Shown here one piece after another: positions 1 to 64,000 of a stretch of DNA of 64,000 nucleotides; positions within the stretch are counted from its first letter, which is position 1, and each line of letters begins with the position of its first letter. Source of the DNA: Janibacter sp. HTCC2649 (GTDB lineage Bacteria > Actinomycetota > Actinomycetes > Actinomycetales > Dermatophilaceae). The notes beneath the pieces were generated by a model. The model searched no databases. It saw only the letters and a list, made by a program, of their open reading frames with translations, and was not told the DNA's origin. The stretch lies in the NCBI RefSeq assembly GCF_000152705.1, contig NZ_CH672413.1, forward strand, positions 2,980,139 through 3,044,138, read 5' to 3'. The position numbers and the translations under genes were made by a program.

Positions 1-1
1 G

Positions 2-238
2 CTGGCGACCGAGTGGGGTGGCCCCGTCACGGTCGCGTATGCCGCGGGCACCCAGCCGTCCGTGCCCGACGCCGTCGCATCCGCTCGAGCTGCCGGCGCC
101 TCCACGGTCGCGATCGCGTCCTACCTGTTGGCCGAGGGCTTCTTCCACGACCGGCTGTCGGACGCCGGCGCCGACATCGTGACGCCACCCCTCGGGGACG
201 ACGACGCGGTGGTCGCCGTCATCCTCAGTCGTTGGTGA
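2..238 (+). CDS. Sirohydrochlorin chelatase-like protein (CbiX family), C-terminal part
   Basis: This is the last 78 residues of a gene that begins before the window. The visible part reads LATEWGGPVTVAYAAGTQ, then a VAIASYLLAEGFFHDRL stretch and a GADIVTPPLG stretch. These are typical of the C-terminal half of CbiX-type sirohydrochlorin cobalto- or ferrochelatases, which insert a metal into sirohydrochlorin for siroheme or cobalamin synthesis. The histidine in FFHDRL is a plausible metal ligand. The stop overlaps the convergent GNAT gene by 14 bp. The start and the N-terminal catalytic half are not visible, so the choice between iron and cobalt is open. Confidence 0.75.
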   Translation: MATEWGGPVTVAYAAGTQPSVPDAVASARAAGASTVAIASYLLAEGFFHDRLSDAGADIVTPPLGDDDAVVAVILSRW

Positions 239-1313
239 TGTCGCGGTGCCAGGACTCGGTCTTGTATGCCGTGACCCACCCGAGCGAGACATAGAGGCCA
301 TCCGCTCCGGTGGGGGAGTCGTCGTCGACCTCGAGCCCGACGCGGTTGTTGCCGCGCTCCGCCGCATCACGAATCACCGTGTGCAGCAACGCCTTTGCAA
401 CACCCCGACCACGAGCCAGCCGGTGCACCCCGATGTAGTCGACGTAGGTGCCGAAAGCACCCGACGCATCCGGAGGAACGACGGTCGCCACGAGAGCCCC
501 GCCGGGCACCAGCTCTCCATCGACCTCGATCTCCGCGATCCACCAGTGGTCCCACCGGTGGCCCGGGTCCTCGCGCAGGCGCGACAGGAACTCGGGGAAG
601 GACTCGCGATAGCTGTTGAAGTGGTCGGTGAACGACTCCTCGAGCATGCGGTGCACGGTCTGGAGGTCGGCGGCAACCGGGAGGCCGGTGTCGTGCTTGG
701 CGACCTGGCGGATCGTCACACCCTCACGGACGGCGGGGAGGACGCCGTCCTCGGCCTCCTTCGGCGTCACGGGTCGTGACATCTGCAGCCAAGTGCGGGT
801 CTGGCGGTAGCCAGCGGCCGCGAGCCATCGCCGCTGGCGCTGGTCGTCGGCATACGCACCGGAGTCGAGTTGGGTGCCGGGCAGCTCACGACCGGAGGCG
901 ATGACGCGTCCGGCTTCCTCAGCCCACGTGAACAACGCCGCCGCGAGGGCGTCCGCGTCACTGTCAGCAATGCCCTCGACGGCCACCGTCACCTCGACGA
1001 GGGTGCGGCCACCTGCCCGGTCGTGGGTCGTTGCCCAACCGAGGACCGACCCCTCGGCGTCGGTCACCAACGACTGGTGGCGGGTCCAGGACCCCTTGCC
1101 GGCGACGTTGCTCTCGATGACATCGGTGTCGACCGAACCCGAGCCCTTGGCCATCTGCTGATGCGCCTCGGACAACGACACCAGGGCGTCCACGTCCTCA
1201 CGGGTGGGAACGCGCACGACCCAGCCGGACGGCATACCCGACAGGTCCGGCAGGCCAGATTGGGCCGGCGGAATCTCTGTCTCGGACAACGGATCTGGCG
1301 TCGGTGACGTCAT
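225..1313 (-). CDS. Tandem-GNAT N-acetyltransferase (MshD-like architecture)
   Basis: The protein has 362 residues, long enough for two GNAT domains. The N-terminal half (about 30-185) is degenerate. The C-terminal half (about 205-355) carries [15 protein letters not shown] near residue 293, the acetyl-CoA pyrophosphate-binding motif, followed by an N-R-x-GLEVD strand and a GLYVSLGW ending typical of GNATs. This layout matches mycothiol synthase MshD, but many actinobacterial paralogues share it, so the substrate is unknown. The ATG at 1313 overlaps the stop of the HAD phosphatase (ATGA), which makes the two genes a translationally coupled pair. Confidence 0.8.
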
Positions 1314-2110
1314 GCGATGGGTCCTCCGGACTGGACGATCGGGACAAGGTCGGCGATCGAGTCCACCACGGCGGTGGGTCGATACGGAAACAGCTCGACC
1401 TGGTCCGGGCGCGTCGAACCGGTGAGGACGAGCACGGTCCGGAGCCCTGCCTCGAGCCCGGACACGACGTCTGTGTCCATGCGATCCCCGATCATCGCGG
1501 TGGTCTCGGAGTGGGCGTCGAGCCGGTTGAGGGCGCTGCGCATCATGAGCGGGTTGGGCTTGCCGACGTAGTAGGGCTGACGACCCGTGGCAGCAGTGAT
1601 GAGCGCGGCGACAGAGCCGGTCGCGGGGAGGATCCCCTCGGGCGACGGGCCGCTCACGTCGGGGTTGGTCGCGATGAAGCGAGCGCCCTTGTCGATGAGC
1701 CGGATGGCCTGGGTGATCTGCTCGAACGAGTAGGTGCGCGTCTCGCCGAGGACGACGTAGTCGGGTTTGCGGCTCGTGAGGATGTAGCCGACGTCGTGCA
1801 GTGCGGTGGTGAGACCGGCTTCGCCGACGACGTAGGCCGTGCCGCTCGGTCGCTGGTCGGCGAGGAACTGCGCCGTCGCCATGGCCGAGGTCCAGATGGA
1901 GTCCTCGGGCACGTCGATGCCACTGGCGAGCAGGCGGGCCCGCAGATCGCGTGCCGTGTAGATCGAGTTGTTGGTGAGGACGAGGAAGGGACGGCCCGCG
2001 GCCTTGAGCGCCTCGATGAAGTCTGCGGCTCCGGGGATCGCGTGCTCCTCGTGCACGAGGACGCCATCCATGTCGGTCAGCCAGGTCTCGATCGGTTGCG
2101 GGTGAGTCAT
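1310..2110 (-). CDS. HAD-superfamily (NagD-like, class IIA) phosphatase
   Basis: The protein has 266 residues. The nucleophile motif DMDGV carries Asp13 and Asp15. Motif II is LVLTNNS (about 44-50), the motif III lysine lies in GKPNPL, and motif IV is GDRMDTD, so all four HAD motifs are present. The order and length match subfamily IIA (NagD, PGP/4-nitrophenylphosphatase), cytoplasmic phosphatases for small sugar or nucleotide phosphates. It is the first gene of a two-gene unit with the GNAT acetyltransferase and is divergent from fumarase across a 58-bp gap. The physiological substrate cannot be told from the sequence. Confidence 0.85.
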
Positions 2111-2168
2111 CCTGCAGTCTCAATCCATCGGTCTGTCATGTGGTCATTGTCGCGCCTACGGTGGAGTC

Positions 2169-3587
2169 ATGGCGCAACGTGACGACAACCAAGACCGGGC
2201 ACACCGCAGCGAGTCCGACACGATGGGCTCCATCGACGTTCCCGCTGACGCCTATTGGGGTGCGCAGACGCAGCGCAGCATCGAGAACTTCGACATCGGG
2301 CGCGACACGTTCGTGTGGGGCCGGCCGATGATCCGGGCGCTGGGCATCCTCAAGAAGGCTGCGGCACAGGCCAATGGCGAGCTGGCCGAGCTGCCGAGCG
2401 ATGTCGCCGACCTCATCGTGCGCGCTGCGGACGACGTCATCTCGGGTTCGCTCGACGCGCAGTTCCCCCTCGTCGTCTTCCAGACCGGGTCCGGCACGCA
2501 GTCCAACATGAACGCCAACGAGGTCGTGTCCAACCGCGCCATCGAGCTCGCCGGTGGGGTGCGCGGCTCCAAGACGCCCGTCCACCCCAACGACCACGTC
2601 AACCGCGGCCAGTCGAGCAATGACACCTTCCCGACGGCCATGCACATCGCCGTCGTCCTCGAGGTCGTCGAACGTCTGGAGCCCGCCGTCGCGGAGCTGC
2701 GCGGCGTCCTCGACGCCAAGGCCACGGCATACAAGGACGTCGTCATGGTCGGCCGCACGCACCTCCAGGACGCCACCCCCGTGACGCTCGGACAGGTCTT
2801 CGGTGGCTGGGTCGCGCAGATCGACGAAGCCATGAAGGCTCTGGGGTATGCCGTGGAGTCGGCTCGCGCTCTGGCCATCGGTGGCACTGCAGTCGGGACG
2901 GGGCTCAACGCCCACCCGAGGTTCGGTGCGCTGGCGGCGGAGAAGATCGCGGCGGAGACGGGTCAGGCGTTCCGGCAGGCGCCGGATCTCTTTGCCGCGC
3001 TGTCTGCCCACGATGCGCTGGTGGGAGTCAGCGCCGGGCTGCGGACCCTTGGCGGTGTCCTCATGAAGGTCGCCAACGACGTCCGCTGGTATGCGTCCGG
3101 CCCGCGAAATGGCTTGGGGGAGCTGCGGATTCCCGAGAACGAGCCCGGGTCGTCGATCATGCCGGGCAAGGTCAACCCGACCCAGGCGGAGGCGCTGACG
3201 ATGGTGGCGACGCGAGTCTTCGGCAATGACGCGACGGTCGCGTTCGCCGGGTCGCAGGGCAACTTCCAGCTCAATGTCTACAAGCCGGTCATGGCGCACG
3301 CCGTGCTCGAGTCCATCCGGCTGCTGGCCGACGGGTGCCGGTCGTTCACCGCGCACTGCGCCCGCGGCATTGAGCCCAACACGGAGCGGATCGAGGCCAA
3401 CCTCGCGAGCAACCTCATGCTCGTCACGGCGCTCAACCGGCACATCGGCTATGACAAGGCCGCGGCGATCGCGAAGCACGCGCACCGTGAGGGTCTGTCG
3501 CTGCGCGACGCGGCCCTGGCCTCGGGTGACGTGACGGGAGAGCAGTTCGACGAGTGGGTCGTCCCCGAGGACATGACCCACAACTGA
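2169..3587 (+). CDS. fumC: Fumarate hydratase, class II
   Basis: The protein has 472 residues and catalyses reversible hydration of fumarate to L-malate in the TCA cycle. It begins with [20 protein letters not shown], standard for class II fumarases. The superfamily signature [13 protein letters not shown] lies near residues 325-337, and the [13 protein letters not shown] substrate-binding block near residue 111. The first ATG has a GGAG only three bases upstream. A later in-frame ATG at 2223 would remove an 18-residue hydrophilic leader, so the start is slightly uncertain. The gene is monocistronic and faces the two LuxR-type genes. Confidence 0.95.
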
Positions 3588-3864
3588 GGCGTGGACCACG
3601 GCGTCGTCAGCCGATCCGACGCCCAGTCATTACCAACGACTGCCCCTCTGCGTCAAGGTCACGGCGAGTTGTCGCCACGGGCTCGACTCACGGGGGCTTG
3701 GGCCGTCATCCTCTGAGGGTCACGGGCCAGCAGGGGGGTCCGTGAACGGTCCGTTGCGCGGAAACCCGTAGCGCTGGTCGCAGGGGAGTGGTCGCGTCAA
3801 AGGGAGTCGCCATCACTCCTCTGGCGTTCGCCCGGACGTCGCCCGGTCGGCGCTCGTTGCGAGG

Positions 3865-4569
3865 TCAGGTGCGGCTGTGTCGTCCTCGGCCCAGCATGTT
3901 GAGCACGGCCTCGGACCGAGAACTTGCCCCTGTGGCGTCAAGGATGGCGGCCACGTGCCGTGCGATCGTCCGCTCGGACGTCCCGAGCTGTCGGGCGATG
4001 GCGGCGTCAGTCCGGCCCAGGCACACTGCGCGTGCCACATCGAGTTGGCGTGGAGTGAGGGGCGGCGTGCTGCCCTCAGGTAGCGCAGTCCGAGACTCGG
4101 CGAACGTGGCGTGCCACATGCCAAGTGCGCTTGCGAGGAACTCGCCGCTGGTCGCGAGCCAGGCAGTGGTGGCGCCGTCGGCCGTGTCGGGTCCCGCGAT
4201 GACGGCCATCTGTGAGTCGATGATGATGCAGTTGAACAGGACCGGCCCCAGCCGAAGGTTGGTGTTGAGGGAAGACAGCAGCGGGTGGAAACGCAGGGTT
4301 CGCGGCAGGGTGATCGTCTGCAGGTCGATGCCCCGATCTCGGGACCGGGCGTCCAGGGTGTACGAGAAATCCTCAGGGTCGAAGATCAGCGTCGGGATGA
4401 TGTTCCAGACGCTCGTGCGGGTCCGGGGCTCCAGGGTGGACAGTCGCTCCATCACTTCGGCCTGTCCCACACCGAAGGAGCTGAGACCCGGGGGGTGTGG
4501 GCGACCGGGGTGTGCGAGCTCGTTCATGCGGCCCATCAACGCGAGAGCAAGACGTTGTGCTTCGGACAT
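3865..4569 (-). CDS. LuxR-type HTH regulator, copy 1 of a tandem pair
   Basis: The protein has 234 residues. The last 65 form a GerE/LuxR helix-turn-helix: LTPRQLDVARAVCLGRTDAA, then ARQLGTSERTIARHVAAIL. The N-terminal 165 residues contain no receiver aspartate or Walker motif and look like an unassigned sensor domain, with PTLIFDPEDFSY and a conserved ATTAWLATSGEFLASA helix. It ends in LNMLGRGRHSRT. The next gene upstream is a full-length paralogue of identical length 15 bp away, so the pair is a recent tandem duplication and probably one transcript. GGAGGG lies about 10 bases before the ATG. No effector gene is adjacent and the target is unknown. Confidence 0.8.
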   Translation of the reverse strand: MSEAQRLALALMGRMNELAHPGRPHPPGLSSFGVGQAEVMERLSTLEPRTRTSVWNIIPTLIFDPEDFSYTLDARSRDRGIDLQTITLPRTLRFHPLLSSLNTNLRLGPVLFNCIIIDSQMAVIAGPDTADGATTAWLATSGEFLASALGMWHATFAESRTALPEGSTPPLTPRQLDVARAVCLGRTDAAIARQLGTSERTIARHVAAILDATGASSRSEAVLNMLGRGRHSRT

Positions 4570-4584
4570 GCGTTGACACCCTCC

Positions 4585-5289
4585 TCAGGTCCGGCTCTGT
4601 CGCCCACGACCCAACATGTTGAGGATCGCCTCACTGCGAGAGTGTGCCTCGGTGACGTCGCAGATGGCGGCGACGTCTCGCGCCACGCTGCGCTCGGAGA
4701 TGCCGAGCTGACGGGCGATGGCTGCGTCGGTCCTCCCCAGGCACAGGGCCCTGGCGACCGAGAGCTGGCGCGAGTTGAGGGGCGGCTCGGCTCCGTCGGG
4801 CAGCGCTGGTCGCGACTCCGCAACCGTGGCGTGCCACAGTCCCACTGCACTCTCGAGGAACTCGCCGCTGGTCGCGAGCCAGGCGGTGGTGGCACCGTCG
4901 ACCGTGTCCGGACCTGCGATGACGGCGATGTGCTCGTCGACGATGATCGTCCGGAAGAGCACCGGACCGATCAGAGCGGTGGGCGTGAACGATGTGAGCA
5001 GCGGGTGGAAGCGGAGCGTGCGCGGGGAGACGATCAAGCGCAGCGTGACCCCACGGGACATCGATCGCTCACCCAGCTCGTAGGCCGCGTCCTCGGGATC
5101 GAACGTGAGCGTCGGCACCAGGTTGCGCACCGTCTGACGCGTTCTCATCTCGAGTGCGGCCAGGCGCCGCATCACGTCGCCCTGGCCGACCCCGAAGGGA
5201 GTCAAGCCGGGCGGCAGTGGCCCTCCCGGTTGGGCCACCTCGTTCATCCGGCCCATGAGAGTGAGGGCGAACTGGTGAGCCTCGGACAT
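4585..5289 (-). CDS. LuxR-type HTH regulator, copy 2 of a tandem pair
   Basis: The protein has 234 residues and is co-linear with its downstream neighbour. Both share MSEA near the start, a GRMNE segment, PTLxFDPED, TTAWLATSGEFL in the middle, and the same HTH and tail (LNMLGRGR then SRT). The HTH here is LNSRQLSVARALCLGRTDAA, then ARQLGISERSVARDVAAI. The N-terminal domains have drifted more than the HTHs, which suggests a different input but similar DNA targets. It lies first in the pair and is probably driven from the repeat-containing region at 5315-5358. The sensor domain is not assigned. Confidence 0.8.
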   Translation of the reverse strand: MSEAHQFALTLMGRMNEVAQPGGPLPPGLTPFGVGQGDVMRRLAALEMRTRQTVRNLVPTLTFDPEDAAYELGERSMSRGVTLRLIVSPRTLRFHPLLTSFTPTALIGPVLFRTIIVDEHIAVIAGPDTVDGATTAWLATSGEFLESAVGLWHATVAESRPALPDGAEPPLNSRQLSVARALCLGRTDAAIARQLGISERSVARDVAAICDVTEAHSRSEAILNMLGRGRQSRT

Positions 5290-5314
5290 CCTGCTGCACC
5301 CCCCTGGGTGGTCG

Positions 5315-5347
5315 TTGTCCGGTCAAGTATCGGCGATTGTCCGGTCA
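5315..5347 (-). promoter_or_regulatory. Direct repeats upstream of the LuxR pair (candidate operator)
   Basis: TTGTCCGGTCA occurs twice, at 5315-5325 and 5337-5347. The copies are 22 bp apart start to start, close to two helical turns, and a partial GTCCGGT copy follows at 5352. The repeats begin 26 bp upstream of the start of the first LuxR-type gene. Same-face spaced direct repeats in this position suggest a binding site for a dimeric regulator, possibly the LuxR proteins themselves. There is no direct proof. Confidence 0.45.
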
Positions 5348-5373
5348 GACGTCCGGTTGCTGTCCAGAAGTGG

Positions 5374-5799
5374 TCATTCCGTGCGCAGTGACCACCGGAT
5401 CACGGGCGGTCGAACTGCCGCGCACACCGGCCCGCCGCGCGCGTCCACGAGAGGCAGGTGGCCCTGGAGGATCGCGCCCTCCGGTGCCGATGCCATCTCG
5501 GCGGGGTCGAGCACTCCCAGCATGAGCTTGGCGCGACGGAAGCCGTCGAACCCGTGCGTCGAGTCGTGGCCCCAGCACAGGTAGAGGAAGCGGTCGCCGC
5601 GCTTTCCCTGCACCCACGGCCCGCGGTAGTCGACGCCGGCCGGGGTCACGACGACGTCCAGCTCCGCGTCGAAGGTCATCGTCGACCCAGCGACCGGCCG
5701 AGCCGACACGACATCTCGACCACGCTGCATACCCACGAAAACGGCTCGCCCCTCGATGACGGGAGGCGGCAGCGACACCCCGACGATGTGCACGTCCAT
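5374..5799 (-). CDS. DUF5990 family protein
   Basis: The protein has 141 residues. The segment VDYRGPWVQGKRGDRFLYLC followed by a glycine- and histidine-containing loop and FRRAKLMLG is the hallmark of actinobacterial DUF5990 proteins, which are often annotated as monooxygenase-like without evidence. No signal peptide or membrane helix is visible. It is divergent from the GH13 enzyme and follows the LuxR promoter region on the same strand, so it may not be co-transcribed with that pair. Function is unknown. Confidence 0.75.
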   Translation of the reverse strand: MDVHIVGVSLPPPVIEGRAVFVGMQRGRDVVSARPVAGSTMTFDAELDVVVTPAGVDYRGPWVQGKRGDRFLYLCWGHDSTHGFDGFRRAKLMLGVLDPAEMASAPEGAILQGHLPLVDARGGPVCAAVRPPVIRWSLRTE

Positions 5800-5861
5800 G
5801 TGCCCATCGTCGCAAGAGCACCGCCACCGTGCCGAAACATCGCCGGACTAGGTTGAGCGCC

Positions 5862-7679
5862 ATGGACTTCACCGCACCTTCACCCCATGGCGGCATGGGC
5901 GCCACACCGGTCGACGACGGTGTGACCTTCCGCGTCTGGGCGCCCCATGCCCAGCACGTGTGGGTCATCGGCGACTTCAACGGGTGGGACAGCGGCAACA
6001 ACCCGCAGTTCGAGCGTGACGGCGACGGCGCCCCTGGCATGTGGTCCGTGCACGTCCCCGGGGTGCGGGCCGGGCAGGAGTACCAGTTCCAGGTCGACAC
6101 GGGCTCCGAGGTCGTGTGGCGGGCCGACCCGTATGCCCGCCAGATGACGAACTCCGTGGGCAACTGCGTTGTCTACGAACCGAATTCGTTCGACTGGGGT
6201 GACAACGGATTCCGTATGCCGTCCTGGGACGACGTGGTCATCTACGAGATGCACGTGGGCACGTTCGGGAGGGACAAGGGCGCGCGCGGGAGCTTCGAGT
6301 CGGCGATTGCCGGGCTCGACCACTTGCGTGACCTCGGCGTCTCGGTGATCCAGGTGATGCCGCCGTTCGAGTACGCCGGCGACATCTCGTGGGGCTACAA
6401 CCCCAGCCACCTGTTCGCCGTCGAGTCGACCTATGGCGGTCCGGACGCGTTCAAGCGATTCATCAAGGCGGCTCACGAGCACGGCATGGCCGTGATCGTC
6501 GACGTCGTGCACAACCACATCGGACCCTCTGACCTCGACCTGTGGCGCTTCGACGGCTGGTCCGAGGGTGATGGCGGAGGCATCTACTTCTACAACGACT
6601 GGCGCGCGGCGACGCCGTGGGGCGCCACCCGTCCCGACTACGGTCGGCTGGAGGTGCGCAGCTACCTGCGCGACAGCGCCCTGCTCTGGCTCGAGGAATT
6701 CCGTTGCGATGGGCTGCGATTCGACGCAACCAACTACATTCGCTCGGTCACGGGCGGGACGTGGGACGGGGGAGCTGCCATCCCCGACGGCGCCGACTAC
6801 CTGTCGTGGCTCACGTCCGAGATCACGGCGCGCCAGCCGTGGAAGCTCCTCATCGCCGAGGACCTCCAGAACGACCCGGCGGTCACGACCATGAGCGGGC
6901 AGGGTGGCCTCGGCTTCCACGCCCAGTGGGACGCCGGCTTCGTCCACCCCGTCCGCAAGGCCCTCACCGAGCTCAGTGACGAGAACCGGGACGTGGAGTC
7001 GGTGGCCAGCGCCGTGCTCGGCGAAGGGCGTGGCCCGGCCGGGACCCGCGTCATCTACACGGAGTCGCACGACGAGGTGGCCAACGGCAAGACCCGTCTG
7101 CCCGAAGCCGTGGCCCCCGGCGACGCCGACTCCTGGGCCGCCAAGAAGCGGGCTGCCCTCGGCTTCGTCACCGTCATGTTCGCGCCGGGTCTGCCGATGC
7201 TCTTCCAGGGGCAGGAGTTCCTCGAGGACCGGTGGTTCGACGACTCGGTGCAGCTCGACTGGGGCAAGTCCGAGTCGAACGCCGGGATCGTGGCCCTGCA
7301 CCGCGACCTGATCCGGTTGCGCCGCAACGCCGATGGCGTGAGCCACGGTCTTCGTGGCGCGGGTATCAACGCGCTTCGCATCGACAACTCGGCCAAGATC
7401 CTCGCGTTCCACCGGTGGGCCGAGGGGGGAGTGCATGACGACACCGTCGTCGTCCTCAACTACTCGACCCAGGTGCTGGGTGAGCTGCCCGTCGGTCTGC
7501 CAGCGCCGGGCCTCTGGAAGGTGCGGTTCAACTCCGACTCGTCGGTCTACGCGCCGGACTTCGCCGGCACTGATGCCTTCGACGTCGAGGCGAGCGGCCC
7601 GGCCCTGGACGGTTGCGAGCAGAGCGCAGTCCTCGCCCTCGGCCCCTACAGCGCGGTCGTCCTCACCCGGGAGACCTGA
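5862..7679 (+). CDS. GH13 alpha-glucan enzyme (GlgB/TreZ-like)
   Basis: The protein has 605 residues. An N-terminal CBM48-type beta-sandwich (VTFRVWAPHAQHVWVIGDFN) is followed by the GH13 barrel. Region I is DVVHNH near 212, region II GLRFDATN near 283-290 with the nucleophile Asp, region III LIAEDLQN with the acid/base Glu near 332, and region IV YTESHDE near 400. A C-terminal beta domain ends the protein. The order suits branching enzyme or maltooligosyltrehalose trehalohydrolase, and I cannot separate them. ATG 5862 (MDFTAPSP) is preferred over an upstream GTG at 5829, which would add an arginine-rich leader. It stands alone, closed by a palindromic repeat. Confidence 0.82.
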   Translation: MDFTAPSPHGGMGATPVDDGVTFRVWAPHAQHVWVIGDFNGWDSGNNPQFERDGDGAPGMWSVHVPGVRAGQEYQFQVDTGSEVVWRADPYARQMTNSVGNCVVYEPNSFDWGDNGFRMPSWDDVVIYEMHVGTFGRDKGARGSFESAIAGLDHLRDLGVSVIQVMPPFEYAGDISWGYNPSHLFAVESTYGGPDAFKRFIKAAHEHGMAVIVDVVHNHIGPSDLDLWRFDGWSEGDGGGIYFYNDWRAATPWGATRPDYGRLEVRSYLRDSALLWLEEFRCDGLRFDATNYIRSVTGGTWDGGAAIPDGADYLSWLTSEITARQPWKLLIAEDLQNDPAVTTMSGQGGLGFHAQWDAGFVHPVRKALTELSDENRDVESVASAVLGEGRGPAGTRVIYTESHDEVANGKTRLPEAVAPGDADSWAAKKRAALGFVTVMFAPGLPMLFQGQEFLEDRWFDDSVQLDWGKSESNAGIVALHRDLIRLRRNADGVSHGLRGAGINALRIDNSAKILAFHRWAEGGVHDDTVVVLNYSTQVLGELPVGLPAPGLWKVRFNSDSSVYAPDFAGTDAFDVEASGPALDGCEQSAVLALGPYSAVVLTRET

Positions 7680-7750
7680 CCACAATCGTCCAATAGGGCG
7701 CAAATGGCTGGGAGCGCCCCCGCCATTCGTACCCTATTGGACGATTGTGG
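7680..7750. repeat. Palindromic intergenic repeat, family A, copy 1
   Basis: The left arm (7680-7707) begins CCACAATCGTCCAATAGGG. The right arm (7723-7750) is its reverse complement apart from about four positions in the middle of the arm. The element starts at the base after the GH13 stop codon. A second copy of the same sequence lies at 18879-18947. It could act as a bidirectional terminator, but the conserved arm sequence makes it a dispersed repeat and not merely a hairpin. Confidence 0.85.
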
Positions 7751-7770
7751 CGGCCGAGGGCCAGCTTCTG

Positions 7771-7798
7771 CGTGTCCGTCTGGGGCACGAAGTCGAAA
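7771..7798. repeat. Half-copy of repeat family B
   Basis: CGTGTCCGTCTGGGGCACGA followed by AGTCGAAA matches the right arm of the palindrome at 30245-30271 with one mismatch. No left arm is present here. It lies directly next to the family A palindrome, just beyond the 3' end of the aminotransferase gene. Confidence 0.75.
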
Positions 7799-7804
7799 GT
7801 GAGG

Positions 7805-9175
7805 TCAGGCGGTGACGTAGGTGTCTGCGACGTTCAACGCGGCGTCGAGCTTCTCGAGGCCTTCACGCATCTCCGCAGCCGTCGTCGTGCACGGCGGCGC
7901 GACGTGGGTGCGGTTGAAGTGGATGAAGGGCCACAGGCCGTTCTTCTTGCACTCGGCGGCGAACGCGCCCATGGGAGCGGCAGCCGCGCCGGATGCATTG
8001 AACGGGACCAGCGGCTCGCGGGTCTCGCGGGAGCGGACGAGCTCCACGGCATACATGAATCCGACTCCGCGGACGTCGCCGACGGACGGGTGCCGCTCGG
8101 CGATCGCCTCGAGACCGGGCCGCAGGACGGTCTCCTCGACGCCGCGGACGTGCTCGAGGATGCCTTCCTCCTTGAAGATCCCGATGGAGGCGACGGCCGA
8201 GGCGCACGCGAGCGGGTGCCCCGAGTAGGTCAGCCCGCCCGGGTAGGCGCGGTCGGCGAACGTCGCCGCGATCGCCGCCGAGATGACGACGCCGCCCAGC
8301 GGCACATAGCCCGAGTTCACGCCCTTCGCGAAGCAGATGAGGTCCGGAGTGACGCCCCAGCGGTCGATGGCGAACCATTCGCCGCACCGCCCGAACCCGG
8401 CCATGACCTCGTCGGCGATGAAGACGATGCCGTTCTCGTCGCAGATCTCGCGCACGCCGGCGAGGTAGCGGTCCGGCGGCACGAGGACGCCGTTGGTGCC
8501 CACGACCGTCTCGAGCATGATCGCGGCGATCGTCGACGCGCCCTCGACCATGACCGTGTCCCGCAGGTGCTGCAGGGCGCGCTCGCACTCCTGCGCCTCC
8601 GAGGTCGCGTGGAACGCCGAGCGATAGAGGTAGGGACCCCAGAAGTGCACGATCCCCGGCACCGACGGCTCCGACGCCCAACGGCGCGGCTCGCCCGTCG
8701 CGGCGATCGCGCCCGCCGTCGCCCCGTGATAGCTGCGATAGGTCGTCAGGACCTTCTGGCGGCCGGTGTGCAGGCGCGCCATGCGCATCGCGTTCTCGGT
8801 CGCCTCGGCGCCACCGTTGGTGAAGAACACCGAGTCGAGGTCCCCGGGCGCGAGTTCGGCGATGAGTCGCGCGGCCTCGGACCGGGCGTCGTTCGCGAAG
8901 GCCGGCGAGACAGTGAGCAGCTTCCCGGCCTGTTCCTGGATGGCGGCGACGAGCTTCGGGTGCTGGTAGCCGATGTTGACGTTGACGAGCTGGCTCGAGA
9001 AGTCGAGGTACTTCGAGCCGTCGGCCGTCCAGAAGTGCGACCCGAGCGCCTTGGTCACCTCGGCGGGCGAGATCTGGGCCTGTGCCGACCACGAATGGAA
9101 GACGTGCGCGCGGTCAGCGTCGGTGGTCGAGGTCGTCTGGTGGGTCGGGTTCGTCGTCGTCACCCTCGGCAGCAT
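7805..9175 (-). CDS. Class III PLP-dependent aminotransferase
   Basis: The protein has 456 residues. FTNGGAEATENAMRMAR (about 118-134) binds the cofactor phosphate, and IVFIADEVMAGFGRCGEWFA carries the Asp that contacts the pyridine nitrogen. The Schiff-base lysine is in CFAKGVNSGYVPLGGV. This is the omega-amino acid:pyruvate or 2-oxoglutarate aminotransferase fold (beta-alanine, taurine or GABA type). The substrate is not determined. A GTG 12 bases downstream of the ATG is an alternative start. A TTGAAC-CCT-GTTCAA dyad lies upstream at 9212. It stands alone, so no pathway context helps. Confidence 0.88.
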   Translation of the reverse strand: MLPRVTTTNPTHQTTSTTDADRAHVFHSWSAQAQISPAEVTKALGSHFWTADGSKYLDFSSQLVNVNIGYQHPKLVAAIQEQAGKLLTVSPAFANDARSEAARLIAELAPGDLDSVFFTNGGAEATENAMRMARLHTGRQKVLTTYRSYHGATAGAIAATGEPRRWASEPSVPGIVHFWGPYLYRSAFHATSEAQECERALQHLRDTVMVEGASTIAAIMLETVVGTNGVLVPPDRYLAGVREICDENGIVFIADEVMAGFGRCGEWFAIDRWGVTPDLICFAKGVNSGYVPLGGVVISAAIAATFADRAYPGGLTYSGHPLACASAVASIGIFKEEGILEHVRGVEETVLRPGLEAIAERHPSVGDVRGVGFMYAVELVRSRETREPLVPFNASGAAAAPMGAFAAECKKNGLWPFIHFNRTHVAPPCTTTAAEMREGLEKLDAALNVADTYVTA

Positions 9176-9211
9176 ATGGGCGTGGAGCCGAGGGCGTCAC
9201 GAGTCACATGG

Positions 9212-9226
9212 TTGAACCCTGTTCAA
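9212..9226 (-). promoter_or_regulatory. Perfect dyad upstream of the aminotransferase
   Basis: TTGAACCCTGTTCAA is a perfect 6-3-6 inverted repeat 37 bp upstream of the aminotransferase start. The 3-bp spacer rules out the usual 4-bp spacing of actinobacterial LexA boxes. It is a possible operator for a transcription factor encoded elsewhere. The rest of the 272-bp gap (9176-9447) shows no gene I would support; three CTGACA repeats precede thioredoxin near 9409-9433. Confidence 0.35.
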
Positions 9227-9447
9227 TCACCCCGTTTTGTCGCTACTCTGGGAAAAGCCGGGCGCGCGTCGTGAACCCCTGTACCGACGCGCGCCCTTGG
9301 CGTGTCCCGGGGTCGTCCACAGCCCCCGTGCATGCCGTCGGTGGCTGTCGGTGCGCCTTCGGATGATCTGCGCACCTCTCGGTGTTGACCCATCTGATCA
9401 GGCACCTCTGACACCCGCCTGACATCCCTGACACCAAGGAGTTCTGC

Positions 9448-9834
9448 ATGGCCACCGTCGAGCTGACCGCCGACACGTTCGAGAAGACCGTCACGAGCAA
9501 CGACATCGTCCTCGTCGACTTCTGGGCCGAATGGTGTGGTCCGTGCAAGCGCTTCGGCCCCGTCTTCGAGGAGTCCTCGCAGCGGCACCCCGACGTCGTC
9601 TTCGGCAAGATCGACACCGAGGCCGAGCAGCAGCTGGCCGCAGCTGCGCAGATCACCTCGATCCCCACGCTCATGGCGTTCCGCGACTCGATCCTCGTGT
9701 TCTCCCAGCCCGGCGCCCTCCCCGGCCCGGCGCTCGAGGGGATCATCGAGAAGATCAAGGAGCTCGACATGGACGAGGTCCGCGCCAAGGTCGCCCAGGA
9801 GCAGCAGGCCCAGGCCGCCACCCCGGAGGCCTGA
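9448..9834 (+). CDS. trxA: Thioredoxin
   Basis: The protein has 128 residues, slightly longer than the usual 105-110. FWAEWCGPCKRF holds the redox-active Cys30 and Cys33, and TSIPTLMAF contains the cis-proline. The C-terminal extension after residue 110 is charged and glutamine/alanine-rich (AQEQQAQAATPEA). It acts as a cytoplasmic protein-disulphide reductant with thioredoxin reductase, which is not in this window. AAGGAG is placed ideally before the ATG. The SGNH hydrolase starts within about 30 bp and may be co-transcribed. Confidence 0.95.
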   Translation: MATVELTADTFEKTVTSNDIVLVDFWAEWCGPCKRFGPVFEESSQRHPDVVFGKIDTEAEQQLAAAAQITSIPTLMAFRDSILVFSQPGALPGPALEGIIEKIKELDMDEVRAKVAQEQQAQAATPEA

Positions 9835-9861
9835 CCAGCTGCACCCTGCTTGGATGGCGGT

Positions 9862-10797
9862 GTGCCTTCGCCACCGCCGTTCGTCGCCCTCGGGGACTCG
9901 TATGCCGCGGGCGTCGGCGGTGGGGCCAAGCGCAACGAGTGCTGGCGCGCGGTTGAGGGATATCCCGTTCTCGTCGCCCGGACGCTCGGTCTCCACCTCG
10001 CCTACCAGGCGTGCCTCGGCGCGACCATCGACAACGTCGAGCGCGACCAGGCGCAGGCTCTCGGCCCCGAGACGACGCACGTCTCACTGACCGTCGGCGG
10101 CAACGACATCGGGTTCGTCCCCGTCCTCATCGAGTGCGCCAAGCCGTCCTGGGTGTCCGACTCGGACCCGGTCATCGACGATGCGCTCGCGATCCTGCGA
10201 ACCCAGCTGCCGGAGCGTCTCGCGGGGCTTCTGGCGACGATCGGGGAACGTGCGCCGAATGCGGAACTGGTCGTCACGGCATACCCCGTGTTGTTCAACG
10301 GCGAGGACTGCAACGCCCTGACGTTCTTCAGCCCTCACGAGATGGGGCGCATCAAGGATGGCGTGGACGAGCTGGCCGGCGTCATCGGCGCGGCGACGCA
10401 CGACGCGGGCGCTGACTTCGTCGACCCGCGCGGTCCCTTTACCGGGCACGCGATCTGCGACGACCCGGAGTGGCTCAACGGCGCGTCCCTGCCGCTGGAG
10501 CAGTCCTTCCACCCGAACGCGGACGGTCATGCGGCCTATGCGCGGCTCGTCACCACGGCATTCGATGCGGAGAGTGCCGACCTTCGGCCCGAGCGCGATG
10601 TGCGCGTCGTCGAGGGCCCGGCGCGTCGTGGAGACGCCCCGACGTTCCGCCTTCCCGACCTGTTGTCACCTCAGAGCCTCGACGGCGCCCGACGGCACGG
10701 GCTTGATCCGAGCCGGGTCGAGGCGCTGGTGCGCGAGGGGCGGCACGACGTCCTCCACGACCTCGATCGTGAACTGCGTCTGGCTCTGGGGAAGTGA
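9862..10797 (+). CDS. SGNH/GDSL-family hydrolase
   Basis: The protein has about 311 residues. FVALGDSYAAGVGG contains the nucleophile Ser13. TVGGNDIGF (block III Asn, about 78-86) and HPNADGH (catalytic His near 217) complete the SGNH set. The family includes esterases and lipases. There is no signal peptide, so it is probably cytoplasmic. The last 75 residues after the domain are a charged tail without known fold. GTG 9862 is used; an upstream TTG at 9850 adds only four residues. It is convergent with the 56-aa gene, with a hairpin between. Confidence 0.85.
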   Translation: MPSPPPFVALGDSYAAGVGGGAKRNECWRAVEGYPVLVARTLGLHLAYQACLGATIDNVERDQAQALGPETTHVSLTVGGNDIGFVPVLIECAKPSWVSDSDPVIDDALAILRTQLPERLAGLLATIGERAPNAELVVTAYPVLFNGEDCNALTFFSPHEMGRIKDGVDELAGVIGAATHDAGADFVDPRGPFTGHAICDDPEWLNGASLPLEQSFHPNADGHAAYARLVTTAFDAESADLRPERDVRVVEGPARRGDAPTFRLPDLLSPQSLDGARRHGLDPSRVEALVREGRHDVLHDLDRELRLALGK

Positions 10798-10817
10798 AAC
10801 CCCCGGGGAAATGAAAC

Positions 10818-10844
10818 AGCGCCGAGCCGCCATTGGCTCAGCGC
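10818..10844. terminator. Hairpin between convergent genes
   Basis: AGCGCCGAGCC and GGCTCAGCGCT flank a six-base loop. The stem has 10 pairs and one mismatch. It lies 20 bp after the hydrolase stop and 23 bp beyond the stop of the opposing small gene, as expected for a shared terminator. There is no T-tract. Confidence 0.55.
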
Positions 10845-10866
10845 TGGACAACAGCGTGCAGGTCGG

Positions 10867-11037
10867 TCAGACGTTGCGGTGCTGCTGGTACTGCGAGGCC
10901 ACCATGAGCTCGTGGTTGGCGCGGGTGTAGTCCATGTCGACGGTGTTGGACCAGCCGGAGTTGCCCTGGCGACGGAAGTTGCGGAGGCGGTCGGCGATGC
11001 GGTGGGCGGTGTTGAGGGTCTGGGTGCGGGGGATCAT
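10867..11037 (-). CDS. 56-residue small protein divergent from a LysR regulator
   Basis: The reading frame runs from ATG 11037 to TGA 10869. It encodes 56 residues, starting MIPRTQTLNTAHRIADRLRN and ending ASQYQQHRNV. It is basic in its first half (FRRQG) and has no signal peptide or membrane helix. I believe it is real because it has a clear start and stop, its own hairpin downstream, and a symmetric operator-like dyad immediately upstream that it shares with the divergent LysR gene. GGAG lies rather far (about 23 bases) before the ATG, so translation may use another signal. I do not recognise the family. It is too short for most ORF callers. Confidence 0.6.
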   Translation of the reverse strand: MIPRTQTLNTAHRIADRLRNFRRQGNSGWSNTVDMDYTRANHELMVASQYQQHRNV

Positions 11038-11057
11038 GAAGACAATGATCCAGCGTT

Positions 11058-11094
11058 CAACTCCTTAGCACAACGTGACTTTGCTTAGGAGTTG
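11058..11094. promoter_or_regulatory. Inverted-repeat operator between the small gene and the LysR gene
   Basis: CAACTCCTTAGCA (11058-11070) and TGCTTAGGAGTTG (11082-11094) are 13-base arms with one mismatch around an 11-base spacer. The dyad lies 20 bp from the small gene start and 25 bp from the LysR start. LysR-family proteins usually bind such interrupted dyads and repress their own gene while regulating the divergent one. A TAGAAT box at 11108-11113 could be the minus-10 of the LysR gene. Confidence 0.65.
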
Positions 11095-11119
11095 TTAAGC
11101 AGCGCTGTAGAATCAGGAC

Positions 11120-12031
11120 ATGCTCGATCCCCACCGCCTCACCGTCTTTCGGGCCGTCGTCAGCAGCGGCTCCGTGCAGGCGGCCGCCGACAACCTCGGG
11201 CTCACGTCGAGTGCGGTGAGCCAGCACCTGAGCGCCCTCGCCCGCGAGACGGGGCTCGTCCTGTTCCAGCGCCAGGGGCGTGGCATCACGCCGACCCCGG
11301 CCGGTCTGGAGCTCGCCGCCCAGAGCGAGGAGGCGATGAGCCAGTGGGGCCGACTCGACTCCGTCGTCACCGACCTGCGCGAAGGGCGCAGCGGTCGGTT
11401 GGTCGTGGGCTACTTCGCGTCGGCGGGCTCGGCGTGGATGCCCAACCTCGTCAAGCGGCTCACCTTCGAGGAGCCGGACCTCACCGTCGACCTCGTCCTC
11501 ACTGAGGCGACCAACCGCAACATCACTCCCGACATCGACATCGTCATCGACCCGCCTGATGGTGGCGGCCGTTCGGGCTATCGGCAGGTGCCCCTGTCGA
11601 CCGATCCCTTCGTGGCCGTCGTGCCGAGCACTCACGAGCTGGCGAAGTCGCGCACCGTGCGGCTCGCCGACCTGCGTGGCGAGACGTGGGTGTCCAATGA
11701 CTTCATCGGCAGTCTGTGTCATCGCATCGTCGTGTCCGCCTGTGCTGCAGCCGGTTTCACGCCGAGGTTCACGGTGCAGGCCCAGGAGCACCACTCCGCG
11801 ATCCAGTTCGTCGCCGCCGGCGTCGGCATCTCGGTCATGCCGCGTCTGGCCGCCCGCGCGCTGCCCTCTGAGGTCACCAGGCTGCGGATCACCGACCCCA
11901 CTCCGATCCGCGAGATCTCCGCGCTGGTCCGTGAGACGGGTCGCCCCAACCCGGCGGCTGCTCGGCTCCTCGAGATGCTGCTGGAGCTCAACGCCCACCC
12001 CACCCGCCGGGGCCGCTCCGCCACCCCCTGA
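11120..12031 (+). CDS. LysR-family transcriptional regulator
   Basis: The protein has 303 residues. An N-terminal winged HTH (LDPHRLTVFRAVVSSGSVQA, then LGLTSSAVSQHLSALARETG) precedes a type 2 periplasmic-binding-like effector domain starting at GRLVVGYFASAGSAWMP (about 90). GVGISVMPRLAARALP near residue 235 is the usual distal helix of the domain. The 5' leader is only a few bases after the candidate minus-10. The divergent 56-aa gene and the shared dyad suggest direct regulation of that gene. The effector molecule is unknown. Confidence 0.9.
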   Translation: MLDPHRLTVFRAVVSSGSVQAAADNLGLTSSAVSQHLSALARETGLVLFQRQGRGITPTPAGLELAAQSEEAMSQWGRLDSVVTDLREGRSGRLVVGYFASAGSAWMPNLVKRLTFEEPDLTVDLVLTEATNRNITPDIDIVIDPPDGGGRSGYRQVPLSTDPFVAVVPSTHELAKSRTVRLADLRGETWVSNDFIGSLCHRIVVSACAAAGFTPRFTVQAQEHHSAIQFVAAGVGISVMPRLAARALPSEVTRLRITDPTPIREISALVRETGRPNPAAARLLEMLLELNAHPTRRGRSATP

Positions 12032-12063
12032 CGGCTCGGCACTGCATGTGTCGTTGACGATGA

Positions 12064-12085
12064 TGTGTGACACACACTATGGTGT
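12064..12085 (+). promoter_or_regulatory. PadR-type operator overlapping the promoter
   Basis: TGTGTGACACACA (12064-12076) is a perfect 6-1-6 palindrome. It overlaps a second small dyad, ACACTATGGTGT (12074-12085), immediately before the PadR start codon at 12091. PadR proteins normally repress their own operon from sites like this. This suggests autoregulation of the PadR/HAAS pair. Confidence 0.55.
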
Positions 12086-12090
12086 GACGC

Positions 12091-12429
12091 ATGGACGACG
12101 ACCTCATCGCAGGACACCTGCAGGAACTGCGCAGAGGCACGGTGGTGCTCGCGTGCCTCACGACGCTCGCGCAGCCCCGCTACGGCTACGCCCTCCTCGA
12201 GACCCTCGCGCAGGCCGGCTTTGCCGTCGACGGCAACACGCTCTACCCGTTGCTCCGCCGCCTCGAGAAGCAGGGACTGCTCACGAGTGAGTGGAACACC
12301 GACGACGCGCGACCGCGCAAGTTCTACCGGGTCAGCCCCGACGGCGCCCGAGTGCTGGACCAGTTGATGACCGAATGGCGCACGCTCGACACCGCGATCG
12401 GCGCCCTCGATGGAGGAGACCCGCGATGA
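12091..12429 (+). CDS. PadR-family transcriptional regulator
   Basis: The protein has 112 residues. It is the short PadR form: a winged HTH with PRYGYALLETLAQAGF, DGNTLYPLLRRLEKQGLL and the wing DARPRKFYRVSPDGARVL. The dimerisation helix (LDQLMTEWRTLDTAI) ends the protein. It sits directly behind an overlapping palindrome and overlaps the next gene by four bases (ATGA). PadR coupled to a HAAS-domain membrane protein is a common actinobacterial and Firmicute signalling arrangement. The inducer is unknown. Confidence 0.92.
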   Translation: MDDDLIAGHLQELRRGTVVLACLTTLAQPRYGYALLETLAQAGFAVDGNTLYPLLRRLEKQGLLTSEWNTDDARPRKFYRVSPDGARVLDQLMTEWRTLDTAIGALDGGDPR

Positions 12430-13400
12430 CCACGAAGACGACGCTCACCGACCGCTACGTGTGGACCGTGACCCGGCATCTCCCCGACGACGTCGGCCCC
12501 GATGTGGCGCAGGAACTGCGGGGGACGATCGCCGACGCCGTCGACGGCAAGGTTGACGCCGGTGCCGACCCGGCAGCGGCCGAGCAGGAGGCCATCGCCG
12601 AACTGGGCGACCCCGACGCTCTCGCCCGCCACTACGGCGGCCGCCCCAACTACCTCATCGGACCCGGCTTGTACCCCGACTACCTCCGACTCATGCGGCT
12701 CCTGCCGCCCATCGTCCTGCCGATCGTCCTCGTCGCGAACCTCATCGGGCGGCTCACGGCCAGCGATGACAACTGGGGCTCGATCCTCCTCGACTCCTGG
12801 GTCGTGGTCCTCACCGTGGGAGTGCATCTCGGCTTCTGGGTCACGTTGACCTTCGCCCTCATCGAGTGGCACCGGCCCGAGACCGACCGCGACCGACCGC
12901 TCAGCGACTGGAAGCCCGACCAGCTGAGCACCGAAGTGCCCTGGCGCGCGGTGGGGCTGACCGAGACGGCCTTCTCCGCGGGCTTCGCTTTCGTCCTGGC
13001 CGCCGTCGTGGCGTGGCAGTTCACCGGGGTGTCCGGCGACGCCATCCAGGTGCTCAACCCCCATCTCGCGCTCGTCTGGGAGATCGCCCTCGTGGCCCTG
13101 CTCGCCCTCGACGGAGTGCTGGCCCTGATGGTCTGGCAGTCCGGTCGCTGGACCCCCGTGCTGGCCGCTCTCAACGTCGCCACCAACGCCGCGAGCGCCA
13201 CCCTCCTCGTCTGGCTCCTGTCGCGCGGCGAGCTCCTCACCGACCTGCCGACCGTCCTCGGTGAGAGGTTCGGCTGGTCGACCGACTGGGCGATCCCGAC
13301 CGCACTCGTGGCCGCCGGCATCGTCCTCGTCAGCCTGTGGGAGTGCGTCGAGTCCGTGGTCAAGGCCCGCCGGTCCATGAAGGGCCAGCGCGTCGCCTGA
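12426..13400 (+). CDS. HAAS/permease-prefix-domain membrane protein
   Basis: The protein has 324 residues. Residues 1-75 form an HAAS-like helical domain (DRYVWTVTRHLPDD, later AELGDPDALARHYGGRP), known to accompany PadR regulators. About six membrane helices follow, starting at LLPPIVLPIVLVANLIG, then LLDSWVVVLTVGVHLGFWV, FAFVLAAVVAWQF, IALVALLALDGVLALMVW, and two more at the end. No enzymatic motif is visible. It is translated with the PadR gene, so its amount is probably set by PadR derepression. A membrane sensor or envelope-stress role is an inference. Confidence 0.8.
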   Translation: MTTKTTLTDRYVWTVTRHLPDDVGPDVAQELRGTIADAVDGKVDAGADPAAAEQEAIAELGDPDALARHYGGRPNYLIGPGLYPDYLRLMRLLPPIVLPIVLVANLIGRLTASDDNWGSILLDSWVVVLTVGVHLGFWVTLTFALIEWHRPETDRDRPLSDWKPDQLSTEVPWRAVGLTETAFSAGFAFVLAAVVAWQFTGVSGDAIQVLNPHLALVWEIALVALLALDGVLALMVWQSGRWTPVLAALNVATNAASATLLVWLLSRGELLTDLPTVLGERFGWSTDWAIPTALVAAGIVLVSLWECVESVVKARRSMKGQRVA

Positions 13401-13421
13401 CCGCACGCCTACGCTGGGTCC

Positions 13422-14393
13422 GTGCAGGATCTCGTTGCGCTGTGGCGCTCACCGGAGTGGTTGTCCGAGGCCAACGACTGGGTATGCCGTTCGCTCGCCT
13501 CCCGCGGCGTCCACACCTCAGGAGCGTTGTCCGAGAACCGAATGCGCTTCTGGTCGGCCGTCTTCACGATCGAGACCGACCGCGGGCGGCACTGGTTCAA
13601 GGTCGCCAACCCCGGGCAGGGGTTCGAGGCGGCACTCGCGTCAGTGCTGGCTTCGCTGGTGCCGGACCACGTCGTCGCACCAGTTGCCGTCGACGTGGGC
13701 CGCGCGTGGATCCTCACGGCCGACCAGGGGCCCACGCTGCGCGACAGCGGCCCGGCCACCATCGAGCAGTGGGAGCTCGTCGGTCGCGAGACCGCCCGGA
13801 TGCAGCAGGCTCTCGTGCCACACGCTGCGGAGGTGATCGGTGCGGGAGTGAGCACGCTCGCGGCGAGCGACGTGCCGGCATACGTGATGGCCGCCGTGCA
13901 CGAGCTGGAGCACCTGCCGAGCGACCACCCGCAGCACGTCACGGCCGAGGTGGCCGATCGCGTCCTCGCCACCATCCCGCAGCGGCAGGACGACGCGACC
14001 CTCCTCGACGCCTCGGGCCTGCCGGACACGTTGCAGCACAATGACCTTGGCGATGCCAACGCCTTCGTCGACGGGGAGCGGGTTCGGCTGCTCGACCTCG
14101 GCGACTCGTTCTGGTCGCACCCGCTACCGGTGATGGAGATCCCCCTTGCCAAGGCGGTGGGATGGCCCCTCCCGGGACTCGATGACGAACGGGTCCGGCG
14201 CGTCCTCCTGGCCTACCTTGCCGAGTGGCGTGACGAGCCCGAGTCCTTGCTGGACCTCTGGCCCGCCGCCCGACGTCTGGCCCGGGTGCACCGCTTCGCG
14301 TCGTGGACGCGCGTGTGTGCCGAGGTCCCACCCGAGTTCGCCCTGGAGGACGATCTCAGGCTGATCGACTACCTGGACCCGACGTTCCCCTGA
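13422..14393 (+). CDS. Aminoglycoside-phosphotransferase (APH)-like kinase
   Basis: The protein has 323 residues and a protein-kinase-like fold. The catalytic loop LQHNDLGDANAF (about 204-215) contains the Asp base and the metal Asn. LLDLGDSFW about 15 residues later is the DFG-equivalent. The N-lobe is poorly conserved, but FKVANPG resembles a kinase lysine strand. Substrates in this family range from antibiotics to small metabolites, and nothing here selects one. It starts at GTG 13422, and its 3' end overlaps the convergent DUF952 gene by 25 bases. Confidence 0.78.
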   Translation: MQDLVALWRSPEWLSEANDWVCRSLASRGVHTSGALSENRMRFWSAVFTIETDRGRHWFKVANPGQGFEAALASVLASLVPDHVVAPVAVDVGRAWILTADQGPTLRDSGPATIEQWELVGRETARMQQALVPHAAEVIGAGVSTLAASDVPAYVMAAVHELEHLPSDHPQHVTAEVADRVLATIPQRQDDATLLDASGLPDTLQHNDLGDANAFVDGERVRLLDLGDSFWSHPLPVMEIPLAKAVGWPLPGLDDERVRRVLLAYLAEWRDEPESLLDLWPAARRLARVHRFASWTRVCAEVPPEFALEDDLRLIDYLDPTFP

Positions 14394-14719
14394 CCTGTGT
14401 GGGGTGGGTGGAGCAGCTCGGTCGCCACAACGGCAGACGGGTTGAGCGCTCCGTAGATGTGCGGGAACTGCTCACCCGTCTCCGGGTTGCCGACCTCGCG
14501 GACCAGCGGCGCCGTGAGCAGTGCCGGGTCGATCGTCAGCAGCACCAAGTCGTGATCGACCCCGGCGTAGAAGTTCGTGAGCACGAAGCCGAGCTGGTCC
14601 TCCTCGCAGCAGTGGATGAACCCTTCGTCCTCGAGAGACCGGCCCAGCGTCGACTCGGTGAAGGTGTCGTCCTCGACCGCCTTGGCCCAGGTTTCGGGCG
14701 CGGTGACGTGGTGGATCAC
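14369..14719 (-). CDS. DUF952 family protein
   Basis: The protein has 116 residues. It begins VIHHVTAPETWAKAVEDDTF from GTG 14719 and contains EDEGFIHCCEEDQLGFVLTN and GEQFPHIYGALNPSAVV, the two conserved blocks of DUF952. The family has a small fold with conserved histidines and no proven function. The GTG overlaps the stop of the upstream PPOX gene (GTGA), so the two are coupled, and that overlap decides the start. The stop lies inside the convergent kinase gene. Confidence 0.85.
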   Translation of the reverse strand: MIHHVTAPETWAKAVEDDTFTESTLGRSLEDEGFIHCCEEDQLGFVLTNFYAGVDHDLVLLTIDPALLTAPLVREVGNPETGEQFPHIYGALNPSAVVATELLHPPHTGQGNVGSR

Positions 14720-15111
14720 TTCTGGGTGACCTTGTCGATCGACATCACGAGGATGACGCGGTCGGCCTTGTCCGGCGGGATGGGCGTCTCGGGGTTGCCG
14801 TAGCGCGCACCCAGCACCGGATAGAACTCGCCCTCGGGGTCGGGAATGACCTCGACGAGACGACCGCGCAGCTCGACGAAGCGGTAGGCGTTGTCGGGGT
14901 CGATGACCTCCATCGCCATCGCCGGGTTCACCTGGAGGTTGCGGAACTTCGCTCGCTTGGTGGTGTGCGTGAAGCGGAGCGTGTCGCTGTCCGCGTCGAA
15001 GAGGAACCACATCGGGTTGACCTGCGGTGAGCCGTCGGGCCGCACCGTCGCGAGGTGACCGTAGTTCGGGTCGGTGAGGAGGTGGACGAATTCGTCGGGA
15101 ACAGTCGCCAT
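14716..15111 (-). CDS. PPOX-class (F420/FMN split-barrel) protein
   Basis: The protein has 131 residues. It shows the pyridoxamine-5-phosphate-oxidase-like split barrel: GHLATVRPDGSPQVNPMWFL near the start, then LRFTHTTKRAKFRNLQVNP and VELRGRLVEVIPDPEGEF. In actinobacteria this class commonly uses F420 or FMN to reduce small substrates, or binds haem or biliverdin. The exact cofactor is not readable. It starts at ATG 15111, divergent from a GNAT with a 36-bp gap, and is the first gene of a pair with DUF952. Confidence 0.85.
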   Translation of the reverse strand: MATVPDEFVHLLTDPNYGHLATVRPDGSPQVNPMWFLFDADSDTLRFTHTTKRAKFRNLQVNPAMAMEVIDPDNAYRFVELRGRLVEVIPDPEGEFYPVLGARYGNPETPIPPDKADRVILVMSIDKVTQK

Positions 15112-15147
15112 GGCACCCAACCTACGCCGCGGCATACGCTCCCGTTC

Positions 15148-15624
15148 ATGACGATTCGCGAGGCCACGCCCGACGATGTCCCGGCCATCCTGCAGCTGGT
15201 CCGCGACCTCGCGGTCTACGAGAAGGAGCCGGACGCGGCCAAGGCGACGGAGGAGCAGTTCCACGCCGCGCTCTTCCCCGGGACGGGCACGCCCACGACC
15301 TTCGCGCACGTGGCCGAGGTCGACGGCGAGATCGTCGGGATGGCGGTCTGGTATCTCACCTTCTCGACCTGGACCGGCGTCAACGGCATCTGGCTCGAGG
15401 ACCTCTTCGTCCAGCCCGAGCAGCGCGGCAGCGGCATCGGCCGCGACCTGCTCGCGACGCTGGCCCGCACGTGCGTCGAGCGCGGCTACACCCGCCTCGA
15501 GTGGTGGGTCCTCAACTGGAACGAGCCGTCGATCGGCTTCTACAAGAGCCTCGGCGCCCTGCCACAGGACGAGTGGACCGTCTTCCGCATGGACGGCTCG
15601 GCGCTCAGCGAACTCGGCGGCTGA
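15148..15624 (+). CDS. GNAT N-acetyltransferase (diamine-acetyltransferase-like)
   Basis: The protein has 158 residues and one GNAT domain. EDLFVQPEQRGSGIGRDLLA (about 90-109) is the acetyl-CoA-binding motif, and LEWWVLNWNEPSIGFYKSLG is the motif B region. MTIREATPDDVPAILQLVRD is a typical N-terminus, and the YEKEPD segment resembles spermidine/spermine (SAT1-like) acetyltransferases. Start ATG 15148 fits this alignment, although an upstream frame exists. It is closed by a perfect 16-bp hairpin. A polyamine substrate is only a suggestion. Confidence 0.85.
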   Translation: MTIREATPDDVPAILQLVRDLAVYEKEPDAAKATEEQFHAALFPGTGTPTTFAHVAEVDGEIVGMAVWYLTFSTWTGVNGIWLEDLFVQPEQRGSGIGRDLLATLARTCVERGYTRLEWWVLNWNEPSIGFYKSLGALPQDEWTVFRMDGSALSELGG

Positions 15625-15659
15625 CGCCGCACGACACCCAAGCCACACGACAACAGATG

Positions 15660-15696
15660 GGTATGCCGGCCGCTCTCGGTGAGCGGCCGGCATACC
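15660..15696. terminator. Perfect 16-bp bidirectional hairpin
   Basis: GGTATGCCGGCCGCTC (15660-15675) and its exact reverse complement (15681-15696) flank a five-base loop TCGGT. It lies between the convergent GNAT and endonuclease genes. A short T-rich TTCT follows on the plus strand. Both outer ends consist of the over-represented octamer GTATGCCG and its complement. Confidence 0.8.
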
Positions 15697-15714
15697 TTCT
15701 GCGTTCTGGTCCGG

Positions 15715-16938
15715 TCAGGGCCAGATCGACGTGACCCATTCGGGGTGGTCGATGAACGGGTTCCGGTTGTGCTGCCACTGGGCGTAGATGCGGTCGTTGC
15801 GGCGCTTCTCGAAGGTGTCCGGCGGGTCGCCCGCGCTCCAGGCCTTGAGCACGGTCAGCTTGCCGATGTAGGGCGCGCTGCCGTTGGCCACGGAGTTGTT
15901 CGGCTCGAGGTTGGGCCAGCCGTCGTCTCCCTCGTAGCGGATGGCCATGTAGAGGATCATCCGGGCCACGTCTCCCTTGACGGCGTCGCGCGGCTCGAAG
16001 GAGTCACTGTCGCGCCAGCAGTCGGAGCACTGGTTGACGGCCGAGCCGCCGTTGTCGAAGTCGAGGCTGCCGCGGTCGGAGTTGACGGTGACGTCCTCGG
16101 GGCGGAGGTGGTGCACGTCGGTGCCGGGTCCGTTGGCCGTGCCGAAGTCGCCGTGGCTCTTGGCCCAGACGTGCTCACGATTCCACTGGTCGACGCCACC
16201 ACCGTTGTTGGACTTGGCGATCGAGCGGCCCGAGTAGATCTCGATGACGTTGGCGCTGTTGCCCGGGTCCTGGTCGGTGTCCTTGAGCGCGTCCCAGACC
16301 TGGTCGTAGGTGAGGACGGTCTGGTTCTTGATGATGCTGTGCAGCGACGTCCTCAGTGCGGAGCCGGTCTTGCCGAGCGCGCTGGCGTAGTAGGTGTCGG
16401 TGTCACCGCCACCCGTTGACGTGGGGGTCGGCGTCGGCGTGGGGGTCGCGGTCCCTGTGGGGGTCGGCGTGGTCCCGACGGAGGAGATGGCGGTCGGGGA
16501 CTTCAGGCCGGCGTGGGCGAAGTACGCCTCGAGCGGGCCCGTGACGTCGATGACCTTGCCGAGGAGCGAGGGATTCGTCTTGAGGCCCCACGCACTGCGC
16601 CACTGCGTCGTCAGCTGGACGTAGACCATCTTGGTCGTGTCGGTCTGGCCGGCGGTGTCGGCGAGCGCGATGGCCAGGTCGCCGGTGAACGAGCTGCGGT
16701 TGACCGTCGTCGTCGCGACCGGCTCACCGACGACGTAGCCACGGACCGTCTGCGACGTCCCGTTCTGGGTGGCGATCGCCTGGGTCACGGTCAGGGGGGT
16801 GGCAGCGGTGGCGGTGCGTGCCGTGAAGGCGGTGAGCGCCATGGCGCTGATGAGGGCGACGAGCAGGAGCGCGGCAAGGGTGGCGACGCGCGTCTGGCTG
16901 CGAGACGAGAGTGGCGCGCGGGGCGCGGTGGTGAGCAT
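15715..16938 (-). CDS. Secreted endonuclease I-family nuclease with DUF6359-like domain
   Basis: The protein has 407 residues. ATG 16938 gives an Arg-rich n-region, the hydrophobic core AALLLVALISAMALTAF and an ATA-AT cleavage region, a Sec signal. Residues about 45-145 form an OB-like DUF6359 domain (LTVTQAIATQNGTSQTVRGY). A Thr-Pro linker (TPTPTGTATPTPTPTPTS) follows, then the endonuclease domain with QWNREHVWAKSHG, DVHHLRPEDVTVNSDRGSLD and NRNPFIDHPEWV. These match EndA/endonuclease I, where the His and Asn residues hold the metal. It is probably exported for nutrient or biofilm DNA turnover. Confidence 0.88.
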   Translation of the reverse strand: MLTTAPRAPLSSRSQTRVATLAALLLVALISAMALTAFTARTATAATPLTVTQAIATQNGTSQTVRGYVVGEPVATTTVNRSSFTGDLAIALADTAGQTDTTKMVYVQLTTQWRSAWGLKTNPSLLGKVIDVTGPLEAYFAHAGLKSPTAISSVGTTPTPTGTATPTPTPTPTSTGGGDTDTYYASALGKTGSALRTSLHSIIKNQTVLTYDQVWDALKDTDQDPGNSANVIEIYSGRSIAKSNNGGGVDQWNREHVWAKSHGDFGTANGPGTDVHHLRPEDVTVNSDRGSLDFDNGGSAVNQCSDCWRDSDSFEPRDAVKGDVARMILYMAIRYEGDDGWPNLEPNNSVANGSAPYIGKLTVLKAWSAGDPPDTFEKRRNDRIYAQWQHNRNPFIDHPEWVTSIWP

Positions 16939-17118
16939 GACGCTCAGCCTGCTGCCGGCATACGCCGCATGGGGCAAAGCGCAGGTGAGGGTTCGGCAAG
17001 GGTTCGGCAAAGAGGGTGGCTCGGGGGGCAACCCTGAGTCGGCTCAGGGTGATCCAAGGGGCTGGTCGGGTCCCGTCCCCGATGTGGGCGACCGGTGCCC
17101 GACGCGAGGGTTGCCCCC

Positions 17119-18048
17119 ATGATCACCATTGGCTCGCTCACCAGGAAGTACGGCGACCACCTCGCCGTCGACGACATCTCCTTCACTGCCCGCCCAGGTC
17201 GGGTCACCGGCTTCCTCGGCCCCAACGGCGCGGGAAAGTCCACGACGATGCGCGTGATGGTCGGGCTCACCCCGCCCACGAGCGGATCGGCCACCATCGA
17301 CGGCAAGCGGTTCGTCGACCTGCCCAACCCGGGCCTCGAGGTCGGCGTCCTGCTCGACGCCTCTGCTCAGCATGCCGGCCGCACCGGCCGCGAGATCCTC
17401 ACGGTCGCCGCCATGACGATGGGCCTGCCCGGCTCGCGCGTCGACGAGATGCTCGAGCGGGTCAGCCTCACCCCGACCGAGGCCGGTCGGCGGGTGCGCA
17501 ACTACTCGCTCGGCATGCGCCAGCGACTGGGCATCGCCACCGCCCTCATCGGTGACCCCCACGTCCTGATCCTCGACGAGCCGGCCAATGGCCTCGACCC
17601 CGCGGGCATCCGCTGGATGCGCGACCTCCTGCGCGGCTATGCCAATGCCGGAGGCACTGTCCTGCTCTCCTCCCACCTGCTCCACGAGATCGAGGTCATT
17701 GCCGACGACATCGTCGTCATCGGCAACGGCCGCATCGTCGCCCAGGGCACCAAGGACGAGCTCCTCGCCGCCGCCGGCACCGTCGTGCGCACGCCCGATC
17801 GCACCCAGCTCGCGGACGCCCTCACCCGCGGTGGGGTGGAGTTCACCGTCGCCGACGACGGGGCCTTGCGCACCGTCGCCGACCCCACGCTCGTCGGCCA
17901 GATCGCCCGGGATGCCGGGTGTGCCCTGACCGAGCTCAAGTCAGCAGACGGCGCCGGCCTCGAGGAGATGTTCCTCGAGCTCACCGCCGACACACAGCGT
18001 GAAGGAACCCAGCGTGAAGGAACCCAGACCGAAGGAGTAGCGGCATGA
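17119..18048 (+). CDS. ABC transporter ATP-binding protein
   Basis: The protein has 309 residues. Walker A is GPNGAGKST (about 36-44), the signature YSLGMRQRLG is near 130, Walker B is VLILDEPANGLDP, and the H-loop is in LLSSHLLHE. The first 215 residues are an exporter-type (CcmA/DrrA-like) ATPase. A C-terminal tail ends with a 15-base tandem DNA repeat, read as QREGTQREGT. Start ATG 17119 (MITIGSLTRKYGDHLAVDD) is preferred over an upstream ATG. It overlaps the permease gene by four bases. Substrate is unknown; DrrAB-like drug or lipid export is typical. Confidence 0.92.
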   Translation: MITIGSLTRKYGDHLAVDDISFTARPGRVTGFLGPNGAGKSTTMRVMVGLTPPTSGSATIDGKRFVDLPNPGLEVGVLLDASAQHAGRTGREILTVAAMTMGLPGSRVDEMLERVSLTPTEAGRRVRNYSLGMRQRLGIATALIGDPHVLILDEPANGLDPAGIRWMRDLLRGYANAGGTVLLSSHLLHEIEVIADDIVVIGNGRIVAQGTKDELLAAAGTVVRTPDRTQLADALTRGGVEFTVADDGALRTVADPTLVGQIARDAGCALTELKSADGAGLEEMFLELTADTQREGTQREGTQTEGVAA

Positions 18049-18878
18049 CCGCCACGACCGCAACCACGACCCTGGCTCCGGCCAACGACACGACCAGTCC
18101 GGTTGCCGCACAGCGGCGCTCGGCAGCCTCCCCGATCCCAACATCGCGTCTGCTCAAGGTCGAGCTGCGCAAGATGTTCAACACCCGCTCCGGGATGTGG
18201 CTGATGTGCAGCATCGGCATCCTCGCCCTGCTGGCCACCGGCGCCGTCATGATCTTCTCTGCCGATGCGGACCTGACCTACGACAACTTCGGTGCCGCCG
18301 TCGGCATCCCGATGGTGATCATCCTCCCGATCATCGCGACCCTCTCCGTGACCAGCGAGTGGAGCCAGCGAAGCGGCCTCACGACCTTCACCCTCGTGCC
18401 TCACCGCGGTCGGGTCATCGGCGCCAAGCTGGCGGTCGCGGTGCTCGTGGGTGTCGCAGCGATGGTCCTTGCCCTGAGCGTCGGGGCCCTGGGCAACCTG
18501 GTCGGCGCCTCGGTCGCCGGGATCGACCCGGTCTGGAACCTCTCCGTCAGCCACATGCTCACGATCACCCTCGCCACGGTGCTCAACATGCTGATCGGCT
18601 TCATGCTCGGCGTCCTCATCCGCAACTCCCCGGGCGCGATCGTCGGCTACTTCGTCTACAACTTCGTCCTCCCGCCGCTGACCATGCTGCTGGCCACGAG
18701 CCAGTCGTGGTGGCGGGACCTGCAGCCGTGGATGGACTTCAACTTCACCCAGGGATTCCTCTTCAACGGTGACCTGACGACCAGGCAGTGGTCCCAGCTG
18801 GGAGTCACCGGACTGTTCTGGCTCGCCATCCCGCTCGCGATCGGGCTGTTCCTCGTCCGCCGCTCCGAGGTCAAGTAG
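18045..18878 (+). CDS. ABC-2-type transporter permease
   Basis: The protein has 277 residues. A 35-residue hydrophilic leader is followed by about six membrane helices, including MWLMCSIGILALLATGAVMI, IPMVIILPIIATLSV, LAVAVLVGVAAMVLALSV, and the last at LFWLAIPLAIGLFLV. The WSQRSGLTTFTLVPHRGRVI loop is characteristic of DrrB/ABC-2 permeases. It forms the membrane half of the exporter with the ATPase encoded just before it (ATGA overlap). A family A palindrome begins directly at its stop. Confidence 0.9.
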   Translation: MTATTATTTLAPANDTTSPVAAQRRSAASPIPTSRLLKVELRKMFNTRSGMWLMCSIGILALLATGAVMIFSADADLTYDNFGAAVGIPMVIILPIIATLSVTSEWSQRSGLTTFTLVPHRGRVIGAKLAVAVLVGVAAMVLALSVGALGNLVGASVAGIDPVWNLSVSHMLTITLATVLNMLIGFMLGVLIRNSPGAIVGYFVYNFVLPPLTMLLATSQSWWRDLQPWMDFNFTQGFLFNGDLTTRQWSQLGVTGLFWLAIPLAIGLFLVRRSEVK

Positions 18879-18947
18879 CCACAAATCGTCCAATAGGGCA
18901 CGAATGGCGTCGTCAACCATTCGTGCCCTATTGGACGATTCTGGTGG
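18879..18947. repeat. Palindromic intergenic repeat, family A, copy 2
   Basis: ATCGTCCAATAGGGCACGAA, then TGG, lies in the left arm (18885-18907), and its exact reverse complement starts at 18917. The arms match copy 1 at 7680-7750 except for three or four bases in the interior. Both copies begin within a base of a stop codon, on the 3' side of a plus-strand gene. Confidence 0.85.
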
Positions 18948-18973
18948 GGACAGGGCAAGGAGTTGACGGCACG

Positions 18974-19000
18974 TGTCACAGAACCCGACCGGGCGGCGTC
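18974..19000 (+). promoter_or_regulatory. ECF41-type sigma factor promoter
   Basis: TGTCACA (18974-18980), 16 bases, then CGTC (18997-19000). This equals the published ECF41 consensus as I remember it (TGTCACA-N16-CGTC). It lies 55 bp upstream of the TTG start of the partner gene, whose downstream neighbour is the ECF41 sigma gene. This supports positive autoregulation of the two-gene operon. Confidence 0.8.
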
Positions 19001-19054
19001 TTCATGTCGAGGGCATCACACGGAGGCCCTCATCGACGACGAGGAGAGAGAACC

Positions 19055-19660
19055 TTGAGCACCGACACCGCCAGGATCCCCGCAGCCGAGGTCAACGGCA
19101 TCCAGGGTCGCCTCATCACGACGATGGCCCGCCGCATGCTCGGCAAGGTCCCCGACTCGCTCGGGGTCATGTGGCACCACCCCAGGGTCATGAAGGACGC
19201 GATGGGGTTCGGCCGCAAGGTCGAGGCCTGGGACGAGCTCGACAAGAACCTCGCGTCCTTCGCCTCGATGGCGGCGGCTGCCGAGATCGGGTGCAGCTTC
19301 TGCCTCGACCTCGGCTACTTCATGGCCCACAACCACGGACTGGACGAAGCCAAGGCGCGCGAGGTCCCGCGGTGGCGCGAGTCGACGGTCTTCACGCCGG
19401 CCGAGCGTCGCGTCATGGAGTACGCCGAGGCGATGTGCCAGACGCCGGTTGCCGTCACCGATGAGCTGTCGACCGCGCTGCTGGAGGACCTCGGCGCCGC
19501 CGGACTTCTCGAGCTCACCGCCCGGGTCGGCTTCATGAACTACAGCGCTCGCGGCAACATCGCACTGGGGATCGGCTCGGACGAGTTCGCGGACGCGTGC
19601 GGTCTCGCGCCCTTGGCGGCGCCCTCCAAGGCCGCGCCGAAAGTACCCTCGGTCGCATGA
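19055..19660 (+). CDS. Carboxymuconolactone decarboxylase/AhpD-like protein, ECF41 partner
   Basis: The protein has 201 residues. The CMD/AhpD fold is indicated by AAAAEIGCSFCLDLGYFMAH, with the Cys-x-x-Cys pair (CSFC) and a following His at the usual relay position. The family includes alkylhydroperoxidase-type disulphide reductases. The start is a TTG with GAGGAGAGAG before it. The stop overlaps the start of the ECF41 sigma factor (ATGA). A gene of this kind next to an ECF41 sigma factor is the classical COE arrangement (carboxymuconolactone decarboxylase, oxidoreductase or epimerase), and it is preceded by an ECF41-type promoter, so it is the likely direct target. Confidence 0.88.
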   Translation: MSTDTARIPAAEVNGIQGRLITTMARRMLGKVPDSLGVMWHHPRVMKDAMGFGRKVEAWDELDKNLASFASMAAAAEIGCSFCLDLGYFMAHNHGLDEAKAREVPRWRESTVFTPAERRVMEYAEAMCQTPVAVTDELSTALLEDLGAAGLLELTARVGFMNYSARGNIALGIGSDEFADACGLAPLAAPSKAAPKVPSVA

Positions 19661-20550
19661 GTGTTGACGCCGAGAAGGCCGGGGCGGGTGACCCGTTCAC
19701 CACTCACCGCAGCCTGCTCTTCACGGTGGCCTACGAGATGCTCGGGTCCGCGGCGGATGCCGAGGACGTCGTCCAGGACGCGTGGCTCAAGTGGGACGCG
19801 GTGGACCAGCGCGAGGTGCGCGACCCGCGTGCCTTCCTCGTGCGCGTGGTGAGCCGGACGGCGCTCGACCGGCTGCGGACCGTGTCACGCCGACGTGAGG
19901 ACTACGTCGGACCGTGGCTTCCCGAGCCGCTCGTCACGGCCCGCGACGTTGCCGAGGACGTCGAGCTCGCCGACAGCGTGTCGATCGCGATGATGCTCGT
20001 CCTCGAGACGTTGACGCCGACCGAGCGGGCGGTCTTCGTGCTGCGCGAGGTGTTCGGGCTCGACTACGACGAGCTCGCCGAGGCCGTCGACAAGAGTCCG
20101 GCGAGCGTGCGCCAGATCGCCCATCGGGCCCGCTCGCACGTCGCTGCCCGCCGCCCTCGCGGAGACGTCGAACCCGGGCAGGCGCGTGGCGTCTTCGAGG
20201 CGTTCCAGCGAGCCGTCACGACGGGCGATCTGCAGGGGCTCGTCGACGTGCTCGCACCCGACGTCGTCATGCTCGGTGACGGCGGTGGCATCAAGCAGGC
20301 CCTGGCCCACCCGGTCCTCGGCGCCGACAAGGTGTCGCGCCTGCTGCTGGGTGGCTTCAGCAGGTTCGGAGCCATCACGTTCTCGCCGGTCGACATCAAC
20401 GGCCGCCCGGCGCTCATCGTCCATCTCGACGGCGAGGTCGACAGCATCCTCACGGTCGAGGTCGAGGACGGTCTCATCACCGGCGTCTACGCGGTGCGCA
20501 ACCCCGAGAAGCTGGGGCGCATCGGCACCGAGACCGACGTCAGCCGCTGA
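19657..20550 (+). CDS. RNA polymerase sigma factor, ECF41 group (SigJ-like)
   Basis: The protein has 297 residues. Sigma region 2 includes YEMLGSAADAEDVVQDAWLK, and region 4 includes TPTERAVFVLREVFGLDYDE, then SPASVRQIAHRARSHVAARR. A SnoaL-like extension fills residues about 180-297. It contains LGDGGGIKQAL and the terminal NPEKL, near matches to the DGGGK and NPDKL motifs that define ECF41. This extension replaces an anti-sigma factor and both stimulates and restrains the sigma. ATG 19657 overlaps the upstream stop. The inducing signal is unknown. Confidence 0.93.
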   Translation: MSVDAEKAGAGDPFTTHRSLLFTVAYEMLGSAADAEDVVQDAWLKWDAVDQREVRDPRAFLVRVVSRTALDRLRTVSRRREDYVGPWLPEPLVTARDVAEDVELADSVSIAMMLVLETLTPTERAVFVLREVFGLDYDELAEAVDKSPASVRQIAHRARSHVAARRPRGDVEPGQARGVFEAFQRAVTTGDLQGLVDVLAPDVVMLGDGGGIKQALAHPVLGADKVSRLLLGGFSRFGAITFSPVDINGRPALIVHLDGEVDSILTVEVEDGLITGVYAVRNPEKLGRIGTETDVSR

Positions 20551-20559
20551 CCCTCCTCG

Positions 20560-20607
20560 TTGCGTCTGCGGATGCGGCGGCCAGAACGGCCACCTCCGCA
20601 GACGCAA
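20560..20607. terminator. Bidirectional hairpin between sigma factor and nadE
   Basis: TTGCGTCTGCGGA (20560-20572) and TCCGCAGACGCAA (20595-20607) are perfect 13-base arms. An inner GGCC/GGCC stem lies in the loop, and an outer TGACCC/GGGTCA pair extends the structure. It lies between two convergent genes and abuts both stops. Confidence 0.75.
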
Positions 20608-20610
20608 GGG

Positions 20611-22683
20611 TCAGGCCTTGGGGACGTTGCGCTCGATCTCGGCCAGCCAGGCAGCGGACGAGACGTCGGACGGCATACGCCAGTCGCCGCGAGGCGACAT
20701 CGTCCCGCCGGAGACGACCTTGGGACCGTTGGGGAGTGCGCTGCGCTTGAACTGGTTGTTGAAGTAGCGCTTGACGAAGACTTCCAGCCAGTGCCGGATC
20801 GTTGCGAGGTCGTATGCCGTCCGGTCGCCTTCGGGGTAGCCCGCCGGCCAGTCGCCGGTCGCCTTGTCGGACCAGGCGTGCTGGGCGAGGAAGGCGATCT
20901 TGCTGGGCCGATAGCCCCTGCGGAGAACGTGGTAGAGCGTGAAGTCCTGCAGCGAGTAGGGGCCGACGGAGTCCTCGGTCGACTGGATCTTCTCGCCCTT
21001 CTTGGTGGGGACGAGCTCGGGGCTGATCTCCTGGTCGAGGATCTCGACGAGTGTCTCGTTGACTCCACCCTCGAACTGCTTGGACGAGACCACCCATCGG
21101 ATGAGGTGCTGCATGAGCGTCTTGGGGACGCCCGTGTTGACGCCGTAGTGGCTCATCTGGTCGCCGACACCGTAGGTGCACCAGCCCAGCGCCAGCTCCG
21201 ACAGGTCGCCTGTGCCGAGGACGATGCCGCCTCGCTGGTTGGCCGCGCGGAAGAGGTAGTCGGTGCGCAGGCCGGCCTGCACGTTCTCGAACGTGACGTC
21301 GTAGACCTCCTCGCCGTTGCCCGCGGGGTGGCCGAGGTCCTTGAGCATCTGCGTGGCGGCCGGCTTGATGTCGAGGGTCTCGAAGGTGATGCCGAGCGAC
21401 TCCATGAGGTGGATCGCGTTGCTCTTGGTGCCGTCGCTCGTCGCGAACCCGGGCATTGTGAAGCCGATGATGTCGGTGCGCGGGCGCCTGAGTCGGTCCA
21501 TGGCCTTGGCCGCGACGATGAGGGCGTGGGTGGAGTCGAGGCCACCCGAGACGCCGATGACGATCTTGGGCTGGCCGATGGCGCGCAGCCGCTGCTCGAG
21601 TCCGGACACCTGGATGTTGTAGGCCTCGTAGCAGTCCTGGGCCAGGCGCGCCTCGTCGTCGGGGACGAAGGGGAAGCGGTCGACCTTGCGGCGCAGTCCG
21701 ATGTCGCCGGTGGGCGGGTCGAGCTCGAAGGCGACGACGCGGAACGACTCCCCGCCGGGCTCACCGATGCCCTCGACGCGGCGGTTGTCGTCGAAGCTGC
21801 CCTGGCGGATTCGCTCCTGCCGCAACCGATCCAGGTCCACGTCCACGACGGTGGCCTGGGGTCCGCTGGGGAAGCGCTCGGATTCGCCGAGGAGGTCACC
21901 CATCTCGTAGACCATGGTCATCCCGTCCCACGACAGGTCGGTGGACGACTCACCTTCGCTCGCGGCGGCATACAGGTATGCCGCGTTGCAGCGTGCGCTC
22001 GCAGAGCGCGCCAGCAGGTGGCGGTCGTCGGCGCGGCCGACGGTGATGGGGGAGGCGCTGAGGTTGAGCAGGACGGTCGCTCCCGCGAGGGCGGCGCGGT
22101 GGCTCGGTGGCACCGGCACCCACATGTCCTCGCAGATCTCGACGTGGACGACGAGTCCGGGGACGTCGGTTGCCTCGAAGAGGAGATCCGTGCCGTAGGC
22201 GATGTCGCCGTCCTCGTCGGCGCCCGGCCAGTGCGGGCGGTTGATGAGGGTGTCGACCGCGTCGTCGCCGGGAGCGAACCAGCGCTTCTCGTAGAACTCG
22301 CGGTAGTTCGGCAGATAGGACTTGGGCGCGACACCGATGACCTCGCCGCCCTGGATCACGACCGCGCAGTTGTAGAGGCGGTTGCCGATGAGCAGGGGAG
22401 CGCCGACGACGACGATGGGCGTGAGCTTCGCAGTGGCCTCGGCGACGGCGACGATCGCCCTGTCGACCTCCTCGAGGAGGACGTCCTGCATGAAGAGGTC
22501 GTCGATGGCATAGCCGGACAGCCCGAGCTCGGGGAAGAGTGCGACGGCAACCCCGTCCTCGTGGAGGGCGCGCACCTGCTCGATCGTGGCCGCCGCGTTC
22601 TTGGCGGGGTCGGCCATCGTCACGGGGAGCGTGCAGGCGGCGACACGGGCGAATCCGTGCGCGTAGGCGTTGCGAAAGTCCAT
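20611..22683 (-). CDS. nadE: Glutamine-dependent NAD(+) synthetase
   Basis: The protein has 690 residues, the two-domain form found in actinobacteria. The N-terminal nitrilase-like glutaminase has Glu52 (LFPELGLSGY), Lys121 (APKSYLPNYREFYE) and Cys184 (VEICEDMWVP). The C-terminal synthetase has the PP-loop SGGLDST near 370. It amidates deamido-NAD to NAD using ammonia channelled from glutamine, the last step of NAD biosynthesis. The gene is single, and its stop abuts the hairpin shared with the ECF41 sigma gene. Confidence 0.96.
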   Translation of the reverse strand: MDFRNAYAHGFARVAACTLPVTMADPAKNAAATIEQVRALHEDGVAVALFPELGLSGYAIDDLFMQDVLLEEVDRAIVAVAEATAKLTPIVVVGAPLLIGNRLYNCAVVIQGGEVIGVAPKSYLPNYREFYEKRWFAPGDDAVDTLINRPHWPGADEDGDIAYGTDLLFEATDVPGLVVHVEICEDMWVPVPPSHRAALAGATVLLNLSASPITVGRADDRHLLARSASARCNAAYLYAAASEGESSTDLSWDGMTMVYEMGDLLGESERFPSGPQATVVDVDLDRLRQERIRQGSFDDNRRVEGIGEPGGESFRVVAFELDPPTGDIGLRRKVDRFPFVPDDEARLAQDCYEAYNIQVSGLEQRLRAIGQPKIVIGVSGGLDSTHALIVAAKAMDRLRRPRTDIIGFTMPGFATSDGTKSNAIHLMESLGITFETLDIKPAATQMLKDLGHPAGNGEEVYDVTFENVQAGLRTDYLFRAANQRGGIVLGTGDLSELALGWCTYGVGDQMSHYGVNTGVPKTLMQHLIRWVVSSKQFEGGVNETLVEILDQEISPELVPTKKGEKIQSTEDSVGPYSLQDFTLYHVLRRGYRPSKIAFLAQHAWSDKATGDWPAGYPEGDRTAYDLATIRHWLEVFVKRYFNNQFKRSALPNGPKVVSGGTMSPRGDWRMPSDVSSAAWLAEIERNVPKA

Positions 22684-22739
22684 GCGCCTGAGTCTGTCAG
22701 GTGGGTGAGGTCTGCCCTCGTGTCCAGCCCGCGCTTTGC

Positions 22740-22759
22740 TGTAGCACCTTGGTGCTACA
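22740..22759 (+). promoter_or_regulatory. Toxin-antitoxin operator palindrome
   Basis: TGTAGCACCTTGGTGCTACA contains nine-base perfect arms around TT. It starts 27 bp before the antitoxin ATG. Type II antitoxins bind palindromes like this to repress their own operon, with help from the toxin. Confidence 0.75.
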
Positions 22760-22766
22760 TTTGAGC

Positions 22767-23057
22767 ATGACCGAGATCAGCCAGCGCCAGTTGCGCAACG
22801 ACAGTGGCGAGATGCTCCGTCGTGTGGAGGCGGGTGAGGTGCTGGTCGTGACCCGACGCGGAGTTCCGGTGGCCGACCTCGTGCCGCATCGCGAGCCCGT
22901 CGTCAAAGGTCCGAGGCGTTGGGTCCCGGCTGCCGACTTCCACTTCGCCGTGGCCGATCTGCCGCCATGGAGCGTCGCTGAGTTCGAGACTGAGCAGAAG
23001 CAGCTCGATGACGCCGTCTCTGACGAGCTGCGGGACGTGTGGGAGCCGCGTTCGTGA
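22767..23057 (+). CDS. Phd/YefM-family antitoxin
   Basis: The protein has 96 residues. MTEISQRQLRNDSGEMLRRV, then GEVLVVTRRGVPVADLVP, is the Phd/YefM DNA-binding domain. The C-terminal 45 residues (WVPAADFHFAVADLPPWSVA) would wrap the toxin. ATG 22767 lies just behind the palindrome, and the stop overlaps the toxin start (GTGA). Antitoxin-first order, small size and overlap are all typical of type II modules. Confidence 0.9.
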   Translation: MTEISQRQLRNDSGEMLRRVEAGEVLVVTRRGVPVADLVPHREPVVKGPRRWVPAADFHFAVADLPPWSVAEFETEQKQLDDAVSDELRDVWEPRS

Positions 23058-23461
23058 CCGCCTCCACGCAGGTCGAGCGGGCCCTCCTCGACACGTCGGT
23101 CCTGATCGACCCGCCTCATGGGCTCGCCTCGCTCGCGACGGAAGTGGTGGTGAGCACCATCAGCCTGGCCGAGCTCGCCCACGGACTCCACGTCCCTGAT
23201 GCTGTCGAGTCGGCCGCCCGGCAACTGAGATATCAGCGCATCCTCGACGTCTTCGAGCCTTTGCCGTACTCAGTGGCGGCCGCCCGCACGTACGGCGCCC
23301 TTGCTGACGTGGTGCGCTCAGCGGGCCGGAGCCCACGACAACGACGCTTCGACCTGCTGCTGGCCTCGGTCGCGGTCTCCCAGGGCGTCGCGATCCTGAC
23401 GCGCAATCCCCGTGACTTCTCCGGCCTTCACCACACGCTTCAGGTGGTTGACGCCAGCTGA
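23054..23461 (+). CDS. vapC: VapC-type PIN-domain toxin (RNase)
   Basis: The protein has 135 residues from GTG 23054. The PIN acidic residues are present: Asp13 (LLDTSVLID), Glu40 (SLAELAHG), Asp100 (RRFDLLLAS) and Asp121 (TRNPRDF). PIN toxins are magnesium-dependent ribonucleases that cut tRNA or rRNA and are held inactive by the antitoxin. The GTGA overlap couples it to the Phd-like gene. Intact active-site residues suggest a functional toxin. It is pairing a Phd/YefM antitoxin with a PIN toxin. Confidence 0.9.
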   Translation: MTASTQVERALLDTSVLIDPPHGLASLATEVVVSTISLAELAHGLHVPDAVESAARQLRYQRILDVFEPLPYSVAAARTYGALADVVRSAGRSPRQRRFDLLLASVAVSQGVAILTRNPRDFSGLHHTLQVVDAS

Positions 23462-23497
23462 CCTCGAGGCCCTTCCCTGTCGGGGGTGGGTGGCAGC

Positions 23498-24529
23498 GTG
23501 GAGCGCGTGCTCATCCATGCCGACGCCGACGCGTTCTTCGCCTCGGTCGAGCAACGCGATCACCCGCACCTGCGCGGGCGGCCGATGGTCGTCGGTCCGC
23601 AGGTGGTCGCCTGTGCGTCCTACGAGGCGCGAGCGCTCGGCGTCCATGCGGGTATGCCGCTGTTCCAGGCCGTGCGTCGCTGGCCCGAGCTGCTCGTGGC
23701 ACCGTTCAGGGCGCAGGCGTACGAGTCGGCGAGCGCCGACCTCATGGCGCTGTTCCGGGAGCTCACGCCCCTCGTCGAGCCGGGGTCGATGGAGGAGGCC
23801 TTCCTCGACGTGTCCGCCCTCGATGGCGGGTCGGTCGAGGAGGCCGGCCGCCTGGCGGGGGAGCTGCGGGCGCGGGCGCATCGAGAGCTGGGTCTGCCGG
23901 TGTCGTGTGGCGTGGCGCGGGCCAAACTCTTCGCCAAGCTCGCGAGCCGACGAGCCAAGCCCGATGGCCTCGTCGTCGTCGATGCCGAGACGGAGGCGCG
24001 GGTGCGGCCACGCCTGCCCGTCGCTGACCTGTGGGGTGTGGGGCCGATGACGACCGACAAGCTCCACGACGCCGGGGTGGTGCTCGTGGCTGACCTGGCC
24101 GGCTGGACCGTGGACGGCCTCGTCGAGCGACGGGTGGCCAAGGCGATGGCCAAGAACCTCATCGCCATCCGGGACGGCGTCGACGACGCGACGATCAAGC
24201 TCCCCACGGCGCGCAAGTCGATCTCGTCCCAACGCTCGTTGGGCCGCTCGACCCGGCAGCGGTCGACCGTGCAGGAGGCGTTGCGCGACAACGTGATTCG
24301 CGCCCTGAACCGGCTCGGCGACGACCCGCGACCCGCCACTCGCCTCGACGTCCACCTCCGCTACGACGACGACCACGCCGTGGTGGTGCCTGGCGCGCTC
24401 GGGGAGCCCACACGGGACCCGGCCACCCTCATCGGCGCCGCGCTCGCGGCACTGGAGCGGACGGCATACGAAGAAGATGGCCGGGGCGTGACGATGGTCG
24501 GCGTGACGTTCGGACTGCCGGCCCCCTGA
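23498..24529 (+). CDS. dinB: Y-family DNA polymerase (DinB/Pol IV-like)
   Basis: The protein has 343 residues. It begins VERVLIHADADAFFASVEQR, with metal ligands Asp9 and Asp11. The palm, fingers and thumb (HhH, DLWGVGPMTTDKLHDAG) and the little-finger domain are all present. The second catalytic motif reads SMEEAFLDVS, so the invariant Asp of S-x-D-E is Glu99; Glu100 is retained. No clear clamp-binding peptide is visible at the C-terminus. The GTG at 23498 is used because the one at 23486 has no ribosome site. It is probably a translesion polymerase with altered metal binding. Confidence 0.85.
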   Translation: MERVLIHADADAFFASVEQRDHPHLRGRPMVVGPQVVACASYEARALGVHAGMPLFQAVRRWPELLVAPFRAQAYESASADLMALFRELTPLVEPGSMEEAFLDVSALDGGSVEEAGRLAGELRARAHRELGLPVSCGVARAKLFAKLASRRAKPDGLVVVDAETEARVRPRLPVADLWGVGPMTTDKLHDAGVVLVADLAGWTVDGLVERRVAKAMAKNLIAIRDGVDDATIKLPTARKSISSQRSLGRSTRQRSTVQEALRDNVIRALNRLGDDPRPATRLDVHLRYDDDHAVVVPGALGEPTRDPATLIGAALAALERTAYEEDGRGVTMVGVTFGLPAP

Positions 24530-24538
24530 CCTGACCCG

Positions 24539-25204
24539 TCAGGCGCGCCAGACCTCGGCCTTGCTCAGGTAGGCAGAGGTCCACGGCTTGGCAGGCGTGT
24601 TGTAGTTGACGACCGCTCCGGGCAGGCGGTGCCCGGCCACCGAGATCGACCCGTCGCCGCAGGGCGCGACGACGAAGTTCAGCGACTCGATCCGGCCGCC
24701 GAGCTCGAACTCGGGCACGTCCACCCAGCGGCGGTCGAGGACGCCGTTCATCCGCACGGTGATGTCGCCGGCGCGGGCCACGAGGCCGGTCGCGAGGTCG
24801 ATGTCGATGCCCACGTGCTGGCGACGGAACTTCGGCTCGGGCAGGGGCGGGAGCTCGCCGATCTCGCCGAAGTAGCGCGTGTAGTCGCTCCACAACCACT
24901 GCGCGAGCTCGCGCTGCTCCGACACGATCGTCAGGCTGTCCGTCGTGGCCAGGATGAGCGCAGCACCTGATCCGTGGGTGGACCAGTCGACCTTCCAGAC
25001 CGAGGCGTATGCCGTGCACGCACCTTCGGCGTCGTAGTGCTGGATTCCCGGGTTGGCACCGACGAGCACCGGCTGACGCGTGGTCGCGGCGTGGGCTGGT
25101 GCGCCGGCGACGGTCCCCAGGGTGGCGACGGTCCCCAGGGCGGCACCGCCGCGCAGCAGGGCGCGGCGGCCCGGAGCGAAGGAAGGGCTGGGCTTCTCGG
25201 ACAT
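24539..25204 (-). CDS. Tat-signal exported protein of unknown function
   Basis: The protein has 221 residues. The N-terminus has a twin-arginine-like signal, FAPGRRALLRGGAALGTVAT, ending AGAPAHA. GAGGAG precedes ATG 25204. The mature part has no motif I recognise. It has scattered aromatic residues (WSDYTRYFGEIGELP) and a beta-rich end (DGSISVAGHRLPGAVVNYNT). It is convergent with dinB and divergent from the DUF5937 regulator, which may regulate it. Function is unknown; export by Tat suggests a folded or cofactor-bound protein. Confidence 0.72.
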   Translation of the reverse strand: MSEKPSPSFAPGRRALLRGGAALGTVATLGTVAGAPAHAATTRQPVLVGANPGIQHYDAEGACTAYASVWKVDWSTHGSGAALILATTDSLTIVSEQRELAQWLWSDYTRYFGEIGELPPLPEPKFRRQHVGIDIDLATGLVARAGDITVRMNGVLDRRWVDVPEFELGGRIESLNFVVAPCGDGSISVAGHRLPGAVVNYNTPAKPWTSAYLSKAEVWRA

Positions 25205-25335
25205 GACGTTCTCCTCTCGTGGGGCAGCGACCGCTGCCGATGCGACCTTCGCCCCGTGTCTCCGCAGGGGGCGAACGATTCGAACGCCGTCGAATTCATC
25301 GGGCGCACTCGACAGCCGGTGCGAGACTGCGGGAC

Positions 25336-26370
25336 GTGGCAATCCGGATCCCGATGAGTGCAGAACTGTTGGGACGCACCCGATTTGCGGTGTCGCCCGC
25401 CCCGGAGATCCTCTCGGCGCTCGCGTGGCAGGTGAGGCCACGACCACCCCGGCACGTGACTCGGTGGCTGGAGCGGGCAGCGGACGGCGTCGACCCGGCC
25501 CTGCTCACCCTGCTCACCGATCTCGCCGGATCGAGCCGTGCCTATGCGCCGGACTTCCTCACGCCCGCTCCGGCTGGGCGGTCGGTCGGCATCGATGAGC
25601 TCGTCGACGCCATTGCCGCGACCGATGCCGACACGGTCGACTACCACCTCGACATCGGCTTCAACGGACGGCCCGTGCGCCCTGACGTCGTTGTGCAGTT
25701 CGCGAGTGAAGAGGCATACGTGCAGTGGCGTCGGCCGCTGCCGGCCAGCGTCTCCCACCTCCTCCGCCAGGGCCATGGCGTGCTCGCAGAGGCCGCGGCG
25801 GAAGCCATGCGGGCCTGGTTCGACGTCGCCCTGGCGACGGACTGGCCGGACGTGCGGGCCGTGCTCGATGACGACATCGCCTATCGCGGCGATCGCATGG
25901 TCCGGGAAGGGTCGACGGCCCTGCTCGACGACCTCGACCCGTCGATGGCGTGGGACGGCAACGGGGTCGTCCTCGACCGACCGTTCGACGGGGACATCGA
26001 CTGGGAGCACGACGGGTTGCTGCTCCTGCCCTGCTCGAGCCAGCGCGGCGTGATCTTCTCGGCCGAGGATCCCGACCCGCCGCGCGTCACGTATCCCGCG
26101 CGGGGCACGGCGTCGTTGAGCGGTCCGCCCACGGTGTCCGCGCCGCCGGAGCTGCGCGAGCTCATCGGCGAGACGAGGGCCGTCCTGCTCTCCCTGCTCG
26201 CCGAGCCCGGGCCGACGTCACGGCTGGCACGCGCCTCGGGCTGGTCGCAGGCGACGGTGTCCTACCACCTCGGGATCCTGGCGCGATCAGGTCTCGTGGA
26301 GGGGCGTCGGCGCGGTCGCTCGGTGGTCTACTCGCGCACCCAGCGCGGCGACCAGCTCGTCGGGTCCTGA
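25336..26370 (+). CDS. DUF5937/ArsR-type HTH regulator
   Basis: The protein has 344 residues. Residues 1-260 match actinobacterial DUF5937 (GRTRFAVSPAPEILSALAWQ, then PDFLTPAP). A C-terminal ArsR-like winged HTH follows: RAVLLSLLAEPGPTSRLARA, then SQATVSYHLGILARSGLVEG and RRGRSVVYSRT. GTG 25336 is used; ATG 25354 is an alternative. It is divergent from the Tat-signal protein, so it may control that gene. Ligand unknown. Confidence 0.82.
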   Translation: MAIRIPMSAELLGRTRFAVSPAPEILSALAWQVRPRPPRHVTRWLERAADGVDPALLTLLTDLAGSSRAYAPDFLTPAPAGRSVGIDELVDAIAATDADTVDYHLDIGFNGRPVRPDVVVQFASEEAYVQWRRPLPASVSHLLRQGHGVLAEAAAEAMRAWFDVALATDWPDVRAVLDDDIAYRGDRMVREGSTALLDDLDPSMAWDGNGVVLDRPFDGDIDWEHDGLLLLPCSSQRGVIFSAEDPDPPRVTYPARGTASLSGPPTVSAPPELRELIGETRAVLLSLLAEPGPTSRLARASGWSQATVSYHLGILARSGLVEGRRRGRSVVYSRTQRGDQLVGS

Positions 26371-26376
26371 GCCGGC

Positions 26377-26958
26377 TCAGAGGCGAGGCGCGACGAACGC
26401 GGTGACGAAGGCGACGGCAGCGCGGACGTGCTTGGGTGCGTCGAGCCGGTCATCGTCGAGCGCTGCCCGCAGGGTGAGCTCAGTGAGCCCGGCGACGACT
26501 CCCACCGAGTCGGCCACGCTGAGCTCGCGCAGGTGGGGTGTGTTCTCCCGGGCCCTGGCCACGACACTTCGCAGGTAGGCCGCGTGGTGGTCCATGAGCT
26601 CTCGGCGCGCCTCGAGGCCGAGTCGCCCGAGGGAGTGCGCCTCGAGCATGTGGGCGCGGGCGAGCGCCGGAGTGGCCGCGAGGTGGCTCAGGTAGGCCCG
26701 GACGCCGGCCCGGATCTGGTCCCCGATCGGTGCCGATGGGTCGGTGACCACGGCACTGATGGCGGCGAGGAGATCACTGGAGCGGGCGGCATACAGGGCA
26801 AGGAACGCCTCGTCCTTGGTCGCGAAGTGCTCGTAGAAGGTGCGCTTGCTCGTCCCGGCGATGCGGGCGATGTCGGCGACCGTGGTGTTGGCCAGACCCT
26901 GTTCGACGATGGCTTCACCAAGGGCGTCGAGCAGTCGAGTGGCGGCGGGGGAGGTCAT
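26377..26958 (-). CDS. TetR-family transcriptional repressor
   Basis: The protein has 193 residues from ATG 26958. The HTH is LANTTVADIARIAGTSKRTFYEHFATKDEAF, with the usual TetR helix spacing. The rest is helical ligand-binding domain. It is divergent from the YhgE/Pip gene, and two operators of the same sequence (TGGTAC/GTACCA) lie between. It is very likely the repressor of that gene and of itself. The inducing ligand is unknown. Confidence 0.9.
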   Translation of the reverse strand: MTSPAATRLLDALGEAIVEQGLANTTVADIARIAGTSKRTFYEHFATKDEAFLALYAARSSDLLAAISAVVTDPSAPIGDQIRAGVRAYLSHLAATPALARAHMLEAHSLGRLGLEARRELMDHHAAYLRSVVARARENTPHLRELSVADSVGVVAGLTELTLRAALDDDRLDAPKHVRAAVAFVTAFVAPRL

Positions 26959-26960
26959 GC

Positions 26961-26999
26961 TGGTACGGTAACGTACCACAATGGTACGCACAAGTACCA
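26961..26999. promoter_or_regulatory. Two tandem TetR operators
   Basis: TGGTACGGTAACGTACCA (26961-26978) and TGGTACGCACAAGTACCA (26982-26999) are two inverted repeats with the same half-sites, start-to-start 21 bp apart. They occupy the gap between the TetR gene and the YhgE/Pip gene. Two operators one to two helical turns apart fit cooperative TetR-dimer binding. Confidence 0.75.
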
Positions 27000-27037
27000 C
27001 GCCAGCATGGACACCATCGTCAACGTCTGAGGACCCC

Positions 27038-29017
27038 ATGACCGCACTCCGCGTCGCACTGACCGAGCTCCGTCGACTCACCGACACGACCTTCGCCAAG
27101 GTCGCGCTCGCGGCGATGCTCATCGTGCCGTCCCTGTATGCCGGGTTGTACCTCTACGCCAACAAGGACCCCTACGCGAACCTCGAGGGGCTGCCCGCCG
27201 CGGTCGTCGTCGAGGACCGCGGCACCACGCTGGCCGATGGCGAGAAGCTGCAGGTCGGCGACGAGGTGGCCGCCACCCTGCTCAAGGCCCACGACCTCGA
27301 CTGGCACCAGGTCGACCAGGCCGACGCCAAGCACGGCCTCGCCGAGGGCGACTACGCCTTCATCCTCACCGTCCCCGCGACCTTCTCCTCCGACCTTGCC
27401 TCGAGCGCCGACTTCACCCCGCGCCGCGCCAACCTCCAGATCGAGACCAACGACGCGACCAACTACCTCGCCGGCACCATCGCCGAGCGCGTCGTCGACC
27501 AGGTGCAGGTCTCGGTGGCCGAGCAGGTCAGTCGCACGGCGGCGAGCGAGATGCTCGGTGGGCTCACGACGATCCACGCCCAGATCACCGAAGCAGCCAC
27601 CGGCGCCGGGCAGCTGGCCACCGGGATCCACGACGCCCACGTCGGGTCGGGCAAGCTCCGCTCCGGCAGCACGGAGCTCGCCGCCGGCCAGGAACAGCTC
27701 GCTGACGGCACTGCCCAGCTGGCCTCTGGTGCAGGCGACCTGAGCAGCGGGCTCGCGACCCTCGACACCAAGACCGACGCCTTGCCCGGGCAGACCGCCA
27801 AGCTCGCCGACGGCGCCCAGCAGGTCGCCGACGGCAACGCCAAGGTCGCTGCCGCCGGTCAGAAGGCTGCTGCGGCCGGCACCCAGCTCACGAGTGACCT
27901 GAGTGCGTTCGACAAGACCCTGCCGGCCCGGCTCTCTGCCGCAGGCCTGACCGACGAGCAGATCCAGTCCGTCCTTGCCGAGACCGCCAAGCTCCGCACC
28001 CCCGTGGCCGAGGCCAACGCCACGCTCCAGTCGGCGTCCAAGGACCTGACCCGGCTCTCGGCCGGCGCCAACCAGGTTGCGACCGGCGCCGCCCAGCTCG
28101 CCTCGGCATCAACCGAGCTCGAGACCGCCATCGACTCGGCTGCCGCTGGCAGCAAGAAGGTTGCCACCGGAGCCTCCGACCTCAACACCGGCCAGCAGAA
28201 GGCCCTCGCCGGAGCCAACGAGCTTGCCAAGGGTGCAGGCGCACTCGACGACGGGCTCGCCAAGCTCGACACCGGCGCGACCGAGCTGAGCACGTCGCTG
28301 GCCGCCGGCGCGAAACAGATCCCCAACCCGACCGCCGCCCAGCGCAAGGCGGTCGCCCAGACCATCGGCGCTCCCGTCGGCATCACGTCCGAGGCGCTCG
28401 CGAAGGCCGGCTCCTACGGCGCCGGACTCGCTCCCTTCTTCCTCTCACTCGCCCTCTGGATCGGCGGCTTCACCCTCTTCACGCGGGCCCGGCCACTCGT
28501 CGAGGAGGCCATCACCACCAAGTGGGCCGTCGTTCCCGTGGCCTTCGGTGGTTGGCTGGCTCCCGCGATCATCGGCGTCGGCCAGGCCATCCTCACGTGG
28601 GGCATCGTCCGCTTCGCCGTCGGCATCGACCTCGCCCACCCGTGGTGGATGCTCGCCTTCATGGTCCTGGTCTCGATGAGCTTCATGGCGATCATCCACG
28701 GCCTCATGGCCCGACTCGGCGACAGTGGCCAGTTCATCGCGCTCATCCTCATGGTGCTCCAGCTCGTGAGCGCCGGCGGCACGTTCCCGTGGGAGACGCT
28801 GCCCGGGCCGCTGAAGTCGCTCCACCACGTGCTGCCCATGTCGTACTCCGTCGACGGGCTCCGAGCCCTCGCCTATGGCGGACCGGGCATGCACCTCGGC
28901 GTCGACGTGGCTGTGCTCCTCGCCTGGGGTGGCGGGGCGCTGCTCCTCTCCACCGCGGCTGCCCGACGCATCCACCTCCGCAACCGCTCGTTGCCGGCTG
29001 AACCCGTCCCCGCATGA
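27038..29017 (+). CDS. YhgE/Pip-type membrane protein (ESX/phage-infection family)
   Basis: The protein has 659 residues. ALRVALTELRRLTDTTFAKV leads into a first membrane helix (VALAAMLIVPSLYAGLYLYA). A large external domain follows, with about 300 residues of repeated heptad-like segments (LATGI, LADGTAQLASGAGDLSSGL, VADGNAKVAAAG). Five or six further helices begin at AGLAPFFLSLALWIGGFTLF. The family includes B. subtilis YhgE and Lactococcus Pip, and ABC-2-type exporters are fold relatives. ATG 27038 is used, with GAGGA before it. It is regulated by the divergent TetR gene and coupled (ATGA) to the DUF4185 lipoprotein. Confidence 0.88.
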   Translation: MTALRVALTELRRLTDTTFAKVALAAMLIVPSLYAGLYLYANKDPYANLEGLPAAVVVEDRGTTLADGEKLQVGDEVAATLLKAHDLDWHQVDQADAKHGLAEGDYAFILTVPATFSSDLASSADFTPRRANLQIETNDATNYLAGTIAERVVDQVQVSVAEQVSRTAASEMLGGLTTIHAQITEAATGAGQLATGIHDAHVGSGKLRSGSTELAAGQEQLADGTAQLASGAGDLSSGLATLDTKTDALPGQTAKLADGAQQVADGNAKVAAAGQKAAAAGTQLTSDLSAFDKTLPARLSAAGLTDEQIQSVLAETAKLRTPVAEANATLQSASKDLTRLSAGANQVATGAAQLASASTELETAIDSAAAGSKKVATGASDLNTGQQKALAGANELAKGAGALDDGLAKLDTGATELSTSLAAGAKQIPNPTAAQRKAVAQTIGAPVGITSEALAKAGSYGAGLAPFFLSLALWIGGFTLFTRARPLVEEAITTKWAVVPVAFGGWLAPAIIGVGQAILTWGIVRFAVGIDLAHPWWMLAFMVLVSMSFMAIIHGLMARLGDSGQFIALILMVLQLVSAGGTFPWETLPGPLKSLHHVLPMSYSVDGLRALAYGGPGMHLGVDVAVLLAWGGGALLLSTAAARRIHLRNRSLPAEPVPA

Positions 29018-30195
29018 GACGACGCCGGTATGCCGCCGCTGCCGCGACTGCCGCTGTCACCTCCGCGGCGCTCGTCGTCGGCGGATGCTCCGCCCTGCCC
29101 GGCCGGTCGAGCAGCGGGACGGGAGAGGACTCGGAAGGCGAGCGGGCGGCATACACGATGTCGGTGGACTGTCCCGCTCCTCCGGCGGAGGGGGCGATCA
29201 AGCCGACGGTCGCCCAGCTGAATTCTGTTGTGTCGCAGGCGGATCTGACCTACTGGCAGGCGGGCGACATCGGCGCGAGTGCCCGCCTCAAGGACGGGCG
29301 GCTGGTGTGGATCTTCGGTGACACGATCCGGCGCTCGGGTGTCGGGCCGGGCCTGGTCGCCAACTCGATGCTCGTCACGTCGGGGCTGTGCCTCAGCCAG
29401 CTCATGGCGACGGCGCGCGGCCCGATCATCCCCGACGTCGCACCAGGGATCGTGCGCTGGCCGATGTCGGTGACCGTCGTCGAGGACGCCGGCGTCGAGA
29501 AGATCGTCATCTTCACCGCTCGGATTCGCAGGAGCACCACCGCCGACACGTGGGACTTCCGCTATCTCGGATCTGATGCCGTGACGTTCACCGTCGAGTC
29601 GGGGAGGGCGCCGCAGCTCGACGAGATCCTGACCCTCACGCCCGACGTCGAGAGCGCGAGCCAGGTCAACTGGGGTTCGGCGTCGATGGTGTCTGGCGGC
29701 TACATCTACGTCTACGGGACCGAGCTGCCGAAGGGGTCGGCATTCGGGCGCTCGCTCCGGGTCGGTCGCAGTGCCGTCGCGACCGCGGACGACAGGGGCA
29801 CGTGGCAGTTCTGGAACGGCTCGATCTGGCAGGCCGACCCGGGCAAGGCGACGCCGGTCATCGCCGCCGACGGTGGGGTGTCACAGACCCTGTCGGTGGA
29901 CGAGATCGACGGGGAGTTCGTGGCGGTGTCGAAGAAGGACGGCGACCTCGGTTCGACGGTCGCGACCTGGACTGCTCCGACGCCGATCGGGCCGTGGGAG
30001 CGCAGTGCTGCCCTGGAGGCTCCGTTCCTCACGGGCAAGGACGAGTTCGCCTATGCGCCGCTCGCGCACCCGGAGGTCCCCCTGGCCGACGGCAAGCTGC
30101 TCGTGTCGATCTCGCGCAACACGACCGACCTGGCCCGGCTCAGGAAGAACCCGGTCATCGGCCGGCCGAAGTTCGCCGAGATCACCCGACCCTGA
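29014..30195 (+). CDS. DUF4185-like secreted lipoprotein
   Basis: The protein has 393 residues. The signal peptide has basic residues at 2-5 and a lipobox LVVGGC with lipid-modified Cys25. The mature protein shows beta-propeller-like repeats (LKDGRLVWIFGDTIRRSGV, VNWGSASMVSGGYIYVYG, LGSTVATWTAPTPIGPWERS) typical of DUF4185 and glycosidase-like five-blade propellers. A surface carbohydrate-binding or hydrolase role is possible but not shown. It overlaps the YhgE gene by four bases and shares its TetR control. A perfect 27-bp palindrome follows it. Confidence 0.78.
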   Translation: MRRRRYAAAAATAAVTSAALVVGGCSALPGRSSSGTGEDSEGERAAYTMSVDCPAPPAEGAIKPTVAQLNSVVSQADLTYWQAGDIGASARLKDGRLVWIFGDTIRRSGVGPGLVANSMLVTSGLCLSQLMATARGPIIPDVAPGIVRWPMSVTVVEDAGVEKIVIFTARIRRSTTADTWDFRYLGSDAVTFTVESGRAPQLDEILTLTPDVESASQVNWGSASMVSGGYIYVYGTELPKGSAFGRSLRVGRSAVATADDRGTWQFWNGSIWQADPGKATPVIAADGGVSQTLSVDEIDGEFVAVSKKDGDLGSTVATWTAPTPIGPWERSAALEAPFLTGKDEFAYAPLAHPEVPLADGKLLVSISRNTTDLARLRKNPVIGRPKFAEITRP

Positions 30196-30198
30196 AAC

Positions 30199-30271
30199 CG
30201 ACTTCGTGCCCCAAACGGACACGTCCGTCGGCCGCACCTCCTTCGACGTGTCCGTTTGGGGCACGAAGTCG
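30199..30271. repeat. Long perfect palindrome, repeat family B, full copy
   Basis: CGACTTCGTGCCCCAAACGG followed by ACACGTC (30199-30225) has an exact 27-base reverse complement at 30245-30271, with a 19-base loop. It lies between the lipoprotein gene and the convergent quinone reductase gene. A half-copy occurs at 7771-7798, and related direct copies lie at 37438-37576. It probably works as a bidirectional terminator, but it is also a dispersed repeat. Confidence 0.85.
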
Positions 30272-30283
30272 AAAATTGGGGGG

Positions 30284-31249
30284 TCAGGGGGTGAGGAGGA
30301 TCTTGCCGGTGGCGCGGCGCTCGTCGATGTCGAGCAGGGCGGCGCCGATCTCGCCGAGGTCACGCACCTCGCCGATCACCGGGTCGAGCTGGCCCGCCTC
30401 GAGGAGCGGAACGAGGTCGTCCCACTGCTTGCGGATGTAGCCGGGTCGCCCCGTCCAGAACGCGCCCCAGCCGACACCGACCACGTCAATGTTGTTGAGC
30501 AGCAACCGATTGACCTTGACCTCGGGGATCGATCCCGCGGTGAAGCCGATGACGAGCAGCCGTCCCAAGGGCGCCAGAGATCGCAGCGAGTCCGTGAAGC
30601 GGTCGCCGCCGACCGGGTCCACGACGATGTCGACGCCATGCCCTGAGGTGAGCTCGGCGACCGCGTTCTTGAAGCCCTCGGCGAGCACGACCTCGTCCGC
30701 CCCCGCCTGACGCGCGACGTCCGCCTTCGCGTCATCCGACACCACGGCATACACGGTGGCACCCCACGCCTTGGCGAGCTGGATCGCGGCGGTGCCGATG
30801 CCGCCGGCGGCGCCGTGGACGAGGACCTTCTCACCCTCGGCGAGGCGTCCACGCTGGCGCAGCGCGAAGTGGCAGGTGAGGTAGTTCATCGGCAAGGCCG
30901 CGCCCTGCTCGAAGGTCACGTTCTCGGGCAGGGGGAAGACGAAGGCCGGATCGCACACGACCTGTTCGGCGAACCCGCCGAGGAACGGGAAGGCGGCCAC
31001 GCGGTCACCGACCTCAAGTCCGCTTCCAGCCGGCGCGACCCGCACCACACCCGCGACCTCGGCGCCCGGGACGAAGGGCGGGGGAGGCTTCATCTGGTAC
31101 TCGCCGCGGGAGAGCAACACGTCCGGGAACGAGACACCGGCCGCTGCGACATCGATCAGGACCTGCCCGTCCGGCACGTCGGGGGAGGGGACGTCGACGA
31201 CCTCCACGGCGTCGGGTCCGTCGAGCCGGGTCACCTGGGCTGCACGCAT
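30284..31249 (-). CDS. NADPH:quinone oxidoreductase-like MDR protein
   Basis: The protein has 321 residues. It is a zinc-free medium-chain dehydrogenase/reductase: no structural Cys quartet is present. FVPGAEVAGVVRVAPAGSG is the GroES-like part, VLVHGAAGGIGTAAIQLAKA (about 140-160) is the nucleotide-binding loop with the GxxGxG motif, and LLLNNIDVVGVGWGAFW follows. Members reduce quinones or alpha,beta-unsaturated carbonyls. It is a single gene, convergent to the lipoprotein, with a palindrome between. Substrate not defined. Confidence 0.87.
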   Translation of the reverse strand: MRAAQVTRLDGPDAVEVVDVPSPDVPDGQVLIDVAAAGVSFPDVLLSRGEYQMKPPPPFVPGAEVAGVVRVAPAGSGLEVGDRVAAFPFLGGFAEQVVCDPAFVFPLPENVTFEQGAALPMNYLTCHFALRQRGRLAEGEKVLVHGAAGGIGTAAIQLAKAWGATVYAVVSDDAKADVARQAGADEVVLAEGFKNAVAELTSGHGVDIVVDPVGGDRFTDSLRSLAPLGRLLVIGFTAGSIPEVKVNRLLLNNIDVVGVGWGAFWTGRPGYIRKQWDDLVPLLEAGQLDPVIGEVRDLGEIGAALLDIDERRATGKILLTP

Positions 31250-31291
31250 GCTGGCGATCCTAGGGCGACAGCCAACCTGTGGGGAGACGAC

Positions 31292-31325
31292 GAGGGCTCA
31301 CCGTCAGCCGGAGCGGTGAGCCCTC
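31292..31325. other. Perfect 12-bp stem-loop in a divergent intergenic region
   Basis: GAGGGCTCACCG (31292-31303) and CGGTGAGCCCTC (31314-31325) flank a 10-base loop. It looks like an intrinsic terminator, but the genes on both sides point away from it. The 206-bp gap shows no supportable coding frame, so the structure could belong to an unannotated small RNA or mRNA leader. Confidence 0.6.
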
Positions 31326-31455
31326 GCCGGTCTTCCCTGGCATCGGCCTCGAGGCCCGTTGGTGCAGGTCACGAGGCTTGCGATCGTCACCGAACGTAAG
31401 GCCGGGTTCCCCGAACCGTCCAACGAAACTTGCTGAACGGTGGTGAGATGCATTC

Positions 31456-32397
31456 ATGAACCTCGATCAGGTTCGCGCTCTTGCAGCCATCGTGGACTCC
31501 GGCAGCTTCGAATCGGCCGCCCGGACGCTGCACCTCACCCCTTCGGCGGTCAGCCAGCGGGTTCGAGCGCTCGAGTCGAGCGTGGGTCAGGTCGTCGTGC
31601 GTCGCGCGCACCCGTGCACCGCGACCGAGGCCGGGGCCGTGCTGGTGCGCCTCGCCCGCCAGGTCGAGCTGCTCGAGGAGGAGTCGCACGACCTCCTCGG
31701 GATGACGCGCGAGGCGCCCGTTGCCCTCCGCATGGCCATCAACGCCGACTCCCTCGACACCTGGCTCGTGAGGCTGCTCGAGGCCGCTGCCGGTTGGACC
31801 GACACGCGGCTGCGCTTCTCCATCGCCGACGAGCACCACACCCTGGCCCTGCTTCGCGAGGGCGAGGTCGCCGCCGTGGTCGCCGCCGAGTCTGAACCGG
31901 TCCCCGGGTGTCGGTCGTTCCCCCTCGGCGTCATGCGCTACCTCCCGGTCGCGTCGCCGTCGCTGGCCGCCCGGTTCACCCTGCCCGGTGGGGCCATCGA
32001 CTGGGAGGAGATGCCCGTCCTGGGCTATGGCGACCATGACGACGCGCAGGGTCAGTTCCTGGCAGCGCGTGGTTGGTCGACGGCATCCCCGGCCTCGCAG
32101 ATTCCGTCTGCGATGGGGCTGAGGGCAGCACTCCTTGCCGGGATGGGATGGCTGCTCGTCCCCGAGTCGAGCGTGGGGGATGACCTCGCGGAGGGCCGGG
32201 TCGTCACCCTCACCGACGAGGTCGTTGATGTCGGCCTGCACTGGCACGTCTGGAAGGTCCCGTCGCACCGCCTCGAACGCCTCAACGACGCCGTCGTCGA
32301 GGCCGCCAGGGTGGGCCTGCGTCCCCTCCGGGCAGGGGTCCACGCTCCCCCTTCCCTGCCCTCCCGTCCGCTCGTCGGCGCGCATGAGGGAATGTGA
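31456..32397 (+). CDS. LysR-family regulator, ArgP/LysG type
   Basis: The protein has 313 residues. The HTH MNLDQVRALAAIVDSGSFES, then LTPSAVSQRVRALESSVGQV, is characteristic of ArgP/LysG proteins. The effector domain starts near 85 (VALRMAINADSLDTWLVRL), and PVLGYGDHDDAQGQFLA is typical. ArgP relatives normally sense lysine or arginine and control the exporter LysE. Here the next gene is an MFS exporter, so the regulator may control that transporter. Confidence 0.88.
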   Translation: MNLDQVRALAAIVDSGSFESAARTLHLTPSAVSQRVRALESSVGQVVVRRAHPCTATEAGAVLVRLARQVELLEEESHDLLGMTREAPVALRMAINADSLDTWLVRLLEAAAGWTDTRLRFSIADEHHTLALLREGEVAAVVAAESEPVPGCRSFPLGVMRYLPVASPSLAARFTLPGGAIDWEEMPVLGYGDHDDAQGQFLAARGWSTASPASQIPSAMGLRAALLAGMGWLLVPESSVGDDLAEGRVVTLTDEVVDVGLHWHVWKVPSHRLERLNDAVVEAARVGLRPLRAGVHAPPSLPSRPLVGAHEGM

Positions 32398-32422
32398 CGC
32401 CCGCCTCGTAGATTGAGTCTTC

Positions 32423-33604
32423 GTGCCCCCTCCTCGTCATGCCCTCCTTGCCACCATCGCGCTCGTCGTCGGTGGCTTCGCCATCGGCACGACCGAGTTC
32501 GTCACGATGGGCCTGTTGCCCGACATCGCCGAAGGCGTCTCCGTCTCGATCCCGACGGCGGGCCACAGCATTTCGGCGTATGCCGCGGGCGTCGTCGTGG
32601 GTGCCCCGCTCCTCGCGATGCTCGGGGCCACATGGCCGCGCAAGGCCCTGCTCATCGGGCTCACCGTCGCCTTCGTCATCGGCAACATCGGGACCGCCCT
32701 GGCCCCGGACTACAACTGGCTCCTCGTGGCTCGTTTCGTTGCAGGTATGCCGCACGGGGCCTTTTTCGGAGTGGCCGCACTTGTCGCTGTGGACCTGGCC
32801 GCGAAGGGTCAGGCGGGGCGCGCCGTCAGTCGCGTCATGCTCGGCATCCCGATCGCCAACGTTGCCGGCGTGCCGGGCGCGACCTGGCTCGGGCAGAACT
32901 ATGGCTGGCGCACGGCCTACTGGCTCGTGGCCGTGCTCGGCCTCGTGACGATCGGCCTGCTCATCGCCTACATCCCGCACATCGAGCGCAACCTCGCGAG
33001 CACGATCAAGAGCGAGCTCAAGGGCTTCGCGACGACCCAGGTGGCGCTCACCCTCCTCGTCGGGGCGATCGGCTTCGGCGGCATGTTCGCGATGGCGAGC
33101 TACATCGCGCCGACGGTCACCGACGTCACCGGGCTCGACGCCAGCGCGGTCCCGATCTTCCTGCTTGCGGCCGGCATCGGTGGGCTCGTCGGCACCCCGC
33201 TCGCCGGTCGGTTGGCGGAGTGGTCGGTCCTGCGCTCCATCACCATCGGCTGCGTCGGCATGGGGATCAACCTCGTCGCGTTCGCCCTCACCGCCCAGTG
33301 GTGGCCGACGGCGATCTTCTTCTACTTCCTCTCGTCGGTGCTCGCCGGAATCCTCGTTGTCAACCTCCAGCTGCGGCTCATGCAGGTCGCCGGCCAGGCG
33401 CAGACCCTCGCCGCCGCCAGCAACCACGCCGCCCTCAACACCGCCAACGCACTCGGTGCGTGGCTCGGTGGCATCGTCATCGCCAACGGACTGGGCTACA
33501 CCGCACCGAGCTGGGTGGGTGCCGGTCTGTCCGTCCTGGGCGCTGGCGTCCTCGGCCTGAGCCTGCTCAAGCACCGCGCCGACACCCGCCCTGCCACCGC
33601 CTGA
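32423..33604 (+). CDS. MFS transporter, DHA1 (AraJ-like)
   Basis: The protein has 393 residues and 12 predicted helices. The start ALLATIALVVGGFAIGTTEF is followed by VTMGLLPDIAEGV, typical of the AraJ/YdhP sugar-efflux or multidrug family, and GWRTAYWLVAVLGLVTIGLL is another diagnostic stretch. The GTG at 32423 lies 25 bp after the ArgP-like stop, so the two may form one unit. The substrate is unknown; amino-acid or drug export is plausible from the regulator. Confidence 0.9.
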   Translation: MPPPRHALLATIALVVGGFAIGTTEFVTMGLLPDIAEGVSVSIPTAGHSISAYAAGVVVGAPLLAMLGATWPRKALLIGLTVAFVIGNIGTALAPDYNWLLVARFVAGMPHGAFFGVAALVAVDLAAKGQAGRAVSRVMLGIPIANVAGVPGATWLGQNYGWRTAYWLVAVLGLVTIGLLIAYIPHIERNLASTIKSELKGFATTQVALTLLVGAIGFGGMFAMASYIAPTVTDVTGLDASAVPIFLLAAGIGGLVGTPLAGRLAEWSVLRSITIGCVGMGINLVAFALTAQWWPTAIFFYFLSSVLAGILVVNLQLRLMQVAGQAQTLAAASNHAALNTANALGAWLGGIVIANGLGYTAPSWVGAGLSVLGAGVLGLSLLKHRADTRPATA

Positions 33605-33608
33605 GTCG

Positions 33609-34481
33609 ATGACTCCCGTGCAGCCGAGTCGAATCGTGTCGTTGCTGCCGTCGACGACGGAGATCCTCTTCGCCATCGGCGCGGGTGACGCCGTCGTCGG
33701 GGTGACGTTCGAGTGTGACTACCCGGAGCAGGCTCGAAGCCGTCGGATCGTGTCGACATCGGCCATGCCAGAGGGGCTGTCGCCGGCTGGGATTGACGCG
33801 TTCGTCGTCGATGCGGTCACCCGTGGTGAGGACCTGTACCACCTGGACGCCGGAGCCCTGGCGGACCTCGATGCCGACCTCGTCGTGACCCAGGACCTGT
33901 GCGCGGTGTGTGCGATCGACGTGACGCTGGTGGACGAGGCTCTCGCCCATCTGGGGTGCACCGCGGACGTCCTGACCTTCGACCCACACACTCTCGATGA
34001 GGTGTTCGCCTCGATCGTGGAGCTGGGTCGGGCGACCGGCCACGAGGCGTCAGCGCAGGCGTTGGTCAGCGGGCAGCGCACGCGCCTCGACGCAGTGCGC
34101 TCGCGGGTGGCCGGGCGGCGCCGGCCCAGGGTGATGTTCCTCGAGTGGACCGACCCGCCGTATGCGCCGGGCCACTGGATCCCCGAGATGATCTCGATCG
34201 CTGGTGGTGAACCCGTGCTCGCCCGGCCGGGCGCGAAGTCGACCCGGGTGACGTGGGAGTCGATCGAGGCCGCCGCACCCGAGGTGTTCGTGGTCGCTCC
34301 CTGCGGATTCGACCGGTCGGGCGCCCAGGGCATCGCTGACGCGCTTGATCTGCCCGGGCTCGTGCACGCGGTCGACGCCGACGCGTCGTGGGCTCGGCCG
34401 GGCACCCGCCTCGTGGATGGTGTCGAGGAACTGGCGGCCCTCCTCCACGGTCCGGCCTCGGGCCTAGAGTTCGGGGCATGA
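33609..34481 (+). CDS. Cobalamin-binding (BtuF-like) protein without signal peptide
   Basis: The protein has 290 residues. SRIVSLLPSTTEILFAIGAG, ECDYPEQARSRRIVS and VMFLEWTDPPYAPGHWIPEM are all typical of periplasmic-binding-protein-like BtuF proteins. There is no signal peptide or lipobox, so it is probably cytoplasmic or secreted in another way. No BtuCD genes are adjacent. The stop overlaps the start of the enoyl-CoA hydratase (ATGA), which suggests co-expression. A role other than transport is possible. Confidence 0.83.
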   Translation: MTPVQPSRIVSLLPSTTEILFAIGAGDAVVGVTFECDYPEQARSRRIVSTSAMPEGLSPAGIDAFVVDAVTRGEDLYHLDAGALADLDADLVVTQDLCAVCAIDVTLVDEALAHLGCTADVLTFDPHTLDEVFASIVELGRATGHEASAQALVSGQRTRLDAVRSRVAGRRRPRVMFLEWTDPPYAPGHWIPEMISIAGGEPVLARPGAKSTRVTWESIEAAAPEVFVVAPCGFDRSGAQGIADALDLPGLVHAVDADASWARPGTRLVDGVEELAALLHGPASGLEFGA

Positions 34482-35290
34482 GCGAACTCGTCACCACCCG
34501 CATCGAGAACGGCGTCGCCCACGTCGCCCTCAACCGTCCCGACAAGCTCAACGCGCTCACGCTCGACACCCTTGGCGAGCTCATCTCGACGGCGCAGCGG
34601 CTGAAGTCCGACCGCACCCTGCGCGCCGTGATCCTGTCCGGTGAGGGCGACGCGTTCTGCGCGGGCCTCGACTTCGGAACGGTCATGCGCGAGCCGAAGC
34701 GGGTCGCCGCGGCCTTCGCGCCCCGTCCGTGGCGCGGCACCAACCTCTTCCAGGAGGCCTGCTGGACCTGGCGCCGCCTGCCGGTCCCGGTCATCGCTGC
34801 GGTCCAGGGCCACTGCCTCGGCGGAGGCGTCCAGATCGCGCTCGCGGCGGACTTCCGCATCACCACCCCCGACGCCCGGTGGAGCGTCCTTGAGGCCAAG
34901 TGGGGCATCGTCCCCGACATGACCGGCATCAAGTCGCTCTCGCAGCAGGTCGGGATGGACGTGGCGAAGCGCCTCACGATGACGGGCGAGATGATCTCGG
35001 GCACCGAAGCGGTCCGGCTCGGCCTCGCGACGCAGGAGAACATCGACCCGTATGCCGGTGCGCTGGCTCTCGCGTCCGCCATCGCCGAGCGCTCCCCGGA
35101 TTCCGTCGCCGCCACGAAGCGCCTCTTCAACCGGACCTGGTCCGCCAGTGACCGCCGCACCTTCCTGTGGGAGCGGCTCGAGCAGGCCCGCCTCCTCATG
35201 GGCGCCAACCACGCCGAGGCCCAGCGCGCGAACGCGGAACGTGAGGCACCGGCATACCAGCCTCGTGCCGGAATCAACCCGAGAGGCTGA
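34478..35290 (+). CDS. Enoyl-CoA hydratase/isomerase
   Basis: The protein has 270 residues, crotonase fold. LNRPDKLNALTLDTL opens it, FCAGLDFG forms the first half of the oxyanion hole, and GHCLGGGVQIALAADFRI the second (about 108-126). The catalytic Glu position in the family is around GIVPDMTG, where Asp replaces the usual second Glu, so an isomerase or hydratase with altered specificity is possible. It is coupled to the BtuF-like gene and followed within 3 bp by the molybdopterin oxidoreductase, probably in one operon. Confidence 0.9.
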   Translation: MSELVTTRIENGVAHVALNRPDKLNALTLDTLGELISTAQRLKSDRTLRAVILSGEGDAFCAGLDFGTVMREPKRVAAAFAPRPWRGTNLFQEACWTWRRLPVPVIAAVQGHCLGGGVQIALAADFRITTPDARWSVLEAKWGIVPDMTGIKSLSQQVGMDVAKRLTMTGEMISGTEAVRLGLATQENIDPYAGALALASAIAERSPDSVAATKRLFNRTWSASDRRTFLWERLEQARLLMGANHAEAQRANAEREAPAYQPRAGINPRG

Positions 35291-35293
35291 GCG

Positions 35294-37426
35294 ATGGCCA
35301 ACGACGGCACGAAGACCCGGCACATCACCTGTGTGCTGTGCGAGGCGTCGTGTGGTCTCGAGGTGCAGGTGCGGGGGTCCGAGATCGTCAGCATCAAGGG
35401 CCATGCCGAGGACCCGCTGTCGCGCGGGCACATCTGCCCCAAGGGCGTTGCGCTGCAGGACCTCCACAACGATCCGGACCGGTTGCGTCGACCGGTCAAG
35501 CGCGTGGGCGACGACTGGGTGGAGGTCGAGTGGCCCGAGGCCATCGACCTGGCGGCCGAGCTGCTGGGCGGTGTGCAGGAGCGGCACGGTCGTGACGCCG
35601 TCGCGACCTATCTCGGCAATCCCAACGTGCACAGCATCGGTGCGCTGACTCACGGGACCGCGATCCCGCGGGCGCTGGGGAGCAAGCACGTCTTCAGTGC
35701 CACGAGTGTCGACCAGCTGCCGCACCACCTCGTGGCGTGGGCGATGTACGGCCACCAGTTCCTCCTGCCCGTGCCCGACATCGACCGCACGCGCCTGCTC
35801 GTCCTCGTCGGTACCAACCCGATGGCGTCGAACGGATCGCTGTGGACCGTGCCTGACTTCCCGGGGCGTTTGCGTGAGCTGCGTTCTCGCGGAGGGCGAC
35901 TCGTCGTCCTCGATCCGCGTCGCACCGAGACGGCAGCCATGGCCGATGAACACCACTTCGTGCGGCCGGGGACCGACGCGACGCTGCTCCTGGCCCTCGT
36001 GCACGTGGTGCTCACCGAGGGACTGGCCCGGCCTGCTGCCTATGTCGATGACCTCAACGAGCTGGGGGTTGCGGTCGCGGACTTCACGCCCGAGCTCGCC
36101 GAGTCCGTGAGCGGCGTTGCGGCGAAGGCCATCCGCGATCTGGCGCGAGACGTTGCCGTGGGAAGGGCAGCAGTTCACGGGCGCATGGGGGTCTCGACCC
36201 AGGAGTTCGGGGTCGTGTGCCAGTGGGCGATCCAGTGCCTCATGGCGATCACCGGCAACCTCGACCGGCCCGGCGGAACGATGTTCACGTCCCCAGCGAT
36301 CGACATCATCGAGCGTGGTCTCGTCGGTCGCGGACACCGTGGACGGACGACCTCCGGTGTTCGGGGACTGCCGGAGTTTGGCGGAGAGCTGCCGGTGTCG
36401 GTGCTCGCGGAGGAGATGGCAGGGCCGGCCCCCGCGATCCGCGGAATCATCACGGTGGCTGGCAACCCGGTGTCGTCGACCCCAGCAGGTGCCCGGCTCG
36501 CGGATCGTCTGGCCGAGCTCGAGGCCGTCGTGGCGATCGACCCCTACATCAACGAGACCACCCGGAACGCGCACGTCATCCTGCCGCCGACCGGACCACT
36601 CGAGCGCGACCACTACGACCTGATCTTCCACACGCTCGCCGTGCGCAACACCACTCGGTGGTCCTCGGCCCTCTTCCCTCGAGGCGCCGACCAACGGCAC
36701 GACTGGGAGATCGCCCGCGACCTCGTGCTCGCGCTGGCGCGTCGCCGTGGTCGCCGACTCCCGCTCAAGCAGAGGATCCGCCTGGCGGCATCCCCGCGGC
36801 TGTCGATCGATGTCCTGCTCCGCAGCACCCGACGCGGGTTGTCGGTCCGCAAGCTGGCGCGCACTCCGGGTGGCGTGGACCTCGGACCCCTGGAACCACG
36901 CTTCCCCGATCGCCTTCGGACGCAGGACCATCGCATTGCCCTCACCCCGACCGTCCTCACCTCCGGGCTCGCCGCCCTGCGTGCCCGGCTGCCGGAGATG
37001 CGCGCCGCCGCATTGAGCGACGACCTCCTGCTCATCGGGCGGCGCCACCAACGCGACAACAACTCGTGGATGCACAACACGACGCGCCTCACCCGCGGCC
37101 GGCCGCGTCACCAGCTGCTCATGCACCCCGACGACCTTGCCGCCCGCGGCATCACGGACGGGTCGCTCGTCACGGTCGCCTCCGAGGTCTCGTCGCTCCA
37201 GGTCGAGGTCAAGTCCAGCGACGAGGTCATGCCGGGTGTCGTGTCACTGCCCCACGGCTACGGTCATCGCCGTCCCGGCGTGCGCCTGTCCAACGCCGTC
37301 GAGGTCCCCGGCGTGACGATGAATGACCTCACCGACCCGGCCCGAGTCGAAGGTGTGTCGGGCAACGCCGTGCTCAACGGCATACCCGTCGTTGTCACCC
37401 CGGCTGCGATGTCGGCGAAGCACTGA
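35294..37426 (+). CDS. Molybdopterin oxidoreductase, formate-dehydrogenase/nitrate-reductase type
   Basis: The protein has 710 residues. The N-terminal 4Fe-4S ligands are Cys13, Cys16, Cys20 and Cys48 (ITCVLCEASCGLEVQ, GHICPKGVALQ). The bis-MGD domain follows (LLVLVGTNPMASNGS, LVVLDPRRTETAAMA, QCLMAITGNLDRPGGTMF). The C-terminal cofactor-binding domain contains MHPDDLAARGITDGS. No Tat signal is present, so it is cytoplasmic. Neither partner iron-sulphur nor membrane subunits are nearby. The substrate is unknown; acetylene-hydratase- and formate-dehydrogenase-like proteins share this size. Confidence 0.88.
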   Translation: MANDGTKTRHITCVLCEASCGLEVQVRGSEIVSIKGHAEDPLSRGHICPKGVALQDLHNDPDRLRRPVKRVGDDWVEVEWPEAIDLAAELLGGVQERHGRDAVATYLGNPNVHSIGALTHGTAIPRALGSKHVFSATSVDQLPHHLVAWAMYGHQFLLPVPDIDRTRLLVLVGTNPMASNGSLWTVPDFPGRLRELRSRGGRLVVLDPRRTETAAMADEHHFVRPGTDATLLLALVHVVLTEGLARPAAYVDDLNELGVAVADFTPELAESVSGVAAKAIRDLARDVAVGRAAVHGRMGVSTQEFGVVCQWAIQCLMAITGNLDRPGGTMFTSPAIDIIERGLVGRGHRGRTTSGVRGLPEFGGELPVSVLAEEMAGPAPAIRGIITVAGNPVSSTPAGARLADRLAELEAVVAIDPYINETTRNAHVILPPTGPLERDHYDLIFHTLAVRNTTRWSSALFPRGADQRHDWEIARDLVLALARRRGRRLPLKQRIRLAASPRLSIDVLLRSTRRGLSVRKLARTPGGVDLGPLEPRFPDRLRTQDHRIALTPTVLTSGLAALRARLPEMRAAALSDDLLLIGRRHQRDNNSWMHNTTRLTRGRPRHQLLMHPDDLAARGITDGSLVTVASEVSSLQVEVKSSDEVMPGVVSLPHGYGHRRPGVRLSNAVEVPGVTMNDLTDPARVEGVSGNAVLNGIPVVVTPAAMSAKH

Positions 37427-37437
37427 CCTTCGCCCCT

Positions 37438-37576
37438 TCTTCGTTCCCCGCACGGACAAGGACGGGTGCATCTTCGTGCCCCGCACGGACATCGCGAACG
37501 GCTGACCGTCTCGGGCACAAAGACGCCGGACCTGCACGTACGCCATGCACCTTCGTCTTCGTGCCCCGCACGGACA
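37438..37576. repeat. Cluster of repeat family B units
   Basis: TCTTCGTTCCCCGCACGGAC (37438-), TCTTCGTGCCCCGCACGGAC (37470-) and the same again (37556-) are direct copies. A degenerate inverted copy occurs at 37504-37523. The core CTTCGTGCCCC-xx-ACGGACA is shared with the palindrome at 30199-30271. The cluster fills most of the 207-bp gap between the molybdopterin enzyme and the acyl-CoA dehydrogenase; no coding frame there is convincing. Confidence 0.75.
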
Positions 37577-37633
37577 CAACCTCCGAGAGGGTCCCCTCTT
37601 CCGGCTAAGCGGACGCTCACCTAGGTTGGGGTC

Positions 37634-38902
37634 ATGGACTTCTCATCGTCGGAGCGTTCTCTCGACCTGGCCCAACGCGTCAGGGACTTCATCGACACGG
37701 AGATCGAGCCGGCCGAGCGAGTCATCGCCGCCGACATCGCCGCCCGCCGAGCTGCCGGTGAGGACCCCTGGCCCGCGCACCCGCTCCTCGCGGAGCTGCA
37801 GGGCAAGGCGCGCGCACAGGGCCTGTGGAACCTTTTCCTCCCTGCCGGCCACGAGGGCCCGTATGCCGCGCAGTTCGGCACCGATGGCGGCACCGGTCTG
37901 TCGAACTCGGACTACGCACCCATCGCCGAGGCCATGGGCCGCTCGTTCTCGGCGCCGCTCGTCTTCAACTGCAATGCGCCCGACACCGGCAACATGGAGG
38001 TGCTGCTCAAGTACGGCACCGAGGAGCAGAAGTCGGAGTGGCTGGAACCGTTGCTGGACGGGCGGATCCGCAGCGCGTTCCTCATGACGGAGCCCGGCGT
38101 GGCGTCCTCCGACGCGACCAACATGGAGGCGACGGCCACCATCGACGGCGACGAAGTCGTCCTCAACGGCCGCAAGTGGTGGTCCACCGGAGTGGGCAAC
38201 CCCGACTGCAAGGTCGCGATCTTCATGGGCGTCACCGACCCCGAGGCGTCGCGGCACGCACGCCACTCCATGGTCGTTGTCCCCTTCGACCACCCGGGGG
38301 TCAAGGTCGAGCGGATGCTGTCGGCGCTCGGCCACTACGACGAGCCGATCGGGCACGGCGAGGTCTCCCTCACCGACGTGCGACTCCCGGTCACCAACAT
38401 CATTGCCGGACCCGGGCGAGCCTTCGAGATTGCCCAGGGACGGTTGGGGCCTGGGCGCGTCCACCACTGCATGCGCCTCATCGGGCTCGCCGAGCGCGCC
38501 CTGGAGCTGGCCTGCGAACGCGCCACGTCGCGCACGGCCTTCGGCAAGCCCATCGCCAACCTCGGCGGCAACCGCGAACGTCTCGCCCACGCGCGCATCG
38601 CCATCAACCAGGCCCGGCTGCTGGTGCTCCACGCCGCCTGGAAGCTCGACACGGTCGGCGGCCTCGGCGCGATGAGCGAGGTCAGCGAGATCAAGGTCGC
38701 TGTCCCGCAGATGGCGTGCGATGTCATCGACATGGCGATCCAGATCCACGGCGGCGCCGGCATGTCCGAGGACTTCCCGCTGTCGGCGGCCTACGCCAAC
38801 GCCCGCTCACTGCGCCTCGCCGACGGCCCGGACGAGGTCCACCTCGGCGTCATCGCGCGCATCCTCCTTCACCCCTACGCAGAGAAGGCCAGCCGTTCAT
38901 GA
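37634..38902 (+). CDS. Acyl-CoA dehydrogenase, ACAD10/11-like
   Basis: The protein has 422 residues. FNCNAPDTGNMEVLLKYGTE (about 113-132) is the marker of the ACAD10/ACAD11/LvaC subgroup. FLMTEPGVASSDATN binds FAD. The usual catalytic Glu block is replaced by LADGPDEVHLGVIAR, with Asp at the base position, as in the subgroup. These enzymes act on 4-phosphooxyacyl-CoA, eliminating phosphate to give a normal enoyl-CoA. The stop overlaps the SDR start (ATGA), and the APH-type kinase that would make the substrate follows. Confidence 0.9.
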   Translation: MDFSSSERSLDLAQRVRDFIDTEIEPAERVIAADIAARRAAGEDPWPAHPLLAELQGKARAQGLWNLFLPAGHEGPYAAQFGTDGGTGLSNSDYAPIAEAMGRSFSAPLVFNCNAPDTGNMEVLLKYGTEEQKSEWLEPLLDGRIRSAFLMTEPGVASSDATNMEATATIDGDEVVLNGRKWWSTGVGNPDCKVAIFMGVTDPEASRHARHSMVVVPFDHPGVKVERMLSALGHYDEPIGHGEVSLTDVRLPVTNIIAGPGRAFEIAQGRLGPGRVHHCMRLIGLAERALELACERATSRTAFGKPIANLGGNRERLAHARIAINQARLLVLHAAWKLDTVGGLGAMSEVSEIKVAVPQMACDVIDMAIQIHGGAGMSEDFPLSAAYANARSLRLADGPDEVHLGVIARILLHPYAEKASRS

Positions 38903-39690
38903 GCAGTCGCGTCCTCATCACCGGCGGGGCCTCTGGCCTCGGTCTGGCCCTGGCCAAGGCGTTCGCGGGTCGCGGGGACCAGGTCCTCGTCGTCGACCTC
39001 GCCGACACCAAGCCCGACTCCGTGCCCGGCGACATCGGCTACTTCCGGGTCGACGTCCGCAGCCAGCAGGACTGGGACGCCGCCCTCACCCACGTCCGTG
39101 ACCTCTGGGGCGGGCTCGACGTCCTCGTCAACAACGCCGGGGTTGCCACCGGTGGGCGCATCGACGTCGAATCGATCTCCGACTGGGAGCGGGTCCTCGA
39201 CATCAACCTGCTCGGTGTGGTCCGGGGCTGCCAGACGTTCACGCCGCTCTTCAAGGACCAGAAGTCCGGCCACATCGTCAACACTGCCTCGCTGGCCGGG
39301 CTCGTCCACGGCCCCGGCATGTCTTCCTACAATGCCGCCAAAGCCGCCGTGGTCGCGTTGTCCGAGACGCTCGGCTACGAGCTCGCACCGTGGAACATCC
39401 ACGTCTCGGCCATCTGCCCTGCGTTCTTCAAGACCAACCTGCACGAGTCCCTGCAGGGCAAGGACACGGCGATGGAGGAGACGGCTCTCAAGCTCATCAC
39501 CAAGGCCACCGCGACGGCAGACGAGATCGCGGCCATCGTGCTCAAGGGCATCGACAGCCACAAACGGATCATCCTCACCGACCGGTTGGGCCACCAGGCC
39601 TTCTGGACCAAGCGACTGGTGCGGCCGGCATACGACACAGCAATGAAGAAGGCCGGCCAACGGTTGGCGCGCAAGGTCCGAGATGCCTGA
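38899..39690 (+). CDS. Short-chain dehydrogenase/reductase
   Basis: The protein has 263 residues, classical SDR. VLITGGASGLGLALAKAFAG is the TGxxxGxG cofactor motif, VLVNNAGVA the NNAG, and the catalytic Ser, Tyr and Lys appear in NTASLAG and SSYNAAKAAV. It starts with ATGA overlap after the dehydrogenase, and its end overlaps the kinase gene by 8 bases. Within the operon it could oxidise or reduce a hydroxy- or oxoacyl-CoA. ATG 38899 is chosen by the overlap. Confidence 0.9.
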   Translation: MSSRVLITGGASGLGLALAKAFAGRGDQVLVVDLADTKPDSVPGDIGYFRVDVRSQQDWDAALTHVRDLWGGLDVLVNNAGVATGGRIDVESISDWERVLDINLLGVVRGCQTFTPLFKDQKSGHIVNTASLAGLVHGPGMSSYNAAKAAVVALSETLGYELAPWNIHVSAICPAFFKTNLHESLQGKDTAMEETALKLITKATATADEIAAIVLKGIDSHKRIILTDRLGHQAFWTKRLVRPAYDTAMKKAGQRLARKVRDA

Positions 39691-40795
39691 CGCCTCGGCG
39701 CCATCGACCCCGAGCAACGCCGTCCCCGTTCGGGACGAAGACGCCTTCGACGTCGAGGCCCTCGCTGCCTGGCTGCGCGAGCACACGACCGACGAGCCCG
39801 GGCTCGACGCGACACCGCAGGTGCGGCAGTTCAAGGGTGGTGCGTCCAACCTCACCTACCTGCTGCGCTACCCGACCCGCGACCTCATCCTGCGACGCCC
39901 GCCCGGCGGGACCAAGGCCAAGGGCGCTCATGACATGCGCCGCGAGAGCGACATCCAGGCGTCGCTCGGTCACGTCTACGACCAGGTGCCGACGATCGTG
40001 GCCTACTGCGGTGACGAGTCGGTCATCGGCTCCGAGTTCTATGTCATGGAGCGACTCGTCGGGACGATCCTGCGTCGCGACATCCCGGCCTCACTGGGTC
40101 TGTCGCAGTGACGGACGTGAACCTGCTGTGCCACAACGGCTCTCGACACTCTCGTCGACCTTCACCGGGTCGATGTCGCAGCCGCTGGTCTCGACGGGTT
40201 GGGCAAGGGCGACGGCTACGTCGACCGTCAGGTCAAGGGCTGGTCGGCTCGCTACCGCAAGGCGCGCACCCCCAACGTCGGGTCCTTCGAGTCGGTCATG
40301 GAGTGGCTCGAGGCCAACCGCCCCGCCGACTCCGGCCAGGTCCTCATCCACAACGACTTCCGCTTCGACAACCTCGTCCTGGCCGAGGGCGACCCGACTC
40401 GCATCGTCGGTGTCCTCGACTGGGAGATGGCGACAGTCGGCGACCCGCTCATGGACCTCGGGGGAGCCATGGCCTACTGGGTCCAGGCGAGCGACGACCC
40501 GGTGGCCAGGGCGCTGCGGCTCCAGCCGACCCACACACCGGGGATGCTCACGCGCATCGAGGCGGTCCGTTACTACTGCGACCGCATGGGCATCCCGATG
40601 GACGCGGAGCGGTGGGCGTTCTACGAGGTGTTCGGGCTCTTCCGCCTCGCCGTCATCGCCCAGCAGATCTACCTGCGCACCTATCGCGGGGAGACGACGA
40701 ACCCGCAGGCCAAGCGGATGCGCTGGTTCGTCCTCTACCTCGACCTGCGGTGTCGCGTGCTGCTGCGTCAGCACCGTCGAGCCGGTCGCCGATGA
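39683..40795 (+). pseudogene. APH-type 4-hydroxyacyl-CoA kinase-like gene, broken by two frameshifts
   Basis: The gene opens well: residues 1-142 (39683-40111) contain the kinase N-lobe FKGGASNLTYLLRYP and FYVMERLVG. TGA at 40109 then interrupts it. The sequence 40108-40137 makes sense only in the plus-1 frame (VTDVNLLCHN), and from 40139 the original frame resumes (ALDTLVDLHRVDVAAAGLDG), continuing through LIHNDFRFDNLV and GVLDWEMATVGDPLMDLG to 40795. One base seems missing near 40108 and one G extra at 40138-40139. As written it cannot encode one protein. Sequencing error or fresh inactivation are both possible. The family is the LvaA/ACAD10-11 kinase. Confidence 0.85.
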
Positions 40796-41481
40796 GCCGG
40801 ATCATCCTCGTCCGCCACGGCCAGGCGTCATGGGGCAAGAAGGACTACGACAAGCTGTCGGACCTCGGGCACGAGCAGGCCAAGGTCGTGGGGCGTGAGC
40901 TCGCCGAACGCGGCATCGTCCCGACGCGAGTCATCAGCGGGTCGATGCGCCGTCAGCGTGACACGGCGGCCGACGTCGTCGCCGGCGCTGGGTGGGAGAT
41001 CGAACCGGCGACCGACAGTGCGTGGAACGAGTACGGACACGCGGCGATCCTCACGGCATACAAACCGGCTTATCGGTCCCTCACGCTCATGAAGGCGGAC
41101 CTGGCGCGAACTCTGCGCCCGCACAAGGCTTTTGACGAGATGTATGCCGTGGCCACCGAACGTTGGGTCGCGGGGGAGCACGCCGAGGAGTACGACGAAC
41201 CGTTTGCCGACTTCGGTGAACGCGTCCTGTCCGGGCTGCCGCCTGTCGAGGAGAACCTCGGGCGCGGAGAGACCGTCGTCGTCGTCAGCTCCGCCGGAGC
41301 GATCTCCTGGGTGGCGGCGTCGTTGCTCGGTGGGGGCGCGCCCGTCTGGACGCAGCTGCAGCGAGTCATTGCGAACGCCTCGCTGACCACTCTGTCCGTG
41401 GGTGCGACTGGTCCCACCCTGCGCACGTTCAACGACACCTCCCACCTCGAACGCACCCCTGACCTGCTCACCACTCGCTGA
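40792..41481 (+). CDS. Histidine phosphatase (phosphoglycerate-mutase-like)
   Basis: The protein has 229 residues. It begins MSRIILVRHGQASWGKKDYD; RHG carries the phosphohistidine. SGSMRRQRDTAADV and VVVSSAGAISWVA are the later family blocks; the usual second catalytic His in the last block is Ser or Ala here (SSAG). ATG 40792 overlaps the broken kinase stop (ATGA). Coupled to a kinase and acyl-CoA dehydrogenase, it may remove phosphate in the same pathway, but this is inference. Confidence 0.85.
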   Translation: MSRIILVRHGQASWGKKDYDKLSDLGHEQAKVVGRELAERGIVPTRVISGSMRRQRDTAADVVAGAGWEIEPATDSAWNEYGHAAILTAYKPAYRSLTLMKADLARTLRPHKAFDEMYAVATERWVAGEHAEEYDEPFADFGERVLSGLPPVEENLGRGETVVVVSSAGAISWVAASLLGGGAPVWTQLQRVIANASLTTLSVGATGPTLRTFNDTSHLERTPDLLTTR

Positions 41482-41495
41482 GGAGAACCCTTTTC

Positions 41496-42251
41496 ATGAC
41501 CACCACCCTCATCACGGGCGCCAGCTCGGGCATCGGCGCCGAGATGGCCCGACAGCTCGCCGCCGCCGGCAACGACCTCGCGCTCTGTGCCCGTCGCACC
41601 GAGCGGCTGGACGAGCTCGCCGCAGAGATCACCGCTGCGCACCCCGGTCGCAAGGTCGCGGTCAAGGCGCTCGACGTCACCGACGACGACGCGGTCTTCC
41701 GCGTCTTCCGCGAGTTCGAGGATGAGCTCGGCGGCGTCGATCGCATCGTCGTCAACGCCGGTCTCGGCAAGGGAGCGCCCATCGGCGTCGGTGGCTATGC
41801 CGCCAACAAGGCAACCGCCATGACGAACTTCATCGGCGCGCTCGCCCAGTGCGAGGCGGCCATGGAGATCTTCCGCGCCAAGAAGCGCGGCCACCTCGTC
41901 GTCATCTCCTCGATGTCGGCCATGCGCGGGATGCCGAAGACCATCACGACGTATGCCGCGACCAAGGCCGGCGTTGCCGCCCTCGCCGAAGGGATCCGCT
42001 CCGAGATGCTCGGCAAGCCCGACCTCGACATCACCGTCACGACGATCTACCCCGGCTACATCCGTTCGGAGATGAACGAGAAGGTCGAGCAGCAGACCAA
42101 GTTCATGGTCGACACCGAGACGGGGGTGCGTGGCATCGTCGAGGCCATCGAGAAGGGCGTCGACTCGGCACGCGTCCCGGCCTGGCCGTGGAAGCCGCTC
42201 GGCACCGCCATGCGTCACCTGCCGCTGGGTGTCGTCCGCAAGCTCACCTGA
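41496..42251 (+). CDS. Short-chain dehydrogenase/reductase
   Basis: The protein has 251 residues. TLITGASSGIGAEMARQLAA is the NADP-binding motif, IVVNAGLG the NAG, and SSMSAMRG with TTYAATKAGVAALA supply Ser, Tyr and Lys. GAGGAG precedes ATG 41496. The gap to the phosphatase is 14 bp, so it is probably the last gene of the acyl-CoA operon. It overlaps the convergent methyltransferase gene by 8 bases. Substrate not known. Confidence 0.9.
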   Translation: MTTTLITGASSGIGAEMARQLAAAGNDLALCARRTERLDELAAEITAAHPGRKVAVKALDVTDDDAVFRVFREFEDELGGVDRIVVNAGLGKGAPIGVGGYAANKATAMTNFIGALAQCEAAMEIFRAKKRGHLVVISSMSAMRGMPKTITTYAATKAGVAALAEGIRSEMLGKPDLDITVTTIYPGYIRSEMNEKVEQQTKFMVDTETGVRGIVEAIEKGVDSARVPAWPWKPLGTAMRHLPLGVVRKLT

Positions 42252-42909
42252 GCTGGGCGAGGAGGGCGGCCTGGTCGTCGCGCTCTCCTTCTCGTGGGCG
42301 GCGGACCATGCGGGCGACCTCGGTGAGCCCGACGTCCGCGGCGAGGGCAGCGACCTCGTCGGCCGTGTAGAGGTAGCGCTCGAGTTCGATGTCGTGACCG
42401 AACTTGGCGTATGCCGCGGAGACGTCCTGCGTGCCCTGTCCCGACTGCAGCCCAATCACCAAGTGGCCGCCGGGCCTGAGGACGCGCGCGACCTCCGCAA
42501 AGATCTGTGGCTGGCCCTGCGGGGGCGTGTGGATCGCGGAGTACCAGACCATGACGCCGGCGAAGGTGTCGTCGGGGAAGGGGAGATCGGTGAGCGAGGC
42601 CACCGAGAACCCCAGGTCCGGGTGGTCGCGCCGGGCCATCTCCACCATGCCGGGCGAGAGGTCGACGCCTTGGACCTCGCACCCACGGTCGGCGAGATAG
42701 CGGCTCATCCGCCCGGCGCCACAGCCCGCATCGAGCACCGGCCCCGGATCGCCCGTGTCGGTCACCGCAGCCGCGAAGGCATCGACCATGGCGCGGTCCA
42801 GCGGTGACTCAGCGCTGGCGTCGGTGAAGTGGCCGGCATAGGTCCCCGCCACCGTGTCGTAGGCACGCTGCACGCCGGGCTGGCCGAGGTCATCAGAGAG
42901 AGAAGGCAC
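42244..42909 (-). CDS. Class I SAM-dependent methyltransferase
   Basis: The protein has 221 residues from GTG 42909. PVLDAGCGAGRMSRYLADRG (about 50-70) is motif I, and EVQGVDLSPGMVEMARR carries the acidic residue binding the ribose. FPDDTFAGVMVWYSAIHTPP and RVLRPGGHLVIGLQSG follow as motifs II and III. It is of the UbiE/Methyltransf_11 type, with small-molecule substrate unknown. It stands alone; the YjbR gene is divergent. Confidence 0.88.
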   Translation of the reverse strand: MPSLSDDLGQPGVQRAYDTVAGTYAGHFTDASAESPLDRAMVDAFAAAVTDTGDPGPVLDAGCGAGRMSRYLADRGCEVQGVDLSPGMVEMARRDHPDLGFSVASLTDLPFPDDTFAGVMVWYSAIHTPPQGQPQIFAEVARVLRPGGHLVIGLQSGQGTQDVSAAYAKFGHDIELERYLYTADEVAALAADVGLTEVARMVRRPREGERDDQAALLAQLR

Positions 42910-42938
42910 GGGCCCGATGCTGCCACTACCGTGGATCG

Positions 42939-43241
42939 ATGACGCTGGACGAGATCGACGCCTTCGCCACCTCACTGCCGGGGTGCAAACGCAAGGGCCA
43001 TCCGGGGCGCGTGGCCTGGTATGTCGATGACCGGCTCGTCGTGCGCCAGGACGAGCCGGGCACAGTCCTCGTCCGTGTCGGGTTCGACGACCGCGAAAGG
43101 CTGCTCGCGGCATACCCGGAAACGTTTGGAGTCCCGCCGCGCTGGGAGGCGCACCTGAAGGTCCAGGCCGACCTCGACGGCGACAGCGCCGCCATCTGTG
43201 AGGCGATCCGGCTTGCGTGGGCCTCCCAGCGCCGCGGCTGA
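42939..43241 (+). CDS. MmcQ/YjbR-family protein
   Basis: The protein has 100 residues. MTLDEIDAFATSLPGCKRKG, followed by VDDRLVVRQDEPGTVLVRVG and LLAAYPETFGVPPRWEAH, matches the MmcQ/YjbR fold, a small double-wing DNA-binding-like domain of unclear role. It lacks the usual C-terminal wing. It lies between a divergent methyltransferase and a convergent aldo-keto reductase. Confidence 0.8.
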   Translation: MTLDEIDAFATSLPGCKRKGHPGRVAWYVDDRLVVRQDEPGTVLVRVGFDDRERLLAAYPETFGVPPRWEAHLKVQADLDGDSAAICEAIRLAWASQRRG

Positions 43242-43249
43242 GACTCTCG

Positions 43250-44260
43250 TCAGGCGTCGATCGTCGACATGTCGCCGTAGCGCGCGCCGACGACGGCGTC
43301 ACGCGGCACGGCCGTCGCGAGGGCCTCGAGGTCGGCGGCGGTCAGCTCGATCGACGCGGCGCCGACGTTCTCCTCGAGATAGCTGATCCGCTTGGTCCCG
43401 GGGATCGGCGCAATGTCGTTGCCCTGAGCCAGAACCCACGCGAGGGCGAGCTGCCCGGCGGTCACGCCCTTGCTCTCGGCGAGTTCGCGCACCTTCGCGA
43501 CGAGCGCGAGGTTGGCCTTGAGGGCTTCGCCCTGAAAACGCGGGAAGTATGCCGTGAGTCGCGAGTCGTTCGCCTCGAGGTCCGCTTCGGCCGTGATCGC
43601 ACCCGTGAGGATGCCTCGACCGAGCGGCGAGTAGGGGACGAGGCCGATGCCGAGCTCACGGATCGTCGGCAGGATCTCGTCCTCGACGTCGCGGGTGAAG
43701 AGCGAGTACTCGGTCTGGAGTGCGGTGATCGGGTGGACGGCGTGGGCCCGACGGATGGTCTCGGGCGACGCCTCGGAGAGGCCGAGGTGGCGGACCTTGC
43801 CCGCCGCGACGAGCTCGGCCATGGCGCCGACGGTCTCCTCGATGGGGACGCTCTTGTCGACGCGGTGCTGGTAGTAGAGGTCGAGGTGGTCGACGCCCAG
43901 ACGCTGGAGCGACGCGTCGGCGGCACTGTGCACGTAGTCGGGCCGACCGTTGACGCCGATCCGGGTGCCGTCCTCGGCGCGCTCGTTGCCGAACTTCGTC
44001 GCAAGGACGACCTCGTCCCGACGGTCGGCGATGGCCTTGCCGACGAGCCGCTCGTTGGTGAACGGGCCGTACATGTCGGCGGTGTCGAGGAAGGTGACGC
44101 CGAGGTCGAGGGCGCGGTGGATGGTCGCGATGCCCGTCGCTTCGTCGCCGGTGCCGTAGAACTCGGACATGCCCATGCAGCCCAGCCCGAGGGCTGAGAC
44201 GGAGAGGGCGGCAGGGCCGGTGCCGAGGGTTCGGGTGGGGATCTTCTCGTTCGTGGTCAT
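43250..44260 (-). CDS. Aldo/keto reductase
   Basis: The protein has 336 residues from ATG 44260. [20 protein letters not shown] starts the barrel. The catalytic tetrad appears as Asp and Tyr in [19 protein letters not shown], Lys in VLATKFGN and His in LYYQHRVD. The AKR12/13-like group (YajO, YhdN) reduces aldehydes with NADPH. A MerR-type operator with TTGACT spaced 19 bp from a minus-10-like box lies directly upstream. The MerR gene upstream carries the same site, so the two belong to one regulon. Confidence 0.9.
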
Positions 44261-44276
44261 GACATCGAGTGAACGT

Positions 44277-44299
44277 CTTCGAGTGCGCTCGAAGTCAAG
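44277..44299 (-). promoter_or_regulatory. MerR-type operator/promoter of the aldo-keto reductase
   Basis: On the plus strand CTTCGAGTGCGCTCGAAG is a 7-4-7 dyad followed by TCAAG. Read on the minus strand it gives TTGACT, a 19-base spacer holding the dyad, then TTCACT as minus-10. A 19-bp spacer with a dyad inside is the hallmark of MerR-activated promoters. Confidence 0.7.
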
Positions 44300-44333
44300 A
44301 CTCATCCAAGGACAGACGACTCTTCGCGCGCTG

Positions 44334-44732
44334 CTACTGGTCGATGCCTTCAAGTGCGCACTGCCGGTAGAGGCCGATCTTGTGGTCGATGGCGCCCAGG
44401 TGCTCGGTCACCTCGGTCAGCTGGGCCAGGACGCGGGCGCGGTGGGCCTGCAGGAGCTCCAACCGGGCGGCCTCGTTGCCGGGACCGGCCTGGCACAGCT
44501 CGGCGTACTCCTTGACCTCCCGGATCGACATGCCGGTGGCGCGAAGCCGCGTCAGCATCGTCACCCAGCGCAGGTCGGCCTCGGCGTAGACCCGGTGGCC
44601 CGAGCTCGAACGCGGCACCTCGCGCAGCATCAGGCCATCGCGTTCGTAGTAGCGCAAGGTGTGGGCCGTGAGCCCCGTCTGCTCCGAGGCCTCGGCGATC
44701 GTCAGTCCGGCAGGTGGTGCGGTGATGGTCAC
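44334..44732 (-). CDS. MerR-family transcriptional regulator
   Basis: The protein has 132 residues from GTG 44732. The HTH is [20 protein letters not shown], then [20 protein letters not shown], and the dimer helix [20 protein letters not shown] follows. The C-terminal CALEG contains one Cys. An upstream ATG at 44759 falls inside the operator, so GTG 44732 is preferred, probably with a leaderless transcript. The gene is preceded by an operator matching that of the neighbouring aldo-keto reductase. A carbonyl or electrophile sensor is likely. Confidence 0.88.
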
Positions 44733-44747
44733 CCGGCCATCATCAGC

Positions 44748-44770
44748 CTTCGAGTGCACTCCACGTCAAG
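44748..44770 (-). promoter_or_regulatory. MerR-type operator of the merR gene itself
   Basis: CTTCGAGTGCACTCCACG, then TCAAG, reads TTGACG on the minus strand. A 19-base spacer then leads to GATGAT as minus-10. The half-sites agree with the site at 44277-44299, so the regulator probably controls both its own gene and the reductase. Confidence 0.65.
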
Positions 44771-44774
44771 GCGC

Positions 44775-45281
44775 TCAGAGGTGCTGGTGCATGACGTGCA
44801 GGCCGACGCGCCCGTGGCCGCGGCTGTCGAACGCCTCGGGCACGGTCCCGATGATGGTGAAGCCCAGGTCCTGCCACAGGGCCACGGCCGCGACGTTGGT
44901 CTCGACGACGGCGTTGAACTGCATCGCGGCGTAGCCCTGTTCGCGAGCCCAGGCGAGCACCCACTCGCCGAGCGCGCGCCCCACACCGTGTCCGCGCGCG
45001 GCCGACGACACCATGAACGACGCAGTCGCCACGTGCGACCCGCGACCGGGTCGGTTGGGTCCGCTCTTCGCCGACCCGAGGACCACACCCGACTCGTCGA
45101 CCGCCACGACGGTCACACCGGGCGGGGACTCGAGCCACCAGCCCCGGGCCTCGTCGATCGAGAGTCCGACGGGAAAGGCGTAGGTCTCACCAGCCTCGAT
45201 GACCTCGGTGAACGTCGGGAAGAACTCGACCCAGTCGTCCTCGGCGATCTCGCGGATGACCGTGCGACTCGTGCGACTCAT
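44775..45281 (-). CDS. GNAT N-acetyltransferase
   Basis: The protein has 168 residues. TASFMVSSAARGHGVGRALG (about 87-107) is the acetyl-CoA motif, and MQFNAVVETNVAAVALWQDL is the C-terminal motif B. The final LHVMHQHL resembles phosphinothricin- or ribosomal-type GNATs. ATG 45281 overlaps the stop of the YhhN gene (ATGA), so it is the last gene of a three-gene operon. Substrate unknown. Confidence 0.87.
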   Translation of the reverse strand: MSRTSRTVIREIAEDDWVEFFPTFTEVIEAGETYAFPVGLSIDEARGWWLESPPGVTVVAVDESGVVLGSAKSGPNRPGRGSHVATASFMVSSAARGHGVGRALGEWVLAWAREQGYAAMQFNAVVETNVAAVALWQDLGFTIIGTVPEAFDSRGHGRVGLHVMHQHL

Positions 45282-45997
45282 GCGGCTCCAGCTGTCACGG
45301 TTCGTGGCTCGTCGCGCAGCCCGTGGACCAGCAGGGCGAGGGCGGCGGTGTAGGTCGACAACACGATGCCGGAGACGACGGCTCGCTGTCGCGGGGATTT
45401 CGCCACGTGCTCACCGACGATGATGGCCGCGTCGGACATGAGGAAGAGCCCTCCGCCCAGGGCCACGGACCGGCGCCGGCGCGGACTGCCGCCGTCGCTC
45501 ATCGACAGGGTGGCCATCGACCCGAGCAGCAGCCCGTAGCCGGTGAGCACGGGGTCCGGCTCACCCATCGCGCTCAGCTCCAGTGCCGCGAGCCCGGCCA
45601 TGACACCGCCCGCGGCTGCCGTGGCCCTGGCGCGAGGGCGCACCCCGTCCGTGAGCAGCAGCTTGATCAGTCCGGTCTGTTGGACCGCGAAGGCACTGGC
45701 ACCGACGCGCATCAGCTGCCGGCGGGCATCGCTGTGGGGCGGCGCGACGTCGGAGCGGTTCATGAACCAGTCGCCCACCGCCGAACCGAACAGTGCCATG
45801 GCGAGAGTGGCCGTGCGGGCGGTGGAACGGTCCGTGCGAGTGGCGACCACACCTCCGGCGAGGGTGGGAGCGAGCAACATCTTGGTCACGAGGTGGGCCC
45901 GTGGTCGTCCCGTCACCGCCGCAGCAGTCGTCGTCACCGCGAGGGGAACGTAGGCGAGCAGGTCAGCCCGTCGACGCACCCTCGCGGCCAAGGTCAT
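45278..45997 (-). CDS. YhhN-family (lysoplasmalogenase-like) membrane protein
   Basis: The protein has 239 residues and about seven membrane helices, starting at LLAYVPLAVTTTAAAVTG. KMLLAPTLAGG and ALFGSAVGDWFMN contain the conserved Asp of the family. GGLFLMSDAAIIVGEHVAKS holds the second acidic cluster. YhhN/TMEM86B proteins hydrolyse the vinyl-ether bond of lysoplasmalogens; substrate in bacteria is unsettled. It overlaps both neighbours by four bases. Confidence 0.83.
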   Translation of the reverse strand: MTLAARVRRRADLLAYVPLAVTTTAAAVTGRPRAHLVTKMLLAPTLAGGVVATRTDRSTARTATLAMALFGSAVGDWFMNRSDVAPPHSDARRQLMRVGASAFAVQQTGLIKLLLTDGVRPRARATAAAGGVMAGLAALELSAMGEPDPVLTGYGLLLGSMATLSMSDGGSPRRRRSVALGGGLFLMSDAAIIVGEHVAKSPRQRAVVSGIVLSTYTAALALLVHGLRDEPRTVTAGAA

Positions 45998-47268
45998 CGA
46001 CGCGTGGTCGTGAACTCGAAGTCGAAGCCTTCCAAGCGGGAGACCAGGGCATCGCCGAGTGCGACCGACGGCGTGAGCACGCCAGCGCGAGAAGGCAGTT
46101 CGTCGAGCACCAGGGCCAGGCCCGTCTGGCCCAGCATGATGGCGGTGCCCGAGTAGCCGGGGTCGTAGGGCGCCGCGACCTTGGCGCGGTAGTCGGCACC
46201 GGTCGTCGTGGTCGTCACGATCTCGAACGCGAAACGACCCTTGGCCATCGACTCCTCGGACGGACCTTCGCCGGGCTTGGGCAGAACCCGGTCGAGCACC
46301 GAGCGGGTCGGAGCCGTCGACATGCCGGCGAAGAGACCGCCCAGGACCGCGGAGGTCAGACCGGCCTTGACCGCGCCCATGGGGCCGCGCCCGGTGTCCA
46401 TGACCTCGTCGTAGCGGAACTCGCGACCATAGGAGTAGTCGCTCAAAGCGTTGCTGCGACGCACGATGCGCGTGTTGAACGACGCCATGAAGAACGGCGC
46501 GACCCAACGCTTCGTGACCTCGTCGAAGCGCGTGCCCGACGCCGCCTGCACCTTGGCGACGGCGCCCGCGACACCGGTGGGCTGCGCGCCGGCGGGGCGG
46601 TTGCGCGACGGCGGCTCGGCGTCACGGTCAGGGCTGAGGCCATAGGGGTCGGTCACGGCGCGGCGCCGCGTCTTGTCGGCGCCGGACTCGATCGCCTGCT
46701 GGCGCATGGAGTCGATGGTCCCGCCGCTGACGCCACCGCGAAGGGTGCGCACGTGGGTCAGGGTCTCGCCCAGGGTGCCCTCGCCGTCAGCAGCCACACC
46801 CTGCGCGAGCTTCCACACGCCGAGGTCCGACGGGATGGAGTCGAAGCCGCACGAGTGGACGATCTTGGCGCCGGTCCGCTCCGCCTCGGCGTGGTTGGCA
46901 TCGATGCTGTCCCGGACGAAGAGGACCTCGCCGGTCAGGTCCGCGTAGTGGGTGCCGGCGGCAGCGCAAGCGGAGGCGAGCGGCATACCCAATTTTGCGT
47001 AGGGACCCACGGTGGTGACCACGACGTGGGTGCGGCCGGCGAGGTCGACGACGGCGGCCGAGTCGGTCGTGTCGACGACCACGAGCGGCCAGTCGGCGGC
47101 AGCCCCCGGCAGGGAAGCGCGCACCTGCGCCAGACGGGACTCGGAGCGGCCAGCGAGGGCGATCCGCACCGTGGGTGGCGCGTGCTCCGCGAGGTGGGCG
47201 GCGGTCAGGCGGCCGACGAAACCGGTGGCGCCGACAAGGACGAGGTCGAACTCACGCGTGGTGCTCAT
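45994..47268 (-). CDS. Saccharopine-dehydrogenase-like (trans-acting enoyl reductase-like) protein
   Basis: The protein has 424 residues. EFDLVLVGATGFVGRLTAAH is a Rossmann NAD(P) motif at the very N-terminus. VVVTTVGPYAKLGMPLASAC and THYADLTGEVLFVRDSIDAN follow, then GFDSIPSDLGVWKLAQ, which identifies the family. Mycobacterial relatives include the trans-acting enoyl reductase of PDIM/glycolipid synthesis (Rv2953) and Rv2449c. First gene of a coupled operon with YhhN and GNAT proteins, suggesting lipid modification. Confidence 0.87.
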   Translation of the reverse strand: MSTTREFDLVLVGATGFVGRLTAAHLAEHAPPTVRIALAGRSESRLAQVRASLPGAAADWPLVVVDTTDSAAVVDLAGRTHVVVTTVGPYAKLGMPLASACAAAGTHYADLTGEVLFVRDSIDANHAEAERTGAKIVHSCGFDSIPSDLGVWKLAQGVAADGEGTLGETLTHVRTLRGGVSGGTIDSMRQQAIESGADKTRRRAVTDPYGLSPDRDAEPPSRNRPAGAQPTGVAGAVAKVQAASGTRFDEVTKRWVAPFFMASFNTRIVRRSNALSDYSYGREFRYDEVMDTGRGPMGAVKAGLTSAVLGGLFAGMSTAPTRSVLDRVLPKPGEGPSEESMAKGRFAFEIVTTTTTGADYRAKVAAPYDPGYSGTAIMLGQTGLALVLDELPSRAGVLTPSVALGDALVSRLEGFDFEFTTTRR

Positions 47269-47430
47269 CCACCGAATCTAGGCGATGACGCACACCCTCC
47301 GGTGACGGGTGCGGATCGCGACGACCCACGGTGCTGAGTTCACCCTTTGGGGTGTGCCCGGCTCTGGACGCAGTGGTTAGACAGGACCTACCGGCTCCGA
47401 CAGGCGCCAGCACACACATGGAGGTACGCG

Positions 47431-47691
47431 ATGACGCAGAACCCGACCAGTGGCACCAACCCCGAAGAGAACCTCTCCGACCTCGGACAGGCACCCGTGG
47501 GCACCTCGGGCGAGACGGAAGGCCCCGCCGACAGTGGCGCGGACCAGCCGGCCGTTCCCGGTGAGCACGATGGCGGCGCTGATGGTGGCGCCGATGACGC
47601 AGAGGGCCCGGCCGACAGTGGCGCGGACCAGCCGGCTGTTCCCGGTGAGCACGATGGTGGCGCCGACGGCGGGGCCGACGGCTCTCAGTGA
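47431..47691 (+). CDS. Small acidic repeat protein
   Basis: The protein has 86 residues from ATG 47431, with GGAGGT at 47420. After MTQNPTSGTNPEENLSDLGQ it contains two nearly identical 28-residue repeats (84-base DNA period), each EGPADSGADQPAVPGEHDGG then ADGGAD. The composition is Asp, Glu, Gly, Pro and Ala, with very few hydrophobic residues, so it should be disordered and highly acidic. No signal peptide is visible. Its stop overlaps the JmjC gene start (GTGA). No family is recognised; it could be a partner or substrate of the following oxygenase. Confidence 0.75.
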   Translation: MTQNPTSGTNPEENLSDLGQAPVGTSGETEGPADSGADQPAVPGEHDGGADGGADDAEGPADSGADQPAVPGEHDGGADGGADGSQ

Positions 47692-48959
47692 CCGCATCGC
47701 CTGAGAACCCGCGGTCGCAGAGTGATCTCTCGACCGCGGGTTCTCCTGCGCTGACGCGGCTCGTGGGTATGCCGGCCGCAGACTTCGCGTCCGACGTCTG
47801 GTCGCGCTCGCCCCACCTGGCCCGCGCGGGGAGGCTGCCGCGTGACTTCGCCGACCTCTTCAGCGCGGACGCCGTGGATGAGCTCGTGGCTCACCGTGGG
47901 CTGCGGACTCCCTTTGCGCGGATGGCCCGAGACGGGACGACGCTGCCGGATGGGCAGTTCACCCTCGGTGGTGGGGTGGGCGCAGGGATCACGGACCAGC
48001 TGAGTGAGGACCGCATCCTGCGTGAGTTCGCCGCGGGCGCGACGCTGGTGCTCCAGGCGCTCCACCGGACCTGGGCACCGATCCAGACCTTCGCGGCCGA
48101 CCTGTCCGATGACCTCGGTCACCCGGTCCAGGTCAATGCCTATGTCACCCCACCGCAGAACCAGGGCTTCGCCGATCACTACGACGTCCACGACGTCTTC
48201 GTCCTGCAGATCGCCGGGGAAAAGCGGTGGCGCATCCGGCCCCCCGTCCTTGAGGCACCACTGCGTGACCAGCCGTGGGAGCAGCACCGCGCCGCCGTTG
48301 AGCAGGCGGCCACAGCCGAGCCACTCCTCGAGGAGACCCTGCGCCCCGGCGACTGCCTCTATCTCCCACGCGGCTACCTCCACTCGGCCACCGCCCTCGG
48401 CGGGACGAGCATCCACCTGACCATGGGGGTCCACACCTGGACCCGGCGTCACCTCGTGGATGCCCTGCTCGCGGGCATCGGTGCTCGGGTCAGCGACGAC
48501 GTCGAGGCGCGGCGGTCCCTGCCGCTGCGTGCCGGGACCGGCCAGTCGTCCGAGCTCGCGATCGACGACGACGCCGAGATCGTCCGGTCGCTGGTGGCCA
48601 AGGCGCTCAGCGACCTCAGCATGGGCGAGCTGCTCGACACCCTCCGGCCCGCTGTTCGCGGCGCCCGTCGGGCCGAGCCCTTCGCGGTGCTCCGTCAGGC
48701 CGAGAGGGTGGGCGATGACCGGACGACGTGGCGGGCTCGTCGGGGCCTGGCCGCCCACTGGGAGGACGACCTCGACGGGGCCGTGCTGGTCAGCCGGGTG
48801 GGCCGCCTGCGCGTGACGAACGACGAACGGGACGCGGTCGCGGAGGTGCTGGACGGCATACGCCATCCGGCAGACCTCGACGAGGAGCTGAGGCGCCGAC
48901 TCGCCGTCGCAGGCCTGCTGGTCCCGGCCGATGGCCCCGCCGAGGCCGAGCGACCGTAA
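47688..48959 (+). CDS. JmjC/cupin-4 2-oxoglutarate oxygenase (ribosomal-oxygenase-like)
   Basis: The protein has up to 423 residues. NQGFADHYDVHDVFVLQIAG gives the HxD motif (His164, Asp166), and YLPRGYLHSATA the distal His near 232. The iron-binding facial triad is therefore complete. RLVGMPAADFASDVWSRSPH near the start is typical for YcfD/NO66-like enzymes, which hydroxylate ribosomal proteins. GTG 47688 overlaps the acidic-protein stop, but a 15-bp perfect hairpin lies within the first 20 codons; starts at 47763 or 47769 would avoid it. A C-terminal winged-helix-like dimer region follows. Confidence 0.87.
   Translation: MTASPENPRSQSDLSTAGSPALTRLVGMPAADFASDVWSRSPHLARAGRLPRDFADLFSADAVDELVAHRGLRTPFARMARDGTTLPDGQFTLGGGVGAGITDQLSEDRILREFAAGATLVLQALHRTWAPIQTFAADLSDDLGHPVQVNAYVTPPQNQGFADHYDVHDVFVLQIAGEKRWRIRPPVLEAPLRDQPWEQHRAAVEQAATAEPLLEETLRPGDCLYLPRGYLHSATALGGTSIHLTMGVHTWTRRHLVDALLAGIGARVSDDVEARRSLPLRAGTGQSSELAIDDDAEIVRSLVAKALSDLSMGELLDTLRPAVRGARRAEPFAVLRQAERVGDDRTTWRARRGLAAHWEDDLDGAVLVSRVGRLRVTNDERDAVAEVLDGIRHPADLDEELRRRLAVAGLLVPADGPAEAERP
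47703..47745. terminator. Perfect 15-bp hairpin behind the acidic protein gene
   Basis: GAGAACCCGCGGTCG (47703-47717) and CGACCGCGGGTTCTC (47731-47745) flank a 13-base loop. It lies 11 bp after the stop of the acidic protein. If it terminates transcription, the JmjC gene start must be downstream of it, or the hairpin attenuates the read-through. Confidence 0.6.
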
Positions 48960-49017
48960 GCGCACCGCAAGGTCCACGCGAGACACGGTGCCCCCGAACG
49001 CTGGCAGGGTCGACGGC

Positions 49018-50076
49018 ATGAGGATCGTCGTCACGGGTGGGGCTGGGTTCATTGGTGGCGCCGTCGTGCGTGCCCTCCTCGAGGAGTCGCACGACGTGGT
49101 CGTCCTCGACTCGCTGCGGCCCGACGTCCACCGGGACGGGGGAGACGCGGCACGCGCCCGACTGGGGGCGCAGGGCGTCCGGATCGTCGAGGGCGATGTC
49201 CGCGACGTGACCCTGGTGCGGCAGCACGTCCACGGGGCAGACGCCGTGGTCCACCTCGCCGCCAAGGTGGGGCTCGGGGTGGACCTTGACGACATGGACG
49301 ACTACGTCTCGTGCAATGCGGTGGGCACGGCCATGGTCCTGCGCGCCTGTCACGACGCCGGGGTGACGCGCCTCGTGCAGGCGAGCTCGATGGTCGTCTA
49401 CGGCGAGGGTGCCTACGAGTGCGAGGAGCACGGGCCGGTGGCGCCGCCGCCGCGCGATGAGCAGCGCCTCGCCGCAGGGCTGTTCGAGCCTGACTGCCCC
49501 CACTGTGGGGCTGACCTCGTGCCGCATCTCGTCGCCGAGGACGCCGTGATGGACCCACGCAACACGTATGCCGCGACGAAGGTCACCCAGGAGCAGCTCG
49601 CCGCGGTATGGGCGCGCGAGACGGGGGCGAGCGCCACGTCCCTGCGACTGCACAACGTCTACGGACCGGGTATGCCGCGGTCCACTCCCTATGCCGGCGT
49701 CGCCGCAATCTTCTGGTCGGCCTCCACGAGCGGGCAGCCGCCGCAGGTGTTCGAGGACGGCGGCCAGCGCCGTGACTTCGTGCACGTCGACGACATCGCC
49801 TCGGCCTTCGTTGCGGCAGTGCAGAGCGAAGGTGCCTCGGGCGCGGCAGGTGAGCACACGGCATACAACGTGGGGTCCGGAGTCGTGCACACCGTCGGTG
49901 ACCTCGCCACGGAACTGGCCCTGCTCGCGGGTGGTCCGTCGCCCGTGGTGACCGGCCGCTACCGACTCGGCGACGTCCGCCACATCACGGCCTCGAGCGA
50001 CCGCGCCCGGCGTGAGCTGGGCTGGACCGCAACGGTTCCCTTCACCCAGGGTCTGAGCGGGCTCTCGTTCAGCTGA
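49018..50076 (+). CDS. NAD-dependent sugar-nucleotide epimerase/dehydratase
   Basis: The protein has 352 residues. MRIVVTGGAGFIGGAVVRAL is the extended-SDR cofactor motif, SSMVVYGEGAY carries the catalytic Ser region, and NTYAATKVTQEQLAAVWARE the YxxxK. RLHNVYGPGMPRSTPYAG and FEDGGQRRDFVHVDDIASA are standard for GalE/RfbB-type enzymes. Residues about 160-168 hold an inserted CPHCGADL zinc-ribbon-like turn. It is the first gene of the glyco/redox cluster; its end overlaps the histidine kinase gene by 8 bp. Confidence 0.9.
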   Translation: MRIVVTGGAGFIGGAVVRALLEESHDVVVLDSLRPDVHRDGGDAARARLGAQGVRIVEGDVRDVTLVRQHVHGADAVVHLAAKVGLGVDLDDMDDYVSCNAVGTAMVLRACHDAGVTRLVQASSMVVYGEGAYECEEHGPVAPPPRDEQRLAAGLFEPDCPHCGADLVPHLVAEDAVMDPRNTYAATKVTQEQLAAVWARETGASATSLRLHNVYGPGMPRSTPYAGVAAIFWSASTSGQPPQVFEDGGQRRDFVHVDDIASAFVAAVQSEGASGAAGEHTAYNVGSGVVHTVGDLATELALLAGGPSPVVTGRYRLGDVRHITASSDRARRELGWTATVPFTQGLSGLSFS

Positions 50077-51211
50077 CCCGCTCGGCAGCAGGCAGGGCCA
50101 CCTCGAAGCAGCACCCGCCCTCGACGTTGACGACCGAGATCGACCCGGCGTGCGACTCGGCGATGCCCTTGGCGATGGCGAGTCCCAGTCCAGCGCCGGC
50201 GTCGGCGCCACTGCGTTCGGGGTCGGCTCGCCACCCTGCCTCAAAGACACGGTGCAGGTCGGGCTCGGCGATCCCGCCGCACTCGTCGAGCACCGAGACC
50301 TGGGTGCGGCCGTCAGGGCTGCGCTCGGCCCGGACGATGACCGAACCTCCCGGGGCGGTGTGGCGGACGGCGTTGCCGACGAGGTTGCCCAGCAGGCGGG
50401 TGAGCTCGTCCCCGTTGCCGGTGACGGCGAGCCGGTCGTCGTCGCCGCGGGTCTGGAGCCGGAGGTCGACCTCGCGCTGTTGGGCGTGCTGCTCGAGCTC
50501 ACCGACGACGTCGTGGGCCACCTCGACGAGACTGACGAGCGCGGTGTCGTCCTGGGTGCGTGCCTCGGCCGAGCTCACCCGGGACAGCTCGAAGAGGTCG
50601 CCGACGAGGCCGTCGAGCCGGGTCACCGTCTGACGCATCTGGCGCAGGGCGGGTTCGGGTTCGATGACCTTGTCCTCGAGGCCCTCCGCCAGGGCGCGCA
50701 GGCCAGCCAAAGGCGTGCGCAGGTCATGGGACATGAAGGCGACGAGCTCGCGCCGGGAGCGTTCCAGGGCGCGTTCGCGTTGCTCGGACGCGGCGAGGCG
50801 GCCGCGGGTGGTGTCGAGCTCGCGCCACAGGTCGGAGAGCTCGGACGAGACCGAAGCGCCCCTGCTGGCGTCCAGGCCCGAGACTCCGTCGCCGAGGGTG
50901 CGCAGGGAGTCGACGAGGGCCGTTGAACCCGCGGCCACCTGACGACCGAGGACGAGCGAGAGCAGGATGCCGATGAGCCCGGCGAGGCCCAGCGCCACGA
51001 GGACCACCGTCGAGTCGTGGGTGGAGATGAACATGCGCTGCACGTTGACGAAGACCGCGAGCGAGACCGCGACCAACGGGACGAGCGACGCGACGACGAC
51101 GAGGACCATCGTGGACCGACCGCGCAGTCCCGACAGGGCCATTGCCCCCGCACCTCCTGCAATCAGGCAGACGAGGGTGGTGACGGCGATGATCTGCTGC
51201 ATGTCGCTCAT
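50069..51211 (-). CDS. Sensor histidine kinase
   Basis: The protein has 380 residues. Two or three N-terminal membrane helices are followed by a HAMP-like linker (STALVDSLRTLGDGVSG), then the H-box LVAFMSHDLRTPLAGLRALA with phospho-acceptor His162. The ATPase has the N-box GNLVGNAVRHTAPGGS, the G1 box DECGGIAEPD and the G2 box GAGLGLAIAKGIAES. The sensory part is short and mostly transmembrane, so it may sense a membrane or wall signal. ATGA overlap with the response regulator. It lies inside the sugar/redox cluster. Confidence 0.92.
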   Translation of the reverse strand: MSDMQQIIAVTTLVCLIAGGAGAMALSGLRGRSTMVLVVVASLVPLVAVSLAVFVNVQRMFISTHDSTVVLVALGLAGLIGILLSLVLGRQVAAGSTALVDSLRTLGDGVSGLDASRGASVSSELSDLWRELDTTRGRLAASEQRERALERSRRELVAFMSHDLRTPLAGLRALAEGLEDKVIEPEPALRQMRQTVTRLDGLVGDLFELSRVSSAEARTQDDTALVSLVEVAHDVVGELEQHAQQREVDLRLQTRGDDDRLAVTGNGDELTRLLGNLVGNAVRHTAPGGSVIVRAERSPDGRTQVSVLDECGGIAEPDLHRVFEAGWRADPERSGADAGAGLGLAIAKGIAESHAGSISVVNVEGGCCFEVALPAAERVS

Positions 51212-51912
51212 GGCTGCTCCTCGGGGTCCCCGAACCGGTAACCAGCGCCACGCACGGTGACGATGCGCTGCGGGTCGGACGGGTCGGTCTCGATCTTCTC
51301 TCGCACGCGGCGCACGTGGACGGTGACCGTCGAGGTGTCGCCGAAGTCCCAGCCCCAGACGCGCCGCATGAGCTGTTCCTTGGTGAACGTCAGGCCCGGA
51401 TGGGCGATGAGATAGGCGAGCAGGTCGAACTCGCGGGTCGTCAGCTCCACGCCGCGACCATCGACGGTGGCGGTGCGAGACCCGGTGTCGACGCGCACGC
51501 CCAGACGCTCGGTGACCTTGGGCAGCAGGGTGACGGCGCCGAGTCGCTCGGCCCGTCGGAGCAGCGCCTCGACGCGGCCGAGGGCTTCGCGCGGACTGAA
51601 CGGCTTGACCATGTAGTCGTCGGCGCCCAGCTCCAGCCCGAGGAGCCGGTCGTCCTCCTCGCCTCGCGCACTCAGCACGATGACGGCAGCGTGGTCGTCC
51701 TCCGCGCGGCGGCGTCGCAGCACCTCGAGGCCGGACATGAGGGGAAGCATGACGTCGAGGATGACGACGTCGGGCCGGCGCTCCCGCCAGGCCTGCAGGG
51801 CGGTCAAGCCGTCGGCGGCGAGCACCGGCTCGAATCCGGCCCGCCGCAGATAGGCGGACAGGACGCTCGAGACGGTGGGATCGTCCTCGACGACCAGCAC
51901 GGTTGCGACCAC
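51208..51912 (-). CDS. OmpR-type response regulator
   Basis: The protein has about 234 residues. ATVLVVEDDPTVSSVLSAYL opens the receiver, phospho-acceptor Asp53 is in ILDVMLPLMS, and Lys is in DDYMVKPFSPREALG. The C-terminal winged HTH includes LTTREFDLLAYLIAHPGLTF and VTVHVRRVREKIETDPSDPQ. GTG 51912 begins the domain; an upstream GTG at 51972 would add 20 poorly conserved residues. It pairs with the histidine kinase and is divergent from the GT2 gene across about 120 bp, a likely target. Confidence 0.92.
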   Translation of the reverse strand: MVATVLVVEDDPTVSSVLSAYLRRAGFEPVLAADGLTALQAWRERRPDVVILDVMLPLMSGLEVLRRRRAEDDHAAVIVLSARGEEDDRLLGLELGADDYMVKPFSPREALGRVEALLRRAERLGAVTLLPKVTERLGVRVDTGSRTATVDGRGVELTTREFDLLAYLIAHPGLTFTKEQLMRRVWGWDFGDTSTVTVHVRRVREKIETDPSDPQRIVTVRGAGYRFGDPEEQP

Positions 51913-52034
51913 CTTCGCAGCGTATGCCGGTGAGTCGCCCCGGGCGCCCGTCTTGCCCTCTCGTGGGGTCACCGTAAGGGTCTCGTCATCTGCAGGCGGC
52001 TCGGGGCGGGGGCGGTGAGCCCTAGCGTCGGACC

Positions 52035-52712
52035 ATGGCTTCCGCTGAGGTGTTGGTTGATGTGGTGCTCCCGTGTCTGGACGAGGCGGAGGCGTTGCCG
52101 CGGCTGTTCGCCCGCATGCCCGACTGGGCCCGCCCGATCCTCGCGGACAACGGTTCGACGGACGGCTCGATCGACCTCGCCCGGCAGCGGGGCATCGAGG
52201 TGGTGGAGGTGGCGCAGCGTGGGTATGGGTCCGCCTGCCATGCGGGGCTCCTGGCGGCGACTGCGCCCCTCGTGGCCTTCATGGATGCTGACGCCAGCCT
52301 CGACCCGCTGTCGCTCGAACTGCTGCTCGCCGAGCACCGCCGCCTGCTGCCCGAGCAGCGCTCCCACCTCGTCGTGGGAGCCCGGCAACCAGAGAGTCGT
52401 GAGGCATGGCCGTGGCGCCTCAGGGTCGCCAACCGCGTGCTCGCGCAGCGTGTGCGAAGCGCCACCGGAGTGGGGCTCGAGGACATCGGCCCGCTGCGGC
52501 TGGCGCCCACGAAACCCCTGCAGGACCTGCCCATCGAGGATCGCCGCTCGGGCTATCCGGTGGAGACCGTCGTGCGCGCCGCCGAGGCCGGGTGGACCAT
52601 CACCGGCGTGCCCGTCCCGTACCTCGCGCGCACGGGTCGGTCCAAGGTCACCGGCACCTGGCTGGGAGCGGCCCGAGCGGTGCAGGACATGAGCCGGGTG
52701 CTGGCCTCATGA
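52035..52712 (+). CDS. Glycosyltransferase family 2 protein
   Basis: The protein has 225 residues. VLVDVVLPCLDEAEALPRLF, DNGSTDGSIDLARQRGIEVV and MDADASLDPLSLELL (the DxD metal site) give the GT-A fold of DPM/polyprenol-phosphate type enzymes. RRSGYPVETVVRAAEAGWTI includes the usual C-terminal basic block. There is no membrane helix. The stop overlaps the next gene (ATGA), and the product probably feeds the same sugar product. It reads divergently from the two-component system. Confidence 0.9.
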   Translation: MASAEVLVDVVLPCLDEAEALPRLFARMPDWARPILADNGSTDGSIDLARQRGIEVVEVAQRGYGSACHAGLLAATAPLVAFMDADASLDPLSLELLLAEHRRLLPEQRSHLVVGARQPESREAWPWRLRVANRVLAQRVRSATGVGLEDIGPLRLAPTKPLQDLPIEDRRSGYPVETVVRAAEAGWTITGVPVPYLARTGRSKVTGTWLGAARAVQDMSRVLAS

Positions 52713-54013
52713 CCGCGACGACGGCCCTCGATCCCACGTGTCGCGACCTGCACACCGTGATCATCCTGGCCAAGTCCCCGCAGCCCGGTCGGGTCAAGAC
52801 CCGGCTCACTCCCGACTTCTCACCCAGTGAGGCCGCAGCACTCGCGGCGGCAGCGATCCGCGACACCCTCGCTGCAGCGCGGGCCACCGGCGCGCGGACG
52901 GTCCTGGCCTGGGACGGCCCGCCGACGCGCTGGCTGCCCGAGGACGTCCCCGTCCATCCCCAACGAGGCAACGGCCTCGACGAGCGCCTGGACCACGCCT
53001 TCCGGGACGCGCTCGCGGACCACGGCGATCGGCCCACTCTCCTCGTCGGCATGGACACCCCCCAGGTCGGATCCGAGGAGCTGCTCGCGGACTGGCACGG
53101 TGCCGACGCCGTGCTCGGGCTCTGTGAGGACGGCGGCTACTGGGCGATCGGGTTGCGTCGATACCAACCAGGACTGTTCGTCGGGGTCCCGATGTCCACG
53201 GCGCACACGGGTGCTGCACAGCTCGAACGCCTTCTCTCTGAGGGCCTTTCGGTGCACCTGCTGCCGATGCAGCGTGACGTGGATGAACCCGCCGACGCGG
53301 CAGCCGCAGCAGCGCGCGCTCCGGGGACCCGGTTTGCCAAGACCTTCAGGCGCCTCGTGGCCACCCCCTGTGACCCCACCCTGATGTTCGACATCGCGCT
53401 CACGCGAGGAGGGGTCCACCTCGAATGGGGGGTCCCGGTGGACGGGCGGCCCGCTCCCCGTCAGCTGCTCGATGTGGGGGCGTGGCTGACGATGTCGGGT
53501 GTCGATGAACTCATCGTCAGCCGCTGCTCCGGCCCCGTCATCGACATCGGCTGCGGTCCGGGCAGGTTCGTCGAGGCGTTGTCTGCCCGCGGCCTCCCCG
53601 CGCTGGGCATCGACGTGTCGGGTGCCTCCATCGTCCAGACCCGAGCCCGCGGCGGGAATGCCCTGCTGCGCGATGTCTTCAAGCCCATTCCCGGCGAAGG
53701 GCGTTGGCAGACGCTGCTCCTCGCCGACGGCAACGTCGGCATCGGTGGGGATCCCCTCCTCCTCCTGCACCGGTGCAGCCAGCTGCTCAGCCCCGAAGGT
53801 TGGGCCCTCGTGGAGGTGGACCCCGACGACGGCGTCGATCTGCGCACCGAGGTGACCCTGACCGGACCGTGGGGCCGACGGTCGCTCCCGATCCCGTGGG
53901 CCCGAGTGGGAGCCACGGCCCTTCTCCGGTATGCCGCCCAGGCCGGCCTGCTTGCCGTCGAGGACTGGCGCGTTGACGGGCGCGCATTCGTCACCCTCCG
54001 CCAGGCGGCCTGA
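52709..54013 (+). CDS. Fusion of DUF2064 glycosyltransferase-like domain and SAM methyltransferase
   Basis: The protein has 434 residues. Residues 1-205 are a DUF2064/TIGR04282-type GT-A-like domain (VIILAKSPQPGRVKTRL, LLVGMDTPQVGSEEL, ALRRYQ-like GLRRYQPGLFVGVP). After a 35-residue linker, residues about 255-434 form a class I methyltransferase with PVIDIGCGPGRFVEALSARG and LGIDVSGASIVQTRA. No stop separates the parts, and the reading frame is continuous. DUF2064 proteins sit in arsenosugar and other glycan clusters. A hairpin closes the gene. ATGA overlap with the GT2. Confidence 0.87.
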   Translation: MTATTALDPTCRDLHTVIILAKSPQPGRVKTRLTPDFSPSEAAALAAAAIRDTLAAARATGARTVLAWDGPPTRWLPEDVPVHPQRGNGLDERLDHAFRDALADHGDRPTLLVGMDTPQVGSEELLADWHGADAVLGLCEDGGYWAIGLRRYQPGLFVGVPMSTAHTGAAQLERLLSEGLSVHLLPMQRDVDEPADAAAAAARAPGTRFAKTFRRLVATPCDPTLMFDIALTRGGVHLEWGVPVDGRPAPRQLLDVGAWLTMSGVDELIVSRCSGPVIDIGCGPGRFVEALSARGLPALGIDVSGASIVQTRARGGNALLRDVFKPIPGEGRWQTLLLADGNVGIGGDPLLLLHRCSQLLSPEGWALVEVDPDDGVDLRTEVTLTGPWGRRSLPIPWARVGATALLRYAAQAGLLAVEDWRVDGRAFVTLRQAA

Positions 54014-54025
54014 AACCCGCCTCGT

Positions 54026-54061
54026 GTGCCTGGGCCCCCGCTGTGGCGGGGGCTCAGGCAC
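54026..54061. terminator. Strong hairpin between convergent genes
   Basis: GTGCCTGGGCCCCCGC (54026-54041) and GCGGGGGCTCAGGCAC (54046-54061) pair over 16 positions with one G-T wobble around a TGTG loop. An outer CCTCG/CGAGG pair extends the stem. It follows the methyltransferase-fusion stop and precedes the stop of the opposing small membrane protein. Confidence 0.8.
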
Positions 54062-54075
54062 GCAAGGCGAGGTGT

Positions 54076-54414
54076 TCAGGTGCGTAGTCCGCCGGTGGCG
54101 AGGAGGGGTACGGCGATGATCACGAGGGTGAGCACGGCCAAACCGAGGACTCTCACGACGGGACGTGCCCGCTCCGGAGCACGACGGGCAACCAGCCACC
54201 CGGTGACCACACCGAGGGGCGCCAGGACCCCGTCGTGGACGGCGATGCCGGCACCGATCCAGAGGCCGACCCGCAGCCACCCACTCGTGGGCACGTGGGC
54301 GAGGAACTGCCACACCCCCACGGCGAGGAAGACGAGCCCTGCCGCACCGAGCAGGAGGCGAGTCGGCCCGATCTCGCGGGCCCCGGCATACAGGGTCGTC
54401 CTGATGGTCTTCAT
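54076..54414 (-). CDS. Small membrane protein of the glyco/redox cluster
   Basis: The protein has 112 residues, with three hydrophobic stretches: LLLGAAGLVFLAVGVWQFLA, RVGLWIGAGIAVHDGVLAPL and LAVLTLVIIAVPLLA. No conserved motif is recognised. ATG 54414 overlaps the stop of the molybdopterin fusion gene (ATGA), so it is co-translated with it. It may be a membrane partner or assembly factor for that enzyme. Confidence 0.72.
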   Translation of the reverse strand: MKTIRTTLYAGAREIGPTRLLLGAAGLVFLAVGVWQFLAHVPTSGWLRVGLWIGAGIAVHDGVLAPLGVVTGWLVARRAPERARPVVRVLGLAVLTLVIIAVPLLATGGLRT

Positions 54415-55559
54415 GAACGCACCTCCAGGTCGGTGACCCATTTGGTCTGCAGGACGCCCGGACGGTTCGGCGCGATGAGACGCACCGGGAACCCGTGATC
54501 CCGGGTGAGCCGAGAACCGTTGAGCCGCAGGGCAAGCAGCGTGCTCGGGTGGTCTGCGTAGGCGCGGGGAAGCAGGCTCTCGCGATAGGTGCCGCTGGCC
54601 TCGGCCGAGCGGACCGCGACATCGCCGCCGACGCCGCCCACGAGGTCCAGCACGTCGCGCAACCGCACGCCCTGCCACGTGGCGTCCGCGCTCCAACCCT
54701 CGACGCAGGCGATCGGGAGGGACACGGTCCGCTGGGGCAGGGCGCGCAGCTCGGCGGCGGTGACGACGCGTTCGCCGGTGGTTCCCCTGACGGACAGCTG
54801 CCAACTGTCGTCGCCTGTCGCCGGATCGAGGTCCGGACTGATGCGTGCCTGGGCAGCCGTTCTGTTGACCGGGACACCCAGCGGGCTGTTGCGGGGCCGT
54901 CGGGACCGAAGCACCGAGACCTTGTCCAGAGCAGGGATGGTCGACCCGACCGTGAGGACCACCGCCCCGGTGGCCACGGCAAGCGCGCCGAGGATGAAGC
55001 CACGCCGGCCATTGCTCTTGGACCGGGCCACGCCGGCAGGGGTGAGTGCGTCGCGGATGGCTGGCAGCTTCACGGCGATGTGGACCGCCAGTGCCCCGAT
55101 GGCCACCCACGCGAACGCCCAGTGGACCTTGGTGAAACCGAAGCCGAAGACGTACCAACCGGCGACGTTGGCGATGCCCGTCGAGACCATCATCAGCGAC
55201 GATCCGACGAGGACGGCGATGGACGCGCGCTCGAGCATCTGCACCGGTGAACCGACGACAGGGCGCGTGAACAAACGCGGGTACGCGGCATACAGCTTGG
55301 CCAGAAGGAGGGGGACGGACGCAGTGCCCGACGCCACGTGCAGGCCCTGGGTGACGCGATAACCCCACGCCGGACCGGTGGGGATCGGCAGCCACGAGAT
55401 GGGGTACTGGTGGAGGTGGCTGAGGATTCCGGTGAGGAAGCAGATGGTGAACGCGACGCCGAGGAGGGCACCCATGCGGGCCACCACGGTGCGGTCATGC
55501 ACCGGCGACGTGAAGTCCTCGGGTGTCGGCGGCGCCGGTGGAGCGGGCAGTTTGCGCAT
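54411..55559 (-). CDS. Cytochrome-b-like membrane domain fused to a sulfite-oxidase-type molybdopterin domain
   Basis: The protein has 382 residues. Residues about 30-165 form four membrane helices with His in the SHLHQY, GLHVAS, KVHWAF and AVHIAV positions, consistent with b-haem ligands. A fifth helix (GFILGALAVATGAVVLTVGS) leads to the SUOX-type domain, with WQLSVRGTTGERVVTAAELR, Mo-ligand Cys near 284 in LPIACVEGWSADATW, and RLIAPNRPGVLQTKW. MsrP/MsrQ split the same functions over two proteins. The domain would face the outside. It is divergent from the GT87-like gene. Confidence 0.85.
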   Translation of the reverse strand: MRKLPAPPAPPTPEDFTSPVHDRTVVARMGALLGVAFTICFLTGILSHLHQYPISWLPIPTGPAWGYRVTQGLHVASGTASVPLLLAKLYAAYPRLFTRPVVGSPVQMLERASIAVLVGSSLMMVSTGIANVAGWYVFGFGFTKVHWAFAWVAIGALAVHIAVKLPAIRDALTPAGVARSKSNGRRGFILGALAVATGAVVLTVGSTIPALDKVSVLRSRRPRNSPLGVPVNRTAAQARISPDLDPATGDDSWQLSVRGTTGERVVTAAELRALPQRTVSLPIACVEGWSADATWQGVRLRDVLDLVGGVGGDVAVRSAEASGTYRESLLPRAYADHPSTLLALRLNGSRLTRDHGFPVRLIAPNRPGVLQTKWVTDLEVRS

Positions 55560-55681
55560 GCTTCGACCGTAGGGACGCGGCGCCCCAATGAACCCGTCGC
55601 AGCGCTTACGGGGCGATGACGGATGGCCGGTCCGAGCCCTTGTGGACCCCGTCGGGGCCTGGCGTCGGACACAGTGGGCAC

Positions 55682-57121
55682 ATGCGCAGAATCCTCATCG
55701 GCACGGCGATCATGGCCGCCTGCTCCGCGGGCTTTGCGCTGTCCGGCGACCTCGACACCAACCGGGTGCGGCTGGCCGTGGTGATGGTCGTCTGGTGGGT
55801 GATCGCCGTCGCCACGATCCGTTGGGTGGTGGGCCGGCGCGGGACAGACAGCGCGGCGTCACTGGCTGACGGCTCGGTGCGGCGCACGGCCTTGTTGGTC
55901 TTCGTCGTGGCGCTCGTCGTGCAGCTCCCGGGGCTGTTGACGTCCCCGCGGTCGAGCTCCGACGCCTACCGGTATGTCTGGGACGGGCGGGTCCAGCTGA
56001 GCGGCACCTCGCCCTATCGCTACGCGCCACTCGATGACCGGCTCGCCGACCTGCGCGACCCGGTCCTCTTTCCCGGACTCGGGTCGGGCGATCGCTCGGG
56101 CTACGTGACTCAACCCCTCCCGACCGATCGCTCCGGAGTGCGGGACCGAGCCACGAACGACCCGCGCACCGTCATCAACCGCCCGCAGGTTCCGACGATC
56201 TATCCACCCGTGGCGCAGGCGTGGTTCACCGCGGTGGCCGCCGTGACACCGTGGTCCTGGGGCACCCGTGGCCTGCAGGCTGGGTCGGCGATGCTCGCGG
56301 CCGGTGTGGCGGCTGCCCTCGCGGCGCTGCTTCGACGGCGCGGGAGCGATCCCGGTCGGGCTCTCTGGTGGGCATGGTGCCCGGCCGTGGTGGCCGAAGC
56401 GGGCAACGGGGCACACGTCGACGTCCTCGCTGCGGCGTTCGTCGTGGTGGCACTGGCGGTCGTGTCACCGGCCGTGGGAGGTGCTCGTCGGGGGCGTGGC
56501 GCGGCCGTCCTGGCCGGGGTTATGACCGGTCTGGCAACGCTCGTGAAGCTCTATCCGGCAGTGGTGCTGAGTTCGCTCTTCTCATTGCGCCACAACGCCG
56601 CTCGCGCCCTGGCCGCGGTGGCGGCAGCGGTTCTCACCGTGCTGTTGGCCTATCTGCCGCACTGGCTCGCCGCGGGTGACCTTGTCCTCGGCTATCTCCC
56701 GGCCTACGTCGTCGAGGAGTCCGGGGCGAACCGGTCGGGCATCGTCCAGCTCCTCGTCCCGGACGCCGCTGTGACTCCGGTGACCATCCTGCTGCTCGCG
56801 GTCGTGGCCGGCGCCGTCGCCTGGAGCCGGGTGCGCGATCCGGCGTTGGGGGCCACGCTCATCCTCGGCTCGCTGCTCCTCCTCACGACACCGAGCTATC
56901 CGTGGTACGCCCTGCCGATGCTCGCCTGCGCGGTGCTCGCCGGCCGGCTCGAGTGGCTCGCCGTGGCCCTCGCGGCCGTGCTCGCCTACGCGTCGGCGTC
57001 GGTGCCACCCGTGCCGACGATGGCGTATGCCGTGTCGGCCGCGTTCGTGCTGGCGGCCGGTTGGCGTCGTGCTCCCTTCACCGCAGGGTTGGTGACGCGG
57101 TTCAGCCGGCGCTTCGGGTGA
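55682..57121 (+). CDS. GT87-like polyprenol-dependent mannosyltransferase
   Basis: The protein has 479 residues and at least 10 membrane helices. SSDAYRYVWDGRVQLSGTSP, then PYRYAPLDDRL, is the conserved acidic loop of GT87 (DUF2029/PimE-like) GT-C enzymes. IYPPVAQAWFTAVAAVTPWS and TPSYPWYALPMLACAVLAG are further markers. These enzymes transfer mannose from polyprenyl phosphate on the outside of the membrane. ATG 55682 begins the signal-anchor helix; ATG 55616 is possible. It overlaps the ABC-F gene by 20 bases. Confidence 0.85.
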   Translation: MRRILIGTAIMAACSAGFALSGDLDTNRVRLAVVMVVWWVIAVATIRWVVGRRGTDSAASLADGSVRRTALLVFVVALVVQLPGLLTSPRSSSDAYRYVWDGRVQLSGTSPYRYAPLDDRLADLRDPVLFPGLGSGDRSGYVTQPLPTDRSGVRDRATNDPRTVINRPQVPTIYPPVAQAWFTAVAAVTPWSWGTRGLQAGSAMLAAGVAAALAALLRRRGSDPGRALWWAWCPAVVAEAGNGAHVDVLAAAFVVVALAVVSPAVGGARRGRGAAVLAGVMTGLATLVKLYPAVVLSSLFSLRHNAARALAAVAAAVLTVLLAYLPHWLAAGDLVLGYLPAYVVEESGANRSGIVQLLVPDAAVTPVTILLLAVVAGAVAWSRVRDPALGATLILGSLLLLTTPSYPWYALPMLACAVLAGRLEWLAVALAAVLAYASASVPPVPTMAYAVSAAFVLAAGWRRAPFTAGLVTRFSRRFG

Positions 57122-58751
57122 CCTGTCCGGCGTCGACGTGCCAGCGCTGGTCGAGGTGGACGTTCTCGAGGAGTCGGCGGTCGTGTGAGACGAGCAGCAG
57201 AGCGCCCTCATAGGTGTCGAGGGCCTCTTCGAGCTGCTCGATGGCTGGCAGGTCGAGGTGGTTGGTCGGCTCGTCGAGGACGAGGAGGTTGACGCCGCGA
57301 GCCTGGAGCAGCGCCATGGCAGCGCGCGTGCGCTCACCCGGAGACAGCCGTGAGATCAGGCTCGTCACCTGGTCGGCGCGCAACCCGAACTTGGCGAGCA
57401 GGGTGCGGCGCTCGGCCGGTTCGAGGTCGGGCACGGCCTCGCCGAACGCGTCGGCGAGCGACAGGTCCTCGCGCAGACCGCTGCGGGCCTGGTCGATCTC
57501 ACCGATGGCGACGCTGGCACCGAGGCTGGAGCTGCCGCTGTCAGGTGCGAGTCGGCCGAGGAGGACGTTGAGGAGGGTGGTCTTGCCGGCACCGTTGGGT
57601 CCAGTGATGCCGATGCGGGTGCGGGCGTCGACCTGGAGTGAGACCGGGCCGAGGGTGAAGTCGCCGCGGCTGAGGGTCGCCTCATTGAGGGTGGCCACGA
57701 CCGAGCTCGACCGGGGTGCCTCGCCGATCGTGAACTGCAGGACCCATTCCTTGCGTGGCTCCTCGACCTCTTCGAGTCGCGAGATGCGTGACTCCATCTG
57801 GCGCACCTTGCGGGCCTGCTTCTCGGAGGAGTCGATGCTCGCGGCCCGACGGATCTTGTCGTTGTCGGGGCTCTTCTTCATCGCGTTGCGGACGCCCTTG
57901 CTGCTCCACTCGCGCTGGGTGCGCGCTCGCGACTCGAGGTCGGCCTTCGTCCCGGCGAACTCCTCATACGCCTCGCGCACGTGCCGTCGGGCGATCTCGC
58001 GCTCCTCGAGGAAGGAGTCGTAGCCGCCGTCGTGGACCGAGACCTGGTTCTGGGCGAGGTCGAGCTCGACGATGCGGGTGACACAGCGGGCCAGGAACTC
58101 GCGGTCGTGCGAGACGAGGACGACTCCTCCGCGCAGCCCGGTGACGAAGGCCTCCAGGCGAGCCAACCCGGCGAGGTCGAGGTCGTTGGTCGGCTCGTCG
58201 AGCAGGACGATGTCGAACCGGCTGAGGAGCAAGGCAGCCAACGCGGCTCGCGCGGCCTGGCCACCCGAGAGCGAGGTCATCAGGGCGTCGCGGGCGACGT
58301 CGAGCCCCAGCTCGGCGAGCATCGCGGGGATGCGGTCCTCGAGATCAGCGGCACCGGAGGCCAACCACCGATCGAGAGACACGGCATACGCGTCGTCTGC
58401 GTTTTGGTCGTCGCTGCCGAGGGCGGCCGCGGCCGCCTCCATCGCCTCGGTCGCGGCCGTGGCTCCGGTGCGGCGGGCGATGTAGTCGGTGACCGTCTCG
58501 TCCGGAAGGCGCTCGTGCTCCTGTGGCAACCAGCCCACGAACGCGTCGGACGGGGCGGTCGTGACGGTGCCGTCGAGGGGCGCGGACTCGCCGGCGAGCA
58601 GTCGCAGCAGCGTCGTTTTGCCCGCACCGTTGGCACCGACGACCCCGACGACGTCGCCGGGCGCGACCGTCAGGTCGAGGTGCTCGAAGAGGGTGCGGTG
58701 GGCGTGCCCTCCGGACAGGTCCTTCGCCACGAGGGTTGCACTCACGAGCAC
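57102..58751 (-). CDS. ABC-F family ATPase
   Basis: The protein has 549 residues with two ABC domains and no membrane helices. Walker A motifs are GANGAGKTT and GPNGAGKTT, signatures LSGGQAARAALA and LSPGERTRAAMA, and Walker B LLDEPTNDLDLAG and LDEPTNHLDLPA. The linker holds a charged arm (SKGVRNAMKKSPDNDKIRRA). ABC-F proteins act on ribosomes, as translation factors or antibiotic-resistance proteins. The GTG at 58751 or 58745 starts it. It is on the opposite strand to its neighbour, probably single. Confidence 0.92.
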   Translation of the reverse strand: MLVSATLVAKDLSGGHAHRTLFEHLDLTVAPGDVVGVVGANGAGKTTLLRLLAGESAPLDGTVTTAPSDAFVGWLPQEHERLPDETVTDYIARRTGATAATEAMEAAAAALGSDDQNADDAYAVSLDRWLASGAADLEDRIPAMLAELGLDVARDALMTSLSGGQAARAALAALLLSRFDIVLLDEPTNDLDLAGLARLEAFVTGLRGGVVLVSHDREFLARCVTRIVELDLAQNQVSVHDGGYDSFLEEREIARRHVREAYEEFAGTKADLESRARTQREWSSKGVRNAMKKSPDNDKIRRAASIDSSEKQARKVRQMESRISRLEEVEEPRKEWVLQFTIGEAPRSSSVVATLNEATLSRGDFTLGPVSLQVDARTRIGITGPNGAGKTTLLNVLLGRLAPDSGSSSLGASVAIGEIDQARSGLREDLSLADAFGEAVPDLEPAERRTLLAKFGLRADQVTSLISRLSPGERTRAAMALLQARGVNLLVLDEPTNHLDLPAIEQLEEALDTYEGALLLVSHDRRLLENVHLDQRWHVDAGQVTRSAG

Positions 58752-58754
58752 AGA

Positions 58755-60182
58755 CTAGGCGGAGGGGCCGTGGAGCTGGTTTCGCAGGTTGGCGTACCTG
58801 CCGCGGAGGTCGGAAGTGCGTTCACTGGACTGGGCGTCCGGCTCGAGGACGGCGTCGGTGCTGACCTCCCAGTCGGGCAGGTCGGTGCGCAGGAGAGTGG
58901 CCGCGGCCTGGCGGGCAGCACCGAGAGCGACGTACTCACCGGACACGGGCACGCGGACCTCGGCGCCGAAGAGGTCGGCAGCGATGGAACGCACCGCCTT
59001 GGACGCGGACGCTCCGCCGATGAGGAGGACCCGTTCGACCCGAACTCCCTGTCCCCGCAACGAGTCCAGGGCCTCCGCGAGGTTCGTCAGCATGCCTTCG
59101 ACGACGGCGCGGGCAAGGTTCTCGGGGGTGGCGTTGCTCCGGGTCAGGCCGGACAAGGTGCCGGTGGCCGTCGGCAGGTTGGGCGTGCGCTCGCCGTCGA
59201 GGTACGGCAGGAGGGTGAGTCCGCCTGCGCCGGGTTCGGCGGCCAGGGCCAGGCGGTCGAGGTCGGCCAGCTCGACTCCGAGCATGGATGCGCCGGCCGT
59301 CATGACCCGGGCCGCATTGAGAGTGGCGAGCAGGGGGAGGAAGCCGCCGGTCGCGTCGGCGAAGGACGCCACCGCTCCGCTCGGGTCGGCGATGGCCGCG
59401 TCGTGTCGAGCGAAGGCGGTGCCGCTCGTGCCGAGAGAGATGACGGCGTCGCCGGGGCGCAGCCCGAGTCCGAGGGCGGCGCCCATGTTGTCACCAGTTC
59501 CGGGTGCCACGACCAGTCCGGACTCGGTGCGCCCGGCCACCTCGGTCGGCCCCAGGACGCGCGGCAGCTCGATCTGCCGGCCGATGGCGAGGTCGACCAC
59601 CTCCGGCAGGTAGTCGCCAGAACCCGCCGACCAGTAGCCGGTCCCCGAGGCGTCGCCGCGGTCCGTCGTCCACGACTCGAATCCGCTGCCCTGCTTGAGG
59701 ATCTGGCCGGTCAGCCAGTCGTGGGGGAGGACGCAGGTGCGTGTGCGGTCCAACGACGCAGGCTCTGAGCGGAGCAGCCACCGCAGCTTCGTCACGGTGA
59801 ACGACGCGACCGGGACGATGCCGACCTCGCGCGCCCAACGCTCCGCGCCGCCGAACTCCTCGATGAGGTCGGTCGCGTCCTGCGCGGACCGGGTGTCGTT
59901 CCACAGCAGGGCCGGACGGACGATCTCGTCGGACTCATCCAGGGTGACCATGCCGTGCTGCTGCCCGCCCACGGCGATCGCGGAGACGCCGTCGAGCAGG
60001 CCGTCAGCGGTGGCCGACTCGTAGGCCTTCCACCACTCACTCGGGTGGATCTCGGTCCCGTCGGGGTGTGACGCGCGGCCCTGTCGGACGACCTCACCTG
60101 TCTCGGCGTCACAGACGAGCACTTTGCACGACTGGGTGGACGAGTCGACTCCGGCGACAAGGTGGTTCTGCGTCTGGGCCAT
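58755..60182 (-). CDS. xylB: Xylulokinase
   Basis: The protein has 475 residues of the FGGY kinase family. LVAGVDSSTQSCKVLVCDAE is the N-terminal phosphate loop, and GQQHGMVTLDESDEIVRPAL with LLWNDTRSAQDA identifies xylulokinase. Gly-rich ISLGTSGTAFARHDAA and RVLLIGGASASKAVRSIAAD are later blocks. It phosphorylates D-xylulose to xylulose 5-phosphate for the pentose-phosphate pathway. No xylose isomerase is next to it; instead two polyol-type dehydrogenases lie nearby, suggesting that xylulose comes from a polyol. Confidence 0.93.
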   Translation of the reverse strand: MAQTQNHLVAGVDSSTQSCKVLVCDAETGEVVRQGRASHPDGTEIHPSEWWKAYESATADGLLDGVSAIAVGGQQHGMVTLDESDEIVRPALLWNDTRSAQDATDLIEEFGGAERWAREVGIVPVASFTVTKLRWLLRSEPASLDRTRTCVLPHDWLTGQILKQGSGFESWTTDRGDASGTGYWSAGSGDYLPEVVDLAIGRQIELPRVLGPTEVAGRTESGLVVAPGTGDNMGAALGLGLRPGDAVISLGTSGTAFARHDAAIADPSGAVASFADATGGFLPLLATLNAARVMTAGASMLGVELADLDRLALAAEPGAGGLTLLPYLDGERTPNLPTATGTLSGLTRSNATPENLARAVVEGMLTNLAEALDSLRGQGVRVERVLLIGGASASKAVRSIAADLFGAEVRVPVSGEYVALGAARQAAATLLRTDLPDWEVSTDAVLEPDAQSSERTSDLRGRYANLRNQLHGPSA

Positions 60183-60344
60183 ACCTGCATCCTTGCCGAA
60201 CGGCCGGTGCGTTGCACGTGGCCGCTTCGACGGGGAGTGCTCCCCACAGACGGGGCGACGGATCCGTGCTTGGATTCGGGAAGAGTGGACTGGTCACTGC
60301 GCTGTGGCCGTCGTCGAAGGACGTTGTGAGGGAGGGGAGTGCGG

Positions 60345-62057
60345 ATGGTCGATCCCGAGGATCTGTACGGCAAGCTCGTCTCCGGCAACTCCGCGACCGT
60401 TCGGGGTCAGGCGGACACCGTCGGGGACGCGATCAAGAAGGTCGAGGAGTCAGCCATCCGCGTCGAGGAGGCGGCGGACCGCCCCAAGTGGACCAGCGCT
60501 GCCTCCGCCGGCTATCGCGTTCGGACCGCCGGGGTGAGCCAGGGCATCCAGGTCAACCGGTTCGCGCTTGGTCGCCTCCGGACCGCTCTCACCACCGGGG
60601 CCAACGCGTACGACGTCATGGAGGGCCAGGCCGGGACGGCCATCGGGCACTGGCGCAACCGACCCTCCGGACTGAACCCCGTGGCAAAGGACCTCCTCGC
60701 GCTGCTGGTGCATCTGCAGCTCGTGGCCGTGTCCGCGAACTACAGCGGGCGACTGAAGACGATCGCCGCCTTCGCCTCCGGCGAGAAGATCGACCGCAGC
60801 GAGCTCGACGCCGAGACCTTGAAGTGGTTGGCGAACGGCATGGACAAGACCGCCGAGTGGCTCGAAGCCCACAAGGGCAGCAGCCTCGGGCCGCTGATCC
60901 CGAATCTTGGGCTGACGGGCGACACCCGCGGGCTGACCCCGCAGGGGCTGGGCCTCGACCCCAAGACGGGTTTCATCATGCAGACGAGCTACTCCAAGGA
61001 CGGCGGGAACTCGGTGCTGTCGATGATCGACCCGGCCACCGGGAAGGAGGTGGTCGACGTCGAGCTGGGCGGCTATGGCGACATCAAGACCCCCGACCAC
61101 GCCGGCGGCGTGGCCTCCGACGGCAAGTACACCTACGTGACGTCGAGCGGGAACCCGTCACACGTGTTCACCTATCTCACCTCGGACCTGATGGACGGTG
61201 GCAAGCACGTCGACCCGATCGGGCCGCCGACTGAGCTCCCCGCTGGCGCCGGCGCCTACGGAACGATCAAGGACGGCAACCTCTATGTCGGCACCCACAA
61301 CGGCGACATCGGGGGCGGTGGCAACCAGTACGACGGCGCCGACGACGACGGCAAGCTGTACCGCTACACCCCCGATGGTCATGGCGGCTGGACGCAGGAC
61401 ACGAGTTTCGGCGGCGGATCCGGCTACGTGCAGACACCGCCACAGGCCCAGGGGGTCGTCGTGCGTGATGGCGAGTACGTCTTCAGCACCTCGCTCGGCC
61501 GCGACAAGGCCGGGCGGCTGATCACACAGGAGCGACAGGACGACGAGTCCGGCAACGGCGATCGCGGCCCCGCCTACGAACTGCCCTACATGTCCGAGGG
61601 GATCATTGAGCTCGACGGGCAGATCGTCGCGACCTATGAGTCGGGGTCCGACGCCTACGGCCCGGACGGGTCCGATGACGAGGACCTGTGGGCCAGTCCC
61701 TACATGACGCAGACGTCGCTTGCTGACCTCGGGCTCAGCGAGGACATCGACGTCTCCCCGGAGTCGTTGCGGGGCGCGGCCGCGGACCTCGACACTGCGG
61801 CGCGACCGCTGACGGGGGCTGCCAATCTCCTCGGCGGCATCACCGTCACCGCGGGCAACTTCGGGGAGGTCCCTGCCGCGACCACCCTGACGACGGTGCT
61901 CAACGCAGAGCTGGGCAAGGGCGAGCGCAGCCTGGACGTGGGTGCACGCGCCGTCCACCGGACGTCGGCGAGCCTGTCGAGCAACGCTCGCATCTACACC
62001 GGCACGGACGACCTGGCCGCCGAAGGCATCGGTCGCTTCGGACCCAAGTACTCGTGA
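60345..62057 (+). CDS. Large protein with WXG100-like ends and a propeller-like centre
   Basis: The protein has 570 residues from ATG 60345, with GGAGGGGA before it. Residues 1-180 are helical, with a Trp-containing turn (DRPKWTSAASAGYRVRTAGV) like the WxG of type VII secretion substrates. The middle (about 190-460) has beta-repeat features: GGVASDGKYTYVTSSGNPSH, GAYGTIKDGNLYVGTHNGD, QGVVVRDGEYVFSTSLGRDK. The last 100 residues are helical again (SPESLRGAAADLDTAARPL), like an ESX-type helical pair. No signal peptide or known catalytic motif. Possible type VII-secreted effector or scaffold; no ESX genes in the window. Function unknown. Confidence 0.75.
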   Translation: MVDPEDLYGKLVSGNSATVRGQADTVGDAIKKVEESAIRVEEAADRPKWTSAASAGYRVRTAGVSQGIQVNRFALGRLRTALTTGANAYDVMEGQAGTAIGHWRNRPSGLNPVAKDLLALLVHLQLVAVSANYSGRLKTIAAFASGEKIDRSELDAETLKWLANGMDKTAEWLEAHKGSSLGPLIPNLGLTGDTRGLTPQGLGLDPKTGFIMQTSYSKDGGNSVLSMIDPATGKEVVDVELGGYGDIKTPDHAGGVASDGKYTYVTSSGNPSHVFTYLTSDLMDGGKHVDPIGPPTELPAGAGAYGTIKDGNLYVGTHNGDIGGGGNQYDGADDDGKLYRYTPDGHGGWTQDTSFGGGSGYVQTPPQAQGVVVRDGEYVFSTSLGRDKAGRLITQERQDDESGNGDRGPAYELPYMSEGIIELDGQIVATYESGSDAYGPDGSDDEDLWASPYMTQTSLADLGLSEDIDVSPESLRGAAADLDTAARPLTGAANLLGGITVTAGNFGEVPAATTLTTVLNAELGKGERSLDVGARAVHRTSASLSSNARIYTGTDDLAAEGIGRFGPKYS

Positions 62058-63107
62058 TCATTCGTCCCAGGTGATGACGGCCTTGCCGGACGCACCGGCG
62101 TCAGCCACGGCATACGCGTCCTGGGCGTCAGCCAGCGCGAAGCGGTGGGTGACGATCCGCTCGGGATGCTCACCCCAGCGCGACAGCAGGTCGAGCAGCT
62201 CGGCCATGTGACCGAGCGACGTCACCCACGACCCGTGCAACGACACCTGCTTGTGGATCAACAGGTCGGAGACGGCGAAGTCGATCTGTCCACCTTCGCC
62301 CACCATGACGCAGTTCCCGCGCGCGGCAGTGTGGGTGAGGGCAGCGACCCGGGCCCGGGCGTTGCCGCTGCAGTCGATCGTGACCTCGCACCCGCGTCCG
62401 TCGGTGGCGTCGCCCACGGCATCGGCAAGCTCGGCGGGGTCGGTGACGATGATGTCGACGAGGCCGAGCTCGCGAGCGAGGGCGGCGCGCCCGGCGTGGG
62501 GTTCGAGGCCGATGACGGTGGCGGCGCCGAGGTGGCGCCCGAGCATCGCGGCGGCGAGGCCCACCGGGCCGAGGCCCGTGACCAGCAGCCGGTCACGTCC
62601 GCTGACGCCACCTCTCAACAAGCCTTCGTATGCCGTTCCGAACCCACACGAGACCAGCGCACCATCGACATGGGTCACGCCTTCGGGCAGGCGCAGGCAG
62701 GACACGGCCTCGGCGACCATGAACTCCGCATGCCCACCGTCGCGCTGCCAGCCGTGCGCAGCGCGCGTCGGTGCGGTGCAGCCGATGGGGTAGCCGATCC
62801 GGCATTCGGCGCAGGACCCGCACCCGGTGATGTGATAGACCGCGACGCCTTCGCCGACCTCGAGGGTCGTCACCCCGGGGCCGAGTTCGACGACGTCGCC
62901 GCAGGGCTCGTGGCCCGCGATCACGCCCTGGTACGCCTCGGCTCCGTGGCCAAGGTGCTCGCGGTAGATCGCCCGAATGTCGCTGCCACAGATACCCGAA
63001 GCGCGCATCCGCAGCAGCACCTGCCCCGGCCCGGGCGTCGGAACATCGACGGTCACATGCTCCACGGTGCTGTCACCCGGCAGCCGCACGGCCTTCATCG
63101 TCGCCAT
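62058..63107 (-). CDS. Zinc-dependent alcohol (polyol) dehydrogenase
   Basis: The protein has 349 residues. Catalytic zinc ligands appear in GICGSDIRAIYRE and AGHEPCGDVVELG, and the structural zinc Cys cluster in GCGSCAECRIGYPIGC. VTGLGPVGLAAAMLGRHLGA is the NAD motif. It is a medium-chain dehydrogenase of the sorbitol/threonine group. It begins where the next gene ends (TGATG, one-base overlap), and its stop abuts the stop of the WXG-like protein. It may feed xylulose to the nearby XylB. Confidence 0.88.
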   Translation of the reverse strand: MATMKAVRLPGDSTVEHVTVDVPTPGPGQVLLRMRASGICGSDIRAIYREHLGHGAEAYQGVIAGHEPCGDVVELGPGVTTLEVGEGVAVYHITGCGSCAECRIGYPIGCTAPTRAAHGWQRDGGHAEFMVAEAVSCLRLPEGVTHVDGALVSCGFGTAYEGLLRGGVSGRDRLLVTGLGPVGLAAAMLGRHLGAATVIGLEPHAGRAALARELGLVDIIVTDPAELADAVGDATDGRGCEVTIDCSGNARARVAALTHTAARGNCVMVGEGGQIDFAVSDLLIHKQVSLHGSWVTSLGHMAELLDLLSRWGEHPERIVTHRFALADAQDAYAVADAGASGKAVITWDE

Positions 63108-64000
63108 CAGGGGGCGCGGTCAGGACTGGGCACTGGATGGATGATCGACTTGATGGCCTTGGGGTCGGTGCGAGCGGCGGTGAGGGCGCCCTCCGTGCCC
63201 TCGAGGTCGAAGTGGCCGGTCGCCAGCGGTGTGAGGTTCACGCGACCTGATGCCACGAGGTCGATCGCGGTCGGCCAGGTGTTGGCGTACCGGAAGACTC
63301 CGGTCACCCACAGTTCGCGGTTCTGCACGTCACCCAGCGGCAGGGCCAACGTGTCGCCACCCATGCCGATGAGCACGACTCGTCCTGCCGGTGCCGCCAC
63401 GCGGATCGCGGCCTGCGTCGAACCCTCGTGTCCCGAGCACTCGAGGACGACATCGGGACCTGGGCGGCCGGCATACGCATCGGCCAGGGACTTCGACGAG
63501 ACGTCCACCGTCTTGGTCGCCCCCAGCGAGGAGGCCACAGACAACCGGTGCGCGTTGACGTCAGCCACGACGACTTCTGAAGCACCGAAGGCAACAGCGA
63601 CCTGCGCGGCCAGCTGACCCACTGGGCCGGCGCCGGTCACGAGGACCCGCACCCCCGGCGCGACACCAGCGCGCCGACAGGCCCAGATCCCGACCGACAG
63701 GGGCTCGAGCATGGCGCCCTCGTCGAGCGACACCGAGTCGGGCAGGGCGAAGGCGAACGACGACGGGTGCACGACGTACTCCGCGAGTGTCCCGTCGATC
63801 GGCGGCGTCGCGTGGAAGACCATGTCGGGGCAGAGGTTGTAGTGACCGGCGAGGCACTGGGCGCACGAGCGACAGGGCACCCCCGGCTCGATCGCGACCC
63901 GCTCACCGATGCGCGCCGGGTCCACGCCCGACCCGACACCCACGATGACGCCGGCGCTCTCGTGCCCCAGCACCATCGGGCCGGTGACGATGTGCTCGCC
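63107..64000 (-). CDS. Zinc-dependent sorbitol/iditol-type dehydrogenase, N-terminus missing
   Basis: The 3' part of a gene that continues past the right edge. Visible residues begin EHIVTGPMVLGHESAGVIVG. PCRSCAQCLAGHYNLC is the structural zinc site, and LVTGAGPVGQLAAQVAVAFG the NAD motif; AFALPDSVSLDEGAMLEPLS is diagnostic for sorbitol/L-iditol dehydrogenases, with the Glu ligand. It oxidises polyols to ketoses. Coupled to the following dehydrogenase (TGATG) and near XylB, it suggests a polyol-to-xylulose 5-phosphate pathway. No start is visible. Confidence 0.9.
   Translation of the reverse strand, partial: GEHIVTGPMVLGHESAGVIVGVGSGVDPARIGERVAIEPGVPCRSCAQCLAGHYNLCPDMVFHATPPIDGTLAEYVVHPSSFAFALPDSVSLDEGAMLEPLSVGIWACRRAGVAPGVRVLVTGAGPVGQLAAQVAVAFGASEVVVADVNAHRLSVASSLGATKTVDVSSKSLADAYAGRPGPDVVLECSGHEGSTQAAIRVAAPAGRVVLIGMGGDTLALPLGDVQNRELWVTGVFRYANTWPTAIDLVASGRVNLTPLATGHFDLEGTEGALTAARTDPKAIKSIIHPVPSPDRAP

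What the first reader, a model, noticed from the sequence alone, without database searches (positions are those of the whole stretch)
37..63480. Octamer GTATGCCG/CGGCATAC is strongly over-represented across the whole window
Seen in sequence: I count more than 50 copies by eye, about 28 in each orientation, for example at 37, 2848, 13483, 29025, 49671 (plus) and 848, 8049, 30746, 49859, 62106 (minus). A rough composition estimate would give only a few. In genes the motif falls in different frames: TAT-GCC (Tyr-Ala), GGT-ATG-CCG (Gly-Met-Pro) and GTA-TGC-CGT (Val-Cys-Arg). It is therefore not a codon-pair effect but a DNA-level signal. Candidate roles: a methylase or restriction site that is kept, a nucleoid-protein or chromosome-organising site, a Chi-like or uptake-like motif.
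Basis: partly seen in the sequence, partly recalled or inferred. Interest (0 to 1): 0.75.

Follow-up and report, generated by a model that had tools for sequence, protein, structure and literature searches.

The report
Genome-wide DNA tag with dialects
One eight-letter DNA word is sprinkled thousands of times through this soil bacterium and many of its relatives, laid out like the self-recognition tags that some bacteria use when they take up DNA, and two related genera carry a different word laid out in much the same way.

Summary
The window has 28 + 28 copies of GTATGCCG/CGGCATAC against 2.2 expected; the genome (genus Knoellia) has 2,982 against 59 for the reversed word. In its family 107 of 186 genomes are word-rich by my cut; 273 genomes of other families of the order are not. 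Janibacter (16 of 16) and a second genus (3 of 3) are poor in GTATGCCG and carry 797-1,939 copies of CGAAGGGGG per genome, a word near background in the other 167. Both words share a layout: same-orientation copies avoid each other below about 1 kb, opposite copies are nearly independent, and in host and Janibacter convergent pairs form hairpins. A conjugative-element-like island is almost empty. A Tad minor-pilin-like protein has no match throughout 6 of 16 wordless genera and 0 of 28 word-bearing ones. Best explanation: a DNA uptake (self-recognition) sequence used with ComEA/ComEC and a Tad/Flp pilus, spread by uptake-driven recombination, with dialect replacement. It works like DUS/USS; kinship is not shown and uptake is untested. 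A Chi-like signal is the main rival. My searches of one open-paper library found no report.

The parts
37..44 (+). GTATGCCG copy
264..271 (+). GTATGCCG copy
848..855 (-). GTATGCCG copy
1230..1237 (-). GTATGCCG copy
2725..2732 (-). GTATGCCG copy
2846..2853 (+). GTATGCCG copy
6214..6221 (+). GTATGCCG copy
8047..8054 (-). GTATGCCG copy
9900..9907 (+). GTATGCCG copy
10277..10284 (-). GTATGCCG copy
13482..13489 (+). GTATGCCG copy
13876..13883 (-). GTATGCCG copy
15130..15137 (-). GTATGCCG copy
15661..15668 (+). GTATGCCG copy, left arm of a convergent dyad
15688..15695 (-). GTATGCCG copy, right arm of a convergent dyad
15661..15695 (.). convergent dyad in the gap between two convergent provisional genes; folds as a long hairpin (71-nt stretch -44.5 kcal/mol, z -6.9)
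16956..16963 (-). GTATGCCG copy
20671..20678 (-). GTATGCCG copy
20812..20819 (+). GTATGCCG copy
21966..21973 (-). GTATGCCG copy, divergent dyad inside a predicted NAD synthase gene
21976..21983 (+). GTATGCCG copy, divergent dyad inside a predicted NAD synthase gene
23652..23659 (+). GTATGCCG copy
24462..24469 (-). GTATGCCG copy
25007..25014 (+). GTATGCCG copy
26787..26794 (-). GTATGCCG copy
27136..27143 (+). GTATGCCG copy
29028..29035 (+). GTATGCCG copy
29147..29154 (-). GTATGCCG copy
30745..30752 (-). GTATGCCG copy
32578..32585 (+). GTATGCCG copy
32745..32752 (+). GTATGCCG copy
35050..35057 (+). GTATGCCG copy
35250..35257 (-). GTATGCCG copy
37378..37385 (-). GTATGCCG copy
37861..37868 (+). 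GTATGCCG copy
39626..39633 (-). GTATGCCG copy
41054..41061 (-). GTATGCCG copy
41142..41149 (+). GTATGCCG copy
41951..41958 (+). GTATGCCG copy
42409..42416 (+). GTATGCCG copy
43108..43115 (-). GTATGCCG copy
43547..43554 (+). GTATGCCG copy
46981..46988 (-). GTATGCCG copy
47767..47774 (+). GTATGCCG copy
48854..48861 (-). GTATGCCG copy
49566..49573 (+). GTATGCCG copy
49670..49677 (+). GTATGCCG copy
49859..49866 (-). GTATGCCG copy
51922..51929 (+). GTATGCCG copy
53929..53936 (+). GTATGCCG copy
54384..54391 (-). GTATGCCG copy
55286..55293 (-). GTATGCCG copy
57025..57032 (+). GTATGCCG copy
58382..58389 (-). GTATGCCG copy
62108..62115 (-). GTATGCCG copy
62628..62635 (+). GTATGCCG copy
63469..63476 (-). 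GTATGCCG copy

Best explanation
GTATGCCG is the DNA uptake (self-recognition) sequence of a naturally transformable actinobacterial lineage. A pilus-borne or surface receptor (not identified) favours fragments carrying the word. Uptake proceeds from the word with a fixed strand polarity through a Tad/Flp-type pilus, ComEA and ComEC, and recombination then replaces the resident sequence. Because tagged alleles are taken up preferentially, the word accumulates by molecular drive. A new copy gains little if another copy in the same orientation already serves the neighbourhood, hence the spacing of about 1 kb within each orientation. Newly acquired conjugative DNA starts untagged. If the receptor or pilus is lost, the word erodes, perhaps faster because its TAT codons are disfavoured in a GC-rich genome. 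If the receptor changes specificity, another word takes over, as CGAAGGGGG has in Janibacter and a second genus. Shown here: the over-representation, its limits within the order, the mixed states in the family, the second word, the spacing, the dyads, one near-empty island, comEA/comEC-like and Tad genes, and the link with a Tad minor-pilin-like protein. Inferred: that uptake depends on the word, the receptor, the polarity, the drive and the direction of change (loss rather than gain).
For: Excess: 2982 copies against 59; coding null 322 against 28.6. Limited to the family within the order: none of 273 genomes of other families has more than 177 copies or more than about 4x the reversed control, judged by eye; 107 of 186 family genomes are rich. 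Second word in 19 of 19 genomes of two genera, 797-1939 copies each, at most 80 in the other 167. Spacing: same-orientation pairs at 60-1250 bp are 0.56 of expectation and opposite pairs 1.12; label permutation 118 against 171 +/- 9, 0 of 2000 as low; repeated in a second genus, 91 against 129 +/- 8, 0 of 1000, and for the other word in Janibacter, 50 against 67 +/- 6, 1 of 1000. Dyads: +- pairs at 8-30 bp are 11x expected in the host, 29 of 34 close inverted pairs lie outside provisional genes, and one Janibacter genome has 14 convergent pairs within 60 bp. Island: 4 copies in 78 kb against 56 expected, with a TrwC relaxase, IS21 parts and a T2SSF protein. Conservation: 36 of 45 aligned sites kept in Knoellia against 30% for all 8-mers; 0 of 52 in word-poor genera. 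Machinery: a ComEA-like frame next to ComEC and a Tad-type locus. Minor-pilin-like protein without a match throughout 0 of 28 word-bearing genera and 6 of 16 wordless ones, Fisher P 0.001.
Against: I read no uptake or transformation result for this organism. In H. influenzae the orientation of the word had no significant effect on uptake in the analysis of PMC1939737 (passage), which speaks against a polar uptake step by analogy. No receptor was found; a tree of the minor-pilin-like protein does not unite the two word-B genera. comEC occurs in 180 of 186 genomes, word or no word, and 10 of 16 wordless genera keep the minor-pilin match in some or all members, so the machinery does not predict the word. 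The match is missing in 2 of 92 complete word-rich genomes (G073, G123) and only marginal in G074; in word-B G064, the genome used for the spacing test, it is marginal too (E 6e-4). The two words share no 3-mer on either strand, unlike published dialects, which keep a core. The dyad excess is not general: G164 has 0 convergent pairs at 9-30 bp, 1.3 expected. In the more distant word-rich genera sites are kept no more often than other 8-mers (5 of 31, background 17%). Orientation balance by 20-kb piece is beyond chance in the host (chi2 9.1 on 35), only suggestive in G164 (P 0.05) and absent in G064 (P 0.15). Seven of the 107 rich genomes exceed the reversed control only 2.5-4.7x, Arsenicicoccus among them. 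Genomes of a family are not independent, so the Fisher values overstate.
Confidence: 0.65

Rival explanations
1. Chi-like polar recombination signal: the word is read from one side by a helicase-nuclease (AdnAB, AddAB or RecBCD) during break repair. Each orientation serves breaks on one side, so each is spread evenly and independently.
For: It explains the orientation-specific spacing as well as uptake does. Scarcity in an acquired island fits too. Word B is G-rich, as known Chi sites are (recalled). RecC is present in 6 of 6 word-B genomes and 16 of 40 word-A genomes searched (P 0.008). Four neighbouring samples at 1.1-1.5 Mb lean to one strand, 18 against 33 (P 0.05 unadjusted, chosen after looking).
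Against: RecC (so RecBCD) is missing in the window's genome and the 3 other Knoellia searched, and shows no overall link with carrying a word (P 1.0). Intergenic hairpin dyads and an 11- to 26-fold excess are not known to me for Chi (recalled). Taken together the 35 pieces are more balanced than chance, whereas E. coli Chi is strongly skewed (recalled); origin and terminus were not located. The link with the Tad protein has no reason under this reading. AdnAB/AddAB was not tested.
Confidence: 0.16
2. Intracellular chromosome-organising or nucleoid-protein site.
For: Thousands of copies spread over the chromosome; each orientation is evenly spaced, CV 0.72 and 0.71.
Against: Evenness exists only within an orientation (CV 0.97 for all sites), which a packing site does not need. 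Relatives do without it or use an unrelated word.
Confidence: 0.07
3. Methylation or restriction site that is kept.
For: A sharp, mismatch-intolerant word.
Against: Modification sites are usually neutral or avoided rather than enriched 26-fold (recalled). Orientation-specific spacing, intergenic dyads and the link with a Tad protein have no reason under it. No methylase was searched for.
Confidence: 0.03
4. Transcription terminators or another RNA-level element.
For: 34 close inverted pairs in 704 kb, 29 of them outside provisional genes; the window dyad folds strongly.
Against: The pairs hold 68 of 506 copies; 364 of 506 copies lie inside provisional genes, on either strand. Probably a secondary use, as reported for DUS/USS (passages).
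Confidence: 0.03

Closest known systems
DUS of Neisseriaceae (GCCGTCTGAA and dialects; receptor ComP)
   Same: Thousands of copies of one short word; permissive intergenic regions favoured; inverted pairs linked to terminators; atypical DUS distribution in integrative conjugative elements; different dialects in different subclades (passages of PMC3630211, PMC6370729, PMC12616744; abstract of PMC7371117).
   Different: Different phylum and cell envelope (known, no call); no match to the type IVa platform protein PilM in 78 of 80 genomes, a Tad/Flp-type locus instead; the two words share no 3-mer while DUS dialects keep CTG; no proof of uptake; no receptor.
USS of Pasteurellaceae (AAGTGCGGT / ACAAGCGGT; receptor predicted to be a minor pilin)
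   Same: About one copy per kb in H. influenzae; reported even spacing; close inverted pairs as terminators (abstract and passages of PMC7811141, passages of PMC1939737 and PMC12616744).
   Different: As for DUS. Separate repulsion within each orientation is not described in the passages I read, and orientation did not affect uptake there. Karlin 1996 on even spacing is known to me only through a citing passage.
Flp/Tad-dependent transformation of Micrococcus luteus
   Same: An actinobacterium using comEA, comEC and a Tad/Flp pilus for natural transformation (passages of PMC6370729); the same gene types are in this genome.
   Different: The passages I read do not mention an uptake sequence for M. 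luteus; transformation of Knoellia is untested.
Chi sites (RecBCD/AddAB)
   Same: Short polar word, different in different species (recalled).
   Different: Host has no RecC match; strong hairpin dyads; link with a Tad protein.

Membership tests
DUS/USS-type uptake sequence (by function) | One short word over-represented by an order of magnitude or more, genome-wide | tested here: met
   2982 against 59 copies; 56 against 2.2 in the window
DUS/USS-type uptake sequence (by function) | Both orientations equally frequent | tested here: met
   1486 and 1496; 35 pieces of 20 kb more balanced as a set than chance, chi2 9.1
DUS/USS-type uptake sequence (by function) | No bias by replication strand | tested here: inconclusive
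   Sampled stretches show no strong skew, but origin and terminus were not located and one region leans 18 to 33
DUS/USS-type uptake sequence (by function) | Scarce in recently acquired mobile DNA | tested here: met
   One island only, chosen because the list showed a gap: 4 copies in 78 kb against 56 expected; TrwC relaxase, IS21
DUS/USS-type uptake sequence (by function) | Denser between genes, inverted pairs at gene ends | tested here: met
   142 copies in 118 kb noncoding against 364 in 586 kb coding; 29 of 34 close pairs outside provisional genes; no dyad excess in G164; terminator function untested
DUS/USS-type uptake sequence (by function) | Dialects that keep a common core | tested here: not met
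   Two mutually exclusive words with no common 3-mer on either strand
DUS/USS-type uptake sequence (by function) | The word raises DNA uptake or transformation | not testable with these tools
   Needs an uptake assay
DUS of Neisseriaceae / USS of Pasteurellaceae (by descent) | Type IVa pilus with ComP/ComN-type minor pilin receptor | tested here: not met
   PilM platform matched in 2 of 80 family genomes and not in the host; ComP/ComN themselves not searched
Flp/Tad-dependent competence as in M. luteus | comEA, comEC and a Tad/Flp locus present | tested here: met
   ComEA-like frame found by a recalled helix-hairpin-helix pattern next to ComEC, ComEC domains, Tad ATPase, two T2SSF, TadE and TadE/G-like
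Chi site for RecBCD | RecBCD present | tested here: not met
   RecC not found in the host; 22 of 46 word-bearing genomes searched have it (16 of 40 word A, 6 of 6 word B)
Chi site for AdnAB/AddAB | Helicase-nuclease of this type responds to the word | not tested
   No search made for adnAB/addAB

The most novel reading that the evidence does not exclude
An origin of uptake-sequence self-recognition separate from Neisseriaceae and Pasteurellaceae: an actinobacterial system with a Tad/Flp pilus, old enough to span a family, lost several times, and in two genera replaced outright by an unrelated word with the same orientation-specific spacing. That spacing would be a genomic footprint of polar, strand-specific uptake acting over about 1 kb.
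Probability: 0.53. Interest if true: 0.93.

Novelty: new variant of a known kind. Interest (0 to 1): 0.86.

Why it matters
A paper that I read in passages calls the uptake-sequence requirement of Neisseria and Pasteurellaceae unique (PMC3630211). A case in Actinobacteria with a different pilus would show that self-tagged DNA uptake evolved again, would suggest that many relatives are naturally transformable, would give a practical route to transform them (add the right word), and offers a set of related genomes with word A, word B or none in which to find the receptor and to test how an uptake word is lost or switched.

Tried and rejected
Codon-pair effect: rejected by the synonymous shuffle and noncoding density. 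Dispersed repeat or mobile element: flanks carry little information. Type IVa pilus link: PilM in 2 of 80 genomes. comEC as discriminator: present in 180 of 186. RecBCD/Chi: no overall association. Receptor by tree of the minor-pilin-like protein: word-B genera not united, weakly supported tree. Third word in two wordless genomes (140 and 120 kb sampled): nothing comparable at k 7-10 or as gapped 4+4 words, apart from clustered local repeats and words of few copies or lesser excess; other wordless genera were not sampled enough. Positive control with Neisseria DUS: the family reached through a Neisseriaceae-labelled MAG has no DUS (at most 3 copies per genome in 23 genomes), so the spacing test on a known uptake word was not done. 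Control octamers: 202 with at least 200 copies have a median same-orientation ratio of 1.16; the only one as low as the word is GGCATACC, which overlaps it; an earlier control set of 19 included the word itself and is not used.

Literature: the word itself occurs in 643 papers and its complement, with two other terms, in 140; the 20 and 15 listed looked unrelated. Searches found no paper; one review; three papers and 29 (15 listed), none on point by their listings. No bioRxiv is held, so prior report outside this library is not excluded.


Full report
WHAT IS THERE. The window holds exactly 28 + 28 copies of GTATGCCG/CGGCATAC; an order-3 Markov model expects 2.19. The genome has 1486 + 1496 in 4.235 Mb against 35 + 24 for the word read backwards. 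The word is sharp: one-mismatch versions are mostly near or below expectation and the flanks carry little information. In 488 provisional genes of sampled stretches there are 322 copies, against 28.6 +/- 4.9 after synonymous shuffling. In 704 kb outside the island, 142 copies lie in about 118 kb of noncoding and 364 in 586 kb of provisionally coding sequence, in all six strand-frame combinations; 165 of 634 TAT codons lie in the word. Genes are provisional, called by frame composition in my scripts.

WHOSE GENOME. A 472-aa protein of the window (a fumarase by look; label recalled) matches Knoellia locipacati and Knoellia sp. Soil729 at 94 and 93%. That g1 is Knoellia and g27 Janibacter follows from these; the family name Dermatophilaceae is recalled and comes from no call.

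WHERE ELSE. In 297 genomes drawn from the order, 24 belong to the window's family; the other 273 have at most 177 copies and at most about 4x the reversed control, by eye. Nothing beyond the order was searched. Within the family, 107 of 186 genomes have at least 130 copies per Mb (class A), 14 have 40-130, 65 fewer; these cuts are mine. Of the 107, 100 exceed the reversed control at least 5x; seven, in g4, g18, g26 and g52, only 2.5-4.7x. Neighbouring genomes differ: one poor genome in each of g4, g32 and g41, beside rich ones. A LeuRS tree of 20 genomes that I picked needs 6 changes of state, at least 5 by well-supported branches, and the state is not clustered on it (203 of 500 shuffles as low). 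The same octamer arising repeatedly from nothing seems implausible, so I read this as an old trait with repeated loss; regain by transfer of a receptor is not excluded.

A SECOND WORD. Scanning sampled stretches of a word-poor Janibacter genome showed CCCCCTTCG/CGAAGGGGG, 61 against 3.7 expected in 140 kb. Over the family it has 797 to 1939 copies in all 16 g27 and all 3 g35 genomes and at most 80 in the other 167. All 19 are poor in GTATGCCG. The words share no 3-mer on either strand. g27 and g35 do not group together in the LeuRS tree, though the branches concerned are not among its best supported. Two other wordless genomes (140 and 120 kb) showed no comparable third word.

SPACING. In 704 kb of the host, same-orientation pairs at 60-1250 bp are 0.56 of expectation, opposite pairs 1.12; permuting orientation labels gives 171 +/- 9 against 118 observed, 0 of 2000 as low. 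Depletion fades near 1.5 kb. Each orientation is evenly spaced (CV 0.72 and 0.71), the union is not (0.97), and 35 pieces of 20 kb are as a set more balanced than chance (chi2 9.1). G164, another genus, repeats the spacing (91 against 129 +/- 8, 0 of 1000) and so does word B in Janibacter G064 (50 against 67 +/- 6, 1 of 1000). The piece-balance test is only suggestive in G164 (P 0.05) and not significant in G064 (P 0.15). So the word seems to act with a direction, over roughly 1 kb, and two unrelated words follow the same rule. Origin and terminus were not located; four neighbouring samples at 1.1-1.5 Mb lean 18 to 33.

DYADS. Convergent pairs 8-30 bp apart are 11x expected in the host and divergent ones 4x. 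Of 34 close inverted pairs, 29 lie outside provisional genes. The window pair at 15661-15695 lies between convergent genes and folds at -44.5 kcal/mol (71 nt, z -6.9), the pair inside a gene at 21966-21983 less so (z -2.5). Janibacter G064 shows 14 convergent pairs of word B within 60 bp. G164 does not follow: no convergent pair at 9-30 bp, 1.3 expected. Published uptake words have the habit of inverted pairs (passages).

EVOLUTION AT SITES. In blast alignments, host sites are kept in Knoellia relatives in 36 of 45 cases (30% for all 8-mers), in g43 11 of 16 (16%), in g41 5 of 10 (14%), in more distant word-rich genera 5 of 31 (17%, so no excess), and in word-poor genera 0 of 52 (19%). Some sites are counted against several relatives.

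FOREIGN DNA. A gap in the list led me to four stretches between 150 and 233 kb: 4 copies in 78 kb, 56 expected (the choice was made after seeing the gap). Ten proteins from three of them include a TrwC relaxase, IS21 transposase parts, a T2SSF protein, an M23/NlpC enzyme and a heavy-metal ATPase: a conjugative-element-like island. Atypical DUS distribution has been used to find such elements in Neisseriaceae (abstract). No other island was examined.

MACHINERY. ComEA-like and ComEC frames are adjacent near the contig start; a locus with a T2SSE ATPase, two T2SSF, TadE, a further small pilin-like protein without Pfam match (minor pilin by position, my label) and a TadE/G-like protein lies at about 1.367-1.372 Mb. 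comEC is near universal (180 of 186), type IVa PilM nearly absent (2 of 80), T2SSF in 79 of 80; the 80 were picked by me. The small pilin-like protein, searched over 186 genomes, has no match in 2 of 92 word-A, 0 of 18 word-B and 11 of 41 wordless genomes at 90% completeness or more (1 of 12 in the middle class); counting marginal matches as absent, 3, 1 and 11 (P 0.0001). By genus it is missing throughout in 0 of 28 word-bearing and 6 of 16 wordless genera (P 0.001). Fewer than three T2SSF matches: 0 of 46 word-bearing, 6 of 27 wordless. Exceptions: G073 and G123 carry word A without a match; G074 (word A) and G064 (word B) have only a marginal one. RecC shows no overall link.

READING. The set fits an uptake sequence: excess, both strands, intergenic hairpins, poverty of an acquired island, mixed states between neighbours, switching, and a tie to the pilus locus. 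In H. influenzae only the 3'-leading strand enters intact (passage), which could make the two orientations separate services; that step is inference, and orientation did not affect uptake in the analysis of PMC1939737 (passage). A Chi-like role predicts the spacing too and cannot be excluded, but not the pilus link, and the host has no RecC match. By descent this is not shown to be DUS or USS: the type IVa platform is missing and the two words have no common core. I therefore say it works like them.

NOVELTY. Searches for the word, its complement, uptake sequences in Actinobacteria and for the family showed no report in the listings of this library of open papers; bioRxiv and most subscription papers are not held.

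Noticed in passing
genomes of g27 (Janibacter) and g35; loci L129-L135, L239-L258: A different 9-bp word, CGAAGGGGG, is present 797-1939 times per genome; in G064 it follows the same spacing rule, forms hairpin pairs, and is preceded mostly by G at -2 (180 of 241).
   Followed up: yes
own genome C1 about 150-233 kb; L082, L083, L084, L168: Conjugative-element-like island (TrwC relaxase, IS21, T2SSF, M23/NlpC enzyme, heavy-metal ATPase), nearly free of the word.
   Followed up: partly
window 15715-17031 (-): Predicted Endonuclease I with DUF6359 beside the word dyad at 15661-15695; a possible DNA-processing nuclease, not tested against word status.
   Followed up: no
window 3865-4569 and 4585-5289 (-): Two adjacent open frames of 234 aa with similar starts look like a tandem duplicate of unknown function.
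   Followed up: no
genomes G008 (g4), G083 (g32), G113 (g41): Single genomes without the word inside otherwise word-rich genera; material to find what was lost (G008 is only 89% complete).
   Followed up: no
L139, L140, L142 (G160): Small clusters of GTATCGGGT/ACCCGATAC, 3-4 copies at 10- and 52- to 62-bp steps, look like local repeats.
   Followed up: no
own genome contigs C2-C4 (L098-L100): The three contigs of about 1 kb that I took begin with runs of N.
   Followed up: no
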